Shown: positions 1 through 64,000 of the stretch, piece after piece
Layout of the letters: each line of letters begins with the position of its first letter
Numbering within the stretch: position 1 is the first letter of the stretch
NCBI RefSeq assembly: GCF_021233055.1
Contig: NZ_CP089545.1
Span: 1 to 64,000 of the forward strand
Source: Spirosoma oryzicola
Lineage (GTDB): Bacteria > Bacteroidota > Bacteroidia > Cytophagales > Spirosomataceae
Reading direction: 5' to 3'
Length of the DNA stretch: 64,000 nucleotides
Notes under the pieces: generated by a model
What the model was told of the DNA's origin: nothing
The model's input: the letters and a program-made list of their open reading frames with translations, nothing else
The model's database searches: none
Made by a program: the position numbers and the translations under genes

Positions 1-1805
1 TTGATCAGGTTCAGGCTGGCTTTCCCCGGCGATGGTTCCAGAAACATACCGGTTGACCCCCGAAACTGAAGGATTTCCATGTCCTGACTCACGACCACAC
101 TGGCCGGGACGTACTGATTCAGCAGCAAATTGTCAACCAGTTTATCCAGATCAGCACCCGAACCCGACCACCGCTCCTGTCCTGACGGCAAATGACGATC
201 CAACAAGTTACCACTCGGCTGATTAGTCGTTTTGGGAATCGTCGTCGGACGGCTGTTTATGTAGTCACCGTCCAGTTGACGGGGTGTAAGCGTAAATGTG
301 GCCCGGCTGTCGACGTCGTTTTTACGGGCAAAAATCTTATAATTTTTTTCCAGCTGCGAGAACATCTGCGCCGAAGAACCTACCGTTTCAGACTTTCCAA
401 GCACCAGATAGCCGTTCGGATTCAGGGCGTAGTGAAACGTGACGATGGCTTTGCGCTGGAGGGTTGCATCCAGATAAATAAGCAGATTGCGGCAACTGAC
501 CAGATCGAGTCGCGAAAAGGGCGGATCCTTGAGCAAATTGTGGGGAGCAAATACGCACAGGTCCCGCACCGATTTGTTGATGCGGTAGTGGTCATCTACT
601 TTGGTAAAGAAGCGTTGCAGTCGCCGGGGTGATATGTCCATCACTTCCCCGCGCGTGTAGCTGCCCAGTCGGGCTTTTGCCACAGCCGACTCGCTCAAGT
701 CGGTCGCGAATAACTGAATAGTCCGGCTTATAGCCCGCTCCCCCAGTACTTCCAGCAACAGAATAGCCAGCGAATAGGCTTCCTGCCCCGTTGAGCAGGC
801 GGGTACCCAGATGCGGATAGGCTCAGCGGCTGGTTTCTCGCGGACGAGCTGCGGAAGCAGAACTTTCTGGATGTAATCCATCGTATCGGCATCCCGAAAA
901 AAAGTCGTCACATTGATCAGCAGATCATCATAAAGCAACAAGGCTTCATCGGGATGCTGGCGCAGATAGTCGGCATAGGCGCGCAGAGAGTCCAGTTTAT
1001 AGAGCAGCGTTCGGCGGATAATACGCCGGCGAATAGTCGTTATTTTGTAGTGACTGAAATCAACCCCCGTCGACCGACGCAGTAGCTGAATGATCATCCG
1101 CAAATCTTCACTGGAAGAGGCCGTAGGTTCATCCAGCATCGCTTCCAGATTGTCCGTTTCCTCCAGTTCCGTTAGCGTTGTCTGCTGAAACAACGATGTT
1201 TGCTGGCTAAGCCGTTCGAGTTCTTTAGCGATTTCGGCGGGTGGCAATACCCGGTCTACTACCCCTTCCAGAATGGCCGACCGGGGCATACTCTGAAACC
1301 GGGCCGTTTCGTCCTGGGCAAATGTTATTCCGCCCGCAGCTTTGATGGCGCGCATGCCCAGCGTCCCGTCGGAAGCCGCACCCGACAGCACAACAGCAAT
1401 GGAACCTTCTTTCTGCCGTTCGGCCAGCGATAAAAAAAACTGGTCGATAGGCATGTGGATCGACGAACGGGACTCGCGCGGCTTCAGGGTGAGAACCCCA
1501 TCCAATACCTCCAGATCCTGGTCAGGTGGAATGATGTATACCTGATTGGGTTCAACCCGCATCAAGTGCTGTGCTTCGTGCACGGGCATTTCCGTTGCCC
1601 GGCCAAGAATGTCTACCAACCGACTTTCCTGCGTTGGATCAAGGTGCTGAACATATACGTAGGCTAGTCCTGTTGTGGGCAACAGGTTCTGCAACAGTTC
1701 AACCACCGCTTGCTGTCCGCCCGCTGATGCACCAATGGCAACAATGGGAACGTTTGAGGACAAGTTGGACTGCGGAGAATCGGAGGTGGACTTCTTTTTT
1801 GCCAT
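1..1805 (-). CDS. CheB-CheR hybrid chemotaxis methylesterase/methyltransferase with PAS domain (3' end outside window)
   Basis: Translating the minus strand from the ATG at 1805 gives about 601 residues open to the window edge, so the gene is partial. Residues about 20-205 are a CheB methylesterase domain: IGASAGG with Ser27, QHLDP with His54 and SGAASDG with Asp146 form the expected Ser-His-Asp triad. A CheR methyltransferase domain follows at about 245-500, with the SAM-site motif ACSTGQEAYSL and CRNLLIYLD. The last visible residues (ILQFRGSTG, then PGKASLNL) are typical of the PAS-like segment after CheR in these hybrids. Family members usually continue with coiled coil, PAS and often histidine-kinase domains. 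No receptor, CheA or CheW gene is in the window, so a role in a sensory system other than flagellar chemotaxis is likely (inference). It is divergent from the stand-alone CheB at 1906, with a 100-bp shared promoter region. Confidence 0.9.
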   Translation of the reverse strand, partial: MAKKKSTSDSPQSNLSSNVPIVAIGASAGGQQAVVELLQNLLPTTGLAYVYVQHLDPTQESRLVDILGRATEMPVHEAQHLMRVEPNQVYIIPPDQDLEVLDGVLTLKPRESRSSIHMPIDQFFLSLAERQKEGSIAVVLSGAASDGTLGMRAIKAAGGITFAQDETARFQSMPRSAILEGVVDRVLPPAEIAKELERLSQQTSLFQQTTLTELEETDNLEAMLDEPTASSSEDLRMIIQLLRRSTGVDFSHYKITTIRRRIIRRTLLYKLDSLRAYADYLRQHPDEALLLYDDLLINVTTFFRDADTMDYIQKVLLPQLVREKPAAEPIRIWVPACSTGQEAYSLAILLLEVLGERAISRTIQLFATDLSESAVAKARLGSYTRGEVMDISPRRLQRFFTKVDDHYRINKSVRDLCVFAPHNLLKDPPFSRLDLVSCRNLLIYLDATLQRKAIVTFHYALNPNGYLVLGKSETVGSSAQMFSQLEKNYKIFARKNDVDSRATFTLTPRQLDGDYINSRPTTIPKTTNQPSGNLLDRHLPSGQERWSGSGADLDKLVDNLLLNQYVPASVVVSQDMEILQFRGSTGMFLEPSPGKASLNLI

Positions 1806-1905
1806 TATTCACGAACTACCGGTAAACTAAGAAGCAGTAGGGCAGTTTGAAAGATTAGAGTGTTTTTTAAATCACCGTTTGATAAAGATATAGCCTTAAC
1901 TTAAT

Positions 1906-2928
1906 ATGGCAAAACGTGACATTATTGTAATTGGTGCATCAGCCGGTGGCGTTTATGTCTTAAAAGAACTAGTAGCAGCTTTACCGGCTGATCTTAAGGC
2001 GTCTATTTTTGTCGTATTACACGTATCTCCCCATTCCTCAAGTTATTTACCGGAGATCCTTACGGGCGCAGGATCCCTGAAAGCAGTCCACCCTATTGAT
2101 GGTGAGATTATTCAGCCGGGATATATCTACGTAGCTCCACCCGACCATCATATACTTGTTGAATTTGATCAGGTACTTGTTAAGCGAGGTCCCAAGGAAA
2201 ACCGGTTTCGTCCTTCTATTGATGCGTTGTTTCGTTCCGTCGCTTATACGTACGGATCGCGGGTTATTGGCGTGGTTCTGACGGGAATGCTCGATGACGG
2301 CACCTCGGGCATGTGGGCGATAAAACGACTGGGTGGTACCACAGTTGTTCAGGAACCCGACGATGCGCCTTACTCGAGTATGCCCGATAGCGTACTGGCC
2401 TATGTGGATGTAGATTACTGCGTTCCGGTTAAAGAACTAGCCCCCTTATTGGTCCAACTAAGCAGAGAGACCGTTATGGACAAACCAGATTTTACCAGCG
2501 ACGAACAGCAGCGGATGGAAACGGAAGTAAACATCGCTGCTCAGGAAAACGCCTTCGAAATGGGTATTTTGAGCATGGGTGAGTTGACGGCCTTAACCTG
2601 TCCGGAATGCAATGGTGCGCTGATCAGTATTAAAGAGGGTAAATTGATTCGCTACCGCTGTCATACGGGTCATGCCTTTACGGCTAGTTCACTGCTGGCG
2701 GAAACGACGAAGGTGGTAGAAGAATCGTTCTGGAAGGCCATTCGTAGCCTGGAAGAAACGGCGATTCTGCTCGAGCAGTCGGCCAAACAGTTTGCCGAGG
2801 GAGGCAATCAGGTCGCTGCCGAACAATTTTACCAAAAGGCCCAGGAAACCCGCCAACGAGCGAAGGTAACGCACGAATTTGCCTTTCAGCAGCAAAAATT
2901 CAGTGGAGACAGCCCAATTCCTGCGTAA
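1906..2928 (+). CDS. Stand-alone CheB-type protein-glutamate methylesterase with C-terminal zinc-ribbon-like segment
   Basis: This is a 340-aa protein. Residues 1-185 form a CheB methylesterase domain with the complete triad: Ser12 in IGASAGG, His39 in VVLHVSP and Asp131 in TGMLDDG. There is no N-terminal receiver domain, so it is not the classical response-regulator CheB. Residues about 231-256 carry CPEC and CHTGH, a likely zinc-binding ribbon seen in stand-alone CheB proteins of Bacteroidota and Proteobacteria, followed by a helical tail. The reaction expected from the family is hydrolysis of glutamyl methyl esters or deamidation on a receptor-like protein; the target here is unknown. It faces away from the CheB-CheR hybrid, suggesting co-regulation. 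The ATG at 1906 gives the domain its normal N-terminus. Confidence 0.92.
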   Translation: MAKRDIIVIGASAGGVYVLKELVAALPADLKASIFVVLHVSPHSSSYLPEILTGAGSLKAVHPIDGEIIQPGYIYVAPPDHHILVEFDQVLVKRGPKENRFRPSIDALFRSVAYTYGSRVIGVVLTGMLDDGTSGMWAIKRLGGTTVVQEPDDAPYSSMPDSVLAYVDVDYCVPVKELAPLLVQLSRETVMDKPDFTSDEQQRMETEVNIAAQENAFEMGILSMGELTALTCPECNGALISIKEGKLIRYRCHTGHAFTASSLLAETTKVVEESFWKAIRSLEETAILLEQSAKQFAEGGNQVAAEQFYQKAQETRQRAKVTHEFAFQQQKFSGDSPIPA

Positions 2929-3324
2929 ACTTTTCGTACGGGCTGGTCTGGTGCGGCTCGCTCGATATTATCGCACTGAGGATACGGATCTGACGGCCCT
3001 CTGCTGTTATGACAAAGGCAAGATCGCCAGTACAATCAGCGAATAACTAGCATTCGTAAAAACAAGGTCAAGCCTACCAGTATAAGTAGGAGCTAATTCT
3101 ATAACTTTCTTTACCCGCTCGAAGCTTCGGTTGTGCTTCACTCGGCTGTAACAAACGTATCTTATTTAACTGGTCTAGCGCACTTTGGCTCCATTACTGA
3201 CAAGCAAGCCGTTGTGATTACCTAAACCGAAATACGATGGGTTTACAACGAGCGTATGACAGACATAGAAACGGGTGTGTACGAAGTCTATCGACCTACT
3301 GTTTCCGCTAGTCAGGGCAAGTAC
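2929..3324. other. Gap without a recognisable intact gene
   Basis: About 400 bp between the stand-alone CheB gene and the small minus-strand gene. Both strands hold short open stretches broken by stops; one on the minus strand around 2930-3040 reads like protein (for example LAFVITAEGRQIRILS), but no family could be assigned. It may be a relic. Confidence 0.35.
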
Positions 3325-3519
3325 TCACGCACAAATGCGCACCTTTGCCAATCGAATATCAGTCCGATTGAATTGCCGCTGCATTTCAGTGAAGACCCAA
3401 TCAATGGCTTCATCCGGATCAGCAGCGGTAACGGCTAGATCCGTATTTAGTTGAATACTGTGGTTCGTTTCATCAAGAACGTCGAAGACAACCCGGATCA
3501 AGTGTTTCTTAGTAGCCAT
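3325..3519 (-). CDS. Small hypothetical protein (64 aa)
   Basis: The minus-strand frame extends upstream to 3582, but the ATG at 3519 gives a better N-terminus (MATKKHLIRVVFDVLDE) than the longer version, whose extra 21 residues look like translated leader. The 64-aa product is charged, with no signal peptide or membrane segment. It has a regular beta-then-helix look: an N-terminal strand-rich half and the helical stretch DEAIDWVFTEMQRQF. Codon use looks like coding sequence, and the frame is closed by a stop at 3325. Function is not recognised. It sits alone between AT-rich gaps. Confidence 0.6.
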   Translation of the reverse strand: MATKKHLIRVVFDVLDETNHSIQLNTDLAVTAADPDEAIDWVFTEMQRQFNRTDIRLAKVRICA

Positions 3520-3997
3520 AGAAGTCAAAAGAGAAATGAAAGAATAAAAAATCGTATCAGCGATGTCTTGCTTCGCTAACACACCATAAAATTAGCGACT
3601 TATTATTTTAGTTGTATTATATATAGCAATTAAATATTATATAATGAGGTTAGTATGCTGATCCTTAATTATTTATAATATTCGTTATGAATCAATAGCC
3701 GAAAATCATCCAAATTTGATTGACACTGTAGTCAATACGGTCAACTTAGTGAGAGTGAAAAAGCAAAGCGATCCCACCAGAATAATGGTGACAACCTTTC
3801 TCTGACGACATCAAGGCTTAGTTTACTTAATAACTTGAACGTCATCATTTTGCCTGGAACTAGTAAACTAGTGTAGATACAATTGTATACCGTTTAATTA
3901 ACTTACTAATCAACCAACACATACACTGCTGAGTATAAATAACTAGTAACGTATATTTGTATCGTCTACCAATAAAATATATTAAATAGACTTATTA
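3520..3997. other. AT-rich intergenic region upstream of the hybrid sensor gene
   Basis: About 480 bp with no convincing gene on either strand. It should hold promoters for the small minus-strand gene and for the hybrid two-component gene at 3998. Confidence 0.5.
3952..3959 (+). promoter_or_regulatory. Candidate Bacteroidota -7 promoter element
   Basis: TATATTTG matches the Bacteroidota -7 consensus TAnnTTTG and lies 38 bp before the start codon of the hybrid sensor gene. No clear TTTG-type -33 element is seen at the usual distance, so this is weak. Confidence 0.3.
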
Positions 3998-6900
3998 ATG
4001 TCGAAAACTCTTTGGAGAATAGTTATATGGATTTGTACAGTAACCGTTTTTTACTCACCCTTATTACCACTACTGGCCCAATCAGCTACGGCCATTAAAC
4101 CCCAGTTAATCACTGAAGAACAAGGTTTACCTCAGGCTTTTGTTTCAGATATCCTACAAGGTCCTAAAGGATTTATCTGGATGGCAACCCGCGATGGATT
4201 ATGCCGTTACGACGGGCACACGTTTAAAGTTTTTCAACCGAACTCAGCCGCTAAAACTTCGCTTTCGTTTCCGGACCCTTTAACGTTAAAGCTTGATCAC
4301 TCGGGACATATATGGATTCGTAGTTATTCGCAGGATCTTGATTGGTTTGATCCCGTGCACGAAACGTTTGTCAATTTTTCACACCAGCCGTTTTACCAGC
4401 GTAATTTTGGCCGTGATTCATTGCATCTCTTTTATCCAGACGGTCATAATCGCCTTTGGCTTTACTTCGCCAAGCAAGGGCTGGTCTCGGTAGATTTACG
4501 CACAAATCGTTTTCAATCCTACCGTCACCAACCGCACGATGCTGCTTCGATTAGCCAGGGGTCAGTCGGAGGGATTGTCGAAGATAAACAGGGTAGGGTG
4601 TGGGTTGCAACGGCGAGCGGACTAGACCGATTTGATGAGCAGACAAGACAGTTTACGCACTACAAACACGATCCGAACAACCCCCGCTCGCTTCCGGACA
4701 ATCAACTTACGGGCCTGTATCAACACCCTAATGGTAGCCTGGTCGTTCTTTCCCAACGGTATCTTACTTTGTTGAAGCCTACCACGGGGCAGTGCGCTAA
4801 TTTTCCCCTTGCGCCGAAGCAGACCCAACAAAAGAACCGCTTCTTTTTTACTGACTCAAAAGGCAACGGTTATTTTTACTACTACGACGAACTGTTTCGA
4901 CTCGATGAGAAAAGTGGCTTACAGCGGTTTCCTATATTTCCTGGTAGCTCCATGTACATATCCTTATTTATCGACCGATCTGACGTTCTCTGGGCGGGAA
5001 CGAACGGACGAGGGGTATTTAAGTATGATTTGAACAACAAGCAGTTCGACCGCTATCCTTACCAGGTGAGCTTTCACACCGATCTGCTGGTCAACCAACT
5101 GGGAGTTCCTTCATCCGAGGTGGCTCGCCTTGCACTGCACAATGGTTCCTTTTATTTCCGATACACTTTTGATCAGGATAAGCGGCTCATGTTCAACGTA
5201 GGGAAGTCGCCCTTCCACCTGCTTGATCTGCAAACAAAGCAACTGACAACGATTCCTTTTCCTGTCTTGTTTGACGGTCAGCCGACCGATCAATCCATTC
5301 CCCTGGCTACCGACCCAGGCGGCACAATCTGGACTGTCTGTAAATCGGAATTATGGCGCTATGACAAACAGGCAGGCAAATGGATCCATGTATCGTATCC
5401 TCAGCTGGCACAGATCAAACCATCGATTAATCAACTGGTGGTTGATCCCCATGCCTTTTGGCTATCGACCAGCGATGGCTTATACCGCTTAGACCGTACG
5501 ACGGGGATTTTACGCTCGTACAGGCACGAACCGAAGAACAACGCTTCGCTGAGTAGCAACAACCTTTATTGTTTGTCCAGCGATCCGGTAGATGACAATA
5601 TCCTTTGGATTGGAACTTTCGGCAACGGTTTATGCCGATTTGATAAACGCACCGGTACATCACGCCGACTGACGACTGACAATGGTTTACCCAATAACGT
5701 CATTTACTCAGCAATTCCTGACCAACAGGGTTATTTGTGGATCGGTACCAATAAGGGACTATGCCGATTGAATAAACGCACCTTGCAGACGCAAACCTAC
5801 ACCACGCAGGATGGACTGATTGCCAATGAATTTAACCGGTATCATTTTCTGCATTTACCCAATGATCGAATCATACTAGGTGGTATTGAAGGAATTACGG
5901 CTTTCGAGCCCTCTCGCGTAAGAAATGATACGTACCAGCCAAAGGTAGAGTTGACCAATCTTCTGGTTAATAATCGGCCTGTCAATTCGGAGACGGACTC
6001 GTCGATTGTCGGATTGCCGGCTCATGCGCTTACAAAAATTGTCCTGGCACACAACCGAAACGACCTCAATATTGAATTTGCGGTAATACAGTTCAATCGA
6101 CTAAAAAAGAACTTGTACCGCTATCGAATGGAGGGACTAGACAAAGACTGGATTATTGTTAATCATCCTGAAGCTGTCTACACCGATTTAGAACCGGGGC
6201 GTTACATGCTTATCATCAACGCTTCTAACTATTCGGGCTTCTGGAGCAACTATTGTCGTAAGCTGGATATCATCGTTCAGCCACCCTGGTGGGCTACATG
6301 GTGGGCATATGGGCTATACAGCGTTTTGGTAGTAGTTATCCTGTACAGTTTGCTGCGTTCGTTCGCCTACCGGCTATCGCTGCACCAGTCGATTCAGATG
6401 AAGCAAAAGGAAGTCGAACTTAAAGAGCAAGAGGCTCAACAACTCAAAGGGATTGATGAACTGAAGACCCGTTTTTTTACTAACGTTACCCATGAGTTTA
6501 AAACGCCCTTAACCTTAATTCTGGCTCCAGCCCAACTTCTGCGGAAGGAGTTGGATCAGACAAATTACATCCATCAGCTAGATTCCATTGAGCACAATGC
6601 CAACCAATTGCTCCGGCTCACCAACCAACTTATGGATCTGGCGAAAGTAGAGGCTAAAATTATGCAGGTGCATGAGTCGTGCGGCAGTCCGGGTATGTTG
6701 GTTGAGCAGGTTGTTAATTCGTTTTCCAGCTTAGCGCAGCAAAAAACAATTCAGTTGGATTATGAAAACCAGCTTAGCAACGACTACCAGTTTGATTCCA
6801 TGCTGCTGGAACGAATCGTTTACAACCTACTGTCCAATGCGCTGAAATTTACGCCCGACGGTGGTAATGTAAGGGTCTGCCTGGCCCCGCATAACGGCAT

Positions 6901-7981
6901 CACGCTAACCGTAACCGATACGGGCGTTGGCATACCGTTTCAACAGCTACCTTCCATCTTCGACCGTTTTTTTCAGGCAGGTACACCTGCCACTCGTCAA
7001 AACGAAGGTACCGGCATTGGCCTATCGTTAGTTAAAGAGTTGGTCGAACTCCAGGGGGGAACGATCCACCTGGAGAGCACCGAAGATCCGTTGCCGAATC
7101 GGCGGGGAACGGTGGTAACGGTACGACTACCCTACCAATTAGTTGAGCCCTTAGAAACCGAGCAAATAGCCAACACGGGTAGTACGCCAAGAGGTGAGGG
7201 GCGAAGTAGTGCAGAAACGCCGGTTATCTTACTCGTTGAAGATAATGCGAACGTGGCTAACCTGATCGTTGATAGTCTGCAAGCAAACTACTACGTCACC
7301 TGGGTCAAAAACGGTCTGGAAGGCATGAGTCATGCTACTTCGCAGATTCCGGACTTGATTATTAGTGATGTTTTAATGCCGGTTATGGATGGCTACACGC
7401 TCTGCCAAAATCTAAAGACTGACCCAAGAACTAACCACATTCCTATCATTCTATTAACGGCCAAATCGTCCGTTGACAGCCGATTGGAGGGATTAGCAAC
7501 AGGCGCTGATGATTATATTACCAAACCTTTTTTGATAGCTGAACTACAACTGCGCGTCCGAAACCTGTTAGAGCGTCAACAGCGATTCCGGGAGCTTATT
7601 CATGCCGACCTGACAGGTATCGACCAGCCAGCACTCACCGAGCCAGTTGAAAACTCGTTCTTGACTAAAATTTATTCGCTAGTAGAAACTAAGCTTGACG
7701 ATTCCACCTATGGCGTTGAAGAATTAGCCAGCGATATAGGCATGAGTCGGTATACCCTCCATCGTAAGATCAAAACCCTTACTACGCTGCTTCCAAATGA
7801 ACTGATTCGAAACTACAGACTCAAGCGTTCTCTTTATTTTCTTCAAAAGGGTTACACGATTGCTGAAACTGCTACGCTGGTAGGCTTCGATAGCGCTTCT
7901 TACTTTACCAAATGCTTTCGTAACCTATATGGGGTAACTCCGAGTAAAATTGATCAAATACACTATAAATTTGAATTATAA
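3998..7981 (+). CDS. Hybrid two-component system protein (propeller sensor, histidine kinase, receiver, AraC DNA-binding domain)
   Basis: This 1,327-aa protein contains a whole two-component pathway in one chain. Domains in order: signal peptide (residues 1-27, ending LLA); a periplasmic propeller of two-component-regulator repeats (about 35-640, repeated motifs such as IWMATRDGLCRYD and LWIGTNKGLCRL); a Y_Y_Y domain (about 695-757); a membrane helix (about 766-788); a HisKA domain with His832 in NVTHEFKTPL; a HATPase with N box NLLSNALKF and G boxes DTGVGIP and GTGIGLSL; a receiver with Asp1124 in ISDVLMPVMDG and Lys1176; and an AraC-type helix-turn-helix (about 1222-1325). All key residues are intact. 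In Bacteroidota such proteins usually sense glycans or other extracellular ligands and activate a nearby locus. No SusC/SusD pair is nearby, so the target is open; the LytTR, sigma and giant-adhesin genes downstream are candidates by position only. Confidence 0.95.
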   Translation: MSKTLWRIVIWICTVTVFYSPLLPLLAQSATAIKPQLITEEQGLPQAFVSDILQGPKGFIWMATRDGLCRYDGHTFKVFQPNSAAKTSLSFPDPLTLKLDHSGHIWIRSYSQDLDWFDPVHETFVNFSHQPFYQRNFGRDSLHLFYPDGHNRLWLYFAKQGLVSVDLRTNRFQSYRHQPHDAASISQGSVGGIVEDKQGRVWVATASGLDRFDEQTRQFTHYKHDPNNPRSLPDNQLTGLYQHPNGSLVVLSQRYLTLLKPTTGQCANFPLAPKQTQQKNRFFFTDSKGNGYFYYYDELFRLDEKSGLQRFPIFPGSSMYISLFIDRSDVLWAGTNGRGVFKYDLNNKQFDRYPYQVSFHTDLLVNQLGVPSSEVARLALHNGSFYFRYTFDQDKRLMFNVGKSPFHLLDLQTKQLTTIPFPVLFDGQPTDQSIPLATDPGGTIWTVCKSELWRYDKQAGKWIHVSYPQLAQIKPSINQLVVDPHAFWLSTSDGLYRLDRTTGILRSYRHEPKNNASLSSNNLYCLSSDPVDDNILWIGTFGNGLCRFDKRTGTSRRLTTDNGLPNNVIYSAIPDQQGYLWIGTNKGLCRLNKRTLQTQTYTTQDGLIANEFNRYHFLHLPNDRIILGGIEGITAFEPSRVRNDTYQPKVELTNLLVNNRPVNSETDSSIVGLPAHALTKIVLAHNRNDLNIEFAVIQFNRLKKNLYRYRMEGLDKDWIIVNHPEAVYTDLEPGRYMLIINASNYSGFWSNYCRKLDIIVQPPWWATWWAYGLYSVLVVVILYSLLRSFAYRLSLHQSIQMKQKEVELKEQEAQQLKGIDELKTRFFTNVTHEFKTPLTLILAPAQLLRKELDQTNYIHQLDSIEHNANQLLRLTNQLMDLAKVEAKIMQVHESCGSPGMLVEQVVNSFSSLAQQKTIQLDYENQLSNDYQFDSMLLERIVYNLLSNALKFTPDGGNVRVCLAPHNGITLTVTDTGVGIPFQQLPSIFDRFFQAGTPATRQNEGTGIGLSLVKELVELQGGTIHLESTEDPLPNRRGTVVTVRLPYQLVEPLETEQIANTGSTPRGEGRSSAETPVILLVEDNANVANLIVDSLQANYYVTWVKNGLEGMSHATSQIPDLIISDVLMPVMDGYTLCQNLKTDPRTNHIPIILLTAKSSVDSRLEGLATGADDYITKPFLIAELQLRVRNLLERQQRFRELIHADLTGIDQPALTEPVENSFLTKIYSLVETKLDDSTYGVEELASDIGMSRYTLHRKIKTLTTLLPNELIRNYRLKRSLYFLQKGYTIAETATLVGFDSASYFTKCFRNLYGVTPSKIDQIHYKFEL

Positions 7982-8342
7982 TAAGTAAAACAACCACTTA
8001 TGACTCATCATTTATACTATTTGCTACATTTTTTACGAAAGTCGCCACAAAAGTGATAGTCGTTACTAAAGCTATCGCTGATTTTTGAGCTAACGAACTT
8101 TCCTCAGGGTAACTTCTTATTACCCTTCAATTCAAGAATAGCTTTTACATACACCGTCCGTTTGGATGGCTGATAGAAAGTGTTTATTACGTAAACTTTG
8201 CTTTTAACTAATCGAGATAATTTCTCAAAATTATTCCCAGCAAGTGTTCATCAAACAAGGCCTTTTTCTTTGAGGCTGTCACGTTTTTATCGACGGAACA
8301 AGCACTTTTTGCCGCAGTAATTAACCGGCAGTTGCTTGACTT
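7982..8342. other. Intergenic region with nothing recognised
   Basis: About 360 bp of AT-rich sequence between the hybrid sensor and the first LytTR gene. No gene or strong terminator hairpin was seen. Confidence 0.5.
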
Positions 8343-8366
8343 GTGGGCCAATTAAAGATACAATTT

Positions 8367-9068
8367 ATGCAGATCAGGAATTACTTAATTGCTAACTACA
8401 CGACTGAGGATGTTACAGTTCTTAGGGATCACTTAACCAAAGTTCCTTTACTACAATTGGCCGGTATTCCTACCAGCATAGAAGCCACCATAGCTTTGTT
8501 GATGAGTGAAGACATCGATCTGATTATTCTCAATGTCGATTCATCCCCGTCAGGTTTAGATTTATTAAAGCAGAACCTACCCCTGCCGCCCGTGATCGTG
8601 CTCAGCAGCTCCCACCAACTCGCCGTCGAAAGCTACGAGATCGGCGTGGCCGCCGACTACATCCTCAAACCAGTCACCCTACAACGGCTCCTGCTGGCCA
8701 TCAACCGCGCCCTCGCCCAGCAACTCACCAGGACCAGCTTCCAGCAGCTCGACTACATCTTCCTCAAGATGGGCCGCAAGATCCAGCGCTTCGACTTCCA
8801 GGCCATCGACTACATCGAAGCCTACGGCATCTACTCCAAGGTGGTCTACCACAACCAGCTGTTTGTGGTCAACGAGCGGATTGCGGCCCTGAGCGCCCTG
8901 TTGCCGGCCCGCCAGTTTGTGCGGGTGCACAAGTCGTACATCGTCAATCTGAGCAAGATCACCAGTTACGACCGCAACTTTTTCCACATCGATGCGGAGA
9001 AGATCCCTATCGGGGTCTCATTTCGACCCAAACTCGAAGGATTGTTAAATTTTTTAGGAGCGTCGTAA
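8367..9068 (+). CDS. LytTR-family response regulator with degenerate receiver (copy 1)
   Basis: A GTG at 8343 is possible, but the ATG at 8367 gives a start that aligns with ordinary LytTR regulators (MQIRNYLIANY). Residues about 1-115 are a receiver fold and about 125-227 a LytTR DNA-binding domain (motifs IDYIEAYGIYSKV and FVRVHKSYIVNL). The receiver lacks the acidic pair at the end of strand 1 (AN where DD is usual), and the phospho-acceptor position in LIILNVDSS is Asn instead of Asp. The Lys of the KP motif (ILKPVT) is kept. Phosphorylation by a kinase is therefore unlikely and the protein may act constitutively or through another input (inference). From 8561 to 9047 the DNA is almost identical to the gene at 10509, while the first part of the gene is unrelated at DNA level and more AT-rich. 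Confidence 0.88.
   Translation: MQIRNYLIANYTTEDVTVLRDHLTKVPLLQLAGIPTSIEATIALLMSEDIDLIILNVDSSPSGLDLLKQNLPLPPVIVLSSSHQLAVESYEIGVAADYILKPVTLQRLLLAINRALAQQLTRTSFQQLDYIFLKMGRKIQRFDFQAIDYIEAYGIYSKVVYHNQLFVVNERIAALSALLPARQFVRVHKSYIVNLSKITSYDRNFFHIDAEKIPIGVSFRPKLEGLLNFLGAS
8561..9047 (+). repeat. 487-bp direct repeat shared by two LytTR genes, copy 1
   Basis: This segment matches 10706-11192 at a constant offset of 2,145 bp with only two differences seen by eye (8723 A/G and 8732 G/A), both synonymous. It encodes the C-terminal part of the receiver and nearly all of the LytTR domain, and is visibly more GC-rich than the flanks. Confidence 0.95.
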
Positions 9069-10508
9069 ACTTTTCCCCAAAAGATCTCATAAACATAGTA
9101 CGCATACGTATAACATAACGGTTACTAATATACGTTTTGATCATTTGCTCGCTTGTATTTTTACTATATTCAGGACCCGTTAGTTTTTACGAGGTAAGTT
9201 GACGCATTGAGAGTGGGAATCAAACTAGGATTTACAATCATCAATTTAGTAGCTATCCGCGACATAAGAGCGTTCAGTTCTATGTTTTTGCTTACCTGAC
9301 AACGCCATTTCTTTATTTATAAATGAATTTACTTGACTTACTTGCGCTTAGTATATACAATTTATTATATACACAAACTCACTTGATCCTCTAACATTGC
9401 AAAAAAGTTTCTGTTTTTATCCTTTTTCTAGGCTCGATGTTATGGCAATCTTTAGACCAAGTTGATTTGTACAGAGCTCTATTCAGATTAATCGATTAAG
9501 TGTCTGTTTTGTACTGATTATCTAATAGACAGAGACAAGTGTTTATATACAGTTTGCAATTAAACTAACAACATTATGAGTACCTACTCATATTGTCATC
9601 AATAAAAAAAGCTGCTCAGTAGATATATACCTTCGCATGTGCGACTCCTTTGAATAATACAAGGCTCGTTTATTCTATTACTATATGATCCATAGTATCC
9701 AGACCTTTCTTCATTTTGAAAACACCTATTATAAAGTAGCACTATTTACAAACGCTGCAATTACTAGTTAGAAGCAGTGTTAAACATAAATAATCACTCG
9801 ATAGTTTAACTTTATATATAGAGCCTTATGACATAATAATTTAATAGCTACGATTAATACTTTTCTTAAAAATACGTTCCTAAATTTATCTAATCTTAGA
9901 TAAGGATAACTATCTTAAAAACGTCTATAATATTCCATTTACTACAACTTACTTGCTTTACTATAGCTTCGAAAATAACTATTTTGAAAGTAAGGCGTCC
10001 ATGCAATTAACGTTCAACGATAAACATACTACCTTTATAAACATCTACCAATATTATAGACTAAAAGCTACCATCGCTTTTGATGAGAAATATCGGAAAA
10101 CAAATACTAACCAAAATGAAAGTTTATCTTCAATAGTAATACAGTAGCAGTCGAACAATGTATAGCCCGTCAACAATGAAATGCCATCATAGAGCCTTTT
10201 CAATTTTCTTCGTCAATGGTTTAAACCTTGTCAGTGGTACTCTTTTCATTTTCTCGGCAAAAAGGTATTTAATTAAATTATTTTATAAATAGTCTAAATA
10301 CTATTTGGCTTCTTAAAACTATATCATTTGATCTATAATGCCCGCTTTAACTAAAAAATTGCCCGCTTTACCTGTTTTTTTAGCTACACTGTTACTTATC
10401 TGGTCTTAATTAGTTTGAAAGAAAAGCATCGTCAGTCGTGCTATTAATTAGTTATGCGTGAACAACGCAGACGAATAATTCAAACTCCAACTTCAAATTA
10501 TTTCGATC
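9069..10508. other. 1.4-kb AT-rich gap between the two LytTR genes
   Basis: No convincing gene on either strand. A 64-codon frame at 9953-10147 has low-complexity AT-driven composition and no recognisable features. The region separates the two copies of the 487-bp direct repeat and presumably carries the promoter of the second LytTR gene. Confidence 0.5.
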
Positions 10509-11213
10509 GTGAAGGTTATTAATTACATTATTATTGATGACACGGAGTCCAATGTAGCGAATCTCAAAGAGAATTTGGTGAACTACCCTTTTTTGAATCT
10601 TATTCAGGTTTGTACTACACTAGATGAAGCCGTAACAACCTTGTCTACCGAAGACGTTGGTCTAATTTTCATGGAAACAAGCCTGGGGGGTACGCCAACT
10701 TTTCCTTTATTAAAGCAGAACCTACCCCTGCCGCCCGTGATCGTGCTCAGCAGCTCCCACCAACTCGCCGTCGAAAGCTACGAGATCGGCGTGGCCGCCG
10801 ACTACATCCTCAAACCAGTCACCCTACAACGGCTCCTGCTGGCCATCAACCGCGCCCTCGCCCAGCAGCTCACCAGAACCAGCTTCCAGCAGCTCGACTA
10901 CATCTTCCTCAAGATGGGCCGCAAGATCCAGCGCTTCGACTTCCAGGCCATCGACTACATCGAAGCCTACGGCATCTACTCCAAGGTGGTCTACCACAAC
11001 CAGCTGTTTGTGGTCAACGAGCGGATTGCGGCCCTGAGCGCCCTGTTGCCGGCCCGCCAGTTTGTGCGGGTGCACAAGTCGTACATCGTCAATCTGAGCA
11101 AGATCACCAGTTACGACCGCAACTTTTTCCACATCGATGCGGAGAAGATCCCTATCGGGGTCTCATTTCGACCCAAACTCGAAGGATTGTTACGACTCTT
11201 CGAAAGTTCTTAG
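10509..11213 (+). CDS. LytTR-family response regulator with Glu at the phospho-acceptor site (copy 2)
   Basis: This 234-aa protein starts with GTG at 10509; no better ATG lies nearby, and the start matches the usual receiver N-terminus (VINYIIIDDTES). The receiver keeps the acidic pair (IIIDD) and the KP lysine, but the phospho-acceptor position in LIFMETSLG is Glu. Asp-to-Glu at this site can mimic the phosphorylated state in some receivers (established for several response regulators; inference here). The LytTR domain (about 125-228) is identical in amino acids to that of the gene at 8367, so both should bind the same DNA sites. Only the last few residues differ (LRLFESS against LNFLGAS). 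Downstream lies a convergent ECF sigma gene, with a hairpin between them. Confidence 0.88.
   Translation: MKVINYIIIDDTESNVANLKENLVNYPFLNLIQVCTTLDEAVTTLSTEDVGLIFMETSLGGTPTFPLLKQNLPLPPVIVLSSSHQLAVESYEIGVAADYILKPVTLQRLLLAINRALAQQLTRTSFQQLDYIFLKMGRKIQRFDFQAIDYIEAYGIYSKVVYHNQLFVVNERIAALSALLPARQFVRVHKSYIVNLSKITSYDRNFFHIDAEKIPIGVSFRPKLEGLLRLFESS
10706..11192 (+). repeat. 487-bp direct repeat shared by two LytTR genes, copy 2
   Basis: Partner of 8561-9047. The identity begins abruptly inside the receiver (TTTATTAAAG) and ends abruptly seven codons before the stop, which is more like gene conversion or recent segmental duplication than slow divergence of two whole genes. Confidence 0.95.
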
Positions 11214-11239
11214 ACACTGGTACTTCGATTTCATCGTAT

Positions 11240-11287
11240 AGGGATTTGATCTTGTAAACCATTAAGTTGGTTACAAAACCAGATCCC
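11240..11287. terminator. Imperfect hairpin between convergent genes, likely bidirectional terminator
   Basis: An imperfect inverted repeat (arms beginning AGGGATTTGATCTTGT and ending TTACAAAACCAGATCCCT) lies between the LytTR gene ending at 11213 and the sigma gene ending at 11342. Its position suggests a shared terminator; the T-run is short. Confidence 0.5.
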
Positions 11288-11341
11288 TGTAGTTTTAATT
11301 AACATTTACAGCTTGATGTATATGTTTCCCATAAATAGCCT

Positions 11342-11833
11342 TTATAAAAATCTTCTCGAGTAAGCACTTTGTAGTTTAATGCGCGTACGCATTAATCGCA
11401 TCTTAATTGCACTTTCTGAAATATTATATTGCTGGCTGATACTTTTAATTGATACGCCTTTTTCGTATTTCAAGCGCAAGATCTCTACATCTTCTGACCG
11501 CAACTCTTCCATGACAAGTTCTAAATCCTGAAGTTGAACGTTAGCAACTTCAGCATGATCCGATTCAGGGACGTTCCGCAGATGACTGTCTGAAAGAAAT
11601 TCTGTTCTCAATCGCTTAGTTAAACGCAGTTGATCAATACAATAATTATAAGCGACTGAGTATAGCCATGTGGAGAAATCTGAACGGCTTTGAAAGGTAT
11701 TAAGCTTGACAAAAACTTTAATGAATATTTCCTGCGTAAAATCTTTAGCAACTTCATGATTTTTTGTCATTGAAAAGCATTGCTTATAGACCATTTCAGA
11801 ATAACGCTTGTAAATACTATCAAAAGATTCCAT
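11342..11833 (-). CDS. ECF-type RNA polymerase sigma factor (sigma-70 family)
   Basis: This 163-aa protein has the two-domain layout of extracytoplasmic-function sigma factors. Region 2 lies at about residues 5-72 (KDFTQEIFIKVF for core and -10 binding, FSTWLYSVAYNYCID). Region 4 lies at about 105-158, with a helix-turn-helix (LRLKYEKGVSIKSISQQY, then SESAIKMRLMRTR). No anti-sigma gene is adjacent: upstream on the same strand lies a gap of over 1.3 kb. Such sigma factors in Bacteroidota often control surface-protein or stress genes. The next minus-strand unit upstream is the giant surface-protein block, but no shared promoter could be shown. Confidence 0.9.
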   Translation of the reverse strand: MESFDSIYKRYSEMVYKQCFSMTKNHEVAKDFTQEIFIKVFVKLNTFQSRSDFSTWLYSVAYNYCIDQLRLTKRLRTEFLSDSHLRNVPESDHAEVANVQLQDLELVMEELRSEDVEILRLKYEKGVSIKSISQQYNISESAIKMRLMRTRIKLQSAYSRRFL

Positions 11834-13158
11834 AGTTGTGCATTTATTAGTTTTTTACAAAGAATTACGGTGGTAATAATAAATATTATTATTTTTCACG
11901 CATTTGGTCGTGATTCACTCTTTACCAGGCAAAGCGACTGGCTTTAACATATAGATTAAAAAATAAGCCCTAATTTTTAATCAGATGGAGTAGTTAACTC
12001 CGCACGCTGTACATGATACTTCTGCTTCTAAGTGTTAGATTCAACATCAACTAGTCTAGTGACATCGGGTTTAACCAATTTACATTTCATAGTGGTAAGG
12101 ATCTAAAGAACAGCTATCAAAAATTGGAACATAAATCCTCTAGTAACTGCCCTATCATTTCATTCTTTATCTACATACTTAATGTAAGATTAAGTCCTGT
12201 TTTCTGGATTAGTCGTTTTAAGCAGTCAGATACGCTTAGCACCAAAGTGGATCTGCTTACACGCTTTACAGAGCAATGTCTTCTATCCATTTAAGCTCAA
12301 CAATGAACCGCATGCATAGCAGTAGAAGTTTTTGCGCTATGTACAGCTAAATAGGTATAATCTCTCTTGCTTCTATAAGTAAAGTTAATTATTATGGTAT
12401 AATATAAACTATTATCAGGTCATTACTGAACCATAAAATAACATTAACGCAGGTTTTTATACCATAAACTAATATTCCGAACAGTGTTACTTAATGAATT
12501 AAATTCTAGTTGAATTTATATTACATTTTTTTCTTAAAAAATCTATCCTTTGTTGCCGTAAAGGATCTGCCTCTTTCCATAAACAGTAAAAATTTTGTGC
12601 CATTATTGACTTTTTAACCATCTTGTTAATAAAATTTACATATATATAAATATCTTTTCTATTGTCTGATTTTTTATACTCTTTAACTCATTTGTGACCT
12701 TTCTTGCACTTATTTAAATACGATACTCCTCATTACACAATGAACTAGTTTGTCTAGGTCGAGCAACCATTCACCAGTCTTTATAAGATGTAGAAAACAG
12801 CATATAGTTGAACCGAATAACCAAAACAAAAGCCGCTTCAACCATAATGAATGTGGGACAAATGCATTTTTTGCCAGTAAGATGACAGACAATTACGTAT
12901 AGGCGGACCTTATAGCAGCATCAGCTTTAGATAAACGAGCAAGCCTGTTATAAAACTTTTACAAGTCACTTTATATGTCCAATAATTGAATATTATCGGT
13001 CATAACACTTTATAAAAAAGAATGACCCTTATTTATAACTCTAATTTAGTTTGAGTGAATAGCAAAATAAGCTATAAGTTAATAGTGACTTCACAGCCTT
13101 CTCAACTGTTGATGTACGTAATTCGGACTAAGCCAGTTGTTCATTTAAGATTCTCTTC
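11834..13158. other. 1.3-kb AT-rich gap, mostly without genes
   Basis: No intact gene was recognised. On the minus strand at 12710-12892 a 60-codon frame encodes a hydrophobic helix followed by LDLDKLVHCVM, which resembles the start of VanZ-like membrane proteins (DKLVH motif). It stops early, so if real it is a fragment. The rest is low-complexity AT-rich sequence. Confidence 0.4.
12710..12892 (-). pseudogene. Possible VanZ-like membrane protein fragment
   Basis: The 60-codon frame has one predicted membrane helix (LKRLLFWLFGSTICCFLHLI) and the motif DKLVH, in the order and spacing expected at the N-terminus of VanZ-like proteins. The frame ends soon after, where VanZ proteins have further membrane helices. 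The match is short and could be chance in AT-rich DNA. Confidence 0.22.
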
Positions 13159-13234
13159 AAAACCCCAAAGAAGAATCCCGGTCATGTATCTGTTGTGTAA
13201 TAGATACATGACCGGGATTCTTCTTTGGGGTTTT
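13159..13234 (-). terminator. Perfect 33-bp inverted repeat, terminator after porP/sprF
   Basis: The arms 13159-13191 and 13202-13234 are perfect reverse complements of 33 bp around a 10-nt loop. The hairpin starts 4 bp after the stop codon of the PorP/SprF gene and its distal arm ends in four Ts on the minus strand. The stem is unusually long and perfect for an ordinary terminator. Confidence 0.85.
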
Positions 13235-13237
13235 CGG

Positions 13238-14218
13238 CTAAAAATACCGGGGCGTCAGAACGCGATTCTTTCCAAATCCAAATTCGTACCGTAGCATAAT
13301 TTCGTGTGAACTGGGCGCTACATCCTTAAAGTTGTTCATCGTCCGATCATAAGCGTACCCAAACCGAAACTGATCACTTAACTGAACTTCCAGCAGCCCA
13401 ACCAGTGCATCGGTGCCCACACTGCTCCAATCGCTGAACTGGTTTCTGCGCATCGAAACGCCAAGCCCGATTCGATCCATAAACCAAATGTTTACGTTGC
13501 CATCGAATCCCAACGGTGCACCCTCGGCATATTTGATTAACAGCGAAGGCTTTAGCTTGATGACCGGACTAACCCCCACGACAAAACCAGCTGCCAGGTA
13601 AGCATGACGACGCTGCGTCGAAATGACATTCCCTACGTTGTATTCACTGAGCTTGTTCTTGATCAGACGAGGCACCGACAGACTCAGGTACGAGCGGTCG
13701 TTGCTCAGGTAAATACCCGTTCCAAAGTTGGGCAGCAGTTTGGTAATGTTGCTGGCAAAGGCAGGATCAACCTGTCCCCCGTCTGGACCGGTTCGTACAT
13801 CCGCCAGGTTGACATTGTAGCTGGCGGCCCCTCCCTGCAAGCCCAAAGCCAGCGTCGAGCGATTACCAACCTTGATTCGAAATGCATACGAGACAAATCC
13901 GCCTGCTTCCTGAATAGGACCATACTTGTCCCCGTAGAGCTGTAGACCGACCCCCACCCGCTCACGGTTGAGGGGCATGTCCATCGTGAAGGTAGCGGTT
14001 TGAGGGGCTCCTTCCACACCGGTCCACTGATTGCGGTAGAGGGCCGACATGCTTAGTACATCGCGACTACCGGCATAAGCCGGATTTAGCGCCACCATGT
14101 TAAACATGTACTGGGAGAACATTTTGTCCTGTTGGGCCAGTCCTGGGCTACTGATGCCTATAAGCATCAGTAGCGCCAGAACCCGTCTGTATCGGAGAGA
14201 AAAAACCAATCTTACCAT
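13238..14218 (-). CDS. PorP/SprF family type IX secretion outer-membrane protein
   Basis: This 326-aa protein has a signal peptide (residues 1-28, hydrophobic core ALLMLIGISS, ending GLAQ) and the family signature FSQYMFNMVALNPAYAGS directly after it. The rest alternates beta strands ending in aromatic residues, as in an outer-membrane barrel, and finishes with a strand-like MLRYEFGFG near the C-terminus. Length is normal for PorP/SprF. In Flavobacterium, SprF is needed to place the giant adhesin SprB on the surface, and PorP/SprF-like proteins act as outer-membrane anchors for proteins with type B sorting domains. Here it follows the 33-kb adhesin gene by 12 bp on the same strand, the same gene order as sprB-sprF, so it is very probably the dedicated partner. 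A 33-bp perfect hairpin follows its stop. Confidence 0.93.
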   Translation of the reverse strand: MVRLVFSLRYRRVLALLMLIGISSPGLAQQDKMFSQYMFNMVALNPAYAGSRDVLSMSALYRNQWTGVEGAPQTATFTMDMPLNRERVGVGLQLYGDKYGPIQEAGGFVSYAFRIKVGNRSTLALGLQGGAASYNVNLADVRTGPDGGQVDPAFASNITKLLPNFGTGIYLSNDRSYLSLSVPRLIKNKLSEYNVGNVISTQRRHAYLAAGFVVGVSPVIKLKPSLLIKYAEGAPLGFDGNVNIWFMDRIGLGVSMRRNQFSDWSSVGTDALVGLLEVQLSDQFRFGYAYDRTMNNFKDVAPSSHEIMLRYEFGFGKNRVLTPRYF

Positions 14219-14230
14219 AGGTATCTATAA

Positions 14231-14510
14231 CTAGCGATTAAGGGTCAAGTAACGGACATACCGGCGGCCATCGCTGGTGCGAATGATGTAGTAGTAGGTA
14301 CCGTCTGGCAGACCATCGTCATCCGAACCTACCGTCACACCCGTGTTTGGCTTACCATTCCAGTTGTTTTGGTAGTCCTGGTTCTGATAGACCATCTGTC
14401 CCCAACGGTTATACACTTCCAGGCTAACCGTTAACCCCTGCATACCGCGGATGACAAATACATCGTTGACACCATCACCGTTGGGCGAGAAGCCTTCAGG
14501 AATAAAGACC
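14231..14510 (-). other. Gliding-motility-type (type B) C-terminal sorting domain of the giant protein
   Basis: The last ~90 residues contain FSPNGDGVNDVF, VYNRWGQMVYQN, WNGK, DGTYYYIIR and a final YLTLNR. This is the CHU_C/gliding-motility-associated domain recognised by the type IX machinery. It is complete, so the giant frame ends naturally. Confidence 0.93.
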
Positions 14511-17500
14511 GCCGAATTATCCAGCGGCAGGGTCAGCGGAGTCGCTTCCCGCTCGTTATCATCCGTCGGGTTCTGGTTACCGTTAAGATCCGCGATAAGT
14601 CCATTCGTTGACACATCGTCGACCAGACCAGTTCGGTTGAATGCCTGAGCATAGACCGAGTTGAGGAACGTTGACGTGTTGCCACTGCTGGTCACGTTCA
14701 CCACCACCCGAATGGTATCCACCACACCCGGTAGCAGTACACTACCCGGCTCACCAAGCACCAGTTGCGGCTGGCTATCCCCGTCAAAGTGAGGATTTAC
14801 AACCAATTGGCTGCCCGTTGAGCTGGTGATCGGCGCTTTCACAACCGTATAGCGAGCGCCCGTCTGACCGTTGAAGACCTTCGTTAGCGAGTCGCTTACA
14901 CTCACCTTTGTCAGCGTGTCAGGACCGAAGTTCTGCAGCACGATCTGATAGGTCACGTTGTACGAACCATTCGGTTGACGAGCAGTGTCAGCTACCGCCA
15001 TGGCGACGCCGATGTAGGAGCCCGTCAGAAGCTGATTCAACGATACCGGCGTCGGCAGGTTACTTGTTCTTGGATCAAGTGTGTTCGCCGGATCAGGATT
15101 GGTACCCGCTGTTGAGGTATCCGCTACCGCCCTTCCTTCCGCCGTTTGAGCCGTCGCGTACGCTGTGTTATAGAAGGTCAGCGCATCAGCATTCTTCGCA
15201 TTCACTCGTACCGTAAAGCTTACCTGCCGTGATGTACCTACGGGCAGACTGCTGAGCGAATCAACCAGCATCTTGGTCACCAGACCCTGACCCGTGTAGA
15301 GCGTATCAGCCTTCAAGCCGGTATCGGTCGTCAGGTGAATGCGGTTGTCAACGATCAGCGCTCCATGCCCAAAGGTCTGCGACAGGTTGTCCACCACTTG
15401 CACGTTGTAGAGTGGTAGCTGACCCATGTTGCTCAGGGTAATGGTGTACGGAATATCGTAGATACCCGCTTGTACCAGCGCTGGTGTTCCTACTGATTTA
15501 GCTACACCTAACAACGCCGATGGCAGATCGAAACGAACACCCGTTGGCGTAGAGCCCTCCGGTTTAGGATCAAGTCCTGTGTTGGAGATGTCGGTAACGG
15601 CTTGGTTTGCCGGAGTGAGACCAACGGCCGTTGCACTAGCGTAGAACGGACCTACTGCTCCGTTGGGCTTCACATTCACCGTGATCAGAATCGTATCCTG
15701 CACGCCTACGGCCAGACTGCTGGCTCTTGCGAGCAGATCAGGCTGTGTATGACCGTCATAGCTTGTATTCGCCACTAACGTGCTGCCTGCCCCAACGACT
15801 GGCTTACCAACGACAGCGTACGAAGCGGGCGCGCTGAACGCACGAATCAGACTGTCACTCAGGCTTACATTCGTCAGATTTACGTTACCCACGTTTTTGA
15901 CCGTCGCTTTGTACGTTACGTTGTAGCTATTGTCCGCTTGCGGCTGGATCTTGATTACCGCCAGGGCAACACCAATACCCGGTCCGGTTGGCGCGCTGAC
16001 ACCCAGGGTAAAGCTGGTGGCACCGGTGTTATTGACCGGATTCCCATCGTTATCTGGATCAGGATTGATACCGGCTACCGACGAATCGGCTACCGTTACA
16101 CCGTGGCTCAACGCCGATACATACGCTGTGTTGTTGAACGATTTACTGGTATTACCCAGCGCCCGTTTCAGGGTCACATCGATTGTAAAGTGTTGTGATC
16201 CGCCTGGCAACAGCGACGTGGTCAGACCCGGTTGCGTATTGGTACCAGTACCGGTTGTCCAACTGAATTCGGGAACCAGCTTCGCATCGGACGCTCTAAC
16301 CAAAACCTCACGAATCGTGTTGGGCGCAAAGACACGGGCCAGGTCGTCCGTTACGTGGACGTTCTGAAGCGTATCGTCCCCAAAGTTGGTAACGACAAAG
16401 CCGTATGACACCCGGATCAGCGAATCACCAACTGCACGTGGTGTACCAACAACCGCTTTAGCCAAGCCAATCACACCCGTGCGGGCGGCTGAGGTATCCC
16501 GTACCGTTACGCTCGAGGAGTTATTAGCCCCATTCAAATCCTTGTTGTCCAGATACGTAACCTCGGCGGTGTTGACAATGGCTTGTCCTTTCTTAATCAC
16601 ATGGGCCGCGTACACCAACTGGCGGGATTCACCCACTTTCAGACTGTCGATCCGTTGTTTGATAACCCCGTTCGACACAGAATAGCTGGTGGGTGACGCA
16701 TAGACTAATGACAAGCCTGCTGGCAACACATCGCGTACATCGATGTTCTTAGCCGTGTGCGGACCCGCGTTCGTCACCGTCACTGTGTAGCTCACCGGTG
16801 CGCCGTTTGAGACGTAGGCGGTGCTGGCCAGCTTGGTGATGCGTACATCTGTGTTGAGTGTATCAGCTGCACAGTTAAAGACTTTTACTTCGATCTTCGA
16901 CGGTGCACTCAAACAGCCCGTTGGTCCTTTCTCAACCACCCAGTACGTACCCTCGCAGACCGAATCAGGACGCATCACAATATTGGACGTATTGCATTCG
17001 CAGATGCGGTAGATGTAGCTGCTGCCTACGCTCGTCGAAGACAACCCCTTCGTCAGATCGACAATCTTGGCCGGGCACTCGTTGCGCAGGTTATGCACCA
17101 GCGGTGGCGCCAGCGGAGCAGCTACGTCAACAACCACATCCGCCGACTTGACTGAGCTGCAACCACCCGCATCCAGCACTTGCACGCTGTAGCTGCCGCC
17201 TGTTTTGACGACGATACTCTGGGTGGTTGCGTTCGTGTTCCACTTGTAGCTCGTCGCTCCGGCAGGTGCCCTGAGCGTAACCGAGTCACCCGCACAGAAC
17301 TTGGTGGATCCTAAGATCGATACCACTGGTACTGCCGAGCTTCCCTGGATCGAAAGAACCAGCTGATCCGTAGCCACTGGACAGTTGACACTACCCGCGC
17401 TAGCCGACAAGGTTAGCGTTACGGTACCGGCCAAAATATCCCCGGCACTTGCTGTGTAGACTGCGTTCAAGGCGTACGCATTATCGAAGCTACCACTACC

Positions 17501-20500
17501 GCTGGTGGTCCAATGGGCTGTTTTGGCAGAGCCACCCATTTTACCCGCCAACTGGTAGGTTTTAGCCGCACAGATACTAGCATCTGCGCCCGCATCCGCT
17601 GTGGCTGGATTCTTTTCATCACAAGGCGTTTGCTCCTGGCAGGTAGTAATCTGCACATGGATGGCTACTGGCTGACTGCTGCAACCGTTCGTCGTTTTCT
17701 CTACCACGTAATACGTTCCAGAACCGACGGCAGCTGGGTTAGCCACTGGCGTCTTCAACGTCGCGTCCGTGTAGTAAGCAAACGTACCGCCCGTTGTAAC
17801 CGGCTTGCTGGTCACCGCGCTGCTTAGATCAACCGTTGTGAACGGACATGTATTGGTTTTGTCCACTACCGTTGGCGCAGCCACAGTATTCATCAGCGTA
17901 ACCGTTACTGGGTTTGAGGCAGTACTGCTGCAATTAGTCGAGTTGCGGCAACGTGCGGTGTACGTCACTGTTGCCGTTGGCGTAACCGTGATTGAGCGAC
18001 CGATCTGACCGGTTGACCAGATCACTTCACTCGTCGCCAGACAGCCTTCAGCGACCAAGGTCACCGGTGTGCCCGCACATACGCCCGTGTTAACCCCTGA
18101 GCCTGCCAGCGAAACTGTCGGTGCAGCGGGTGTTCCTACCGTAATCGTGTTGGCTGCCGACCAGTTGCTTTCGCACTGACCCAGCTTACACTTGACGCGG
18201 TACTCAGTTGTTGCGGTTGGCGTTACGGTCAGTACACTGCCCGTTGTGCTAGCCGGATCAGACCAGATGTACGTACCACCTGTGCAACCCGTTGCCGTTA
18301 GCGAAACCGTTTCGCTGGTGCAAATAGCCGGCGTGTTTGTCGCAATGGCTGGGATGTTTGGTGTACCTAAATGAACATCGATGCTAGCCGACTGTGCACT
18401 CGTACAGCCGTCGAGCGTGCAGGTCGCCATCAGCCACAGATCAGCATGGATCGTTTTCTTGATGCTATGACCAATCGAACCATCGCTCCAGGTAATCGTA
18501 CCTCCTTCGCAACCCAGCGCTGTCAGTGTTGCTTCGGAACCGGAGCAAACGGTCAGTGATGGACCCGCCAACAGTTTCGGCGGAGCGACGTAACGCACGG
18601 CTATTTTGGCCCCTGTCAGATCCAGCGCTGCGCATACCTTCTGGTCGGTGATTAACCGCAGGAGGTCGGCACCTGTACTGATACCCGCCTGGATAGCGCT
18701 CAGGTTCAGGTAATTCTTATCAGTAGCCTGCGCTTTGTAGACCAGCGTATGGATCGTATAGTCGGCAGTCTCGGCCCCTACCGTAAAGCTTGGGGTAGCT
18801 GCCATCTGCTGAACAATGCGTTCCGTTCCTTTCGTCAGTACATACAGCACGGAGTAACCTTCGGGCTGCAACAGTCCTCCATTCGGAGCAGCGGCAACGA
18901 CAACCGTTGATGAGGTCGATGCACAAACCGTTGGACTGACCGCTTTCAGCGTACCGGCCTGAACCACACAATCCCCTTTGTTGATGGTGATGGTCAGTGA
19001 CGGATCACTTAGGCAATCGTGGAACTTACACTGAGCGTAGTAGGTCTGCGTACCTTCTGGGCGTACGACCAGGATGGCGCCTTTGTTGTTGCCGTTGATG
19101 TCGTTGGCCGACCAGATGATTTCGCCTGGGCAACCGCTGGCTGTCAACGTAACAGTACCACCTGGCTCTACCGCCGTTGCCGAAGCCGTCAGCGTTGGCA
19201 ACGGAACCGTCACCACCGTAATGGTATAGGTTTTCGAGCTTGGGCTGGTGCAGTTCGCATCCGAGCACTGTACGGTGTAGCCCGTCGTTACCGTTGGCGA
19301 CACGACAATCGAGCTGGTCGTTTCACCCGTGCTCCAGCGTGGCGTACCGGTGCAGTTCTGGGCAGTCAGCGTTACCGTCTCACCCACACAAATCGAGTCC
19401 GTACTACAAACGACGGTCGGCGTCGGTGTTGATGTGACATTGATGTTGATCACATTCGATTTGCTGCTACCGCATGCCGTACCGACCTGGCAAAGTGCGT
19501 AGTACTCATGGCTAGCCGTTGTCGGTGTCACCGTGACTACCGATCCGGTTTGACCATCTGACCACTTGATCGTACCACCTGCACAACCCGTTGCCGTTAG
19601 CGAAACCGTTCCTCCACTGCATGTATTGGGCGAAGAAGCCGAGATCGTTGGTGGCGTACCACCCGAACTATTCACCGTCACCCGCACCTTGTTCGAAGCT
19701 GGACTTTCGCAAGCACCCTGCTTGCAGGTTGCGTAGTACTCAGCGGTCTGGGTCGGATAGATCACGACGGTGCTACCTTGCTGATTGATACCATGCCATT
19801 GGACGATACCCGTGCAACCTGTGGCCGTTAACTCGACGGCTTCACCGCTGCAAACCAGTAGTTTGCTTGCTTTCACAATCGGAGCCACTGGGTTGACAAC
19901 CGTCACCTTCACCGCGTTTGACGCATTGCTCAGGCAAGCATCCGTCTGGCAGTAGGCCAGGTAGCTGATGGTTGCCTCTGGCTGCACGGTAATGCTGGTT
20001 CCGGTTTGACCCGTCGACCATTTTACCGTACCTCCGCAATCCGCAGCGGTCAATGTAACCTGTCCTTTTACGCAGATCGTATCCGCACTGGCCGTTATTC
20101 TCGGCGCGGTCGGTGTAATCACGTTGATCGTGAGGACCGACGAAGCCTTGCTGGTACAAGCACCGTTCTTACAGTACACCCAGTACGTATTGTTGCCAGC
20201 CGTTGGTGTTACCACCAGGCTCGTACCCGTAGCGGTTGTGTGGCTCCAGACTGGCGTACCCTCGCATCCCGTAACCGTCAGGATTGCCGAACCACCGGGG
20301 CATACGCCGGTTACACTGCTTGTCAGTGTTGGCGCTGGCATATCGCTGCCCATTTCAAGGGTTTTTGTTCCTGGGCTGCTCAAACAACCACCCATCCGGC
20401 ACTGCGCCGTGTAGGTTGTTCGCGTGTTCGGATTGACCACAATCGAGTTACCCTTCTGTGCTCCTTCCGACCATTCGATGGTGCCACCGGTGCAACCCGA

Positions 20501-23500
20501 TGCGGTCAACGTTACGGACGAGCCTGGGCAGACCGTGCTGGCGCTGGCCGTAATCGTCGGTGCTTTCGGATCGAGTACGGTAATGGTAATCGCATTCGAC
20601 GCACCACTCGTACAGTTATTACCCAGCACGCAGCGAGCGGTATAGGTAGTCGTTGCACTTGGCGTAGCGAAAATCGTCGTACCGGTCTTACCATCCGACC
20701 AGATTATCGTACCGCCCGCGCAACCCGTTGCCGTCAGCGTTGTTGTTCCGCCTTTGCACAACTGTGTAATCGCGCAGGCAATCGTTGGTGGTTCTGCCGA
20801 GCAGGAACAGTTCGGATTGGCTACCGTAACGGTTTGATCCTGCCAGCAACCGCCCCCGTTGAACACCCGGACCGTATACGTCTGACCACCAGCTGCATTG
20901 GTAATAATCACACCATTGGCTGGTACAGGCTGCGTTGCCGGATTCGTTAGCGTAAAGCTATTTCCTGCGGTGACCGCGTACCGGAACGAACCAGGCGTAT
21001 TATCCAATCCGTTGATCGTCACTGAACCATTCGCTTGTGGCTGGTTGCCAATACAGGTTGGTGTCTGTGAAGCCAACGTATAAGCCACTCCCGTTTCTTC
21101 TTCGATGATGATCGGACAGCACGAACCGTTGGGGCATTGTCCCTGGTTGACGTGTACCGTAAACTCACCGAGCTGCGTCGCCGTATAGGTATTACTGGTT
21201 GCCGCCGAGATTAAGGTTCCGTTGCGGTACCACTGATAGCTGCTGTAACCAGCCGGAGCCGACAGCGCTACATTGATCGGAGCACCTTTACAAACCTTAA
21301 CTGGAACCGTCGTACAAACCGTCGCTGTATCACCCGGTATAGCTACCGTGTTGTAAACGACACCCGCTTGTGTCAGGCTGGCCGAGAAAGTCAGCGTAGC
21401 CGTCGCACCGGCAGGCAAGTTATCGATTGTCCATAGGCTTGGGCTACCGATCGTGTACGTACCAGTTGTGGTCGCGATTGAACCTGGCACCAGGGCTAGC
21501 CCAGCACTCATGGATTCCTGTACGAGCACATTGGTAGCCGGTACCGTTCCTTTGTTAACCAGCGTCACCGTGTACGTCACTACCTCACCTAACCGCGCAT
21601 TAGTTTTGCTTACCTGTTTGCTGAGGTCTAATACCGGTTCAGGCGTTGGTGTTGGTGGGCACGTTGCTCCTGCCAGGCTGATAACCTTATCGGCACAACC
21701 TGCCAGACTCACCGTCAGACTCACCGGTCTACCCGATGGAATACCGCTGATCACCCCGTTACTGACCGTACCCGCGCTGGCTTTCACCGACGCTCCATTC
21801 ACCAACGTGTAGTTGACATGGTATGTGCGGCTGCCCGTCGCGTCGCAGACTGGTGCGCTCAGGCTGATGGCAGGGTTCTCGCACTTCGGTCCTGGGCAGC
21901 TGACAGCCGTCACGTTGATCGTGTTCACGCAAGTCCCGTTGGTAGCCGTTATTGCCAGGTTCGTGCCGCTCGGAATATTGATAACGGTGTTACCCGAGAC
22001 CGTACCCGCGTTCACGCTCACCGTACCACCCGTTGCATCGAAGCTAACTGAATAGGTATTGTTACCTGCGCAGATCGGCTGACCCACGCTCAAGGCAGGT
22101 GTCGTGCAAGGCGGATTTGGTGGGCAACTGGCCGGGCTGTTGACTGTCAGTGTGCTCACACAACCCGCTGATTGCGTAGCCGTCACCACAACCGCCGTAC
22201 CCACTGGGATACCCGTGATGGTATTGCCCGAGACCGTACCGGCATTAGCCGTCACGTTGGCCACACTACTCGAGAAGCCTACCGAGTATGTGTTACCATT
22301 GCAGATCGGGCTTTCTACCGTCAACACTGGCTTCTCACAAATTTTCTCACACGTGAAGGCTGGAACCGTGATGACCTTATCGGTACAGCCTGCCAGACTT
22401 ACCGTTAGGCTCACCGGTCTACCCGAAGACAGATTACTAATCACCCCATTGCTGACCGTACCCGCGCTGGCTTTCACCGACGCCCCGTTCACCAGCGTGT
22501 AGTTAAGCTGGTAGTTACCGCTGCCCGAGGCATCACAGTATGGCGCGCTCAGGCTGATGGCCGGATTCTCGCACTGTGGTCCACCGCAGTTTAGGCTAGC
22601 CACGTTGACCGTGTTCACGCAAACTCCGTTGGTAGCCGTTATTGTCAGATTCGTGCCGCTCGGAATGTTAACCACCGAATTGCCCGAGATCGTACCCGCA
22701 TTCACGCTCACCGTACCACCCACGGCATTGAAGCTTACCAAGTAGCTCGTGCCGTTGCAGATCGGCTGACCAACGCTCAACTGCGGCTGCGTGCAAGGCG
22801 GATTCGGCGGGCAGCTGGCGGGGCTGTTGACCGTCAGCGTGCTCACACAGCCTGCCGACTGCGTAGCCGTCACCACAACCGCCGTACCCACTGGAATACC
22901 CGTGATGGTATTGCCCGAGACTGTACCGGCATTAGCCGTCACATTGGCCACACTACTCAAGAAGCCCACCGAGTACGTATTGCCGTTACAGATTGGACTT
23001 TCTACCGTCAACTGTGGTTTTTCACACACGGTAGTACAGCTTGACGTTACTGTCGCGATGGCGATTGCTTTGCAGCCGTTGGCATCCGTTACCATCAAGG
23101 TGTATGCACCCGCCGTCAAATTAGTTAAGCTGGTGGCCGTCGAGCCGCCCGGACTCCAGCTGTAGCTGTAGTTACCGCTGCCGCCATTTACGCTCACCAG
23201 ACTCACACTGCCTGGCGTCGTGCAGGTAGCCGGGCTAGGCTGTACCACCACTACGATCTCCGAAGGCTGGCTGATGGTGAAGCTCTGCACACGCTGGCAA
23301 CCGCCACCGTCCCGCACCGTCACCGTGTACACACCCGCGACCACACCGCTCAAATCCTTGCTCGTCGTACCGTTGCTCCACACATAGCTGTAGCCTCCGC
23401 TGCCCCCGCTCACGGTCAGCACCACCGCGCCCGTCGCCGAGCCGTTGCACTGTACGTTGCTCACCGTACCGCTCACCACCGGAGCCGTCGTGTTGTTGAT

Positions 23501-26500
23501 GCTCACCACCGCGCTGCTGCTGCAGCCCGAACCGTCGCCAACCACCACTGTGTAGCTGCCCGAGGCCGCATTGCTCAGCGTAGCGCTGGTAGAGACGACC
23601 GCCCCCGTTGCATTGGTCCAGCGGTAGGTGTAGGAGCCGCTGCCCCCGCTGACACTCACGCTGGCTGAGCCCGTCGCGGCTCCGCAGGCCGCCGACTGGA
23701 TCTGGGTGCTCAGTTGGAGCGGGTTGCTGGTGCCGATCGTCACGCTTGTCAGGCTGCTGCAACCGCTGGCGTCGCTGACCTGCACCGTGTACACGCCCGC
23801 AGGGGCACTCACTAGCGCTGATCCCGTCGAGACGACCGTGCCGCTGGCGTTGGTCCAGCGGTAGGTGTAGGAGCCGCTGCCTCCGCTGACACTCACGCTG
23901 GCCGAGCCGTTGGCTTGGCCACAGCTGGTGTTGGTGAGCACACTGGCGCTCAGACTCACTCCGCTGGTGCTGCCCACGTTGACTTCTTTGGTAGCCGTGC
24001 AGCCTTTGCTGTCGGTCACCAGCACTTTGTATGAACCAGCCAACAAACCACTAATCGTGTTGTTGTCACTACCGATAACCGTGCCGTTAGCGTTAGTCCA
24101 CTGATACCTGTAAGGAGCCGTGCCGCTGCCAGGGTTAATGTTGACCACCGCTACCCCGTTGGCCTGACCACAGCTGGCCAGGGTGATACCCACGTTGATG
24201 CCTGGCAAAGCACAAGCCGTCGCACAGTCGGTCGGCGTGACCACCGTTGCAATGGCCATCGCTTTGCAGCCTTTGGCATCCGTCACTGTCAAAGTGTACA
24301 CTCCACCCGTCAAACCTGACAGGCTGGTGGCCGTCGAGCCGCCCGGACTCCAGCTGTAGCTGTAGTTACCGCTGCCGCCATTTACGCTCACCAGACTCAC
24401 ACTGCCCCCCGAGAGGTTGGTACAGGTAGCCGGACTTGGCTGCACCACCACTACGATCTCCGAAGGCTGGCTGATGGTGAAGCTCTGCACACGCTGGCAA
24501 CCGCCACCGTCCCGCACCGTCACCGTGTACACACCCGCGACCACACCGCTCAAATCCTTGCTCGTCGTACCGTTGCTCCACACATAGCTGTAGCCTCCGC
24601 TGCCCCCGCTCACGGTCAGCACCACCGCGCCCGTCGCCGAGCCGTTGCACTGCACGTTGCTCACCGTGCCGCTCACCACCGGAGCTGTTGTGTTATTGAT
24701 GCTCACCACCGCGCTGCTGCTGCAGCCCGAACCGTCGCCAACCACTACCGTGTAGCTGCCCGAGGCCGCATTGCTCAGCGTATCGCTGGTAGAGACGACC
24801 GCCCCTGCCGCGTTGGTCCAGCGGTAGGTGTAGGAGCCGCTGCCCCCGCTGACACTCACGCTGGCCGAGCCCGTCGCGGCTCCGCAGGCCGCCGACTGGA
24901 CCTGGGTGCTCAGTTGGAGCGGGTTGCTGGTGCCGATTGTCACACTCGTCAGGCTGCTGCAACCACCGGCATCAACCTGCACCGTGTAGATACCCGCAGG
25001 GGCATTTGCCAGCGTAGCGCTGGTAGAGACGACCGCCCCTGCCGCGTTGGTCCAGCGGTAGGTGTAGGAACCGCTGCCCCCGCTCACCGTGACACGAGCC
25101 GAGCCGTTGGTCTGGCCACAGCTGGTGTTGGCCAGCACACTGGCCGTCAGCGACAGACCGCTGTCGCTACCCAAACCAACGGTGTTGGTTCCGGTACAAC
25201 CTTTACTATCAGTCACTACGACCGTGTACTGACCCGGTGCCAAACCTGACACCGCGCTAGTGCTGCCGACACTGCTACCTGTGGCGTTGGTCCACTGATA
25301 AGTGAACGGTGCTGTACCACTGCCAGGAGTAACATAGGCGACTAAGATTCCATTCGACTGACCGCAGTTGGCCCGTGTGATGCCTATGTTGATACCCGGC
25401 AGGGTACAAGCCGTCGCACAGTCGGTTGGTGTCACAATCGACGCAACCGCAATGGCTTGACAGCCGTTGTCATCGGTTACCGTCAGTGTGTAATTACCAC
25501 CCGTCAGACCGGTTAAACTACCGGTCGTTGCCACAACAGCACCAGCCGCGTTAGTCCAGCTATATCTGTACGGAGCTTTGCCACCATTAACACTTACCAG
25601 ACTCACACTACCCAGCGCATTACAGGTTGCGTTCGTTGGGTTGATTTCTGCCACGATTTCCGAAGGCTGACTGATAGTGAAGCTCTGCACGCTTTGGCAG
25701 CCTCCCACATCCCGAACCGTCACCGTGTACACACCCGCGACTACACCCGTCAAATCTTTATTCGTCGTACCATTGCTCCACTGGTAAGCGACGGGCGGAG
25801 TACCACCCGTTACGGTCAGCACCACCGAGCCCGTTGCCGAGCCGTTGCACTGTACGTTGCTCACCGTACCGCTCACTACAGGAGCCGTCGTATTATTAAT
25901 CGTTAGAACCACAAACGTAGAACAGCCAGCCACATCACTGACCACCACCGTGTAGCTGCCCGAGGCCGCATTGCTCAATGTAGCCCCCGTGGAGACCACC
26001 GCTCCATTGGCATTGGTCCAGCGGTAGGTGTAGGTACCGCTACCGCCACTAGCTGTTACGCTGGCCGTACCGGTCGATTGTCCACATGTCGCTGGTTGTA
26101 CCTGAGATATCAGATTGATAGGACTGCTGGTACCTATTACTACGCTGGTCATGCTGCTGCAACGGTTGACTCCATCGCTGACTTGTACCGAGTAGACTCC
26201 TGGCCCTACGTTCAATAGATCTGCGCCAGTTGATATAACTGTGCCACTGGCGTTGGTCCAGCGGTAGGTGTAGGAACCGCTGCCCCCGCTCACCGTGACA
26301 CGAGCCGAGCCGTTGGTCTGGCCACAGCTGGTGTTGGCCAGCACACTGGCCGTCAGCGACAGACCGCTGTCGCTACCCAAACCAACGGTGTTGGTTCCGG
26401 TACAACCTTTACTATCAGTCACTACGACCGTGTACTGACCCGGTGCCAAACCTGACACCGCGCTAGTGCTGCCGACACTGCTACCTGTGGCGTTGGTCCA

Positions 26501-29500
26501 CTGATAAGTGAACGGTGCTGTACCACTGCCAGGAGTAACATAGGCGACTAAGATTCCATTCGACTGACCGCAGTTGGCCCGTGTGATGCCTATGTTGATA
26601 CCCGGCAGGGTACAAGCCGTCGCACAGTCGGTCGGTGTCACAATCGACGCAACCGCAATGGCTTGACAGCCGTTGTCATCGGTTACCGTCAGTGTGTAAT
26701 TACCACCCGTCAGACCAGTCAGACTGGTAGCCGTCGAGCCGCCTGGGCTCCAGCTATATCTGTACGGAGCTTTGCCACCTTCTGTGCTTACCACAGTTAC
26801 GCTACCTGGAACAAAGCAGGTCGCATCCGTACGCTCGATCTGGGCAACAATCTCAGTGGGCTGGGTAACGGTAAAGCTTTCGATCGTCTGACAGCCGTTG
26901 TTGTCGCGTACCGTCACTGTATAGATACCCGCACTCACACCGGTCAAATTCGCGTCCGTTTTGCCATTGCTCCACAAGTAGCTCACCGGTGGCGTGCCGC
27001 CTGTCACGTTTAGTGAGATGGCTCCCGAAGTCGCACCCTTACAAAGCACATTTGTAACCACTCCATTCACGGCGGGTCCGGGTAGATTATTGATGTTAAC
27101 CGTTGCTACTGATGAACAGCTAGCCGCATCGGTTACTAGTATGGTGTAACTTCCTGAAGTAGCACTGGTCAGTGAACTGGTTGTCGCAACAACAACTCCG
27201 GCTGCGTTACGCCACTGATAGGTGTAGTTACCGATACCGCCACTGGCTGTTACCGTAGCCGAACCGGTTGATTGTCCGCAAGCGGCTGATTGTACCTGGG
27301 TCGAAAGTTGAACAGGATTGCTGGTACCCACCGTCACCGTTGTTAGGCTACTGCAACCGCCCGCATCCGTTACCTGAACGGTATAGATTCCGCCAGCTAA
27401 ACCTGCGATGGCGCTCGTACTGCCCACAGTAGTACCAGCAGCACTGATCCACTGATACCTGTACGAACCACTACCTCCTCTTACGATTACCTGCGCCGAG
27501 CCGTTGGCCTGACCACAGCCGGTATTGGTTACACTCGTTGTCAACAACGGTCCATTGCTACTGTTAATGAGAACGCTATTTGTTCCCTGACATCCATTGG
27601 CGTCCGTTACGGTAATCATATACCGACCCGGTGCCAAGCCAGTGACAATACTAGCACTGCTGATTGCCGTACCACTTGCATTGGTCCACTGATACATGTA
27701 GGGGGCCGTACCGCTACCTACGTTAACCACCACCGATGCTGCTCCGTTAGCTTGACCACAGGTCGTTAGAGCAACCCCCGTGTTTAAACCTATCGGTATA
27801 CATGGTACCGGCATAACACATCGAGCGGGTGGTCGTACAGAAACAATTTCCGGCGTACAACCCGATTTGGTAATGGTCAAGCTAAACACCTGGCTCAACG
27901 GAATACTACTGATCGTACCATTGCTCACCACACCAGCATTAGCAGCTAGCGTCGTAGCGGCCGTTAGGGTGTAGTTGACGGCATACGTTGCCCGACCATC
28001 GGTAGCGCAGACCGGTCCACTCAACGTGATCCCCGGATTTTCGCAAGTAGGAATATTCCTTCTGCAATCTTGTTTGGCCACGGTGATACTAGTTAGGCAA
28101 CTGGTGTTTAACCAGGCGCTGATCACCACATCGACCCCTGCTGGAATATTCGTTACCGTATTACCTACCACACTACCCGCGCTTACGCTTAGACTGGCTG
28201 GTCTTTCCAAAGTGTAACTGACCGTATAGAAACCATCACCGCTACATACCGGCTGACCGACGGTTAATTGTGGCAATGGACAGTTGCAATCGACTGGACT
28301 AGCCACTGTTTGACTATTCATACAGCCAGCACCAGCGGATGCCGTTACGGTAACGGCGGTTCCCAACGGAATGTTGGTAATGGTACCAGCCGCTACGTTG
28401 ACTACCCCTGCGTTAGCTGTCACGTTAGCAACACTGCTAGTGAAGACAACACTATAGCTGTTAGCACCCGTACAGGACACATTACCGACCATCAGAATCG
28501 GTTTACGACAAACTGGCGGACAGACAGCCGAAGGAACGCGTACCATTTTGATCGTACAGCTATTCGGTGCGATAATGGTTAAGCTTAGAGGCTGACCCAA
28601 CGGAATACCGCTGATAACCCCATTATTCACGACACCGGCACTGGCACTCACGGAAGTACCCGTTGTAACGATGTAGTTGACTACGTAAGTACTGCCGTCG
28701 CCTGCGCAGGCCGGACCACTCAACGTAATAGCCGGATTGGTACAAGGCGGATCAATCGGACAGTTAGGGTGAGTAACCGTATAGCTGGTAATCGGACAAT
28801 CGGCGCTTATACGGGCACTGACGACAAGATCCGTAGTTGAGGGGATGTTAGTCACCAAGTTGCCTACAATCGTACCTACATTCACGCTGACGCTACCAGG
28901 GCCATCTAGGGTGTAGCTTATTGTATACGTACCATTATTGTTGCAGAGGGGTTGCCCTACCGTTAGTTTAAGCTCTGAAGGACAAAGCTCTTTAGGCGGA
29001 CACTCAGCAGGCGAAGCCACGCTCAGCACACTCACGCAACCCAACCCGTTGCTGGCACTCACACTCACCGGACTGCCCACGGGGATGCCCGTGATGCGCC
29101 AGTTGGCCACATCCACACTGCCCGCACTAGCCGTTACCATACTGGTAGAGCTGTAGAAGCTTACGCTGTAGCTGCCCGTGCCCGTGCAGGCGGGGTTACC
29201 CACCGTCAACACCGGCTTCTCACACACCACCACTGGACAGGTGGCGGGTGGTACGGTTACTACCTTGTCGCCACAACCCGAAGCACTCACCGTCAGACTC
29301 AGCGGTACGCCCGAAGCTACCCCGCTGATCACCCCGTTGGCTGCTTGACCCGAGCTGACCCGCACCGTAGCCCCTGCCGTCAGGGTGTAGTTGACTACGT
29401 AGGTGCCTACGGCCCCCGTCGAACATACCGGACCGCTCAGGCTGATGGCTGGGTTCTCGCAGGGCGGACACGTGGTGGGAGTCACCACGCTCACGCTGCT

Positions 29501-32500
29501 CATACACGTACCGCTAGTGGCCGCGCTGATCACCAGGTTGGTGCCCAGCGGGATGTTCTCTACCGTATGGCTAGCCACGTTGATGCGGCCCGCATTGACG
29601 CTGACGCTAGCCACCCCGTCCAGGGTATAGCTCACCGAATAGGTATTTCCATTACACAAGGGCTGACCTACCGTCAGACGAGGCTGCACACAGTCGGTCG
29701 GCGTCGGCGGACAGATCGTGGGCGAAGCCACGCTCAGCACACTCACGCACCCCAACCCGTTGCTGGCACTCACACTCACCGGACTGCCCACGGGGATGCC
29801 CGTGATGCGCCAGTTGGCCACATCAACACTGCCCGCACTAGCCGTTATAGCCTGGCTGCTGCTGTAGAAGCTCACGCTGTAGCTGCCCGTGCCCGTGCAG
29901 GCGGGGTTACCCACCGTCAACACCGGCTTCTCACACACCACCGGGCAGGTGGCCGGCGAAACCGTTACGATCTTGGGTGTGCAGCTTCCGCTAAGCACCG
30001 TCAGGCTTAGGACCTGACCCGACGGAATACCGCTGATCACCCCGTTGGCCGCCACACCCGCACTAACGCTCAGAGAAGCCCCTGCCGTCAGGGTGTAGTT
30101 GACTACGTAGGTGCCTACGGCCCCCGTCGAACATACCGGACCGCTCAGGCTGATGGCTGGGTTCTCGCAGGGCGGACACGTGGTGGGAGTCACCACGCTC
30201 ACGCTGCTCATACACGTACCGCTAGTGGCCGCGCTGATCACCAGGTTGGTGCCCAGCGGGATGTTCTCTACCGTATGGCTAGCCACGTTGATGCGGCCCG
30301 CATTGACGCTGACGCTAGCCACCCCGTCCAGGGTATAGCTCACCGAATAGGTATTTCCATTACACAAGGGCTGACCTACCGTCAGACGAGGCTGCACACA
30401 GTCGGTCGGCGTCGGCGGACAGATCGTGGGCGAAGCCACGCTCAGCACACTCACACACCCCAACCCGTTGCTGGCACTCACGCTCACCGGACTGCCCAGG
30501 GGAATATTGATCACACTGTTACCACTGATCGTGCCCGCACTAGCCGTTATAGCCTGGCTGCTGCTGTAGAAGCTCACGCTGTAGCTGCCCGTGCCCGTGC
30601 AGGCCGGGTTACCCACCGTCAACACCGGCTTCTCACACACCACCGGGCAGGTGGCCGGCGAAACCGTTACGATCTTGGGTGTGCAGCTTCCGCTAAGCAC
30701 CGTCAGGCTTAGGACCTGACCCGACGGAATACCGCTGATCACCCCGTTGGCCGCCACACCCGCACTAACGCTCAGAGAAGCCCCTGCCGTCAGGGTGTAG
30801 TTGACTACGTAGGTGCCTACGGCCCCCGTCGAACATACCGGACCGCTCAGGCTGATGGCTGGGTTCTCGCAGGGCGGACACGTGGTGGGAGTCACCACGC
30901 TCACGCTGCTCATACACGTACCGCTAGTGGCCGCGCTGATCACCAGGTTGGTGCCCAGCGGGATGTTCTCTACCGTATGGCTAGCCACGTTGATGCGGCC
31001 CGCATTGACGCTGACGCTAGCCACCCCGTCCAGGGTATAGCTCACCGAATAGGTATTTCCATTACACAAGGGCTGACCTACCGTCAGACGAGGCTGCACA
31101 CAGTCGGTCGGCGTCGGCGGACAGATCGTGGGCGAAGCCACGCTCAGCACACTCACGCACCCCAACCCGTTGCTAGCACTCACACTCACCGGACTGCCCA
31201 CGGGGATGCCCGTGATGCGCCAGTTGGCCACATCCACACTGCCCGCACTAGCCGTTACCATACTGGTAGAGCTGTAGAAGCTTACGCTGTAGCTGCCCGT
31301 GCCCGTGCAGGCGGGGTTACCCACCGTCAACACCGGCTTCTCACACACCACCACTGGACAGGTGGCGGGTGGTACGGTTACTACCTTGTCGCCACAACCC
31401 GAAGCACTCACCGTCAGGCTTAGCGGTACGCCCGAAGCTACCCCGCTGATCACCCCGTTGGCTGCTTGACCCGAGCTGACCCGCACCGTAGCCCCTGCCG
31501 TCAGGGTGTAGTTGACCACGTAGGTGCCCACCGCCCCCGTCGAACACACCGGTCCGCTCAGGCTGATGGCTGGGTTCTCGCAGGGCGGACACGTGGTGGG
31601 AGCCACCACGCTCACGCTGCTCATACACGTACTACTAGTGGCCGCGCTGATCACCAGGTTGGTGCCCAGCGGGATGTTGATTACACTGTTGCCACTCATC
31701 GTGCCCGCATTGACGCTGACGCTGCCCACCCCATCCAGGGTGTAGCTCACCGAATAGCTGCTGCCGTTGCACAAGGGCTGACCCACCGTCAGACGAGGCT
31801 GCACACAGTCGGTCGGCGTCGGCGGACAGATCGTGGGCGAAGCCACGCTCAGCACACTCACACACCCCAACCCGTTGCTGGCACTCACGCTCACCGGACT
31901 GCCCAGGGGAATATTGATCACACTGTTACCACTGATCGTGCCCGCACTAGCCGTTATAGCCTGGCTGCTGCTGTAGAAGCTCACGCTGTAGCTGCCCGTG
32001 CCCGTGCAGGCCGGGTTACCCACCGTCAACACCGGCTTCTCACACACCACCGGGCAGGTGGCCGGCGAAACCGTTACGATCTTGGGTGTGCAGCTTCCGC
32101 TAAGCACCGTCAGGCTTAGGACCTGACCCGACGGAATACCGCTGATCACCCCGTTGGCCGCCACGCCCGCACTAACGCTCAAAGAAGCGCCCGCCGTCAG
32201 AGTGTAGTTGACCACGTAGGTGCCCACCGCCCCCGTCGAACACACCGGTCCGCTCAGGCTGATGGCCGGGTTCTCGCAGGGCGGACACGTGGTGGGAGCC
32301 ACCACGCTCACGCTGCTCATACACGTACTACTAGTGGCCGCGCTGATCACCAGGTTGGTGCCCAGCGGGATGTTCTCTACCGTATGGCTAGCCGCGTTGA
32401 TGCGGCCCGCGCTTACGCTCAGGCTAGCCACCCCGTCCAGGGTATAGCTCACCGAATAGGTATTTCCATTACACAAGGGCTGACCTACCGTCAGACGAGG

Positions 32501-35500
32501 CTGCACACAGTCGGTCGGCGTCGGCGGACAGATCGTGGGCGAAGCCACGCTCAGCACACTCACGCAACCCAACCCGTTGCTGGCACTCACACTCACCGGA
32601 CTGCCCACGGGGATGCCCGTGATGCGCCAGTTGGCCACATCCACACTGCCCGCACTAGCCGTTACCATACTGGTAGAGCTGTAGAAGCTTACGCTGTAGC
32701 TGCCCGTGCCCGTGCAGGCGGGGTTACCCACCGTCAACACCGGCTTCTCACACACCACCACTGGACAGGTGGCGGGTGGTACGGTTACTACCTTGTCGCC
32801 ACAACCCGAAGCACTCACCGTCAGGCTTAGCGGTACGCCCGAAGCTACCCCGCTGATGATGCCGTTGGCCGCTTGACCCGAGCTGACCCGCACTGTAGTG
32901 CCTGCCGTCAGGGTGTAGTTGACTACGTAGGTGCCCACCGCCCCCGTCGAACACACCGGACCGCTTAAGCTGATGGCTGGGTTCTCGCAGGGATCATCGC
33001 ATCTGGCCGGTGAAGTAACCGAGATACCCGTAACGCAACTACCGCTGCTGGCACTAATAATCAAATTCGTACTAACCGCTATGTTTTCAATAGTGTGGTT
33101 AGCGACATTGATGCTACCCGCGTTCACGCTCAGGCTACCAGGCCCATCCAACGTATAACTCACCGTATAAGTACTACCATTACAAATTGGCTGTCCAACT
33201 GTCAGACGAGGCTGCGTGCAGTCGTTCTGACCAGGCGGAGTGCAGGAAACCGGAGGATACACGGTTTCAATGCTTACACAACCGCCACCACCGACAGCCG
33301 TTACGCTCACCGGAGTATTTACCGGAATATTAATGATTCGACCTCCACTTACTGTTCCCACATTAGCCGTTACGCTGGCTACGCTGCTGTAGAAAGAAAT
33401 ACTGTAGCTAGCAGAGCCTGTACAAGCAGGGTTACCTACTGTCAGCACTGGCTTCTGGCAGACGGTAGGACAGTCTGGTTTGCTTACTACAGCAGGGACA
33501 ATTGCCAAGCAGTTGTTGGCGTCGGTCACTGTCAACGTGTAGGCACCGCCCGATAGACCGGTCAAACTATACACCTGAGTTGCACCCGTGCTCCAAACCA
33601 GGTTGTAAGGAGCCGTTCCTCCACTAATACTCGTGACTGTCAGGGTTCCTCCCGTATTGTCAGGACACAGAGCCGACGTAGGCTGAACAACCGCGGTGAT
33701 TGGGGTTGGTTCCGTAATTGTGAAACTTCTTGGATCGGACTTACAATTATTGGCGTCGGTTACAACAACTGAGTAAACACCAGTCGATACGTTCACCAAG
33801 TCCTTGTTTGTCGTATTGTTGCTCCATAAATAGGTGTAAGGTTGTGTACCACCCGTTGCCGTTATGGATATAGTTCCGGTTGCCGTAGCTGTACATTTTA
33901 CATTATTGACCGTAGCCAATATGTTAATAGTCGAACAGATAGGGATCAGACCCGCGTCGACGGTCAGGTTACTCTCGCCCGCACTCAAACTGTAAACACC
34001 CGTGCTGCCGCTGGCGCCCGTGGTGCTGGCCACATCGCTGTCGGTAGCGTCCGAACCCACGTTGGCCGCCGTGAAGGTCATGCCCGAAGGAGCCGTGAAG
34101 ACCACGTAGTAGCTGCCCGCGTCCAGGTTGGTGAACAGGTAGTTGCCCGACCCGTTGGTCGTTGTCGTGGACACCACCGCCCCGGTGGTGGCGTTGTGCA
34201 GCACCACCGTCACACTCGAGACGCCCGTCTCGCCCCCATCCTGCTGGCCGTTGCGGTTGGCGTCGAGCCAGACGTAGTCGCCCAGAGACGCTTTGGGTGA
34301 GTACAGACCCACATCGATGGTGTTGTTGGTCTCACCCGGTGCCAGGGTGAACGAGGCCGTCTGGCCCGTGGCCGGGTTGAGGTTGGAGTCCTTGGTGGGA
34401 TCACTGCCCTGGTTGGGCAGCGTAGCGGTGTAGCCTGCTGGCGGACTCACCCCTACCGAGTAGCTGGTGCTGCTGCCCCCCGTCAGGCCCGTGAAGCTGT
34501 AAGCCCCCGTCGAGCTGGTTACCGTGGTGGCCGATGCCACGCCGTTGACATAGAGCGTCACCGGCACGTTGGGAATGCCTCGCTCATCGGCGTCCTGGAT
34601 GCCATTCTGATTGGTATCGTTCCACACAAAGTCACCGATAGTAGCTTGCAGCGGGATCAGACCCGCGTCGACGGTCAGGTTGCTCTCCCCCGCGCTCAGA
34701 CTGTAAACACCCGTGCTGCCGCTAGCCCCCGTGGTGCTGGCTACATCACTGTCGGTGGCATCCGAACCTACGTTGGCCGCCGTGAAGGTCATGCCCGAAG
34801 GAGCCGTGAAGATCACGTAGTAGCTGCCCGCGTCCAGGTTGGTGAACAGGTAGTTGCCCGACCCGTTGGTCGTTGTCGTGGACACCACCGCCCCGGTGGT
34901 GGCGTTGTGCAGCACCACCGTCACACTCGAGACGCCCGTCTCGCCCCCATCCTGCTGGCCGTTGCGGTTGGCGTCGAGCCAGACGTAGTCGCCCAGAGAC
35001 GCTTTGGGTGAGTACAGACCCACATCGATGGTGTTGTTGGTCTCACCCGGTGCCAGGGTGAACGAGGCCGTCTGGCCCGTGGCCGGGTTGAGGTTGGAGT
35101 CCTTGGTGGGATCACTGCCCTGGTTGGGCAGCGTAGCGGTGTAGCCCGCTGGCGGACTCACCCCTACCGAGTAGCTGGTGCTGCTGCCCCCCGTCAGGCC
35201 CGTGAAGCTGTAAGCCCCCGTCGAGCTGGTGAGCACCGTCTGCGACGCTACGCCGTTGACGTAGAGCGTCACCGGCACGTTGGGAATGCCTCGCTCATCG
35301 GCGTCCTGAATGCCGTTGCCGTTGGTATCGTTCCACACATAGTCCCCAATCGTCGCTTGCAGCGGAACCAGACCCGCGTCGACGGTCAGGTTACTCTCGC
35401 CCGCACTCAAACTGTAAACACCCGTGCTGCCGCTGGCGCCCGTGGTGCTGGCCACATCGCTGTCGGTAGCGTCCGAACCCACGTTGGCCGCCGTGAAGGT

Positions 35501-38500
35501 CATGCCCGAAGGAGCCGTGAAGACCACGTAGTAGCTGCCCGCGTCCAGGTTGGTGAACAGGTAGTTGCCCGACCCGTTGGTCGTTGTCGTGGACACCACC
35601 GCCCCGGTGGTGGCGTTGTGCAGCACCACCGTCACACTCGAGACGCCCGTCTCGCCCCCATCCTGCTGGCCGTTGCGGTTGGCGTCGAGCCAGACGTAGT
35701 CGCCCAGAGACGCTTTGGGTGAGTACAGACCCACATCGATGGTGTTGTTGGTCTCACCCGGTGCCAGGGTGAACGAGGCCGTCTGGCCCGTGGCCGGGTT
35801 GAGGTTGGAGTCCTTGGTGGGATCACTGCCCTGGTTGGGCAGCGTAGCGGTGTAGCCCGCTGGCGGACTCACCCCTACCGAGTAGCTGGTGCTGCTGCCC
35901 CCCGTCAGGCCCGTGAAGCTGTAAGCCCCCGTCGAGCTGGTGAGCACCGTCTGCGACGCTACGCCGTTGACGTAGAGCGTCACCGGCACGTTGGGAATGC
36001 CTCGCTCATCGGCGTCCTGAATGCCGTTGCCGTTGGTATCGTTCCACACATAGTCCCCAATCGTCGCTTGCAGCGGAACCAGACCCGCGTCGACGGTCAG
36101 GTTACTCTCGCCCGCACTCAAACTGTAAACACCCGTGCTGCCGCTGGCGCCCGTGGTGCTGGCCACATCGCTGTCGGTAGCGTCCGAACCCACGTTGGCC
36201 GCCGTGAAGGTCATGCCCGAAGGAGCCGTGAAGACCACGTAGTAGCTGCCCGCGTCCAGGTTGGTGAACAGGTAGTTGCCCGACCCGTTGGTCGTTGTCG
36301 TGGACACCACCGCCCCGGTGGTGGCGTTGTGCAGCACCACCGTCACACTCGAGACGCCCGTCTCGCCCCCATCCTGCTGGCCGTTGCGGTTGGCGTCGAG
36401 CCAGACGTAGTCGCCCAGAGACGCTTTGGGTGAGTACAGACCCACATCGATGGTGTTGTTGGTCTCACCCGGTGCCAGGGTGAACGAGGCCGTCTGGCCC
36501 GTGGCCGGGTTGAGGTTGGAGTCCTTGGTGGGATCACTGCCCTGGTTGGGCAGCGTAGCGGTGTAGCCCGCTGGCGGACTCACCCCTACCGAGTAGCTGG
36601 TGCTGCTGCCCCCCGTCAGGCCCGTGAAGCTGTAAGCCCCCGTCGAGCTGGTGAGCACCGTCTGCGACGCTACGCCGTTGACGTAGAGCGTCACCGGCAC
36701 GTTGGGAATGCCTCGCTCATCGGCGTCCTGAATGCCGTTGCCGTTGGTATCGTTCCACACATAGTCCCCAATCGTCGCTTGCAGCGGAACCAGACCCGCG
36801 TCGACGGTCAGGTTACTCTCGCCCGCACTCAAACTGTAAACACCCGTGCTGCCGCTGGCGCCCGTGGTGCTGGCCACATCGCTGTCGGTAGCGTCCGAAC
36901 CCACGTTGGCCGCCGTGAAGGTCATGCCCGAAGGAGCCGTGAAGACCACGTAGTAGCTGCCCGCGTCCAGGTTGGTGAACAGGTAGTTGCCCGACCCGTT
37001 GGTCGTTGTCGTGGACACCACCGCCCCGGTGGTGGCGTTGTGCAGCACCACCGTCACACTCGAGACGCCCGTCTCGCCCCCATCCTGCTGGCCGTTGCGG
37101 TTGGCGTCGAGCCAGACGTAGTCGCCCAGAGACGCTTTGGGTGAGTACAGACCCACATCGATGGTGTTGTTGGTCTCACCCGGTGCCAGGGTGAACGAGG
37201 CCGTCTGGCCCGTGGCCGGGTTGAGGTTGGAGTCCTTGGTGGGATCACTGCCCTGGTTGGGCAGCGTAGCGGTGTAGCCCGCTGGCGGACTCACCCCTAC
37301 CGAGTAGCTGGTGCTGCTGCCCCCCGTCAGGCCCGTGAAGCTGTAAGCCCCCGTCGAGCTGGTGAGCACCGTCTGCGACGCTACGCCGTTGACGTAGAGC
37401 GTCACCGGCACGTTGGGAATGCCTCGCTCATCGGCGTCCTGAATGCCGTTGCCGTTGGTATCGTTCCACACATAGTCCCCAATCGTCGCTTGCAGCGGAA
37501 CCAGACCCGCGTCGACGGTCAGGTTACTCTCGCCCGCACTCAAACTGTAAACACCCGTGCTGCCGCTGGCGCCCGTGGTGCTGGCCACATCGCTGTCGGT
37601 AGCGTCCGAACCCACGTTGGCCGCCGTGAAGGTCATGCCCGAAGGAGCCGTGAAGACCACGTAGTAGCTGCCCGCGTCCAGGTTGGTGAACAGGTAGTTG
37701 CCCGACCCGTTGGTCGTTGTCGTGGACACCACCGCCCCGGTGGTGGCGTTGTGCAGCACCACCGTCACACTCGAGACGCCCGTCTCGCCCCCATCCTGCT
37801 GGCCGTTGCGGTTGGCGTCGAGCCAGACGTAGTCGCCCAGAGACGCTTTGGGTGAGTACAGACCCACATCGATGGTGTTGTTGGTCTCACCCGGTGCCAG
37901 GGTGAACGAGGCCGTCTGGCCCGTGGCCGGGTTGAGGTTGGAGTCCTTGGTGGGATCACTGCCCTGGTTGGGCAGCGTAGCGGTGTAGCCCGCTGGCGGA
38001 CTCACCCCTACCGAGTAGCTGGTGCTGCTGCCCCCCGTCAGGCCCGTGAAGCTGTAAGCCCCCGTCGAGCTGGTTACCGTGGTGGCCGATGCCACGCCGT
38101 TGACATAGAGCGTCACCGGCACGTTGGGAATGCCCCGCTCATCGGCGTCCTGGATGCCGTTGCCGTTGGTATCGTTCCACACGTAGTCCCCAATGCTAGC
38201 CGTAGGCGAGTAGAAGCCCGCATCCAGGGTGGAGTTGTTCTCCCCTGGAGCTAAGGTCACCGACTGAGTGCGGCCCGTCACGGGGTCCACATCGCTGTCT
38301 TTGGTATCATCACCACCCTGGTTAGCCAAGGTAGCCGTGTAGCCCGCCGGGGTCGTAAAGCCCACTGAGTAGCTAGTGCTGCTGCCCCCCGTCAGACCCG
38401 TGAAGCTGTAAGCCCCCGTTGAACTAGTCACCGTGGTGGCCGATGCCACGCCGTTGACATAGAGCGTCACCAACACATTGGCAAGGGGAGTATCGCTGGC

Positions 38501-41500
38501 GTCCTGAATGCCGTTGCGGTTGATGTCGTTCCACACATAGTCCCCGATGCTGGCCGTAGGTGAACAGTTGCCCGGTGAAACCGTTACGATCTTGGGTGTG
38601 CAGCTTCCGCTAAGCACCGTCAGGCTTAGGACCTGACCCGACGGAATACCGCTGATCACCCCGTTGGCCGCCACGCCCGCACTAACGCTCAGAGAAGCCC
38701 CTGCCGTCAGGGTGTAGTTGACTACGTAGGTGCCCACCGCCCCCGTCGAACACACCGGACCGCTCAGGCTGATGGCCGGGTTCTCGCAGGGCGGACACGT
38801 GGTGGGAGCCACCACGCTCACGCTGCTCATGCACGTACCGCTAGTGGCTGCGCTGATCACCAGGTTGGTGCCCAGCGGGATGTTTTCTACCGTATGGCTA
38901 GCCGCATTGACGCTACCCGCGCTTACGCTCAGGCTAGCCACCCCGTCCAGGGTGTAGCTCACCGAATAGCTGCTACCATTGCACAGCGGCTGACCCACCG
39001 TCAGACGAGGCTGCACGCACACCGTCGGATCGTTGGGATCGGTCGGCGGATTCGCCGGACAAGCCGCTGGCGACGCGACCATCGAGATGTTCATGCAACC
39101 CGCCCCCGTCATGGCTGTTATGCTCACCGGACTGCCCACAGCAATGCCCGTGATGCGCCGGTTGGCCGCATCCACACTGCCCGCGCTGGCCGTTACCATA
39201 CTGGTCGAGCTGTAGAAGCTCACGCTGTAGCTGCCCGTGCCCGTGCAGGCGGGGTTACCCACCGTCAACACCGGCTTCTCACACACCACCGGGCAGGTGG
39301 CCGGCGAAACCGTTACGATCTTGGGTGTGCAGCTTCCGCTAAGCACCGTCAGGCTTAGGACCTGACCCGACGGAATACCGCTGATCACCCCGTTGGCCGC
39401 CACGCCCGCACTAACGCTCAAAGAAGCGCCCGCCGTCAGGGTGTAGTTGACCACGTAGGTGCCCACCGCCCCCGTCGAACACACCGGACCGCTCAGGCTG
39501 ATGGCCGGGTTCTCGCAGGGCGGACACGTGGTGGGAGCCACCACGCTCACGCTGCTCATGCACGTACCGCTAGTGGCCGCGCTGATCACCAGGTTGGTGC
39601 CCAGCGGGATGTTTTCTACCGTATGGCTAGCCGCATTGACGCTACCCGCGCTTACGCTCAGGCTAGCCACCCCGTCCAGGGTGTAGCTCACCGAATAGCT
39701 GCTACCATTGCACAGCGGCTGACCCACCGTCAGACGAGGCTGCACGCACACCGTCGGATCGTTGGGATCGGTCGGCGGATTCGCCGGACAAGCCGCTGGC
39801 GACGCGACCATCGAGATGTTCATGCAACCCGCCCCCGTCATGGCTGTTATGCTCACCGGACTGCCCACAGCAATGCCCGTGATGCGCCGGTTGGCCGCAT
39901 CCACACTGCCCGCGCTGGCCGTTACCATACTGGTCGAGCTGTAGATAGCCACGCTATAGCTGCCCGTGCCCGTGCAGGCGGGGTTACCCACCGTCAACAC
40001 CGGCTTCTCGCACACCACCGGTATTATCCCGGCATCTATCGAAAGTAATTGTTGGCTAGCGGTAATACTGAACGGAGAAGTGGTACCAACGTTACCCGTT
40101 GAGCTTGTAACCTTGCTGTTGGTATCCTGTGGACCCGTGTTGGGTACGGTGAACGTCGTACCAGTTGGAGCGGTGAACTTAACTACGTATTGACCCGGTT
40201 CAACGTTAGTAAACAGATATTTGCCGTTGCCGTCGGTCATCGTCGTTGAGACAACAGCGCCGGTGGTAGCGTTAATCAATTCTACAGTTACGTTTTTCAC
40301 ACCTTGTTCTCCAGCATCCTGCTGACCATCCTTGTCGGTATCGTACCACACATAGTCACCAACCATAGCCGGAGGAATGAAGCCAAAATCGTAGGTATGG
40401 TTATTATCCCCATCTGCACCCGTTACTAGTGTGATGGAAGGAACACCCCCAACCAAGAATGCGTCATTATTAGTAATCGTGCTACCCGTATTTATGTTAC
40501 CCGCAGTTTCTCCGGGAGCTATGGTAACAGCCGTCAACGAGATGCCTGCTGTAGAAATGTCAGATCCCATTGACGGAATTGACAGGACGTATTTAGTCCG
40601 TTGCGTTAGCTGAATACCATATTTCTCACTGCCGTTACTTATGCGTCCCGGTTGATTCGAGAAGATATAGTTTCCTTCATTGTCTGTAACATTGGTAGCA
40701 ATGATGTTACCCGATTCGTCCGCTAGCTGGACAATGACACCCGCTAACGGAGGTTCGCCTGCATCTTGAATACCATTTTTATTCGCATCAGCCCAAACAC
40801 GGTTCCCGATTTCAATAGATGGCGTTGCATCACAAACTTGTTGCGTACCCGTGATTCGGCTGATTTTTTGACCATATGTCAAGCCAGTTCCATAGAGTTG
40901 CGTTCCGTTGGTCAGGCTCATGTAAGTTGATCCCATCGAATACGGACCGGCGGGATCGGTATACCCTGCAACCACTTCGTTAGTACCTGATTTTATAAAC
41001 AGGCCTCCGTTGAACTGGTAGTTATGCCCAGGAACCCGTGCTGATTGCCGGAAGAAGAACTTCCCACCAGGACCGCCCGTCGGGATCGGTGTTATGTTAA
41101 CTCCCGTTGTATAGGGTCCTAGTACACCTGCATTTTCTAAAGCATAGTTTCCATTAGCATCTTTCCAAGCTCCCAACACATAACCAGTTTGGTTTCCCGT
41201 AGTAGTGGATCCGTAAGCTAAGCGGTTGGTTGTACCAATAACCATCAGCCCGTTATCGGCAAAGGCCAGATCTATGACAACGGGTTGGATGACTTGCGAC
41301 GTATTGGTGGCGGCAGTAGCCCAGTGGACAGGCGTATACCCATTCGCATTAACACTTACGGAAGTACCCCCTCCCGTAAAGTTAAGCGGATAGGCAAGTT
41401 CTTGTTTCCACGTATTTGTTGCTGGATCATACGAGACAATTACAGCTTTTAATGATCCATTGTTCTGACTGATCGAAGCGTCACAGACACCTCCCATGTA

Positions 41501-44500
41501 CAGTTTACCTCCAAACTGGCGTAAAGCGGCTGGTCGCCAAATGCCACCGCTACAATTTGCTAATGATGCTGGAGGAGTGAGAGTCGTAGCACTCGTTGGT
41601 TTTGAAGCCGGTAACGTTGCATAGTTTACGTTACTGATGTCTAGCTGAACCAAGCTACGATTGTACATATTGACGACATACAGTGTCTTACCGTCCGTCG
41701 AAAAATCCATTCCACCTAATCCTTGGACGCCAAAGGTGTTTCCGCCTAGTGCAGCAGTCGTAGGGCCAACGTTTATCCCTAGATCAGAGAGTCGTACTAG
41801 TAGTTTATTGTTCTGATATGTTTGAGAACCATTCGGGGAATTGTAATTGGCAATGTATATGGCCGATGAGCCTCCCGGAGCCATGGGGAATACCCCCGCT
41901 ACATCTGATGAGATGGGCGACATATATACCAGATTACTACCCTTCTGCGCTGCCAGGCCAAGCGGTACCCCAACCTGGGCAGCGGTCAAATCACTGTTGC
42001 GACTTGCTGCTGTAGGATAGTTCGTTCCATTAGCTACACCCCTATCATAGTAGTTGTAAGAAGATACTGAATAATCATAATTTGATAGGCCAGTACCTGC
42101 TACTACCCGTGGATTGTCGTTGAAGCTACACACAGTGCTTGGTACATACAACCCATAATCGTGTCCTTGCGTGGCACCCAGAACAAACTGAATAGACGTT
42201 CCATTGTCTGGTCCCTCTGTAGATGATACCAGTTCTGGACGGTTCAGCGCAGAGAATTCGAGCCTATACGGTTGTCCAGTGGCTAAGTTGTTAAAATTAT
42301 AGTATCCTGAGGGTATGTTTAGGGTTGGGTTTCCATAGGAGGTAGTTGTTGTCCCAACCAGAGTACCGCTAGCATTATACGCTTTTACCGTAACCCCTCC
42401 GACACCTTGTTCATTGCTATTGCGTATACCGTTCACATTACCGTCCAGAAAAACAATGCCGCTCGTATTTCCAGATGAGACACAGTTGTAAACAGGATGA
42501 GTAACGGCATCTACCGAGAATGAGGTGGCTTTCGTTACCAACTGCACATAGCGGGCGTTGACAGGTAACGTTAGTGTATTCATTGTTGTAATAACCGTTG
42601 ACGACGAAGGAGTCATCTGGCCAATATTAGTGTAAGGGCCACCCAAATTTGTCGCTACTAACACTTGCAGCGGTGCCGTCTGATCCACCGAACGATACGT
42701 AACGTTTAGACTACTCCCGCCAGCCACGACACTGCCGAAGTCAACGGTCAATGAAGAGTTTGCACCCAGCGAAGCAAACGTACCATCCGCTGTGCCGACT
42801 GCGTTGGTTGGCGTGGTTACCGTACCTGTTATCCCGTTGGTTCCAGTTGCACCCTGATTGAAACTTGTTACTTCCTGACCTGGACCGCAAAGATCGGATG
42901 GACTTGTTACACAAGAATATTTGGGATAAGTGACAGCGTCAAGTGAATAAGCCGTACCTGTTGTTTGAATCTGTACAAACTGAGCATCAACCGGTAGAAG
43001 CACATAACTAGTCGTTGCCGCAACGGAGCCATTAAGCTGTTCGATGTTGATCCACGGACCGTTGGCATTTGTGGCAACCAGAATCTGTAGTGGAGCAGTT
43101 GTATTGGCTGAGTAGTACGTGAACGCTAAATAGTTTCCGCCTTTGATAGTACTACCCAAATTAAGCACAATCGAGGAATTAGCCGCTAGCGATGCAATCG
43201 CTCCATCAGGGCTACCTGTTGCATTTTGAGTGTTAGTTACAGTTCCGGTTGTTGCGCCTACGATTTGTGCGCCGGTTTGGTAGCTCACCGACTGTTGGTT
43301 GCCTGTACAACTCGTTACAACAGACGACACACAAGCATAAACTGGATAAGTAACGGCGTCGATTAGATACGGCGTTCCGCTGGTTTGTACCTGGACGTAC
43401 TGAGCATCAGTCGGTAACGTTATATTTCTTGTTACATAGGTTGGGCTAGACGACAACTGACCAATATTTACGAAAGGCCCACCCGCTGATGTGGCAACCA
43501 GAATCTGTAACGGAGCAGTTGTTGTTCCAGACGTAGCATACGTCACGTAAAGCTGGTTACCAGCGCTGACCGTACTGCCCAAATCAAGGATTAATGATGA
43601 GTTGGCGGACAGTGTGGCTACTGTTCCATTGCGATTGCCGACGATGTTTGTAGCCGTTGCAACTGTACCAGTTGTAGCACCAACACCGCTTGCACCTGCT
43701 TGGTAGCTTACTGACTGTTGTCCACCCGTACAACTCGTAACAGGCGTGGTAATGCACGAGTAACTAGTGTATGAAACGGCATCGACATTATACGGCGTAC
43801 CTGTTGTTTGCACTTGTATATACCGAGCATCGAACGGTAGGAATAAGCTATACGTTGAATTTACCGTGGCACCCGGTGCCTGAGCTATATTGGTCCAAGG
43901 TCCAGCAACGTCTGTCGCTACCAATATTTGTAAAGGTGCAGCGGAGTTGGTCGATGAGTACGTTACATTGACGATGTTCCCTCCTGTGATTGTACTACCT
44001 AAATCGAGAATTAATGATGAGTTGGCGGCCAACGTTGCGACGGTTCCATTGAGCGGCCCTACTGCGTTTGTAGCTCCTGAAACAGTCCCGGTTGTTGCGC
44101 CTGCCCCCTGAGTACCGACGGGATAAGAAACCAACTGCTGGCCAGCAGCGCAAGTCGTAGATGGTGGTGTTACACAGCTATAGGAAGGATACACTACAGC
44201 ATCCGGTGAGAAAGCGGTAGCTGTGGTCTGGAATTTAACGTACCGGGCATTGATCGGTAACAACACACCTTTTTCCGTTCTGCTCGTAGAACCAGGTAAC
44301 TGATCAATATTCGTATAAGGACCACCCAAATTTGTCGCTACCAAAACTTGCATCGGTGCCGTAGAATTGGCTGACGAGTAAGTTACATATAGCGTATTAC
44401 CTGCCGTCACAACTGACCCCATGTCAATAACCTGCGATGAATTGGCAGCAATATTTGCTACAGTACCATCGGGTACACCTATCAGATTTGTGCCGTTTGC

Positions 44501-47284
44501 CACCGTTCCTGTCGTCGTATTAGTACCCTGAGCACCAATATCATAACTAACGGAACGCTGCCCAGCAGGACAAGTCGTATTTGGTAAACTTACACAGGTA
44601 TAAACCGGGTAGGTCGCAGCATCTACAGAGAAGGAAGTAGCTTTGGTTAACAACTGGACGTACCGAGCACTGATTGGTAAAACAATCGAGTTAGTTCCTG
44701 CAATTGTTCTGCCGGTTAACTGACCTATGTTTGTGAACGGTCCGGTGGATGTATTCCCTACCAACACCTGCAACGGGGCCGTGGTGTTAGCTGAGTAATA
44801 CGTCACGTTGAGGGGCGTTCCAGCCTGTATTACGTCACCCATATCAAGCACCAATGAGGCATTAGCGCTCAGCGCTGCGAGCGCTCCATCCGCGCTACCC
44901 GCGACGAAAGTCGGATTAGAAACAGTACCCGTCGAAGCACCGACTCCTTGAGCGCCAACCTCATAACTTGCTGACTGCTGCCCAGCAGGACAGGTAGTTG
45001 AGATAGGCGTGATACACTGGTTGACCGTTCGGGTAATGGCATCGATAGAGTAGCCTGTCACACTCGTTCGCACTTGTACATACTGCGCGTCGAAAGGCAA
45101 GGGGATGAAATAAGTTGTCCTAGCCGTACTACCGGGAACCTGCGCGATATTTGTATAAGGCCCGGCCGCTGAGGTTGCAATAAGCACCTGCATTGGGGCC
45201 GACGTGTTGACCGAAGAATAGGTGATGTTTATACCATCACCTGCGGTAAGTGGCACCCCCAAATCCAGAGTCAACGAGGAGTTTACTGTCAAGGATGTCA
45301 GCGCACCATCGGTTACACCCAGTGCATTGGCTGTAGAACTGACGGTCCCAGTGGTACCAGCAACGGCTACTGAGCCCACCTCATAACTGACGGACTCCTG
45401 CCCGGCTGTTGTACAACTAGCGGGATTGTTGACACATAAGTAAACTGTATTCGTTATCGCATCCAGTGAGTAGGCAGTACCCGTTGTTTGCACTTGTACA
45501 TACCGAGCATCAAGAGGCAATACTAATGATGCAGTGGTAGCAACGGTGCTAGGCGGCACTTGGCCGACGTTTGTATAAGGCCCTAAAAAGTTAGTTGCTA
45601 CGAGAATCTGTAACGGGGAAGTCGTGTTTGCCGAGAAGTAGTTTATATTCAAACTATTACCCGCTGAAATAACACGCTCCATGTCAAGAGTAATTCCAGT
45701 AGATGTACCGATCGTAGCATACACGCCATCCGGGGTAAATCCTGAACTAGTACTACTCGTAACATTACCATAGTTTACACTTGGGGAATTTGACGCACCA
45801 ATTTCGTAGTTGACTGATTGTTGACCACTTGGACAAACGGTGACAGGTGTGGCAACACAGACATTTTCGAGTCGAGTTATTGCATCAAGGCTATAGTCAG
45901 TACCAATCGTTCGAACTCGTACGTACTGCGCGTTGATTGGTAAGGTTAACGTAACTGTTGACGTACTTGTGTTAGGATCTAGCTGACCAATGTATACGTA
46001 GGGCCCTCCGACATTAGTAGCTACTAATATCTGTGCTGGTGCATTGTTATTAGTCGATGAATAAACAAAGGATATTTCACCACCAGCGCTAACAGCACTA
46101 CCCATATTAAGCGTTACTGTTGAATTGGCATTGATTACAGCAAATAGGCCATCAGGAGGGCCTGTGCTATTGGTAACGTCTACAACGGTACCCGTTTGTC
46201 CATTAATACCTTCGGCTCCGACTGGATAGCTGATCTGCTGTAATCCAGTAGCACAAGTAACTGATTGTGGGCTAATACAACGATAAACGGAATATGTCAC
46301 CGCATCCAAATTGAGCCCAGTTGCCGTTGTTGTCAATCTGACATATTTTGCATTAAAAGGCAAAAGCACATTACTGGTCGTTGTGATTGACGAAGTAACT
46401 GGCAGTTGGGCTACATTGGTAAAAGTTACGTTGTCAGTAGACACTAATACTTGTATTGGCGCAGTGGAATTACTAGTAGAGTACGTAAAAACTAAGTTGT
46501 TTCCCGCTGCTACAACGTTACCCATATCCAGAGTGATACCTGAATTGGCCGTGACAGAGGCTAGCAAGCCATCGGGCGCTCCTGTACTGTTATTACCGTT
46601 TGTTACACCACCCGTTGTGCTATTGACAGAGCTTGCTCCTGCTGGATACGTTGCTATTTGCTGGCTACCCGTACAGACTGGCGCTGGATTATTAACACAA
46701 CGGTAAACGGGATAAGCAACAGCATCTACACTGTAAGCAGTACCAGTGGCTACAAGCTGGACGTATTGTGCATCCACTGGTAGTGTCAGACTCGTAGTAC
46801 TTAAGTATAGATTACTTCCTGTCAGTTGGGCAATGTTAGTCCAAGGTCCATCAACATCTGAGGCCACCAGAACTTGCAAAGGTGCGGTCGCATTGGCTGG
46901 TCGAAAGGTAACGTTTAAATTACCTCCCACAGGCACAACTTGCCCCAGATCTAATGTAAGTGTTGAGTTCGTATTAACTGTTGCTACGTTACCATCAGGG
47001 ACGTTAAGTGCACTGGCACTGCTAGCAACGGTACCAGTCGATGCGCTTACCGCACCTGCTCCAACGAAATAGCCCGTCAGAATTTGGTTGGCATCGCAAG
47101 CAGGAATTTGCGCTTTAAGCAGTAATGGGGTAAGGATAAGTCCAATAATAACCGCTGCTCGCCGGGATTTCTGACTTATCAAAAAGGCAAAAAGCCAGAG
47201 CATTGTTATCCGACTGGCACTAGTTTGACTGATGCTACGGATGGCGTTAACAAGAAACGGCGTGTATCGTACAAATGTCTTCAT
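14231..47284 (-). CDS. Giant (11,017 aa) multidomain surface adhesin with type IX secretion type B sorting domain
   Basis: One uninterrupted frame of 33,054 bp. Architecture by approximate residue: signal segment (1-58, ending LLLKA); eleven ~140-aa modules (60-1600); an SdrD_B-like domain (NGIRNSNEQGVGGV, about 1605) and a propeller-like region with FSTDGKTLYVVN (about 1700-2150); SdrD_B domains with Ca-loop motifs such as DANKNGIQDAGE (2150-2420); Cys-paired cassettes (2420-2910); SdrD_B array (2910-4450); SprB repeats (4450-4600); six further cassettes (4600-6120); more of the same types (to 6500); SprB superunits (6500-8085); cassettes, a DUF11 repeat and Ig-like repeats (8085-9800); a PKD-like and further modules (9800-10140); DUF11 repeats (10140-10925); and a gliding-motility C-terminal domain (about 10928-11017, FIPEGFSPNGDGVNDVF, VYNRWGQMVY). 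The C-terminal domain directs export and surface attachment by the type IX system. A fibre-like adhesin role is inferred from SprB. The repeat content makes exact length sensitive to assembly. Confidence 0.93.
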   Translation of the reverse strand: MKTFVRYTPFLVNAIRSISQTSASRITMLWLFAFLISQKSRRAAVIIGLILTPLLLKAQIPACDANQILTGYFVGAGAVSASTGTVASSASALNVPDGNVATVNTNSTLTLDLGQVVPVGGNLNVTFRPANATAPLQVLVASDVDGPWTNIAQLTGSNLYLSTTSLTLPVDAQYVQLVATGTAYSVDAVAYPVYRCVNNPAPVCTGSQQIATYPAGASSVNSTTGGVTNGNNSTGAPDGLLASVTANSGITLDMGNVVAAGNNLVFTYSTSNSTAPIQVLVSTDNVTFTNVAQLPVTSSITTTSNVLLPFNAKYVRLTTTATGLNLDAVTYSVYRCISPQSVTCATGLQQISYPVGAEGINGQTGTVVDVTNSTGPPDGLFAVINANSTVTLNMGSAVSAGGEISFVYSSTNNNAPAQILVATNVGGPYVYIGQLDPNTSTSTVTLTLPINAQYVRVRTIGTDYSLDAITRLENVCVATPVTVCPSGQQSVNYEIGASNSPSVNYGNVTSSTSSGFTPDGVYATIGTSTGITLDMERVISAGNSLNINYFSANTTSPLQILVATNFLGPYTNVGQVPPSTVATTASLVLPLDARYVQVQTTGTAYSLDAITNTVYLCVNNPASCTTAGQESVSYEVGSVAVAGTTGTVSSTANALGVTDGALTSLTVNSSLTLDLGVPLTAGDGINITYSSVNTSAPMQVLIATSAAGPYTNIAQVPGSTARTTYFIPLPFDAQYVQVRTSVTGYSIDAITRTVNQCITPISTTCPAGQQSASYEVGAQGVGASTGTVSNPTFVAGSADGALAALSANASLVLDMGDVIQAGTPLNVTYYSANTTAPLQVLVGNTSTGPFTNIGQLTGRTIAGTNSIVLPISARYVQLLTKATSFSVDAATYPVYTCVSLPNTTCPAGQRSVSYDIGAQGTNTTTGTVANGTNLIGVPDGTVANIAANSSQVIDMGSVVTAGNTLYVTYSSANSTAPMQVLVATNLGGPYTNIDQLPGSTSRTEKGVLLPINARYVKFQTTATAFSPDAVVYPSYSCVTPPSTTCAAGQQLVSYPVGTQGAGATTGTVSGATNAVGPLNGTVATLAANSSLILDLGSTITGGNIVNVTYSSTNSAAPLQILVATDVAGPWTNIAQAPGATVNSTYSLFLPFDARYIQVQTTGTPYNVDAVSYTSYSCITTPVTSCTGGQQSVSYQAGASGVGATTGTVATATNIVGNRNGTVATLSANSSLILDLGSTVSAGNQLYVTYATSGTTTAPLQILVATSAGGPFVNIGQLSSSPTYVTRNITLPTDAQYVQVQTSGTPYLIDAVTYPVYACVSSVVTSCTGNQQSVSYQTGAQIVGATTGTVTNTQNATGSPDGAIASLAANSSIVLNLGSTIKGGNYLAFTYYSANTTAPLQILVATNANGPWINIEQLNGSVAATTSYVLLPVDAQFVQIQTTGTAYSLDAVTYPKYSCVTSPSDLCGPGQEVTSFNQGATGTNGITGTVTTPTNAVGTADGTFASLGANSSLTVDFGSVVAGGSSLNVTYRSVDQTAPLQVLVATNLGGPYTNIGQMTPSSSTVITTMNTLTLPVNARYVQLVTKATSFSVDAVTHPVYNCVSSGNTSGIVFLDGNVNGIRNSNEQGVGGVTVKAYNASGTLVGTTTTSYGNPTLNIPSGYYNFNNLATGQPYRLEFSALNRPELVSSTEGPDNGTSIQFVLGATQGHDYGLYVPSTVCSFNDNPRVVAGTGLSNYDYSVSSYNYYDRGVANGTNYPTAASRNSDLTAAQVGVPLGLAAQKGSNLVYMSPISSDVAGVFPMAPGGSSAIYIANYNSPNGSQTYQNNKLLVRLSDLGINVGPTTAALGGNTFGVQGLGGMDFSTDGKTLYVVNMYNRSLVQLDISNVNYATLPASKPTSATTLTPPASLANCSGGIWRPAALRQFGGKLYMGGVCDASISQNNGSLKAVIVSYDPATNTWKQELAYPLNFTGGGTSVSVNANGYTPVHWATAATNTSQVIQPVVIDLAFADNGLMVIGTTNRLAYGSTTTGNQTGYVLGAWKDANGNYALENAGVLGPYTTGVNITPIPTGGPGGKFFFRQSARVPGHNYQFNGGLFIKSGTNEVVAGYTDPAGPYSMGSTYMSLTNGTQLYGTGLTYGQKISRITGTQQVCDATPSIEIGNRVWADANKNGIQDAGEPPLAGVIVQLADESGNIIATNVTDNEGNYIFSNQPGRISNGSEKYGIQLTQRTKYVLSIPSMGSDISTAGISLTAVTIAPGETAGNINTGSTITNNDAFLVGGVPSITLVTGADGDNNHTYDFGFIPPAMVGDYVWYDTDKDGQQDAGEQGVKNVTVELINATTGAVVSTTMTDGNGKYLFTNVEPGQYVVKFTAPTGTTFTVPNTGPQDTNSKVTSSTGNVGTTSPFSITASQQLLSIDAGIIPVVCEKPVLTVGNPACTGTGSYSVAIYSSTSMVTASAGSVDAANRRITGIAVGSPVSITAMTGAGCMNISMVASPAACPANPPTDPNDPTVCVQPRLTVGQPLCNGSSYSVSYTLDGVASLSVSAGSVNAASHTVENIPLGTNLVISAATSGTCMSSVSVVAPTTCPPCENPAISLSGPVCSTGAVGTYVVNYTLTAGASLSVSAGVAANGVISGIPSGQVLSLTVLSGSCTPKIVTVSPATCPVVCEKPVLTVGNPACTGTGSYSVSFYSSTSMVTASAGSVDAANRRITGIAVGSPVSITAMTGAGCMNISMVASPAACPANPPTDPNDPTVCVQPRLTVGQPLCNGSSYSVSYTLDGVASLSVSAGSVNAASHTVENIPLGTNLVISAATSGTCMSSVSVVAPTTCPPCENPAISLSGPVCSTGAVGTYVVNYTLTAGASLSVSAGVAANGVISGIPSGQVLSLTVLSGSCTPKIVTVSPGNCSPTASIGDYVWNDINRNGIQDASDTPLANVLVTLYVNGVASATTVTSSTGAYSFTGLTGGSSTSYSVGFTTPAGYTATLANQGGDDTKDSDVDPVTGRTQSVTLAPGENNSTLDAGFYSPTASIGDYVWNDTNGNGIQDADERGIPNVPVTLYVNGVASATTVTSSTGAYSFTGLTGGSSTSYSVGVSPPAGYTATLPNQGSDPTKDSNLNPATGQTASFTLAPGETNNTIDVGLYSPKASLGDYVWLDANRNGQQDGGETGVSSVTVVLHNATTGAVVSTTTTNGSGNYLFTNLDAGSYYVVFTAPSGMTFTAANVGSDATDSDVASTTGASGSTGVYSLSAGESNLTVDAGLVPLQATIGDYVWNDTNGNGIQDADERGIPNVPVTLYVNGVASQTVLTSSTGAYSFTGLTGGSSTSYSVGVSPPAGYTATLPNQGSDPTKDSNLNPATGQTASFTLAPGETNNTIDVGLYSPKASLGDYVWLDANRNGQQDGGETGVSSVTVVLHNATTGAVVSTTTTNGSGNYLFTNLDAGSYYVVFTAPSGMTFTAANVGSDATDSDVASTTGASGSTGVYSLSAGESNLTVDAGLVPLQATIGDYVWNDTNGNGIQDADERGIPNVPVTLYVNGVASQTVLTSSTGAYSFTGLTGGSSTSYSVGVSPPAGYTATLPNQGSDPTKDSNLNPATGQTASFTLAPGETNNTIDVGLYSPKASLGDYVWLDANRNGQQDGGETGVSSVTVVLHNATTGAVVSTTTTNGSGNYLFTNLDAGSYYVVFTAPSGMTFTAANVGSDATDSDVASTTGASGSTGVYSLSAGESNLTVDAGLVPLQATIGDYVWNDTNGNGIQDADERGIPNVPVTLYVNGVASQTVLTSSTGAYSFTGLTGGSSTSYSVGVSPPAGYTATLPNQGSDPTKDSNLNPATGQTASFTLAPGETNNTIDVGLYSPKASLGDYVWLDANRNGQQDGGETGVSSVTVVLHNATTGAVVSTTTTNGSGNYLFTNLDAGSYYVVFTAPSGMTFTAANVGSDATDSDVASTTGASGSTGVYSLSAGESNLTVDAGLVPLQATIGDYVWNDTNGNGIQDADERGIPNVPVTLYVNGVASQTVLTSSTGAYSFTGLTGGSSTSYSVGVSPPAGYTATLPNQGSDPTKDSNLNPATGQTASFTLAPGETNNTIDVGLYSPKASLGDYVWLDANRNGQQDGGETGVSSVTVVLHNATTGAVVSTTTTNGSGNYLFTNLDAGSYYVIFTAPSGMTFTAANVGSDATDSDVASTTGASGSTGVYSLSAGESNLTVDAGLIPLQATIGDFVWNDTNQNGIQDADERGIPNVPVTLYVNGVASATTVTSSTGAYSFTGLTGGSSTSYSVGVSPPAGYTATLPNQGSDPTKDSNLNPATGQTASFTLAPGETNNTIDVGLYSPKASLGDYVWLDANRNGQQDGGETGVSSVTVVLHNATTGAVVSTTTTNGSGNYLFTNLDAGSYYVVFTAPSGMTFTAANVGSDATDSDVASTTGASGSTGVYSLSAGESNLTVDAGLIPICSTINILATVNNVKCTATATGTISITATGGTQPYTYLWSNNTTNKDLVNVSTGVYSVVVTDANNCKSDPRSFTITEPTPITAVVQPTSALCPDNTGGTLTVTSISGGTAPYNLVWSTGATQVYSLTGLSGGAYTLTVTDANNCLAIVPAVVSKPDCPTVCQKPVLTVGNPACTGSASYSISFYSSVASVTANVGTVSGGRIINIPVNTPVSVTAVGGGGCVSIETVYPPVSCTPPGQNDCTQPRLTVGQPICNGSTYTVSYTLDGPGSLSVNAGSINVANHTIENIAVSTNLIISASSGSCVTGISVTSPARCDDPCENPAISLSGPVCSTGAVGTYVVNYTLTAGTTVRVSSGQAANGIISGVASGVPLSLTVSASGCGDKVVTVPPATCPVVVCEKPVLTVGNPACTGTGSYSVSFYSSTSMVTASAGSVDVANWRITGIPVGSPVSVSASNGLGCVSVLSVASPTICPPTPTDCVQPRLTVGQPLCNGNTYSVSYTLDGVASLSVSAGRINAASHTVENIPLGTNLVISAATSSTCMSSVSVVAPTTCPPCENPAISLSGPVCSTGAVGTYVVNYTLTAGASLSVSAGVAANGVISGIPSGQVLSLTVLSGSCTPKIVTVSPATCPVVCEKPVLTVGNPACTGTGSYSVSFYSSSQAITASAGTISGNSVINIPLGSPVSVSASNGLGCVSVLSVASPTICPPTPTDCVQPRLTVGQPLCNGSSYSVSYTLDGVGSVSVNAGTMSGNSVINIPLGTNLVISAATSSTCMSSVSVVAPTTCPPCENPAISLSGPVCSTGAVGTYVVNYTLTAGATVRVSSGQAANGVISGVASGVPLSLTVSASGCGDKVVTVPPATCPVVVCEKPVLTVGNPACTGTGSYSVSFYSSTSMVTASAGSVDVANWRITGIPVGSPVSVSASNGLGCVSVLSVASPTICPPTPTDCVQPRLTVGQPLCNGNTYSVSYTLDGVASVSVNAGRINVASHTVENIPLGTNLVISAATSGTCMSSVSVVTPTTCPPCENPAISLSGPVCSTGAVGTYVVNYTLTAGASLSVSAGVAANGVISGIPSGQVLSLTVLSGSCTPKIVTVSPATCPVVCEKPVLTVGNPACTGTGSYSVSFYSSSQAITASAGTISGNSVINIPLGSPVSVSASNGLGCVSVLSVASPTICPPTPTDCVQPRLTVGQPLCNGNTYSVSYTLDGVASVSVNAGRINVASHTVENIPLGTNLVISAATSGTCMSSVSVVTPTTCPPCENPAISLSGPVCSTGAVGTYVVNYTLTAGASLSVSAGVAANGVISGIPSGQVLSLTVLSGSCTPKIVTVSPATCPVVCEKPVLTVGNPACTGTGSYSVSFYSSSQAITASAGSVDVANWRITGIPVGSPVSVSASNGLGCVSVLSVASPTICPPTPTDCVQPRLTVGQPLCNGNTYSVSYTLDGVASVSVNAGRINVASHTVENIPLGTNLVISAATSGTCMSSVSVVTPTTCPPCENPAISLSGPVCSTGAVGTYVVNYTLTAGATVRVSSGQAANGVISGVASGVPLSLTVSASGCGDKVVTVPPATCPVVVCEKPVLTVGNPACTGTGSYSVSFYSSTSMVTASAGSVDVANWRITGIPVGSPVSVSASNGLGCVSVLSVASPAECPPKELCPSELKLTVGQPLCNNNGTYTISYTLDGPGSVSVNVGTIVGNLVTNIPSTTDLVVSARISADCPITSYTVTHPNCPIDPPCTNPAITLSGPACAGDGSTYVVNYIVTTGTSVSASAGVVNNGVISGIPLGQPLSLTIIAPNSCTIKMVRVPSAVCPPVCRKPILMVGNVSCTGANSYSVVFTSSVANVTANAGVVNVAAGTITNIPLGTAVTVTASAGAGCMNSQTVASPVDCNCPLPQLTVGQPVCSGDGFYTVSYTLERPASLSVSAGSVVGNTVTNIPAGVDVVISAWLNTSCLTSITVAKQDCRRNIPTCENPGITLSGPVCATDGRATYAVNYTLTAATTLAANAGVVSNGTISSIPLSQVFSLTITKSGCTPEIVSVRPPARCVMPVPCIPIGLNTGVALTTCGQANGAASVVVNVGSGTAPYMYQWTNASGTAISSASIVTGLAPGRYMITVTDANGCQGTNSVLINSSNGPLLTTSVTNTGCGQANGSAQVIVRGGSGSYRYQWISAAGTTVGSTSAIAGLAGGIYTVQVTDAGGCSSLTTVTVGTSNPVQLSTQVQSAACGQSTGSATVTASGGIGNYTYQWRNAAGVVVATTSSLTSATSGSYTILVTDAASCSSVATVNINNLPGPAVNGVVTNVLCKGATSGAISLNVTGGTPPVSYLWSNGKTDANLTGVSAGIYTVTVRDNNGCQTIESFTVTQPTEIVAQIERTDATCFVPGSVTVVSTEGGKAPYRYSWSPGGSTATSLTGLTGGNYTLTVTDDNGCQAIAVASIVTPTDCATACTLPGINIGITRANCGQSNGILVAYVTPGSGTAPFTYQWTNATGSSVGSTSAVSGLAPGQYTVVVTDSKGCTGTNTVGLGSDSGLSLTASVLANTSCGQTNGSARVTVSGGSGSYTYRWTNASGTVISTGADLLNVGPGVYSVQVSDGVNRCSSMTSVVIGTSSPINLISQVQPATCGQSTGTASVTASGGSGTYTYRWTNANGAVVSTGATLSNAASGSYTVVVSDVAGCSTFVVLTINNTTAPVVSGTVSNVQCNGSATGSVVLTVTGGTPPVAYQWSNGTTNKDLTGVVAGVYTVTVRDVGGCQSVQSFTISQPSEIVAEINPTNATCNALGSVSLVSVNGGKAPYRYSWTNAAGAVVATTGSLTGLTGGNYTLTVTDDNGCQAIAVASIVTPTDCATACTLPGINIGITRANCGQSNGILVAYVTPGSGTAPFTYQWTNATGSSVGSTSAVSGLAPGQYTVVVTDSKGCTGTNTVGLGSDSGLSLTASVLANTSCGQTNGSARVTVSGGSGSYTYRWTNAAGAVVSTSATLANAPAGIYTVQVDAGGCSSLTSVTIGTSNPLQLSTQVQSAACGAATGSASVSVSGGSGSYTYRWTNAAGAVVSTSDTLSNAASGSYTVVVGDGSGCSSSAVVSINNTTAPVVSGTVSNVQCNGSATGAVVLTVSGGSGGYSYVWSNGTTSKDLSGVVAGVYTVTVRDGGGCQRVQSFTISQPSEIVVVVQPSPATCTNLSGGSVSLVSVNGGSGNYSYSWSPGGSTATSLSGLTGGVYTLTVTDAKGCKAMAIATVVTPTDCATACALPGINVGITLASCGQANGVAVVNINPGSGTAPYRYQWTNANGTVIGSDNNTISGLLAGSYKVLVTDSKGCTATKEVNVGSTSGVSLSASVLTNTSCGQANGSASVSVSGGSGSYTYRWTNASGTVVSTGSALVSAPAGVYTVQVSDASGCSSLTSVTIGTSNPLQLSTQIQSAACGAATGSASVSVSGGSGSYTYRWTNATGAVVSTSATLSNAASGSYTVVVGDGSGCSSSAVVSINNTTAPVVSGTVSNVQCNGSATGAVVLTVSGGSGGYSYVWSNGTTSKDLSGVVAGVYTVTVRDGGGCQRVQSFTISQPSEIVVVVQPSPATCTTPGSVSLVSVNGGSGNYSYSWSPGGSTATSLTNLTAGAYTLMVTDANGCKAIAIATVTSSCTTVCEKPQLTVESPICNGNTYSVGFLSSVANVTANAGTVSGNTITGIPVGTAVVVTATQSAGCVSTLTVNSPASCPPNPPCTQPQLSVGQPICNGTSYLVSFNAVGGTVSVNAGTISGNSVVNIPSGTNLTITATNGVCVNTVNVASLNCGGPQCENPAISLSAPYCDASGSGNYQLNYTLVNGASVKASAGTVSNGVISNLSSGRPVSLTVSLAGCTDKVITVPAFTCEKICEKPVLTVESPICNGNTYSVGFSSSVANVTANAGTVSGNTITGIPVGTAVVVTATQSAGCVSTLTVNSPASCPPNPPCTTPALSVGQPICAGNNTYSVSFDATGGTVSVNAGTVSGNTVINIPSGTNLAITATNGTCVNTINVTAVSCPGPKCENPAISLSAPVCDATGSRTYHVNYTLVNGASVKASAGTVSNGVISGIPSGRPVSLTVSLAGCADKVISLAGATCPPTPTPEPVLDLSKQVSKTNARLGEVVTYTVTLVNKGTVPATNVLVQESMSAGLALVPGSIATTTGTYTIGSPSLWTIDNLPAGATATLTFSASLTQAGVVYNTVAIPGDTATVCTTVPVKVCKGAPINVALSAPAGYSSYQWYRNGTLISAATSNTYTATQLGEFTVHVNQGQCPNGSCCPIIIEEETGVAYTLASQTPTCIGNQPQANGSVTINGLDNTPGSFRYAVTAGNSFTLTNPATQPVPANGVIITNAAGGQTYTVRVFNGGGCWQDQTVTVANPNCSCSAEPPTIACAITQLCKGGTTTLTATGCAGGTIIWSDGKTGTTIFATPSATTTYTARCVLGNNCTSGASNAITITVLDPKAPTITASASTVCPGSSVTLTASGCTGGTIEWSEGAQKGNSIVVNPNTRTTYTAQCRMGGCLSSPGTKTLEMGSDMPAPTLTSSVTGVCPGGSAILTVTGCEGTPVWSHTTATGTSLVVTPTAGNNTYWVYCKNGACTSKASSVLTINVITPTAPRITASADTICVKGQVTLTAADCGGTVKWSTGQTGTSITVQPEATISYLAYCQTDACLSNASNAVKVTVVNPVAPIVKASKLLVCSGEAVELTATGCTGIVQWHGINQQGSTVVIYPTQTAEYYATCKQGACESPASNKVRVTVNSSGGTPPTISASSPNTCSGGTVSLTATGCAGGTIKWSDGQTGSVVTVTPTTASHEYYALCQVGTACGSSKSNVININVTSTPTPTVVCSTDSICVGETVTLTAQNCTGTPRWSTGETTSSIVVSPTVTTGYTVQCSDANCTSPSSKTYTITVVTVPLPTLTASATAVEPGGTVTLTASGCPGEIIWSANDINGNNKGAILVVRPEGTQTYYAQCKFHDCLSDPSLTITINKGDCVVQAGTLKAVSPTVCASTSSTVVVAAAPNGGLLQPEGYSVLYVLTKGTERIVQQMAATPSFTVGAETADYTIHTLVYKAQATDKNYLNLSAIQAGISTGADLLRLITDQKVCAALDLTGAKIAVRYVAPPKLLAGPSLTVCSGSEATLTALGCEGGTITWSDGSIGHSIKKTIHADLWLMATCTLDGCTSAQSASIDVHLGTPNIPAIATNTPAICTSETVSLTATGCTGGTYIWSDPASTTGSVLTVTPTATTEYRVKCKLGQCESNWSAANTITVGTPAAPTVSLAGSGVNTGVCAGTPVTLVAEGCLATSEVIWSTGQIGRSITVTPTATVTYTARCRNSTNCSSTASNPVTVTLMNTVAAPTVVDKTNTCPFTTVDLSSAVTSKPVTTGGTFAYYTDATLKTPVANPAAVGSGTYYVVEKTTNGCSSQPVAIHVQITTCQEQTPCDEKNPATADAGADASICAAKTYQLAGKMGGSAKTAHWTTSGSGSFDNAYALNAVYTASAGDILAGTVTLTLSASAGSVNCPVATDQLVLSIQGSSAVPVVSILGSTKFCAGDSVTLRAPAGATSYKWNTNATTQSIVVKTGGSYSVQVLDAGGCSSVKSADVVVDVAAPLAPPLVHNLRNECPAKIVDLTKGLSSTSVGSSYIYRICECNTSNIVMRPDSVCEGTYWVVEKGPTGCLSAPSKIEVKVFNCAADTLNTDVRITKLASTAYVSNGAPVSYTVTVTNAGPHTAKNIDVRDVLPAGLSLVYASPTSYSVSNGVIKQRIDSLKVGESRQLVYAAHVIKKGQAIVNTAEVTYLDNKDLNGANNSSSVTVRDTSAARTGVIGLAKAVVGTPRAVGDSLIRVSYGFVVTNFGDDTLQNVHVTDDLARVFAPNTIREVLVRASDAKLVPEFSWTTGTGTNTQPGLTTSLLPGGSQHFTIDVTLKRALGNTSKSFNNTAYVSALSHGVTVADSSVAGINPDPDNDGNPVNNTGATSFTLGVSAPTGPGIGVALAVIKIQPQADNSYNVTYKATVKNVGNVNLTNVSLSDSLIRAFSAPASYAVVGKPVVGAGSTLVANTSYDGHTQPDLLARASSLAVGVQDTILITVNVKPNGAVGPFYASATAVGLTPANQAVTDISNTGLDPKPEGSTPTGVRFDLPSALLGVAKSVGTPALVQAGIYDIPYTITLSNMGQLPLYNVQVVDNLSQTFGHGALIVDNRIHLTTDTGLKADTLYTGQGLVTKMLVDSLSSLPVGTSRQVSFTVRVNAKNADALTFYNTAYATAQTAEGRAVADTSTAGTNPDPANTLDPRTSNLPTPVSLNQLLTGSYIGVAMAVADTARQPNGSYNVTYQIVLQNFGPDTLTKVSVSDSLTKVFNGQTGARYTVVKAPITSSTGSQLVVNPHFDGDSQPQLVLGEPGSVLLPGVVDTIRVVVNVTSSGNTSTFLNSVYAQAFNRTGLVDDVSTNGLIADLNGNQNPTDDNEREATPLTLPLDNSAVFIPEGFSPNGDGVNDVFVIRGMQGLTVSLEVYNRWGQMVYQNQDYQNNWNGKPNTGVTVGSDDDGLPDGTYYYIIRTSDGRRYVRYLTLNR
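14510..16860 (-). repeat. Five DUF11-type repeats near the C-terminus of the giant protein
   Basis: Five repeats of about 150 aa start with motifs such as VSYTVTVTNAGPHTAKNI, VSYGFVVTNFGDDTLQNV, VTYKATVKNVGNVNLTNV, IPYTITLSNMGQLPLYNV and VTYQIVLQNFGPDTLTKV. DUF11 units are beta-sandwich stalk domains. A sixth, more canonical copy lies at about 21300-21640. Confidence 0.8.
17880..20815 (-). repeat. About eleven Ig-like Cys-containing repeats (~85 aa) in the giant protein
   Basis: Each unit follows the pattern APTITAS-x-xVCPGSSVTLTA-x-GC-x-GG-x-IWS-x-G, then a YxAxC strand. Two to three cysteines recur at fixed positions, suggesting an internal disulfide in each. The copies are diverged at DNA level, unlike the tandem array at 33.9-38.2 kb. 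Confidence 0.75.
23040..27790 (-). repeat. Four ~1.2-kb superunits of SprB-type repeats in the giant protein
   Basis: SprB-like units (for example GGSGSYTYRWTNASG, then GVYTVQVSDA-x-GC) are grouped in superunits of about 400 aa that begin with CALPGINVGIT or CTLPGINIGIT. DNA of neighbouring superunits matches at an offset of about 1,200 bp (23253 with 24453; 25075 with 26281). Stretches of several hundred bases are almost identical, which points to recent duplication. A further short SprB stretch lies at about 33480-33920. Confidence 0.85.
28930..33475 (-). repeat. Array of six Cys-paired ~236-aa cassettes in the giant protein
   Basis: Each cassette has three related subunits in fixed order: CEKPVLTVGNPACTG, CVQPRLTVGQPLCNG and CENPAISLSGPVCSTG. 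DNA periods between equivalent points are 708, 702, 711, 696 and 711 bp (29403, 30111, 30813, 31524, 32220, 32931). Copies differ in patches, as if segments had been shuffled between them. No known domain family was recognised for the subunits. Confidence 0.85.
33944..38209 (-). repeat. Six tandem 711-bp repeats, each encoding two SdrD_B-like domains
   Basis: Copies start at 33944, 34655, 35366, 36077, 36788 and 37499, exactly 711 bp (237 codons) apart. Each encodes one IGDYVWNDTNGNGIQD domain and one LGDYVWLDANRNGQQD domain, both with calcium-loop motifs. The inner copies appear identical over their length by eye; the outer copies show a few changes near their ends (for example ATIGDFVWNDTNQNG in the last unit of the protein). 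Confidence 0.95.
38560..40020 (-). repeat. Two Cys-paired cassettes with 729-bp period
   Basis: The same three-subunit cassette as at 28.9-33.5 kb, present twice with a 729-bp period (38730 and 39459). The extra length comes mainly from a short NPPTDPNDPT linker. These lie on the N-terminal side of the SdrD_B array, so the array is bracketed by the same cassette type. Confidence 0.85.
42490..47110 (-). repeat. Eleven N-terminal ~140-aa modules of an unrecognised type in the giant protein
   Basis: Units open with a Cys and a motif like CPAGQQSVSYEVGAQG. They continue with DG-x-A-x-L-x-ANSSL-x-LDLG, APLQVLVATN-x-GGPYTNI and LP-x-DARYVQVQT, and end with SVDAVTYPVY-x-C. The pattern suggests a jelly-roll-like beta sandwich similar in outline to discoidin or carbohydrate-binding folds, but I cannot assign a named family. 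Copies are diverged in DNA and protein. Confidence 0.8.
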
Positions 47285-47486
47285 ATACCTATTTTTGAAG
47301 AGACACTAAATTTGATAACCCATCAGTCTTATGGTTCAGAATTCTCTTTACCACTTAACCAACTGATTATCAATATTTTTACTATTGGAATTACAACTAA
47401 AAACTTAACTATAAACTACCAAATATTAGGTTACTTAACAAAAAAAGCGCATATGATGCCCATGGCTTATCAAGCAACTAATTATC
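47285..47486 (-). promoter_or_regulatory. Leader/promoter region of the giant gene
   Basis: About 200 bp of AT-rich sequence between the FG-GAP gene and the giant gene, both on the minus strand. No clear terminator or TAnnTTTG element was found, so co-transcription with the upstream gene and an own promoter are both possible. Confidence 0.35.
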
Positions 47487-49001
47487 TCACCGAGCTACTT
47501 TGGTAATTGTAATCGGAACACAGATTGATTTGGTACACACGTCTTCGCGAACAACCAATGTTTGATCAATCTGTGGTTTTTGAATGGTGCTTATGATGCC
47601 CGAAGGCCATTTAACCTCCAAACGATCTATTGTTGTGGCAGTACCTAAGCCAAAATATTGCGTCAATGAATTAGTCACGCCATACCCCTCCCCTGCCCGA
47701 ACTTCGCGAATCTGCTTCTGACCGTTTGTATAGATGGTCAATCTCGCCCCTACCCCATTCGGATTACTGACTGTACCCTTTAAGCTGACACTCAAAAAAT
47801 GGTTTCCGTTTTTCGTGTTCAACCAAAGTTTATCGGTTGGAATAGCAGCGCCTGACGAGTTGCTTAAGCCCAGATAAGAAGCGTATACATCCAGAAAGCC
47901 ATCGTGATTAAGATCACCAATGGCAAAAGAACCCATAGTATTGGCGTCAAACGCATTATTAATTTCTGTAAACGTCCGGTTGCCATTGTTGTGGTACAAA
48001 TGACTTTGATTACCGGCAATGAGAATATCAACATATCCATCGTTGTCGAAGTCACGCATCAGACCCTGCAATGGATCACCTACGTCGCCGATACCAGCTG
48101 CTGTAGTAATATCGGTAAAATGCCCGGTACCGTCATTTTCCATGAGCATACTAGGGCCTTTGTGATTCGAGATAAAGCAATCCAGATCGCCATCGTTATC
48201 GATATCCTGAAAGTCGGCTGTCCAGCCCTGCGCGTAAGGTCTTAGGCCATATTTAGCCGCTTGTTCGGTATAGTGTCCCGAACCGTCATTGACAAAAAGC
48301 ATGTTTAGCCGCCGAGGATCTTCCGGGTCATTCATAGCGTACCGGCTGCATTTGATGACATAGAGATCCAGATCCCCGTCATTGTCAAAGTCGGCCCACA
48401 CACTACCGTAGTTACCCGAGTTGTTCGAGACAGGAACGGTAGCCAGATCAATCCAATCATAAACCGCTTTCAGGTTTCCGGTTTTGTCGTTGCCCCAAAT
48501 CTGGTTTAGCCCCTCATCGTGACAGGCGAAATAGTCAAGCCAACCATCATTGTTGATGTCCGCCAGGTTAGCGGCCTGCATGAAGATGGCTGGTCCGTCC
48601 AGGTTCACTTGGGTAAATGCACTGCCCGTATTTTTGAACATGTGGACACCATCATATTGACCGCCGACGATAAGGTCATTGTGTCCGTTCCGGTCGACAT
48701 CAGCAACGGTCATGCTCAGCTGGAGGTCAGTACGGCCGATGTATGCCGATGTAAATTGACCAGAGGGTTGTTGGTATTCGATGTAGATAGAACCCGTAGA
48801 CGCATTCGCAAATGAATAAGCCCGGATGATATCATCCAGCCCATCGTTGTTCATGTCAACTACGGCTTTAGGGACGTACGAGACAAAGTTAGGCTTGTTC
48901 AATAGACCGCTTTCATTTGTAAAAGCAATCTGACCAAATCCCTGGCTGGCTATCAGCAGCAACATTGTCAACGTTACCAAAATAAGGAAAGGTATTTTCA
49001 T
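47487..49001 (-). CDS. Secreted FG-GAP/VCBS repeat protein with ASPIC/UnbV C-terminal domain
   Basis: This 504-aa protein has a signal peptide (residues 1-23, core LILVTLTMLLLIAS, ending GFG). Seven calcium-loop FG-GAP motifs follow (DMNNDGLDD, DVDRNGHND, DINNDGWLD, DFDNDGDLD, DIDNDGDLD, DFDNDGYVD, DLNHDGFLD), as in an integrin-type beta propeller. The C-terminal ASPIC/UnbV domain (about 405-490) has VGARLTIY and VRAGEGYG. A short Cys-containing tail (CTKSICVP) follows, and there is no obvious type IX sorting domain. Role: probably a surface or periplasmic propeller that binds ligands or a partner protein. It lies 202 bp upstream of the giant adhesin gene on the same strand, so it may be the first gene of that unit. 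Confidence 0.9.
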   Translation of the reverse strand: MKIPFLILVTLTMLLLIASQGFGQIAFTNESGLLNKPNFVSYVPKAVVDMNNDGLDDIIRAYSFANASTGSIYIEYQQPSGQFTSAYIGRTDLQLSMTVADVDRNGHNDLIVGGQYDGVHMFKNTGSAFTQVNLDGPAIFMQAANLADINNDGWLDYFACHDEGLNQIWGNDKTGNLKAVYDWIDLATVPVSNNSGNYGSVWADFDNDGDLDLYVIKCSRYAMNDPEDPRRLNMLFVNDGSGHYTEQAAKYGLRPYAQGWTADFQDIDNDGDLDCFISNHKGPSMLMENDGTGHFTDITTAAGIGDVGDPLQGLMRDFDNDGYVDILIAGNQSHLYHNNGNRTFTEINNAFDANTMGSFAIGDLNHDGFLDVYASYLGLSNSSGAAIPTDKLWLNTKNGNHFLSVSLKGTVSNPNGVGARLTIYTNGQKQIREVRAGEGYGVTNSLTQYFGLGTATTIDRLEVKWPSGIISTIQKPQIDQTLVVREDVCTKSICVPITITKVAR

Positions 49002-50155
49002 AGTTACGGTTAAGTGCCTTGAAATAGTTGAATCTCGTTATCAAGATCCAGCTAAGGTTTCAGCGCGTTGTACTCCCTGGCTCTAAGTACATGGCCTTTC
49101 TTCCATTCATGAAATGATCATGTGTACGCAGGGCAGTATCTTGGGAAGCACTGTGCCCGTAAAGGCCGTTTAGCGAAAATGTACCAACTAATTCTTGCAT
49201 GCGTTTCTCTACGAAACAAGAAGTGTAGTTCAGCAATTAACGTTGAGCTAAATAGCAACGATGAGCAGTAGGTTGAAAAAATACGATCTCCTAAAACGAA
49301 ACTATTGGCCCAAAACCGATAAAAGAGCAATCCTATACAGAATAGCTGCTTCGGTAAATCTGTAAAAAGAAGTGAGTAAAGCTTTTCGACCATAGTGCCT
49401 CAAAATAGGATCTCATCAACTACCGTTGTTAGCAGGTATGTACACCTATTCATCCCCTTTAGGCACAAAAATCATGGCACAGTAGGATAACACACCTACG
49501 GACAGACCATCTTAACTACTAACTCTTCTTTAAACTATACTAATAAGCGCTTTTAGTGACCTTAATTTGAATTATACTCATCGTTTGCTTTGTGCATCAC
49601 CTTATTAGACTAGTTGTACTGATCTGACTCGTGCTTTTTTAAAGTATTTGATCGCTATATTCTGACTATCAGTTACTTACTAACAAAGCGACAATAATTA
49701 TAATTTAATTTATATCTATTTTTATTTCTGGTTATTGACAACTGGCAAAGTGTTTGCAAATAGTTACACTTTCTGTGCCAATTGTCACAATCAATTAATT
49801 AGATTAATCTCCAATATACAATTCAACGCTCCTTTAAAAGCAAATAGGTCTCTAATGTATGATTATAAGTTACTATATACTAGGCTATTACCCCACTCAC
49901 GAGAAGTTAGGCTCGTTCTTTAGACTATAATTTTTGTTTTGGTTTCTCTTTGTTACACGCTTAGTCAACCATGCCATTTTGTATAAACTGATCTAGGAGT
50001 TCTAGCTTACCCGATTTCAATAGTAGTGATTTCTCTACTATGCGTCCTTATTGCACAAAATAGCCTCATTCGATTAGGGACTTCGATCCGTGCGTTACCT
50101 CATTCATTGTCACCGTCTAACAGATCGTTTTCACCATCTCTTAACTACTGTGATT
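49002..50155. other. 1.1-kb AT-rich region between divergent transcription units
   Basis: No gene recognised. Frames at 49118-49393 (minus) and 49735-49923 (plus) have no signal, domain or coding-like composition. The region must contain the promoters of the FG-GAP/giant block and of the aquaporin gene. Confidence 0.5.
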
Positions 50156-50878
50156 ATGAAGAAGTATTCAGCTGAGTTTATTGGCACGTTCTCATTAGTT
50201 TTCATTGGCTGTGGAGCCGCAGGTATATCAGGGATCTCATCGAGTGGCCCTGCCGGTATCGGCCTACTTGGAATATCATTCGCCTTCGGCTTGACCGTTG
50301 TCGTTATGGCTTATGCAATTGGCCCTATTTCAGGTTGTCATATCAATCCAGCTATTACAATTTCTATGTTGACAGCAGGAAAAATCAAGACCGTTGATGC
50401 AGTAGGTTATATCATTGCTCAGTTCTCAGGTGCCTGCATCGCTTCCGCTGTACTCTATCTGATCCAGAGTGGTGCCCCCGGCTTCATGATGAACGAATGG
50501 GCGCTAGGTTCCAACGGCTGGGGTCCCGGCTACTTAGGAGCTTATAACACAACGTCAGCTTTCGTAACAGAAGTAGTACTTACCTTTTTATTCCTACTAA
50601 TTATTTTTACAACAACCGCTGTGTGGGGTAACAGTACAATGGCAGGTCTAGCCATCGGCCTTAGCTTAGTGCTCATTCATTTAGTTGCTATTCCAATTAC
50701 AGGCACCTCTGTTAATCCGGCTCGTAGCCTTGGTCCTGCTCTATTTGCTGGAGGCAAAGCACTGGACCAATTATGGTTATTTATCATTGCTCCCGTTATT
50801 GGTGGTATTCTGGCTGCTCTTGTTTGGAAAGGTGTTTTTGAAAACTCCGTAGAAACCAGTCGTCCCTCGTTAAATTAA
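50156..50878 (+). CDS. aqpZ: Aquaporin Z-like water channel
   Basis: From the ATG at 50156 (MKKYSAEFIGTF) the product is 240 aa, the normal length for AqpZ; a longer frame begins at 50090 but adds a non-membrane leader. Six hydrophobic helices and both NPA loops are present: GCHINPAIT and GTSVNPARS. The selectivity-filter region LIHLVAIPITGTSVNPARS carries the His and Arg typical of water-selective aquaporins rather than glycerol facilitators. It acts in the inner membrane in rapid osmotic water flow. It is a single gene, followed by a good terminator hairpin, with no link to its neighbours. Confidence 0.93.
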   Translation: MKKYSAEFIGTFSLVFIGCGAAGISGISSSGPAGIGLLGISFAFGLTVVVMAYAIGPISGCHINPAITISMLTAGKIKTVDAVGYIIAQFSGACIASAVLYLIQSGAPGFMMNEWALGSNGWGPGYLGAYNTTSAFVTEVVLTFLFLLIIFTTTAVWGNSTMAGLAIGLSLVLIHLVAIPITGTSVNPARSLGPALFAGGKALDQLWLFIIAPVIGGILAALVWKGVFENSVETSRPSLN

Positions 50879-50905
50879 CAACATACGTTTATAATTATCT
50901 TTCGC

Positions 50906-50951
50906 AGACAAGTTGTTCATAGTACTAACTCATGGACAGCTTGTCTAATTT
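50906..50951 (+). terminator. Rho-independent terminator after the aquaporin gene
   Basis: Fifteen-pair stem (AGACAAGTTGTTCAT with ATGGACAGCTTGTCT, two G-U pairs) around an 11-nt loop, followed by AATTTT. It lies 28 bp after the stop codon. Confidence 0.75.
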
Positions 50952-51252
50952 TAGTCTACGATGATAGTCTATGTACTTGCGCTCCTCCCTGCTTCCCCTC
51001 CCCTATTACTACTTCCAACCTAGAAAACCTAATCCGATTCGTAATTCACCCAGTTTCATCTAGTAAGTAGCTGTATAAATTCTTCTTACCATATCTCTAT
51101 TTATCAAGTATTTAAGTTCAGTATTTTATACTGGTTATAGATCTTAAATAAGTGTATAATTAGATCTTTAACTACCATACAGCCCGATTGTGTAAGAGCT
51201 ATTGTCTGTACTGAATTAGTACTCACCACAGGTTTCTATTAGAGCATTTTTA

Positions 51253-51676
51253 AATCTATTTTTAGAGTGGTAAATCAATCTATTTTTAGATCTTATTTAT
51301 GATTGTATTTTCAATCTATTTTTAGACCGAATCTATTATACTTCCTGTAATTAACCTAATACAAATCTATATCTTTAAACAGGTCTATATTTAGTACTAG
51401 ATTAACATCTAATTCAAAATCTATAATGCCCATTCACATTGGTAAGTATAAATCTTAAGACTAATCTATTTTTTGTATTAAAATAATACTTTTTTTACAT
51501 CTATTTTTAGATTGGTAAATCGTACTTGTTTGAACCAATAATCTGCTCTTTTCTAGGGCAGAGAATATGTAGAAATAGCATCTAATTTAAAATCTGGAAG
51601 ATTTACTAAAAACAGTAGTATTATACATTTTCTTTTATACTTTTACTACATCAAATTATAATCTAAAATTAGATCT
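51253..51676 (+). repeat. AT-rich repeats upstream of parA, candidate centromere (parS) and operator
   Basis: The 12-mer TCTATTTTTAGA occurs perfectly at 51255-51266, 51279-51290, 51315-51326 and 51500-51511. Partial copies occur at about 51330, 51383 and 51463, and related AATCTAAAATTAGATCT-type motifs lie just before the parA start. Two of the perfect copies are followed by GGTAAATC. Clustered repeats directly upstream of a small parA gene are the usual position of a type Ib plasmid centromere, which also autoregulates the operon. Confidence 0.75.
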
Positions 51677-51678
51677 AA

Positions 51679-52341
51679 ATGGTCATCTCTTTTAACTCTA
51701 TAAAGGGTGGCGTTGGTAAGAGCACATTAGCGGTCAATTTTGCAGCCTGGCTAGCCAAAGAAGGTCATGACGTTTTATTAGTCGACGGCGATGAGCAGGA
51801 GACGGCTAGTGATTTTACGGCATGGCGGGAACAGACCATTGGCAATACCGGCTATACGCTCGTTAATATGACTGGTGCAAACCTGCGTAAACAAGTCGAG
51901 CAAATGAAGCCCAAATACGATCATATCGTGATCGATACGGGCGGCCGGGACACCACCAGCCAGCGGGCGGCTTTATCGGTCGCTGATGTGTCTATGATTC
52001 CGTTTGCTCCCCGTAGCTTCGATTTATGGACGATAAATAAGGTCATTGAAGTGATTGACGAGGTTCAGGCGATTCGCGCCGAGCCGATCATCCCGTACGT
52101 GTTCTTAAGCCGTGCCGATATCAAGAGTGCCGATAACCGCGAAGTCGCCCAGGCATTGGCTACGTACGAGCAAATCACGTATGTACCGTACGCGATCAGT
52201 AACCGAAAAGCTTTTAGTAATGCAGCAGGAGTGGGACTTGCCGTTTTCGAAATGGTGCAGCCTGATCTGAAAGCCGTTGCAGAAATTAACGCACTATTTA
52301 ACCACGTTCTTCATGGCAACCACATTACCGCCGGTGCGTAA
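51679..52341 (+). CDS. parA: ParA-family partition ATPase (type Ib)
   Basis: This 220-aa protein has the deviant Walker A motif KGGVGKST (residues 9-16, signature Lys9), Walker A' VDGDEQ, and Walker B region HIVIDTGGRD. There is no N-terminal helix-turn-helix, so it belongs to the small type Ib ParA class, in which the partner protein, not ParA, binds the operator. Its role is ATP-driven positioning of plasmid copies on the nucleoid. It begins immediately after an array of AT-rich repeats and overlaps the downstream partner gene by 29 bp, the compact layout of plasmid par operons. Confidence 0.93.
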   Translation: MVISFNSIKGGVGKSTLAVNFAAWLAKEGHDVLLVDGDEQETASDFTAWREQTIGNTGYTLVNMTGANLRKQVEQMKPKYDHIVIDTGGRDTTSQRAALSVADVSMIPFAPRSFDLWTINKVIEVIDEVQAIRAEPIIPYVFLSRADIKSADNREVAQALATYEQITYVPYAISNRKAFSNAAGVGLAVFEMVQPDLKAVAEINALFNHVLHGNHITAGA

Positions 52342-52633
52342 AAAGCCGGCAGAGGCTGATATTGACGCCTTTATCAACAAGGGCGGCTCACCCACCAAAA
52401 AAGCGGAGAAAGAGCCCAAAAGTAAGGAAACTGAAAAGGCAACCGAGGGTGACAATACCGTAAAATTCTTCAATCTACGCCTGACAGCGGGTGTATTAAA
52501 CAGAATCACCAGCTTTCGTGAGAAGCGTCCACGCAAACTGGCAAGCCCAAAACTTGGTATCTCCACCCATGATTGGATTCTGGAAGCCATTGAAGAAAAG
52601 ATGCAGCGCGAAGCAAAGAAATATTCCATGTAA
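52313..52633 (+). CDS. Small ParB-like partition partner protein (probable ribbon-helix-helix)
   Basis: The frame opens at 52277, but the ATG at 52313 (MATTLPPVRKKP) is the likelier start: it gives a 106-aa product overlapping parA by 29 bp. The N-terminal 45 residues are charged and probably flexible (ADIDAFINKGGS and Lys/Glu-rich stretches), the part that in type Ib partners stimulates ParA. The C-terminal half (FFNLRLTAGVLNRI, ISTHDWILEAIEEKM) fits a ribbon-helix-helix DNA-binding domain. It would bind the TCTATTTTTAGA repeats upstream of parA (inference). A strong terminator follows. Confidence 0.82.
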   Translation: MATTLPPVRKKPAEADIDAFINKGGSPTKKAEKEPKSKETEKATEGDNTVKFFNLRLTAGVLNRITSFREKRPRKLASPKLGISTHDWILEAIEEKMQREAKKYSM

Positions 52634-52690
52634 GCAGCCTTGCCTTTTCCCATCAAGGGTTCAATTATGGACAGTTTTGTGCGGATCATC

Positions 52691-52736
52691 AAACCTGCTT
52701 GTTGAACCAAAATAATTCGTCAAGCAGGTTTTTTTT
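52691..52736 (+). terminator. Rho-independent terminator of the par operon
   Basis: Perfect 11-bp stem (AAACCTGCTTG with CAAGCAGGTTT) and a T-run to 52736, 57 bp after the partner gene. Confidence 0.88.
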
Positions 52737-52738
52737 AG

Positions 52739-53363
52739 CTAAAAAGTTAGGCCTTTATCGCCAATAACTACTTACAGACCATTATATATACTTTACCTGC
52801 TAAGTACAATTGAAGAGAAATAGTCGCATTCTGCGTCGCGCGTAATTCATTTGTTGAGGCAACAAAGGCCCTTATAAGTTATCAATAGGGTAGGGGAGTA
52901 GGTCTGAATTTTCCATTCAATAACCCAAAGCCAAGCGTTAAACAGCAAGATTAGCTGAACCTGTTGGCCCGATTCCAGTGGACAAAACATCAGCACAAAT
53001 AAGGTTACCCCGTACTGACTTACCAGTAGTATAACCAGCTATACGCAATTTGACCGTTTCTGTGCGTAGCGGTCGTGTTCATTGGCGAACGTCTGTGTCA
53101 ACCTGATTCAGGAAGCAGGGTAAACAGATAGGGCTTGTCAGTCTACTCACCGCATTATTGTTTGGTGCCTTATGGGTACTTGATCTTCGCGTACCGTTTA
53201 TCTGGTTTATGCTTACCTTCCAGGCATATCGGCAGAAAAAGTCGATTGCATTTTGACGATCATGGGTCAGGCTTGACATTATGAGCGCTGTTCCCAATGC
53301 TCTTTTGAATTGTGCGCAGCTATTGGAGCCGTAATTCTGGCGTTCAGTAAATCCAATTCTGTC
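52739..53363. other. Gap with a possible membrane-protein relic
   Basis: No intact gene. On the plus strand at about 53125-53255 an open stretch reads as a hydrophobic protein tail (LVSLLTALLFGALWVLDL, then MLTFQAYRQKK) before a TGA. It has a stop just upstream and no start, so it may be the remains of a small membrane protein. The family is not recognised. Confidence 0.3.
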
Positions 53364-54335
53364 TTACGAACCGATGGGCAGTGCTGAAAATTTCTTGGGT
53401 GTACTACCCATGTGCTCTTCAAACACCCGGGAAAAGTGGCTCAAATTTGTAAAGCCCAACTGGTAGCCTACTTCAGAAACCGTCAACCTTTTTTCTTTGA
53501 GTAACCGGGCAGCTTCCTGCATCCGCATGGACTGATAATACTCGAAGATTCCTTTCCCAAACGTTTGTCTGAAAAGCTTCCGAAGCTTTGGTTGGCTCAT
53601 GTGCGCTTCGCGGGCTAACGAAGCGATAGCTGGCGCTTCGTCCAAATGTAGCCGTAAGTGCTCCTTGATGGCGTAAATAGATCTAAAGTCGCTGATGTGC
53701 AGCTTACTCATCGCTTTGGCTTCTCGTTGCATCAGCAAGGCAAACACGTAGCACAGCATTTCTTCACATTTAAGCTTATAATAGCGGCTTTCCAACCGTT
53801 CGGGAATGGATTGATGCAACATGTCGCTAGCCGTTTTGACCAGTTCGGGTGAGCTGTCAATTTCAACCGCAAAATTGTTTTTGGCTCTTAGCAGATCGGC
53901 CACTATGGGATGGTCAATTTCTCCAAATAGGTGACGTAGGTATTGTCGGGAAACGGCGATGGTCACACTACCGAAGAGCGTGTGTGCAGGCATTTCCATA
54001 AGCGCCGACAAGGCCTGTACACAAATAAATACATAAGCCCGTTCGGGCGCTAAGTCTGTTTGGGTTTGCGGGGACGAATAAACACCGCTCAGCAAAAAAA
54101 TAACGTCGTCCTGACCGTCTACCAGTTCATTCGTGCGCTCGATAAGTACGTCTTCTTTGAGGTAGTAATGACGCACCATCATCCGCAGATCATGCCCCCA
54201 GGTGAAGCCGGTCAGGTAGCCTCCGCCTTTACTTTCTGGGATATAAACAAAACGACCACTAATGGTGGCCCCAATCGCTTGCGCAAAAGCCCGGAGGATT
54301 CCTGAACCGTTGCTATCCGTAAGAGAGATTTTCAT
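53364..54335 (-). CDS. AraC-family transcriptional regulator
   Basis: This 323-aa protein has a C-terminal AraC/XylS DNA-binding domain (about 220-318). The first helix-turn-helix is around IASLAREAHMSQPKLRKLF. The second is the family signature VSEVGYQLGFTNLSHFSRVF, followed by GSTPKKFS. The N-terminal ~200 residues are a ligand-binding or dimerisation part without recognisable motifs. It is transcribed divergently from a flavin monooxygenase gene, with 97 bp between the start codons; such pairs commonly form a regulator-target unit, so it probably controls the monooxygenase in response to its substrate (inference). Confidence 0.92.
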   Translation of the reverse strand: MKISLTDSNGSGILRAFAQAIGATISGRFVYIPESKGGGYLTGFTWGHDLRMMVRHYYLKEDVLIERTNELVDGQDDVIFLLSGVYSSPQTQTDLAPERAYVFICVQALSALMEMPAHTLFGSVTIAVSRQYLRHLFGEIDHPIVADLLRAKNNFAVEIDSSPELVKTASDMLHQSIPERLESRYYKLKCEEMLCYVFALLMQREAKAMSKLHISDFRSIYAIKEHLRLHLDEAPAIASLAREAHMSQPKLRKLFRQTFGKGIFEYYQSMRMQEAARLLKEKRLTVSEVGYQLGFTNLSHFSRVFEEHMGSTPKKFSALPIGS

Positions 54336-54432
54336 TTGCGACTAGTATAAGAGCAAACAGGGCTATTTTACACCTAAAAGTAACTCCAATTTTGCAACAG
54401 AAAATGAGCATTACTTTTTGACATAAGTAGAC

Positions 54433-55596
54433 ATGCTGGTAAAAGACAAACAAATAGCGATCATAGGTGGTGGGCCAGGTGGTTTAACCCTGGCCACACT
54501 TTTACAAAAAAAAGGCGTCGCCGTAACCGTATACGAACGGGACAGCGATCGAACAAAACGAATTCAAGGAGGTACCTTAGACTTGCATACCGAATCGGGG
54601 TTAGCCGCTTTAGGCAAAGCAGGCTTACTGGATGCCTTCAAAGCAAGTTACCGGCCTGGTGCCGAAAAAGTGCGAGTCGTTAATAAGCAAGCAGAAATTC
54701 TGGATGACGAACATACAAAAAGTGAAACTACACACTTCGGAGACGAACACCATAGACCTGAAATTGACCGGGGTGCCCTAAGAGCTCTTTTACTGGATTC
54801 GCTACAACCCGATACACTTGTCTGGGATAGTCACATTACCTCGCTTAAATCAGTGGGTAAGCGCTGGAAACTAATGTTTCAAAACGGAGCTACAGCTATC
54901 GCCGACATTGTTATTGGGGCTGATGGGGCCAATTCTAAAATTAGGCCTTTTGTCACACCCATCAAGCCGTTTTACTCGGGAGTTACTATTGTTGAAGGCA
55001 ATGTGTATGATTCAGCAACGAATACGCCCCGGATTCACGCCTTGTTGAAAGGGGGAAAGATCATGGCCCTCGGCGATTCGAAAACAATAACCATCAGTGC
55101 TAAAGGCGACGGGAGTTTAGACTTTTATGCCGGTTGGAAAGCAGCGGCTAACTGGGCAAAAGACACCGGTGTTGATTTTAAGGATCGTCAACAAGTGCTT
55201 ACTTTGTTTGAGGGTGCTTACGAAGGCTGGGACAGAATCTGGGTTGAATTGTTTGAAGGAGCTAGTTTACCACTCATAGTGCGCCCGCAATACTGCATGC
55301 CACTGGACCAATCCTGGGAAGCACAGTCTAACTTAACGTTACTTGGCGATGCGGCACACCTCATGCCACCCTACGCGGGTGAAGGTGTCAATATGGCTAT
55401 GCTGGATGCTTTGGAGCTGAGTGAATGCTTAACCAGTGATCAGTTCGCGGATACCCAATCGGCCATTGCTCACTACGAAAAGCAACTGTTTAACCGATTT
55501 GCTAGAGTAGGCAGAGAAACTTTAGACAACACAGACTGGATGCACTCGCCTGAAGGCTTAGAGAAATTAGTAAAACTATTCAACCCCGCTGCATAA
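54433..55596 (+). CDS. TetX-family FAD-dependent monooxygenase
   Basis: This 387-aa protein matches class A flavoprotein monooxygenases of the TetX type in length and motifs: the dinucleotide motif IGGGPGGL near the N-terminus, VYERDSDR, GGTLDLHTESG, and the FAD-ribityl motif GDAAHLMPPYAGEGVN. The family uses NADPH and oxygen to hydroxylate aromatic or polycyclic compounds; TetX itself inactivates tetracyclines. By memory-based alignment, three tetracycline-contacting positions of TetX (Gln192, Arg213, His234) are Glu, Lys and Asp here, so tetracycline inactivation is doubtful and no tet symbol is given. No signal peptide, so cytoplasmic. It is divergent from an AraC regulator, which suggests inducible expression. 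Confidence 0.9.
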   Translation: MLVKDKQIAIIGGGPGGLTLATLLQKKGVAVTVYERDSDRTKRIQGGTLDLHTESGLAALGKAGLLDAFKASYRPGAEKVRVVNKQAEILDDEHTKSETTHFGDEHHRPEIDRGALRALLLDSLQPDTLVWDSHITSLKSVGKRWKLMFQNGATAIADIVIGADGANSKIRPFVTPIKPFYSGVTIVEGNVYDSATNTPRIHALLKGGKIMALGDSKTITISAKGDGSLDFYAGWKAAANWAKDTGVDFKDRQQVLTLFEGAYEGWDRIWVELFEGASLPLIVRPQYCMPLDQSWEAQSNLTLLGDAAHLMPPYAGEGVNMAMLDALELSECLTSDQFADTQSAIAHYEKQLFNRFARVGRETLDNTDWMHSPEGLEKLVKLFNPAA

Positions 55597-55995
55597 GCGA
55601 TTCCTAAAATTCTTCCACGACCTCTAATCAAGCGTTCTGGCTGAAGAACAACTGCTGGACACGTTCCTTGTCTTATCTGAGAAGATGATTGCAACTAGAG
55701 ATCGGCCGCCTGAAAGCAGCTTTTTGGCAAGATAGTACCTACTTTTTCTTGTCAGCCATTGAAGGTTATTCTGATTCGTAAAAACCTGATAAACAATATA
55801 ATTTCACTTTGTTCTGTATGTAATTTCTGATCGTTTAATAGGTTTGGTTTACAATCTAAAAATAGATCTAAAAATACAACTGAAAGTAGATGATTTTAAC
55901 GGTTATATTACCATTGCGAAGAAGGGATAAGACGGATATACAGCTGTACTAATTGACAAGATTTAACCTTTGATATAAAGTAACGAGTGAGTACG
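55597..55995. other. Intergenic region with inverted par-type repeat
   Basis: About 400 bp without a gene. It contains an inverted copy of the par 12-mer (see 55855-55876). Otherwise nothing was recognised. Confidence 0.5.
55855..55876 (-). repeat. Inverted distal copy of the par-locus 12-mer
   Basis: TCTAAAAATAGA at 55855-55866 is the exact reverse complement of the 12-mer upstream of parA, and TCTAAAAATA follows directly as a partial second copy. It lies about 4.3 kb from the main cluster. The AT-rich motif could recur by chance, but two adjacent copies make that less likely. Confidence 0.55.
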
Positions 55996-56042
55996 AACGT
56001 TACTCCAGCCATACAGGATCAACCGATGGCTGGAGTAACGTT
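55996..56042 (-). terminator. Terminator hairpin after the sugar dehydrogenase gene
   Basis: Perfect 17-bp inverted repeat (AACGTTACTCCAGCCAT at 55996-56012 with 56026-56042), 8 bp beyond the stop codon of the minus-strand gene. Confidence 0.8.
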
Positions 56043-56050
56043 AATTGTAA

Positions 56051-57313
56051 TTACTTTTTAGACACGCGGTAAAGCCGCCCCTGATCTGTAATTGCATATA
56101 AGGCACCGTCGCTTCCTTGCATTACGTCCCGAAAACGTTGTTGCTGATCGGCCAATAGTCGTTCTTCGCCCACAACCTTATTATTATCGATAACCAATCG
56201 AACAATGTGCATACCACTCAATGCGCCAACAAACAGGTTATTTTTCCATTCGGGTATAGCATCGCTGTTGTAGAAAGTCATACCACTGGGCGACACCACC
56301 GGGTCCCAGTAATATACGGGTTGCTCTAGCCCTTCTTTTTGTTGAATACCCTCACCAACCTTTTCGCCACTGTACTCGATACCGTAGGTGATCGTTGGCC
56401 AGCCATAGTTTTTACCTGGCTGAATTCGGTTGATTTCATCGCCACCCCGTGGACCAAATTCTCCTTCCCACAGGTCTCCCGTTGCTGCGTTGAGAGCCAG
56501 TCCCTGTACGTTGCGGTGGCCATAAGAGTATAATTCCGGGCGCGCATTTGCCTGACTGGAAAAGGGATTGCCAGAGGCAGGCTGACCGTCTTTTGTAATG
56601 CGAATAACTTTCCCGAGCCCCGAGTTAAGCGACTGCGCTTGTGGACGGGTGACTAAGTCAGAACGTTCACCAGTGCTGATGATCAGATTTCCATCCGGAG
56701 CAATCAGAATTCGTCCACCATAATGTAGCGTGCCTTTGTAAGCGGGTGTAGCACGGTAGATAACCGTTGCGTTCTCGATCTTCTTTTCGTCGGCGGATAG
56801 TTTACCTTTAGCTACAGCCGTCAGGTTACCATCTGAGCGAGGTTCGGAAAATACCCAGTAAACCATTCGATTGGTCGAGAAATCGGGATCGATCCGAACA
56901 CCCAGTAATCCGCCCTGGCCAGATGAATTTACCGATGGCAAGCCCGTTATCGGAGCACTGACCTGACCGGCTGCCGTCACCAGGCGCATTGTTCCTTCCC
57001 GCTCGGTAACAAGCAGCCTACCATCTGGCAAACCGGTGATACCCCACGGACTTTGAAGCGCTTCGGTTAGTACCTTGTATTCGTAGGGAGTAGACGTTTT
57101 AACGCTGGCAATTCGGGTTTGGCCTGCAAATGCCGGCTTGTAATCTGAATTCGGCGCCTTTGTCTCGACCGAGGCAGACGAACCGCCGGTTGGCGCGGTT
57201 TTGTTATCGGCTGCATCCTGTCCGCAAGCTGTTAGCGAACTTATTGCTACGAGTAATAGCATATATCGGTTCATCGTTCGTTTATTTTGCATATTGAGCG
57301 TTTTAGTATTCAT
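56051..57313 (-). CDS. PQQ-dependent sugar dehydrogenase (glucose/sorbosone dehydrogenase family) lipoprotein
   Basis: This 420-aa product has a lipoprotein signal (LLLVAISSLTAC); the second in-frame ATG at 57274 (MNRYMLLL) may be the true start because it gives a standard lipobox signal. The mature part is a six-bladed propeller of the soluble aldose/sorbosone dehydrogenase family: LLVTEREGTMRLV, GGLLGVRIDPDF, HYGGRILIAPDGNL, YSYGHRNVQGLA, EFGPRGGDEIN and NYGWPTITYG. These include the conserved segment around the catalytic His and the PQQ/calcium site. The enzyme oxidises sugars in the periplasm or at the outer membrane using PQQ; the cofactor must come from elsewhere, as no pqq genes are in the window. 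A decayed sugar isomerase/epimerase gene lies just upstream on the same strand. Confidence 0.92.
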   Translation of the reverse strand: MNTKTLNMQNKRTMNRYMLLLVAISSLTACGQDAADNKTAPTGGSSASVETKAPNSDYKPAFAGQTRIASVKTSTPYEYKVLTEALQSPWGITGLPDGRLLVTEREGTMRLVTAAGQVSAPITGLPSVNSSGQGGLLGVRIDPDFSTNRMVYWVFSEPRSDGNLTAVAKGKLSADEKKIENATVIYRATPAYKGTLHYGGRILIAPDGNLIISTGERSDLVTRPQAQSLNSGLGKVIRITKDGQPASGNPFSSQANARPELYSYGHRNVQGLALNAATGDLWEGEFGPRGGDEINRIQPGKNYGWPTITYGIEYSGEKVGEGIQQKEGLEQPVYYWDPVVSPSGMTFYNSDAIPEWKNNLFVGALSGMHIVRLVIDNNKVVGEERLLADQQQRFRDVMQGSDGALYAITDQGRLYRVSKK

Positions 57314-57474
57314 CAGGAAACAGGCCGCTATTGTTTAGGTGGTGAGCATTGTACTATGCTGGAATTCGCAATAGTCAGAGACTTGCACTAGATCTTAACA
57401 TGACATGAGCTAGCTTGCTTCGAAGTACAAATTCTTAGGGAATAAATTTGTTTGTCGAGTAACCTACTATTTCG

Positions 57475-57640
57475 TTAGTCTAGTATGTATCCTTCAAGAT
57501 CTATCAACCAAAAACCACTAGGTAGTTGTTCCACCAACTCTGTAGATTGATGTATCTGTATCAATATTTGTTGCTGATGAATAGCAGGCTATTGAGGTAA
57601 CTCACAATGTAAGACGCCGACATGACGATGCTTATTAGGA
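57475..57640 (-). pseudogene. Open coding-like stretch of unknown family
   Basis: The minus strand reads as protein (VGVLHCELPQ, an in-frame stop, then ILIQIHQSTELVEQL and GFWLIDLEGYILD) up to a stop at 57475. Composition is coding-like, but there is an internal stop and no start. It may be the tail of the adjacent decayed gene or a separate relic. Confidence 0.3.
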
Positions 57641-58392
57641 GCAATGTTTACTGGTTATTGACGTTGTGGACTTGGTTTGATGTGTTTGTTCTCGACGCCT
57701 ACTTGAGAATGGAAGAATACTATCGCTAGGAATCAGACGATCGCCTGTGGATCGGGGGGTTCGCCAGTTGCTGACGTGTAGTAAAAAATACGATCTGATG
57801 CTCCACAAATAGCCTCGTCCAATTAGCGTTATATCAAATATGCCATAGGTCAACGTAAAGGCCAACACTGTTATGACCAACGGCATCAATAATGCCAAGT
57901 GCCTGATCTATGGTTCATATTGTAGTTTCGGTCTTCATCAGGGTGGCGTTCAGAAGTTTTAGAGGAAAACGAACGCCGTGGTCGGTTACCCAAGCAGATA
58001 GTCTTTTCAACTCCTGAATAGTTTGTTTTATCAGGAGGCCAACGCTAACTTCTATTAATCACGAACGGGTGACTCTGGGTAAAGGGAGCTAGTTATCTAA
58101 TTTTTTTCTGTAAGTGCTTAGCGCGCGTCGATACCTATTGACTCGGGTTGTATCCAACTTGCCCCGAAGGTTCGAACTAGTGGTTGTACCGCACTGATCA
58201 GTAACCTTGCGTCGGTCATTGCGTCGTTTGATCAGCGAGCTGGCTCTTGTTAAGCTTCTGTTCGCAGACCTCAATTGTTTCTATACCGAGTTGAGCGTAT
58301 TGCCTAATGTCTTCCTCAATGGTCCAGGGTTGGATTGTAAATTGGCTTATACCAAACTGAAAAGGGTAAATAGAAGAATGGTTCGGGACCAT
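57640..58392 (-). pseudogene. Decayed sugar phosphate isomerase/epimerase (TIM-barrel) gene
   Basis: Reading the minus strand from the ATG at 58392, pieces of one TIM-barrel sugar isomerase/epimerase appear in order but in different frames: QYAQLGIETIEVCEQ (frame ends at TGA, 58216-58218), then ISAVQPLVRTFGAS, ELKRLSAWVTDHGVRF, IIDAVGHNSVGLYVDLW and LLHVSNWRTPRSTGDRLIP. At least two frame changes and several in-frame stops are present; two of these (after METT-like TETTI and WHI) sit where Trp would be expected and are TGA. The family usually has about 270-290 residues and the fragments span roughly that length. The gene cannot make a working enzyme. It lies upstream of the sugar dehydrogenase on the same strand, so the two may once have been a sugar-oxidation unit. 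Confidence 0.8.
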
Positions 58393-59472
58393 TTTAAATG
58401 TTGCTTACTTGAGAAGAGATAGATAGTTTCCAAAGAATGCTGTCGACACAGTAGCAAGCTGAAGTATATTAGTAAGCTTATACTATAGGATGTAGTCAGA
58501 AATAGAACCCGGTGTAGAAGATAAAGATTACTCGCAATTGATTAAATGAGAGGTTGGTTGGCACTCGTCGATTTGACAACTACTGATAAGTAGGTGAGAG
58601 ATGTTTGTAGGACTTATACTTGAAAAGTTCTTCCAAATTGGTTCTAGAATATATAGTATCAAGACTGCGGAAAACTAGGTTACTTGAGTTGATTCAATGA
58701 TACTAAGAGTAACGGTACTATACGGTACGATAAACAAGAATAAGAGTTGTATTTGCTAGGAACAATTGACGAGGATTTTGTCGTAGTTCCATAGCTTATT
58801 TTGTCTACGAAAATCACTAAAAAAGTTTATTTAAATGAAAATAACGAGGATTTTGTCGTAATAGGGGAGCCTGTAATATGTCCTAATAGATTTTAGATTG
58901 TGAAAGTTTTGTTTGCTTAGTCCGAGATGCGCGTATGTGAATACACCACGATTTAATATAAGTTTAGTATAAAGTGTTGTCTAGAATACTAATGAGAATT
59001 TATAATACTGATAAATAAGTCTTTACGATCAGTTATATTGCTACATAGCATTTGAAAGGTATATGGATTCGAACTACGACAAAATCCTCGTCAGCCATAA
59101 TAAATGGTGTGCAGCCCAGTGCTTAATCCACTTGATTATTGAGCTTACAAACAGTATTTCTTTTATCTATCAATGCACTCAAGTGCGTATACAAATCGTA
59201 ATTATTGATTTGAAAATTTATTAAACGCGAGGTTTTAGCTATAGTACGTTTCGGTAGTTATCCTACCAGAAATTTTCTTTTGTAAACTACATATTCCTAG
59301 GAATATATATACAAGTATGCTTGGTTGTCATTATCGTATCTATGATACCTGTGTAATAATCATAAAGGGTACCCGACAGCGAGAGGAACTGTCAAGTTTA
59401 TATTAATTTCCCTTACTCACAACTAACTAACGAGTGTCTCTGATTTAACATGCAATCATGTAAATGCTACGC

Positions 59473-59514
59473 GAACTACGACAAAATCCTCGTGAACTAC
59501 GACAAAATCCTCGT
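59473..59514 (+). repeat. Two head-to-tail 21-bp iterons
   Basis: Copies at 59473-59493 and 59494-59514, core ACTACGACAAAATCCTCGT, identical to those in the main array. They lie on the far side of the AT-rich tract and DnaA box, so the AT-rich segment is bracketed by iterons. Confidence 0.9.
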
Positions 59515-59612
59515 GAAAATCGGCCGCGTCTGCCTTATTTAACCTATTTTCTTTTTTGCTTTTTGCTTTTTTTTTGATTACTCTACATAATCTGTAAACT
59601 TTAAGACTATTT

Positions 59613-59621
59613 TTATCCACA
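59613..59621 (+). promoter_or_regulatory. DnaA box
   Basis: TTATCCACA, a perfect match to the bacterial DnaA-box consensus, in an AT-rich segment between two iteron groups. Its location fits recruitment of host DnaA to a plasmid origin. Confidence 0.75.
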
Positions 59622-59694
59622 TTTTTTTTAAAACTTTCTTTACCCTATCACAAATTTTGAGATTTTTTAGTATATTTAATATTTATGAAAACGC

Positions 59695-59721
59695 GCAACT
59701 AATTGATATTCAATTAGTTGC
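59695..59721. repeat. Perfect 12-bp palindrome next to the iteron array
   Basis: GCAACTAATTGA (59695-59706) and its reverse complement (59710-59721) around a 3-nt centre, 6 bp before the first iteron. It could be a Rep-dimer operator or a hairpin structure of the origin. Confidence 0.6.
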
Positions 59722-59727
59722 CTTCTC

Positions 59728-59857
59728 CAACTACGACAAAATCCTCGTGAACTACGACAAAATCCTCGTGGAACTACGACAAAATCCTCGTGAACTACGA
59801 CAAAATCCTCGTGGAACTACGACAAAATCCTCGTGAACTACGACAAAGAACTACGAC
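59728..59857 (+). repeat. Main iteron array (five full 21-bp copies plus two partial)
   Basis: Full copies start at 59728, 59749, 59771, 59792 and 59814, so the period alternates 21 and 22 bp. Partial copies start at 59835 and 59848. The near two-helical-turn spacing would place bound Rep molecules on one face of the DNA. The array lies directly upstream of the Rep gene, the standard layout for iteron-controlled theta plasmids. Confidence 0.93.
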
Positions 59858-59920
59858 CGTCGCTTTTCATTGTCGCAATTGTTGATAACTTGCGATTCTA
59901 ATCGATAGAGTAGCAGAAAT

Positions 59921-60814
59921 ATGGATCTGGATAACAAACTGATCGTACAGGATAATGCCATTACTAGCGCCCGCTATGAGATGAATGCGCTGGAAAAAAA
60001 CATTATCTATATGATGATGTCACAGCTCCGCAAGGATGATACGGCTGATACTATCTATTATGTTTCTGTACGGGAGCTTATGGAAAAAACGGCTACTCGA
60101 AACTCCTATGAGGATTTTAAACGAGCTACTGAGCAGTTGATCGGTCGAGTCTTACAGATTCACCGGCCTAATGGGAATTTGTTGCAGGTATCGATGATTT
60201 CGTCAGCCGAATACATTGCTGGGCAGGGTGTAATTGAAATTGGCCTTGATCCCAAGATTCGCCCTTTCTTCTTCGATCTTAAACAAAACTTTACGGCGTT
60301 TCAGCTTCACATGGCTCTTAGCTTGGACAGTAAGTATGCCAAGCGGGTGTATGAGATGTTAGCCCAGTACAAAAATCTGGGCCAGCTAACCATCGAGGTA
60401 GTCGAATTGAAACGTCGCCTGTACCTCTACGATGAAAAGACCGGGGTCGAGCAGTACAGGAACTGGGCCGACTTCGAGCGACGTATACTGAGCGTCGCTC
60501 AAAAAGAGATCAACGAAAAAACGGACCTGAGAGTAACCTACACCACAGTTAAGCAGGGACGTCGGGTATCAGAGCTTCATTTCGCCATTCAGGCTGGCCC
60601 CCAGCAGATCATAATCGATTACAAAGACGAAGATACAACGCTGTTTGGTAGACTGGTCAATGAGTTTCGCTTGCGTAAGGAGCAGGCCCAGGCAATACTG
60701 GACAAAATGAGTTCCGCCGAGATCACCAAACGATTGTACGAAATTCAGCTAATGCGTTCTGACAACAAGATTCAGAATATCGGTGGCTATACGGCCAAAG
60801 CGTTTGGTGTCTAA
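59921..60814 (+). CDS. Plasmid replication initiator protein (Rep_3 / RepB family)
   Basis: This 297-aa protein has the features of Rep_3 initiators: an N-terminal winged-helix domain beginning VQDNAITSARYEMNALEKN, the segment YYVSVRELMEKT, and a second winged-helix domain around LSLDSKYAKRVYEMLAQYK, TIEVVELKRRL and FERRILSVAQKEINEKTDL, which contacts the iterons. It is cytoplasmic. Its expected role is binding the 21-bp iterons upstream, opening the origin with DnaA and controlling copy number by coupling iterons. The start at 59921 fits the family N-terminus. The stop codon overlaps that of the convergent DUF1016-type gene (60811-60814). Gene plus iterons are the main evidence that the window is a plasmid or an integrated one. 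Confidence 0.92.
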   Translation: MDLDNKLIVQDNAITSARYEMNALEKNIIYMMMSQLRKDDTADTIYYVSVRELMEKTATRNSYEDFKRATEQLIGRVLQIHRPNGNLLQVSMISSAEYIAGQGVIEIGLDPKIRPFFFDLKQNFTAFQLHMALSLDSKYAKRVYEMLAQYKNLGQLTIEVVELKRRLYLYDEKTGVEQYRNWADFERRILSVAQKEINEKTDLRVTYTTVKQGRRVSELHFAIQAGPQQIIIDYKDEDTTLFGRLVNEFRLRKEQAQAILDKMSSAEITKRLYEIQLMRSDNKIQNIGGYTAKAFGV

Positions 60815-61770
60815 GGAGCGGCTGTTAATGGCAATAGCGCAGATTCATCGGCTGGTAAGCCTGATTCAAAACTGACGGTAGTTAATCGAACAGTTCCTTC
60901 ATTGTTGACCAATAATCCAACGGGTGGTTTACTGATTGTTGGCGGTTGCTTAGAAAAATAAGCATCTACGAGTTGAGCAAAACTGGCGCTATTGGCGGGG
61001 TTGTGTTCAGCAAATTGAACGAGTACAAATCGCTGGAGGAGCAGATGGAAAAATACGAGATCAATCCATTTGTCTTGTCCATCACTACTAATAAACTGCC
61101 GTTGCGCAACAAAAGCGTAACCTACATAGCGCTCCAGCAAGGTTTTCTTTAAATTCGCTACTTGAGTACGTAGACTCTGGGGTTGTGCACTGGTCAGGCG
61201 ATGGGATGGATTCGTAGCCGTAACAACCTTTTTGGTGGTAGCCAAAAGTTGATCCTGACCAAGGGCGGCCTGGTAATAATAACGAGACCGAACCAGCTTT
61301 TGTAACAACTTGACTGTCCACCGTTCATCGGCAGCTTGTTGCATATAAAAGGCTCGCTCCTGTAAATTCTTAATTTGCATAAGCAGGCGATAATGCGACC
61401 AGACCAATTCTGTTCGCAAATGTTGTCGGAGGTCTGGCAATTCTCTCCCTTTGTTGGAGAGAATTGGATAAGCTAAATAGAATTGCTTAAACCGCCACAT
61501 ATTAGGTAGACTGTATCCCTTCCCGAAAGACTCCGTCAATCGTTGAGAAAGTAACTCAATCAAGTGAATTCCATAATCAGCCCGTTCGGTACCCGCTTGC
61601 TCGGTCTCTACAATGATGCGGCCTAAATGCCAGTAAGCTTCTACCAGAACGAATTTAGGGTAAGGATCACGGGACTGCTCAGTCGTATCAACAACACTGC
61701 GCAAATAGCGAAAGAGTTCAACATGGTTAGTAGGAGGTGCGTTCATGGCATACGGCAACTTATCAATCAA
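60811..61770 (-). CDS. DUF1016/YhcG-family protein with altered PDDEXK nuclease residues
   Basis: This 319-aa protein has the DUF1016 N-terminal helical domain (WHLGRIIVETEQAG, YGIHLIELLSQRL, FGKGYSLPNMWRFKQFY, LVWSHYRLLMQI). Its C-terminal PDDEXK-like domain has FVAQRQFIS and WIDLVFFH. Family members are thought to act as nucleases in DNA metabolism or defence. Here the catalytic Asp in IDLVFFH is kept, but the segment normally ending in ELK reads VLVQFAEHN, so Glu and Lys of the E-x-K pair appear replaced by Gln and Ala. The protein may thus be catalytically inactive or act by binding DNA (inference). A second ATG at 61746 (MNAPPTNHVELF) is an equally good start. It is convergent with rep; their stop codons overlap. 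Confidence 0.85.
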   Translation of the reverse strand: MIDKLPYAMNAPPTNHVELFRYLRSVVDTTEQSRDPYPKFVLVEAYWHLGRIIVETEQAGTERADYGIHLIELLSQRLTESFGKGYSLPNMWRFKQFYLAYPILSNKGRELPDLRQHLRTELVWSHYRLLMQIKNLQERAFYMQQAADERWTVKLLQKLVRSRYYYQAALGQDQLLATTKKVVTATNPSHRLTSAQPQSLRTQVANLKKTLLERYVGYAFVAQRQFISSDGQDKWIDLVFFHLLLQRFVLVQFAEHNPANSASFAQLVDAYFSKQPPTISKPPVGLLVNNEGTVRLTTVSFESGLPADESALLPLTAAP

Positions 61771-61965
61771 AGTTATTCACAGCGAAGTCCACACCAAAAT
61801 AGTTAGACGATATATCGAGCCTAGCCAAAAATTCCACTAAAACTGCCTTTTGATTGCTAACGATTAAAATTGCTAAATTACTGACGTACCATTCATTAAG
61901 GCATCAGCTAAGAATTTCTATATATTGGCCTATCGGTTGTTATTAAACCTATTAAATTATACGGC

Positions 61966-62286
61966 ATGATACACATTGATCAATCGCTTAAGTTGCCGGA
62001 AGATTGCCAAGATATGGCCGATATTAGACAGGCTATTGATACGCTTGATGAGGAAGTAATCCATTTGTGGGCTCGCCGATTCGAGTATGTCAAAGCGGCT
62101 GCTAAATTCAAAACCAACGAAACAGCGGTACGGGCGCCTGAACGCTTTGCGGCTATGCTGTCCCAGCGTCGACAATGGGCCAAAGAAAAGGGGTTAAATC
62201 CAGATGTAATTGAAGGGCTTTATCGAGACTTAGTCACTCACTTCATCGAAGAAGAAATAAAGCATTGGCAGCAACGCTCAACTTAG
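61966..62286 (+). CDS. Chorismate mutase/isochorismate-pyruvate lyase family protein (AroQ/PchB-type)
   Basis: This 106-aa all-helical protein matches single-domain AroQ-class enzymes: DIRQAIDTLDEEVIHLWARR, FEYVKAAAKFK, APERFAAMLSQRRQWA, and ending VTHFIEEEIKHWQ. The active-site Arg, Lys and Glu/Gln-type positions of the fold appear present. The RFEYVKAAAKFK and APERFAAML segments are closer to PchB-like isochorismate-pyruvate lyases than to housekeeping chorismate mutases, so the substrate may be isochorismate (giving salicylate) or chorismate (giving prephenate). No signal peptide, so cytoplasmic. It stands alone with no aromatic or siderophore genes beside it. Confidence 0.88.
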   Translation: MIHIDQSLKLPEDCQDMADIRQAIDTLDEEVIHLWARRFEYVKAAAKFKTNETAVRAPERFAAMLSQRRQWAKEKGLNPDVIEGLYRDLVTHFIEEEIKHWQQRST

Positions 62287-62346
62287 ATTCTTTAAAAATT
62301 TAAAGCAGCAATAAAATTACCTATCTTACGTGTGTAGCTTCATACC

Positions 62347-62736
62347 ATGAAAACACGTCTCTTAACCAAGCAAAGTAGGCTGACAAATTGGCTATTGATC
62401 GTAGCCCTGCTGTGCAGTCTTTTGATTTGTTTGGGGAGAGACAGTAGTAACAAGAACTGCCTACCAACAAGCGTTAAGACAGAACTAGCCCTTGCTACTA
62501 AGCCCACAGTCAAGCAAGCTAAATTAGTCCAGAAAAGGCAATCTTTGAGTACGTTTTATGCCCCAAGCAGATTCAGGCAATTTGCAGCCATAGTGTTGTA
62601 TAACGAACGAGTTACTCTTCAATTGAAGATCGTACGCTTGATTAATTCCGCCTTTATGTGTTTTGCGTACTTTGTTCCCGTAAAAACAATTCCTGCCAGT
62701 ACCGACGAGCCTTTTTCAGACTCACTTAGAGGCTAA
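62347..62736 (+). CDS. Hypothetical membrane or secreted protein (129 aa)
   Basis: Basic N-terminus then a strong hydrophobic segment (residues 15-30, LLIVALLCSLLICL), either a signal peptide or an anchor. A second hydrophobic stretch lies near the C-terminus (about 98-110, INSAFMCFAYFVP). The middle is polar and Lys-rich. No family recognised. It lies 60 bp after the chorismate mutase gene and may be co-transcribed with it and with the next small gene. Confidence 0.6.
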   Translation: MKTRLLTKQSRLTNWLLIVALLCSLLICLGRDSSNKNCLPTSVKTELALATKPTVKQAKLVQKRQSLSTFYAPSRFRQFAAIVLYNERVTLQLKIVRLINSAFMCFAYFVPVKTIPASTDEPFSDSLRG

Positions 62737-62819
62737 GATCTCTTCTCAAAGCCCATCTATGGCTCATTACTTCACTTTTCTTCTCATCACTACTGGCAGG
62801 TAGTCTAACTCATTATGGC

Positions 62820-63029
62820 ATGTTGGTAAAACGCATTAAAAAGCTGGTCAGGCTTATTACCTTAGTATGTCTAGTTGTACTCGCTCTATGTGGTATAGGT
62901 ATAAACGGGGCAGGCCCACTAGCGTCACATAACCGAGAACGCTATATCGACAACGGAATCAAAATTGAGTTCGTCCAAACTAAAGATGAGGAAGGCAATT
63001 CGCAGAAAGAAGCCGAAGCCAAATTCTAA
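62820..63029 (+). CDS. Small hypothetical exported or anchored protein (69 aa)
   Basis: Basic start (MLVKRIKKLVRL), a hydrophobic helix at about residues 10-30 (LITLVCLVVLALCGIGI) and a polar, acidic-basic tail (IEFVQTKDEEGNSQKEAE). This is the layout of a one-helix membrane peptide or a small secreted protein. The family is not recognised. It is followed by two hairpins (63030-63051 and 63052-63108). Confidence 0.6.
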   Translation: MLVKRIKKLVRLITLVCLVVLALCGIGINGAGPLASHNRERYIDNGIKIEFVQTKDEEGNSQKEAEAKF

Positions 63030-63051
63030 ATTTAACGAAACTCAGTTAAAT

Positions 63052-63108
63052 GAAACTAGTGCAAGATCGTCTCATTAGTTAAAAAAACCATGGTCTTGCG
63101 CTAGTTTC
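63052..63108 (+). terminator. Stem-loop after the 69-aa gene, possible terminator
   Basis: Fifteen-pair stem (GAAACTAGTGCAAGA with TCTTGCGCTAGTTTC, one G-U pair) and a 27-nt loop containing a run of As. A shorter hairpin (ATTTAAC/GTTAAAT) lies immediately before it. No T-run follows, so termination is uncertain. Confidence 0.45.
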
Positions 63109-63366
63109 CGATCATGTTGTACAACTGCGCTTACATAAAGAGACTTGGGCCCATATCACGCTTAGATATGGTATACGATATACACTTTTATGTAGTATTC
63201 CAGATCATGGAGCGAGAAGATTGACAACAAGCATACTTCAAAGCTTATCGGTCCACTCGTGAATAAAAATAAAAGTTGATACTATTTCTACTAAATTACG
63301 GTGTAAGCCTTTTCATAAATACCCCCTAGTTTGAGAGGAGAGCATACCAATGTTTCAATCTAAGCG
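63109..63366. other. Intergenic region with nothing recognised
   Basis: No gene or further repeat seen before the membrane protein starting at 63367. Confidence 0.5.
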
Positions 63367-63810
63367 ATGAGTTTTCTGGAGTGGTTTCTCGAACCGGCCA
63401 ACCCCGGTCCAGTAGGTAATGTAGAAGTCGATTCACCGGAGCCGGACGACCAGGACCCGCCCAAAAAATGGCAGATTTGGCTTGCCGTTCTAGTCGGACT
63501 CGTATTGGCTGGGATTGGTATGTGGTGGGCGTTCTACGATCTGTTCCAGGTCGGCATTGGCCGAGCCATACTCAAATTGTGCTGGCTGACTCTTTATGTT
63601 TTTGCCAGCCACAAAATTACGGCAAGACCCGACTATTCGAACGTTGGCTGGTTGGGCGGTCTACTAAACAATCCATTTCGTATATCGGATGATTTCAACC
63701 GGGGGCTTGTCTACCTGCAAGCTTTCCTGTTCCCTGGCAAGTTGATAGCATACAGCTCAATCGTAGGCTGGATCTTGATGCAACGTCTCTACAAACGACG
63801 CAGAAGCTAA
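63367..63810 (+). CDS. Hypothetical membrane protein (147 aa)
   Basis: The N-terminal 35 residues are acidic and Pro-rich (PEPDDQDPPKK). Hydrophobic segments follow at about 37-58 (IWLAVLVGLVLAGIGMWWAF) and 68-84 (ILKLCWLTLYVFAS), with a third weaker one near 115-137. The C-terminus is basic (RLYKRRRS). It looks like an inner-membrane protein with two or three helices and a cytoplasmic acidic tail. No family recognised. It is followed by a terminator shared with the convergent gene at the window end. Confidence 0.65.
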   Translation: MSFLEWFLEPANPGPVGNVEVDSPEPDDQDPPKKWQIWLAVLVGLVLAGIGMWWAFYDLFQVGIGRAILKLCWLTLYVFASHKITARPDYSNVGWLGGLLNNPFRISDDFNRGLVYLQAFLFPGKLIAYSSIVGWILMQRLYKRRRS

Positions 63811-63876
63811 ACTTGTCAAATAATCAAGAAGCCATAAAACCCAGGGGGTTCGGGGTACAAAGTCGAAGAATAAAAA

Positions 63877-63914
63877 AGCCGTCTCTCGATTCAGATCGAA
63901 GACGGCTCTTTTTA
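63877..63914. terminator. Bidirectional Rho-independent terminator
   Basis: AGCCGTCT and AGACGGCT form the stem, with an A-run before and a T-run after. It lies between the plus-strand gene ending at 63810 and the minus-strand gene ending at 63930. Confidence 0.82.
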
Positions 63915-63929
63915 TGCGATTATAGCGTA

Positions 63930-64000
63930 TTAGAAAATGCCGATGTAATGGTTTCCGGCTTTATTAACCAACTTAGCACCCTTGGTCACAGCACCGGTTT
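63930..64000 (-). CDS. C-terminal end of a minus-strand gene (continues beyond the window)
   Basis: The minus strand reads open from the window edge for 22 codons, ending KAGNHYIGIF and a TAA at 63930-63932. It is followed by the bidirectional terminator at 63877-63914, which supports a real gene end. Too little is visible to assign a function. Confidence 0.45.
   Translation of the reverse strand, partial: TGAVTKGAKLVNKAGNHYIGIF

Follow-up and report, generated by a model that had tools for sequence, protein, structure and literature searches.

A candidate giant surface adhesin of the type IX secretion system on a probable plasmid of Spirosoma oryzicola

The window analysed here, a stretch of 64,000 nucleotides (bases 1–64000 of contig C8, which has 136,743 bases in a genome of 7.33 Mb and 10 contigs, with contig C1 at 5.71 Mb), contains a gene that we read, with a probability of about 0.7, as encoding a plasmid-borne giant surface adhesin of Spirosoma, a multivalent sticky arm exported by the type IX secretion system (T9SS) and statically anchored to the cell. 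What can be recognised in the sequence in favour of this reading is a single frame, a type B sorting domain, an adjacent shuttle gene, T9SS core genes and a chimeric build. According to the proposed mechanism, the chain would pass the Sec pathway and then the T9SS translocon, and the PorP/SprF shuttle would catch its last ~100 residues and stay bound to them. Roughly 100 beta-sandwich domains, perhaps 0.3–0.4 micrometre long when fully extended, would form a stalk that projects from the cell surface and bears its 11 carbohydrate-binding-like domains distally, at the N-terminus, and the long middle blocks would be spacers, stiffened by Ca2+ (SdrD_B) and by disulfides (cassettes). The plasmid-made complex most likely docks on a PorE-like wall anchor of chromosomal origin and is held still, since the shuttle is 88% identical to a chromosomal one whose operon encodes such an anchor. 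The arm would thus attach to polysaccharide, surfaces or other cells, as in a biofilm, and would not act as a gliding leg.

The earlier note had claimed one unbroken 33-kb gene of 11,017 aa, and reading of the frame confirms it: 11,017 codons run from the ATG at 47284 to the TAG at 14231 with no internal stop, on the minus strand, which the note had not given (Table 1). From stop to stop the frame counts 11,024 codons, and frames on the opposite strand of this region reach at most 343 codons. The G+C content is 56.4% in the gene vs 49% in the rest of the contig, and at third positions it goes from 0.40–0.42 in the first 2,000 residues to 0.83 around the SdrD_B array, an unevenness that fits a mosaic of segments differing in age or origin.

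Table 1. Position of the features of the window, numbered from its first base (aa, residues of the giant chain).
Feature	Position	Strand	Remarks
PorP/SprF-family shuttle, 326 aa	13238..14218	-	88% identical to shuttle beside chromosomal adhesin
Giant gene, 11,017 aa	14231..47284	-	ATG to TAG, internal stop absent
C-terminal segment: Ig_7 repeats, DUF11 repeats, type B sorting domain, aa 8815-11017	14234..20842	-	
CHU_C / TIGR04131 type B T9SS sorting domain	14264..14503	-	
Third cassette block (6 units), aa 8084-8547	21644..23035	-	
SprB repeats, aa 6491-8083	23036..27814	-	
Second, largest cassette block, CEKP/CVQP/CENP trios, aa 4609-6490	27815..33460	-	
Stretch between relatives' gene-A part and gene-B part, two SprB-like repeats, aa 4450-4608	33461..33937	-	
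SdrD_B array, aa 2907-4449	33938..38566	-	
First block of Cys-rich Ig-like cassettes (6 units), aa 2422-2906	38567..40021	-	
SdrD_B unit, aa 2304-2421	40022..40375	-	
SdrD_B-like unit, propeller-like segment and SdrD_B unit, aa 1603-2303	40376..42478	-	62% identical to G011, G024
11 tandem ~140-aa galactose-binding-like units (F5/8C, CBM32-like jelly-roll), aa 63-1602	42479..47098	-	Pfam, pattern, model, Foldseek
Long N-terminal leader, aa 1-59, hydrophobic stretch then AQ|IPAC at end	47108..47284	-	by eye
FG-GAP / UnbV_ASPIC protein gene directly upstream of giant	47487..49001	-	Pfam
ParA-type ATPase, plasmid partition	51679..52341	+	
Rep3 plasmid replication initiator	59921..60814	+	70% identical to Runella plasmid Rep

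SprB of Flavobacterium johnsoniae has a length of about 6,500 aa. The giant had been called longer than SprB, and by mass it is the heavier of the two, ~1,105 kDa as computed vs the 669 kDa stated for SprB (PMC9143113, in excerpt). The further expectation of one of the longest bacterial proteins was overstated, as a gene of 36,239 bp in Fuerstia (PMC5177795) and an open reading frame (ORF) of 39,678 aa in Omnitrophota (PMC10066038) are longer. Because longer bacterial genes are in print and 67 bacterial plasmids encode a protein of more than 5,000 aa by a UniProtKB count (PMC11573180, in excerpt), size alone is not new: the giant exceeds every other frame in the listed rows of the family, the next longest having 5,650 aa among listed matches with the propeller-like segment and 5,342 aa among those with cassettes, yet it is no size record. 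A protein database search restricted to 5.5–17.5 kaa, with 462 candidates scored, returned 10 relatives of 5.7–7.9 kaa. Among the matches listed from the Spirosoma, T9SS, plasmid and SdrD_B literature (subscription papers and preprints being outside the scope), none concerns the giant protein by its title or the start of its abstract.

The plasmid setting and the chimeric build had been missed in the earlier account of the gene. Contig C8 carries genes for a Rep3 replication initiator and a ParA-type ATPase and is probably a plasmid. Joining its two ends gives one frame of 1,641 codons that begins as CheB-CheR; since 79 of 1000 random junctions gave a frame as long, and no terminal overlap of the ends was found, circularity is only likely. 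In PLSDB (72,556 records, a set that may omit records very near the genome of the window) neither the N-terminal 2,303 aa nor the C-terminal 2,478 aa is matched over 80% of its length by any record, local matches being found in 28 and 15 records, respectively. Elsewhere on the replicon, a DUF1016/YhcG-type PDDEXK nuclease gene (window 60811–61770, opposite strand) shares 4 bases with the end of the Rep3 gene, and two hybrid two-component regulators (Reg_prop, Y_Y_Y, HisKA, HTH_18) lie at window 3998–7981 and L020 2808–7064. A run at C8 71024–79289 (L006:11024-19289) comprises, by eye, a PP2C-type phosphatase and two Ser/Thr kinases, and its last gene encodes a protein of 1,323 aa in which Pfam finds both FtsW/RodA and penicillin-binding transpeptidase domains. 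A curli-type cluster at C8 92493–97023 (L007:12493-17023) encodes two curlin-repeat proteins, CsgE, CsgF and CsgG, and its presence on the same plasmid counts for an attachment role of the giant.

The N-terminal leader is likely a putative extended Sec signal peptide, and the counterpart in S. telluris has a similar one (MKTFVR...LLVKAQ). The modules that follow, called unrecognised in the earlier note, are repeats: a pattern gave 10 starts, the first of which covers two units, hence 11 copies of a unit of ~140 aa, and Pfam assigns the whole 1,601-aa N-terminal stretch to F5/8 type C with 58.3 bits, while none of the single units passes the Pfam gathering score alone. One modelled unit folds as a jelly-roll (pLDDT 85.6) and has 29 PDB matches in Foldseek at E<=0.001, the nearest being CBM29, CBM32, CBM6 and a fucose lectin, with non-lectin discoidin-like folds also among them. 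Normalised by model length, its TM-score is 0.35–0.62 in the best 50 rows, and 0.54–0.62, with an rmsd of 4–9, for most CBM29, CBM32 and fucose-lectin rows. The jelly-roll tip may bind a sugar or another target. The segment downstream is termed propeller-like from its sequence. In the SdrD_B array, self-BLAST resolves aa 3031–4447 into 6 copies of a 711-bp two-domain unit with about 96–98% DNA identity, and it also finds an exact 2,550-bp repeat within the gene; Tandem Repeats Finder, whose longest period is 500, did not detect the 711-bp repeat. Repeat copy number in the assembly may be wrong, including the 6 assembled copies of this unit, but miscounted units would leave the frame intact because 711 is a multiple of 3.

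The cassettes of the middle part are ~77 aa long, typically with four cysteines and mostly grouped in trios, and number about 36 (35 pattern starts and one counted by eye in a gap of 160 residues). Scans of the giant chain reported no Pfam family of their own for them, and the model of one trio (pLDDT 83.7) has weak fold matches to Ig and fibronectin III domains. Pfam stretches in the chain amount to 16 for SdrD_B, 2 + 17 for SprB (PF13573, the 17 lying within aa 4602–8601), 5 for Ig_7 and 1 + 5 for DUF11, so that all the repeat classes named in the earlier note (SdrD_B, Cys cassettes, SprB, Ig-like and DUF11) are present by Pfam or by pattern, and the proposal that a single gene encodes a T9SS-type surface protein, stalk-like and divided into specialised segments, is supported. 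The C-terminus matches CHU_C with 82 bits vs a cut-off of 27 and TIGR04131 with 44.4 bits vs a cut-off of 35; the latter match covers model positions 3–85 of 85, and the sorting domain is complete, as had been claimed. Its designation as a gliding-motility domain is right as far as the presence of the domain goes but does not imply gliding, as some type B substrates are static and the shuttle is without track-attachment cysteines.

The plasmid PorP/SprF gene starts 12 bp after the stop of the giant and scores 264 bits vs a cut-off of 90.55. Type B substrates depend on PorP/SprF-like shuttles, often encoded directly downstream, which retain them at the surface (PMC12618676, PMC9143113, both in excerpt), and in F. 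johnsoniae 9 of 12 such substrates have a gene of this family directly downstream (PMC12618676, in excerpt). To speak of an undescribed system, as had been done, is therefore not warranted, the arrangement being a described one in these excerpts, and the last 877 residues of the giant have matches in 32 of 36 genus genomes, own included (31 of the 35 others), mostly in one protein of about 2,800–4,900 aa. In the genome of the window this protein is a chromosomal adhesin of 3,199 aa, with a PorP/SprF gene downstream and, after that, a PorE-like gene (L022:3678-6149; TPR, PD40, CarboxypepD_reg and OmpA) and another PorP/SprF-family gene. It is like the giant in its C-terminal ~2,200 aa (Ig_7, DUF11 and sorting domain, 66–68% identical) and in its shuttle (88%); blastp finds nothing in common beyond a single SdrD_B unit and the C-terminal part, and thus the chromosomal adhesin, unlike the giant, is without jelly-roll array, cassettes and SprB blocks. 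The last 100 aa of the two proteins are 80% identical, which exceeds the 68% of a substrate pair of F. johnsoniae able to swap shuttles (PMC12618676, in excerpt). Core genes of the T9SS are present in the genome, with SprA_N at 493 bits and GldK (441 bits) and GldL (226 bits) both over their cut-offs.

The SprB repeats, the type B sorting domain and the PorP/SprF shuttle would also suit a SprB-like gliding adhesin, an arm that travels on the gliding track and moves the cell. Such a role is also favoured by the operon, as the PorE-like gene present beside the chromosomal adhesin has no counterpart beside the giant (none among the 22 OmpA-family matches on C8), and the mobile type B substrates of F. 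johnsoniae are likewise without a PorE-like gene in their operon (PMC12618676, PMC9143113, both in excerpt); this absence from the plasmid is the main point against a static, PorE-anchored stalk. We nevertheless consider gliding unlikely. Gliding by SprF in F. johnsoniae needs a Cys-Xaa-Cys tail, bonded to GldK (PMC12635249, in excerpt), whereas the plasmid shuttle has no cysteine in its 326 aa, and hence no such tail, so that the SprF-type disulfide to the gliding track cannot form, although this rule comes from Flavobacterium and may not hold in Spirosoma. Shuttles that accompany the core protein (in G000, G001 and G003) or an arm protein (in G011 and G005) are cysteine-free as well. Among three other shuttles of the same genome that were examined, one (C1:5423225) ends in LPCPKF, in which its only cysteine stands four residues from the end, and would be a better candidate for gliding. 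A weaker point is that GldJ stays under its curated cut-off, with 155 of 458 bits at best for the one GldJ model tried. The paralogous chromosomal operon does encode a PorE-like protein, and PorE-linked type B proteins are held or proposed to be static in F. johnsoniae (PMC12618676, PMC9143113, both in excerpt). Because of the cysteine-free shuttle and this link between PorE and static proteins, a static stalk on the chromosomal PorE-like anchor is favoured, and static anchoring appears likelier than gliding.

A grappling-hook device for the capture of prey or cells (ixotrophy), like GhpA of Aureispira, is improbable: GhpA is the sole PDB chain that matches the C-terminal 2,478 aa by sequence (E 6.5e-11, three stretches), and fragments of it occur among the weak fold matches of the cassettes, but the best of the three stretches is the sorting domain, common to type B substrates generally, and neither the cassette block (aa 4604–6489) nor aa 1–2303 has a match to it, these three pieces being what the search covered.

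The jelly-roll array (a query of 1,551 aa) has matches in 5 of 36 genomes, own included, the others being G011, S. panaciterrae (G017), S. sp. 48-14 (G024) and S. telluris (G033), and no match in G005, unlike the giant. B genes with cassettes, sorting domain and shuttle link, as in the giant, occur in G005, G011, G017, G024 and G033. In G011 similar content extends over three consecutive ORFs (4,517, 2,108 and 5,342 aa), of which the third carries the sorting domain and is accompanied by the shuttle; the B-type ORF of G005 (4,547 aa) also has a shuttle, and the ORF before it (970 aa) is without jelly-rolls. G011 and the second copy of S. telluris, which has a fresh start in mid-locus, split the A and B parts, one frame in the giant, into distinct ORFs; in G024 and G017 these parts sit on different contigs. 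The first copy of S. telluris, of ~28.2 kb, is broadly collinear with the giant all the way from residue 1 to the sorting domain, in an alignment in which repeats match several places; it differs in having one cassette block after, not before, the SdrD_B array and a shorter SprB block. Both copies, and the S. telluris core gene, are broken by many frame changes, which are read, without proof, as sequencing errors. An assembly artefact, in which neighbouring genes were joined or the repeat number was inflated, is the least probable explanation of the giant. The adjacent ORFs of G011, the fresh start in S. telluris and the exact 2,550-bp repeat would suit it. Against a fusion speak the collinear S. 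telluris locus, which shares the leader and also matches the stretch between A and B, albeit with frame breaks that leave a continuous frame there unproven, and the position of that stretch (33461–33937) outside the near-identical array.

In the family, the cassette trio (E<=1e-20) occurs in 15 of 222 genomes, 8 of the 15 being Spirosoma, and the propeller-like segment (E<=1e-40) in at least 65 of 222. The copy of this segment in another genus of the family (G084:C24:154429-156564) scores 1,064 bits vs 933 for the S. panaciterrae copy, and a transfer is possible on this evidence. Upstream positions in relatives hold genes resembling the FG-GAP/UnbV gene upstream of the giant (the window copy being the one covered by Pfam): their tails identify them in G011, in G024, twice in G017 and at the first locus of S. 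telluris, and inspection by eye adds one at the second locus of that species. The A-type giant ORFs (L041 4959–18512; L040 323–10327) and the pre-B ORF of G005 (L048 1388–4297) lack a terminal CHU_C and finish in a short tail with two cysteines, e.g., CTSPNCFTTITVK or CPTCTTSITVK, that resembles the FG-GAP/UnbV tail and is possibly another C-terminal signal. A loose pattern for this tail, applied to 242 open frames of 200+ codons, gave 11 matches, namely 6 FG-GAP, 2 A-type and 3 others (L026, L048 and L051), which look like out-of-frame noise.

The descent of the C-terminus was followed in a tree of 29 rows, two of them filled in under half of the columns. The plasmid giant is sister to its own chromosomal core (support 100/99), and the arm proteins of G005, G017 and G024 form a single clade next to those three genomes' own cores (100/99), while G011 and two partial S. 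telluris rows are without resolved placement. The label of the 7 arm-bearing rows needs 4 changes, 3 of them forced by supported branches, and a single origin is found in 0 of 200 bootstrap trees; as few as 4 changes were reached in 7 of 500 label shuffles, and therefore the label is also clustered. Over the last 100 aa, the arm protein and the core of the same genome are 99% identical in G005, 90% in G017, 92% in G024 and 78% in G011; for the giant, none of the 28 other rows is closer than the core of its own genome, the next being at 78%. Since the DNA of the giant and of its own core is 77% identical over 2.4 kb, the C-terminus of the giant is no recent copy of that core, and identity taken segment by segment is mosaic, with aa 9251–9400 nearer to other B proteins. 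A tentative interpretation, which we rate as somewhat doubtful, is that exchangeable arms (jelly-roll tip, cassettes and SprB blocks) move between Spirosoma replicons, in this case onto a plasmid, and repeatedly gain, by acquisition or by conversion, the shuttle and the C-terminal module for secretion and anchoring that belong to the chromosomal adhesin of the host lineage. Within this interpretation the movement of arms between replicons is itself something we infer; if it were true, a mobile arm would fit the resident secretion system.

The sticky, statically anchored arm proposed here is ordinary in kind, as a T9SS type B adhesin, and unusual in its size for the family and in its chimeric build, plasmid location and lineage-matched secretion end. 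It may illustrate how an outsize adhesin arises, with separate genes of a relative as one frame, repeats multiplied near-identically and an export end matched to the host. It also offers a test case of whether a type B adhesin is static or mobile, given a cysteine-free shuttle and a PorE-like gene elsewhere in the genome, and of whether two near-identical shuttles serve two substrates, and, if the plasmid is mobile, a giant T9SS adhesin together with a curli-type cluster would constitute a transferable attachment trait. With the SdrD-type proteins of staphylococci the giant has only the SdrD_B domain in common, their export and anchoring being different from those of a T9SS protein. GhpA of Aureispira sp. 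CCB-QB1 (PDB 9flp and others, 5,898 aa), part of a grappling hook secreted by the T9SS (PMC11205867, in excerpt), is likewise a giant T9SS protein with a type B sorting domain, but differs from the giant in the two other pieces searched, where a sequence match is missing. SprB/SprF of F. johnsoniae resembles it as a repetitive giant type B substrate with SprB repeats and a PorP/SprF shuttle (PMC12618676, PMC9143113, both in excerpt); in comparison, the Spirosoma protein is about 1.65 times heavier, going by the SprB mass in that excerpt, has a shuttle without the twin-cysteine tail and is located on a probable plasmid.
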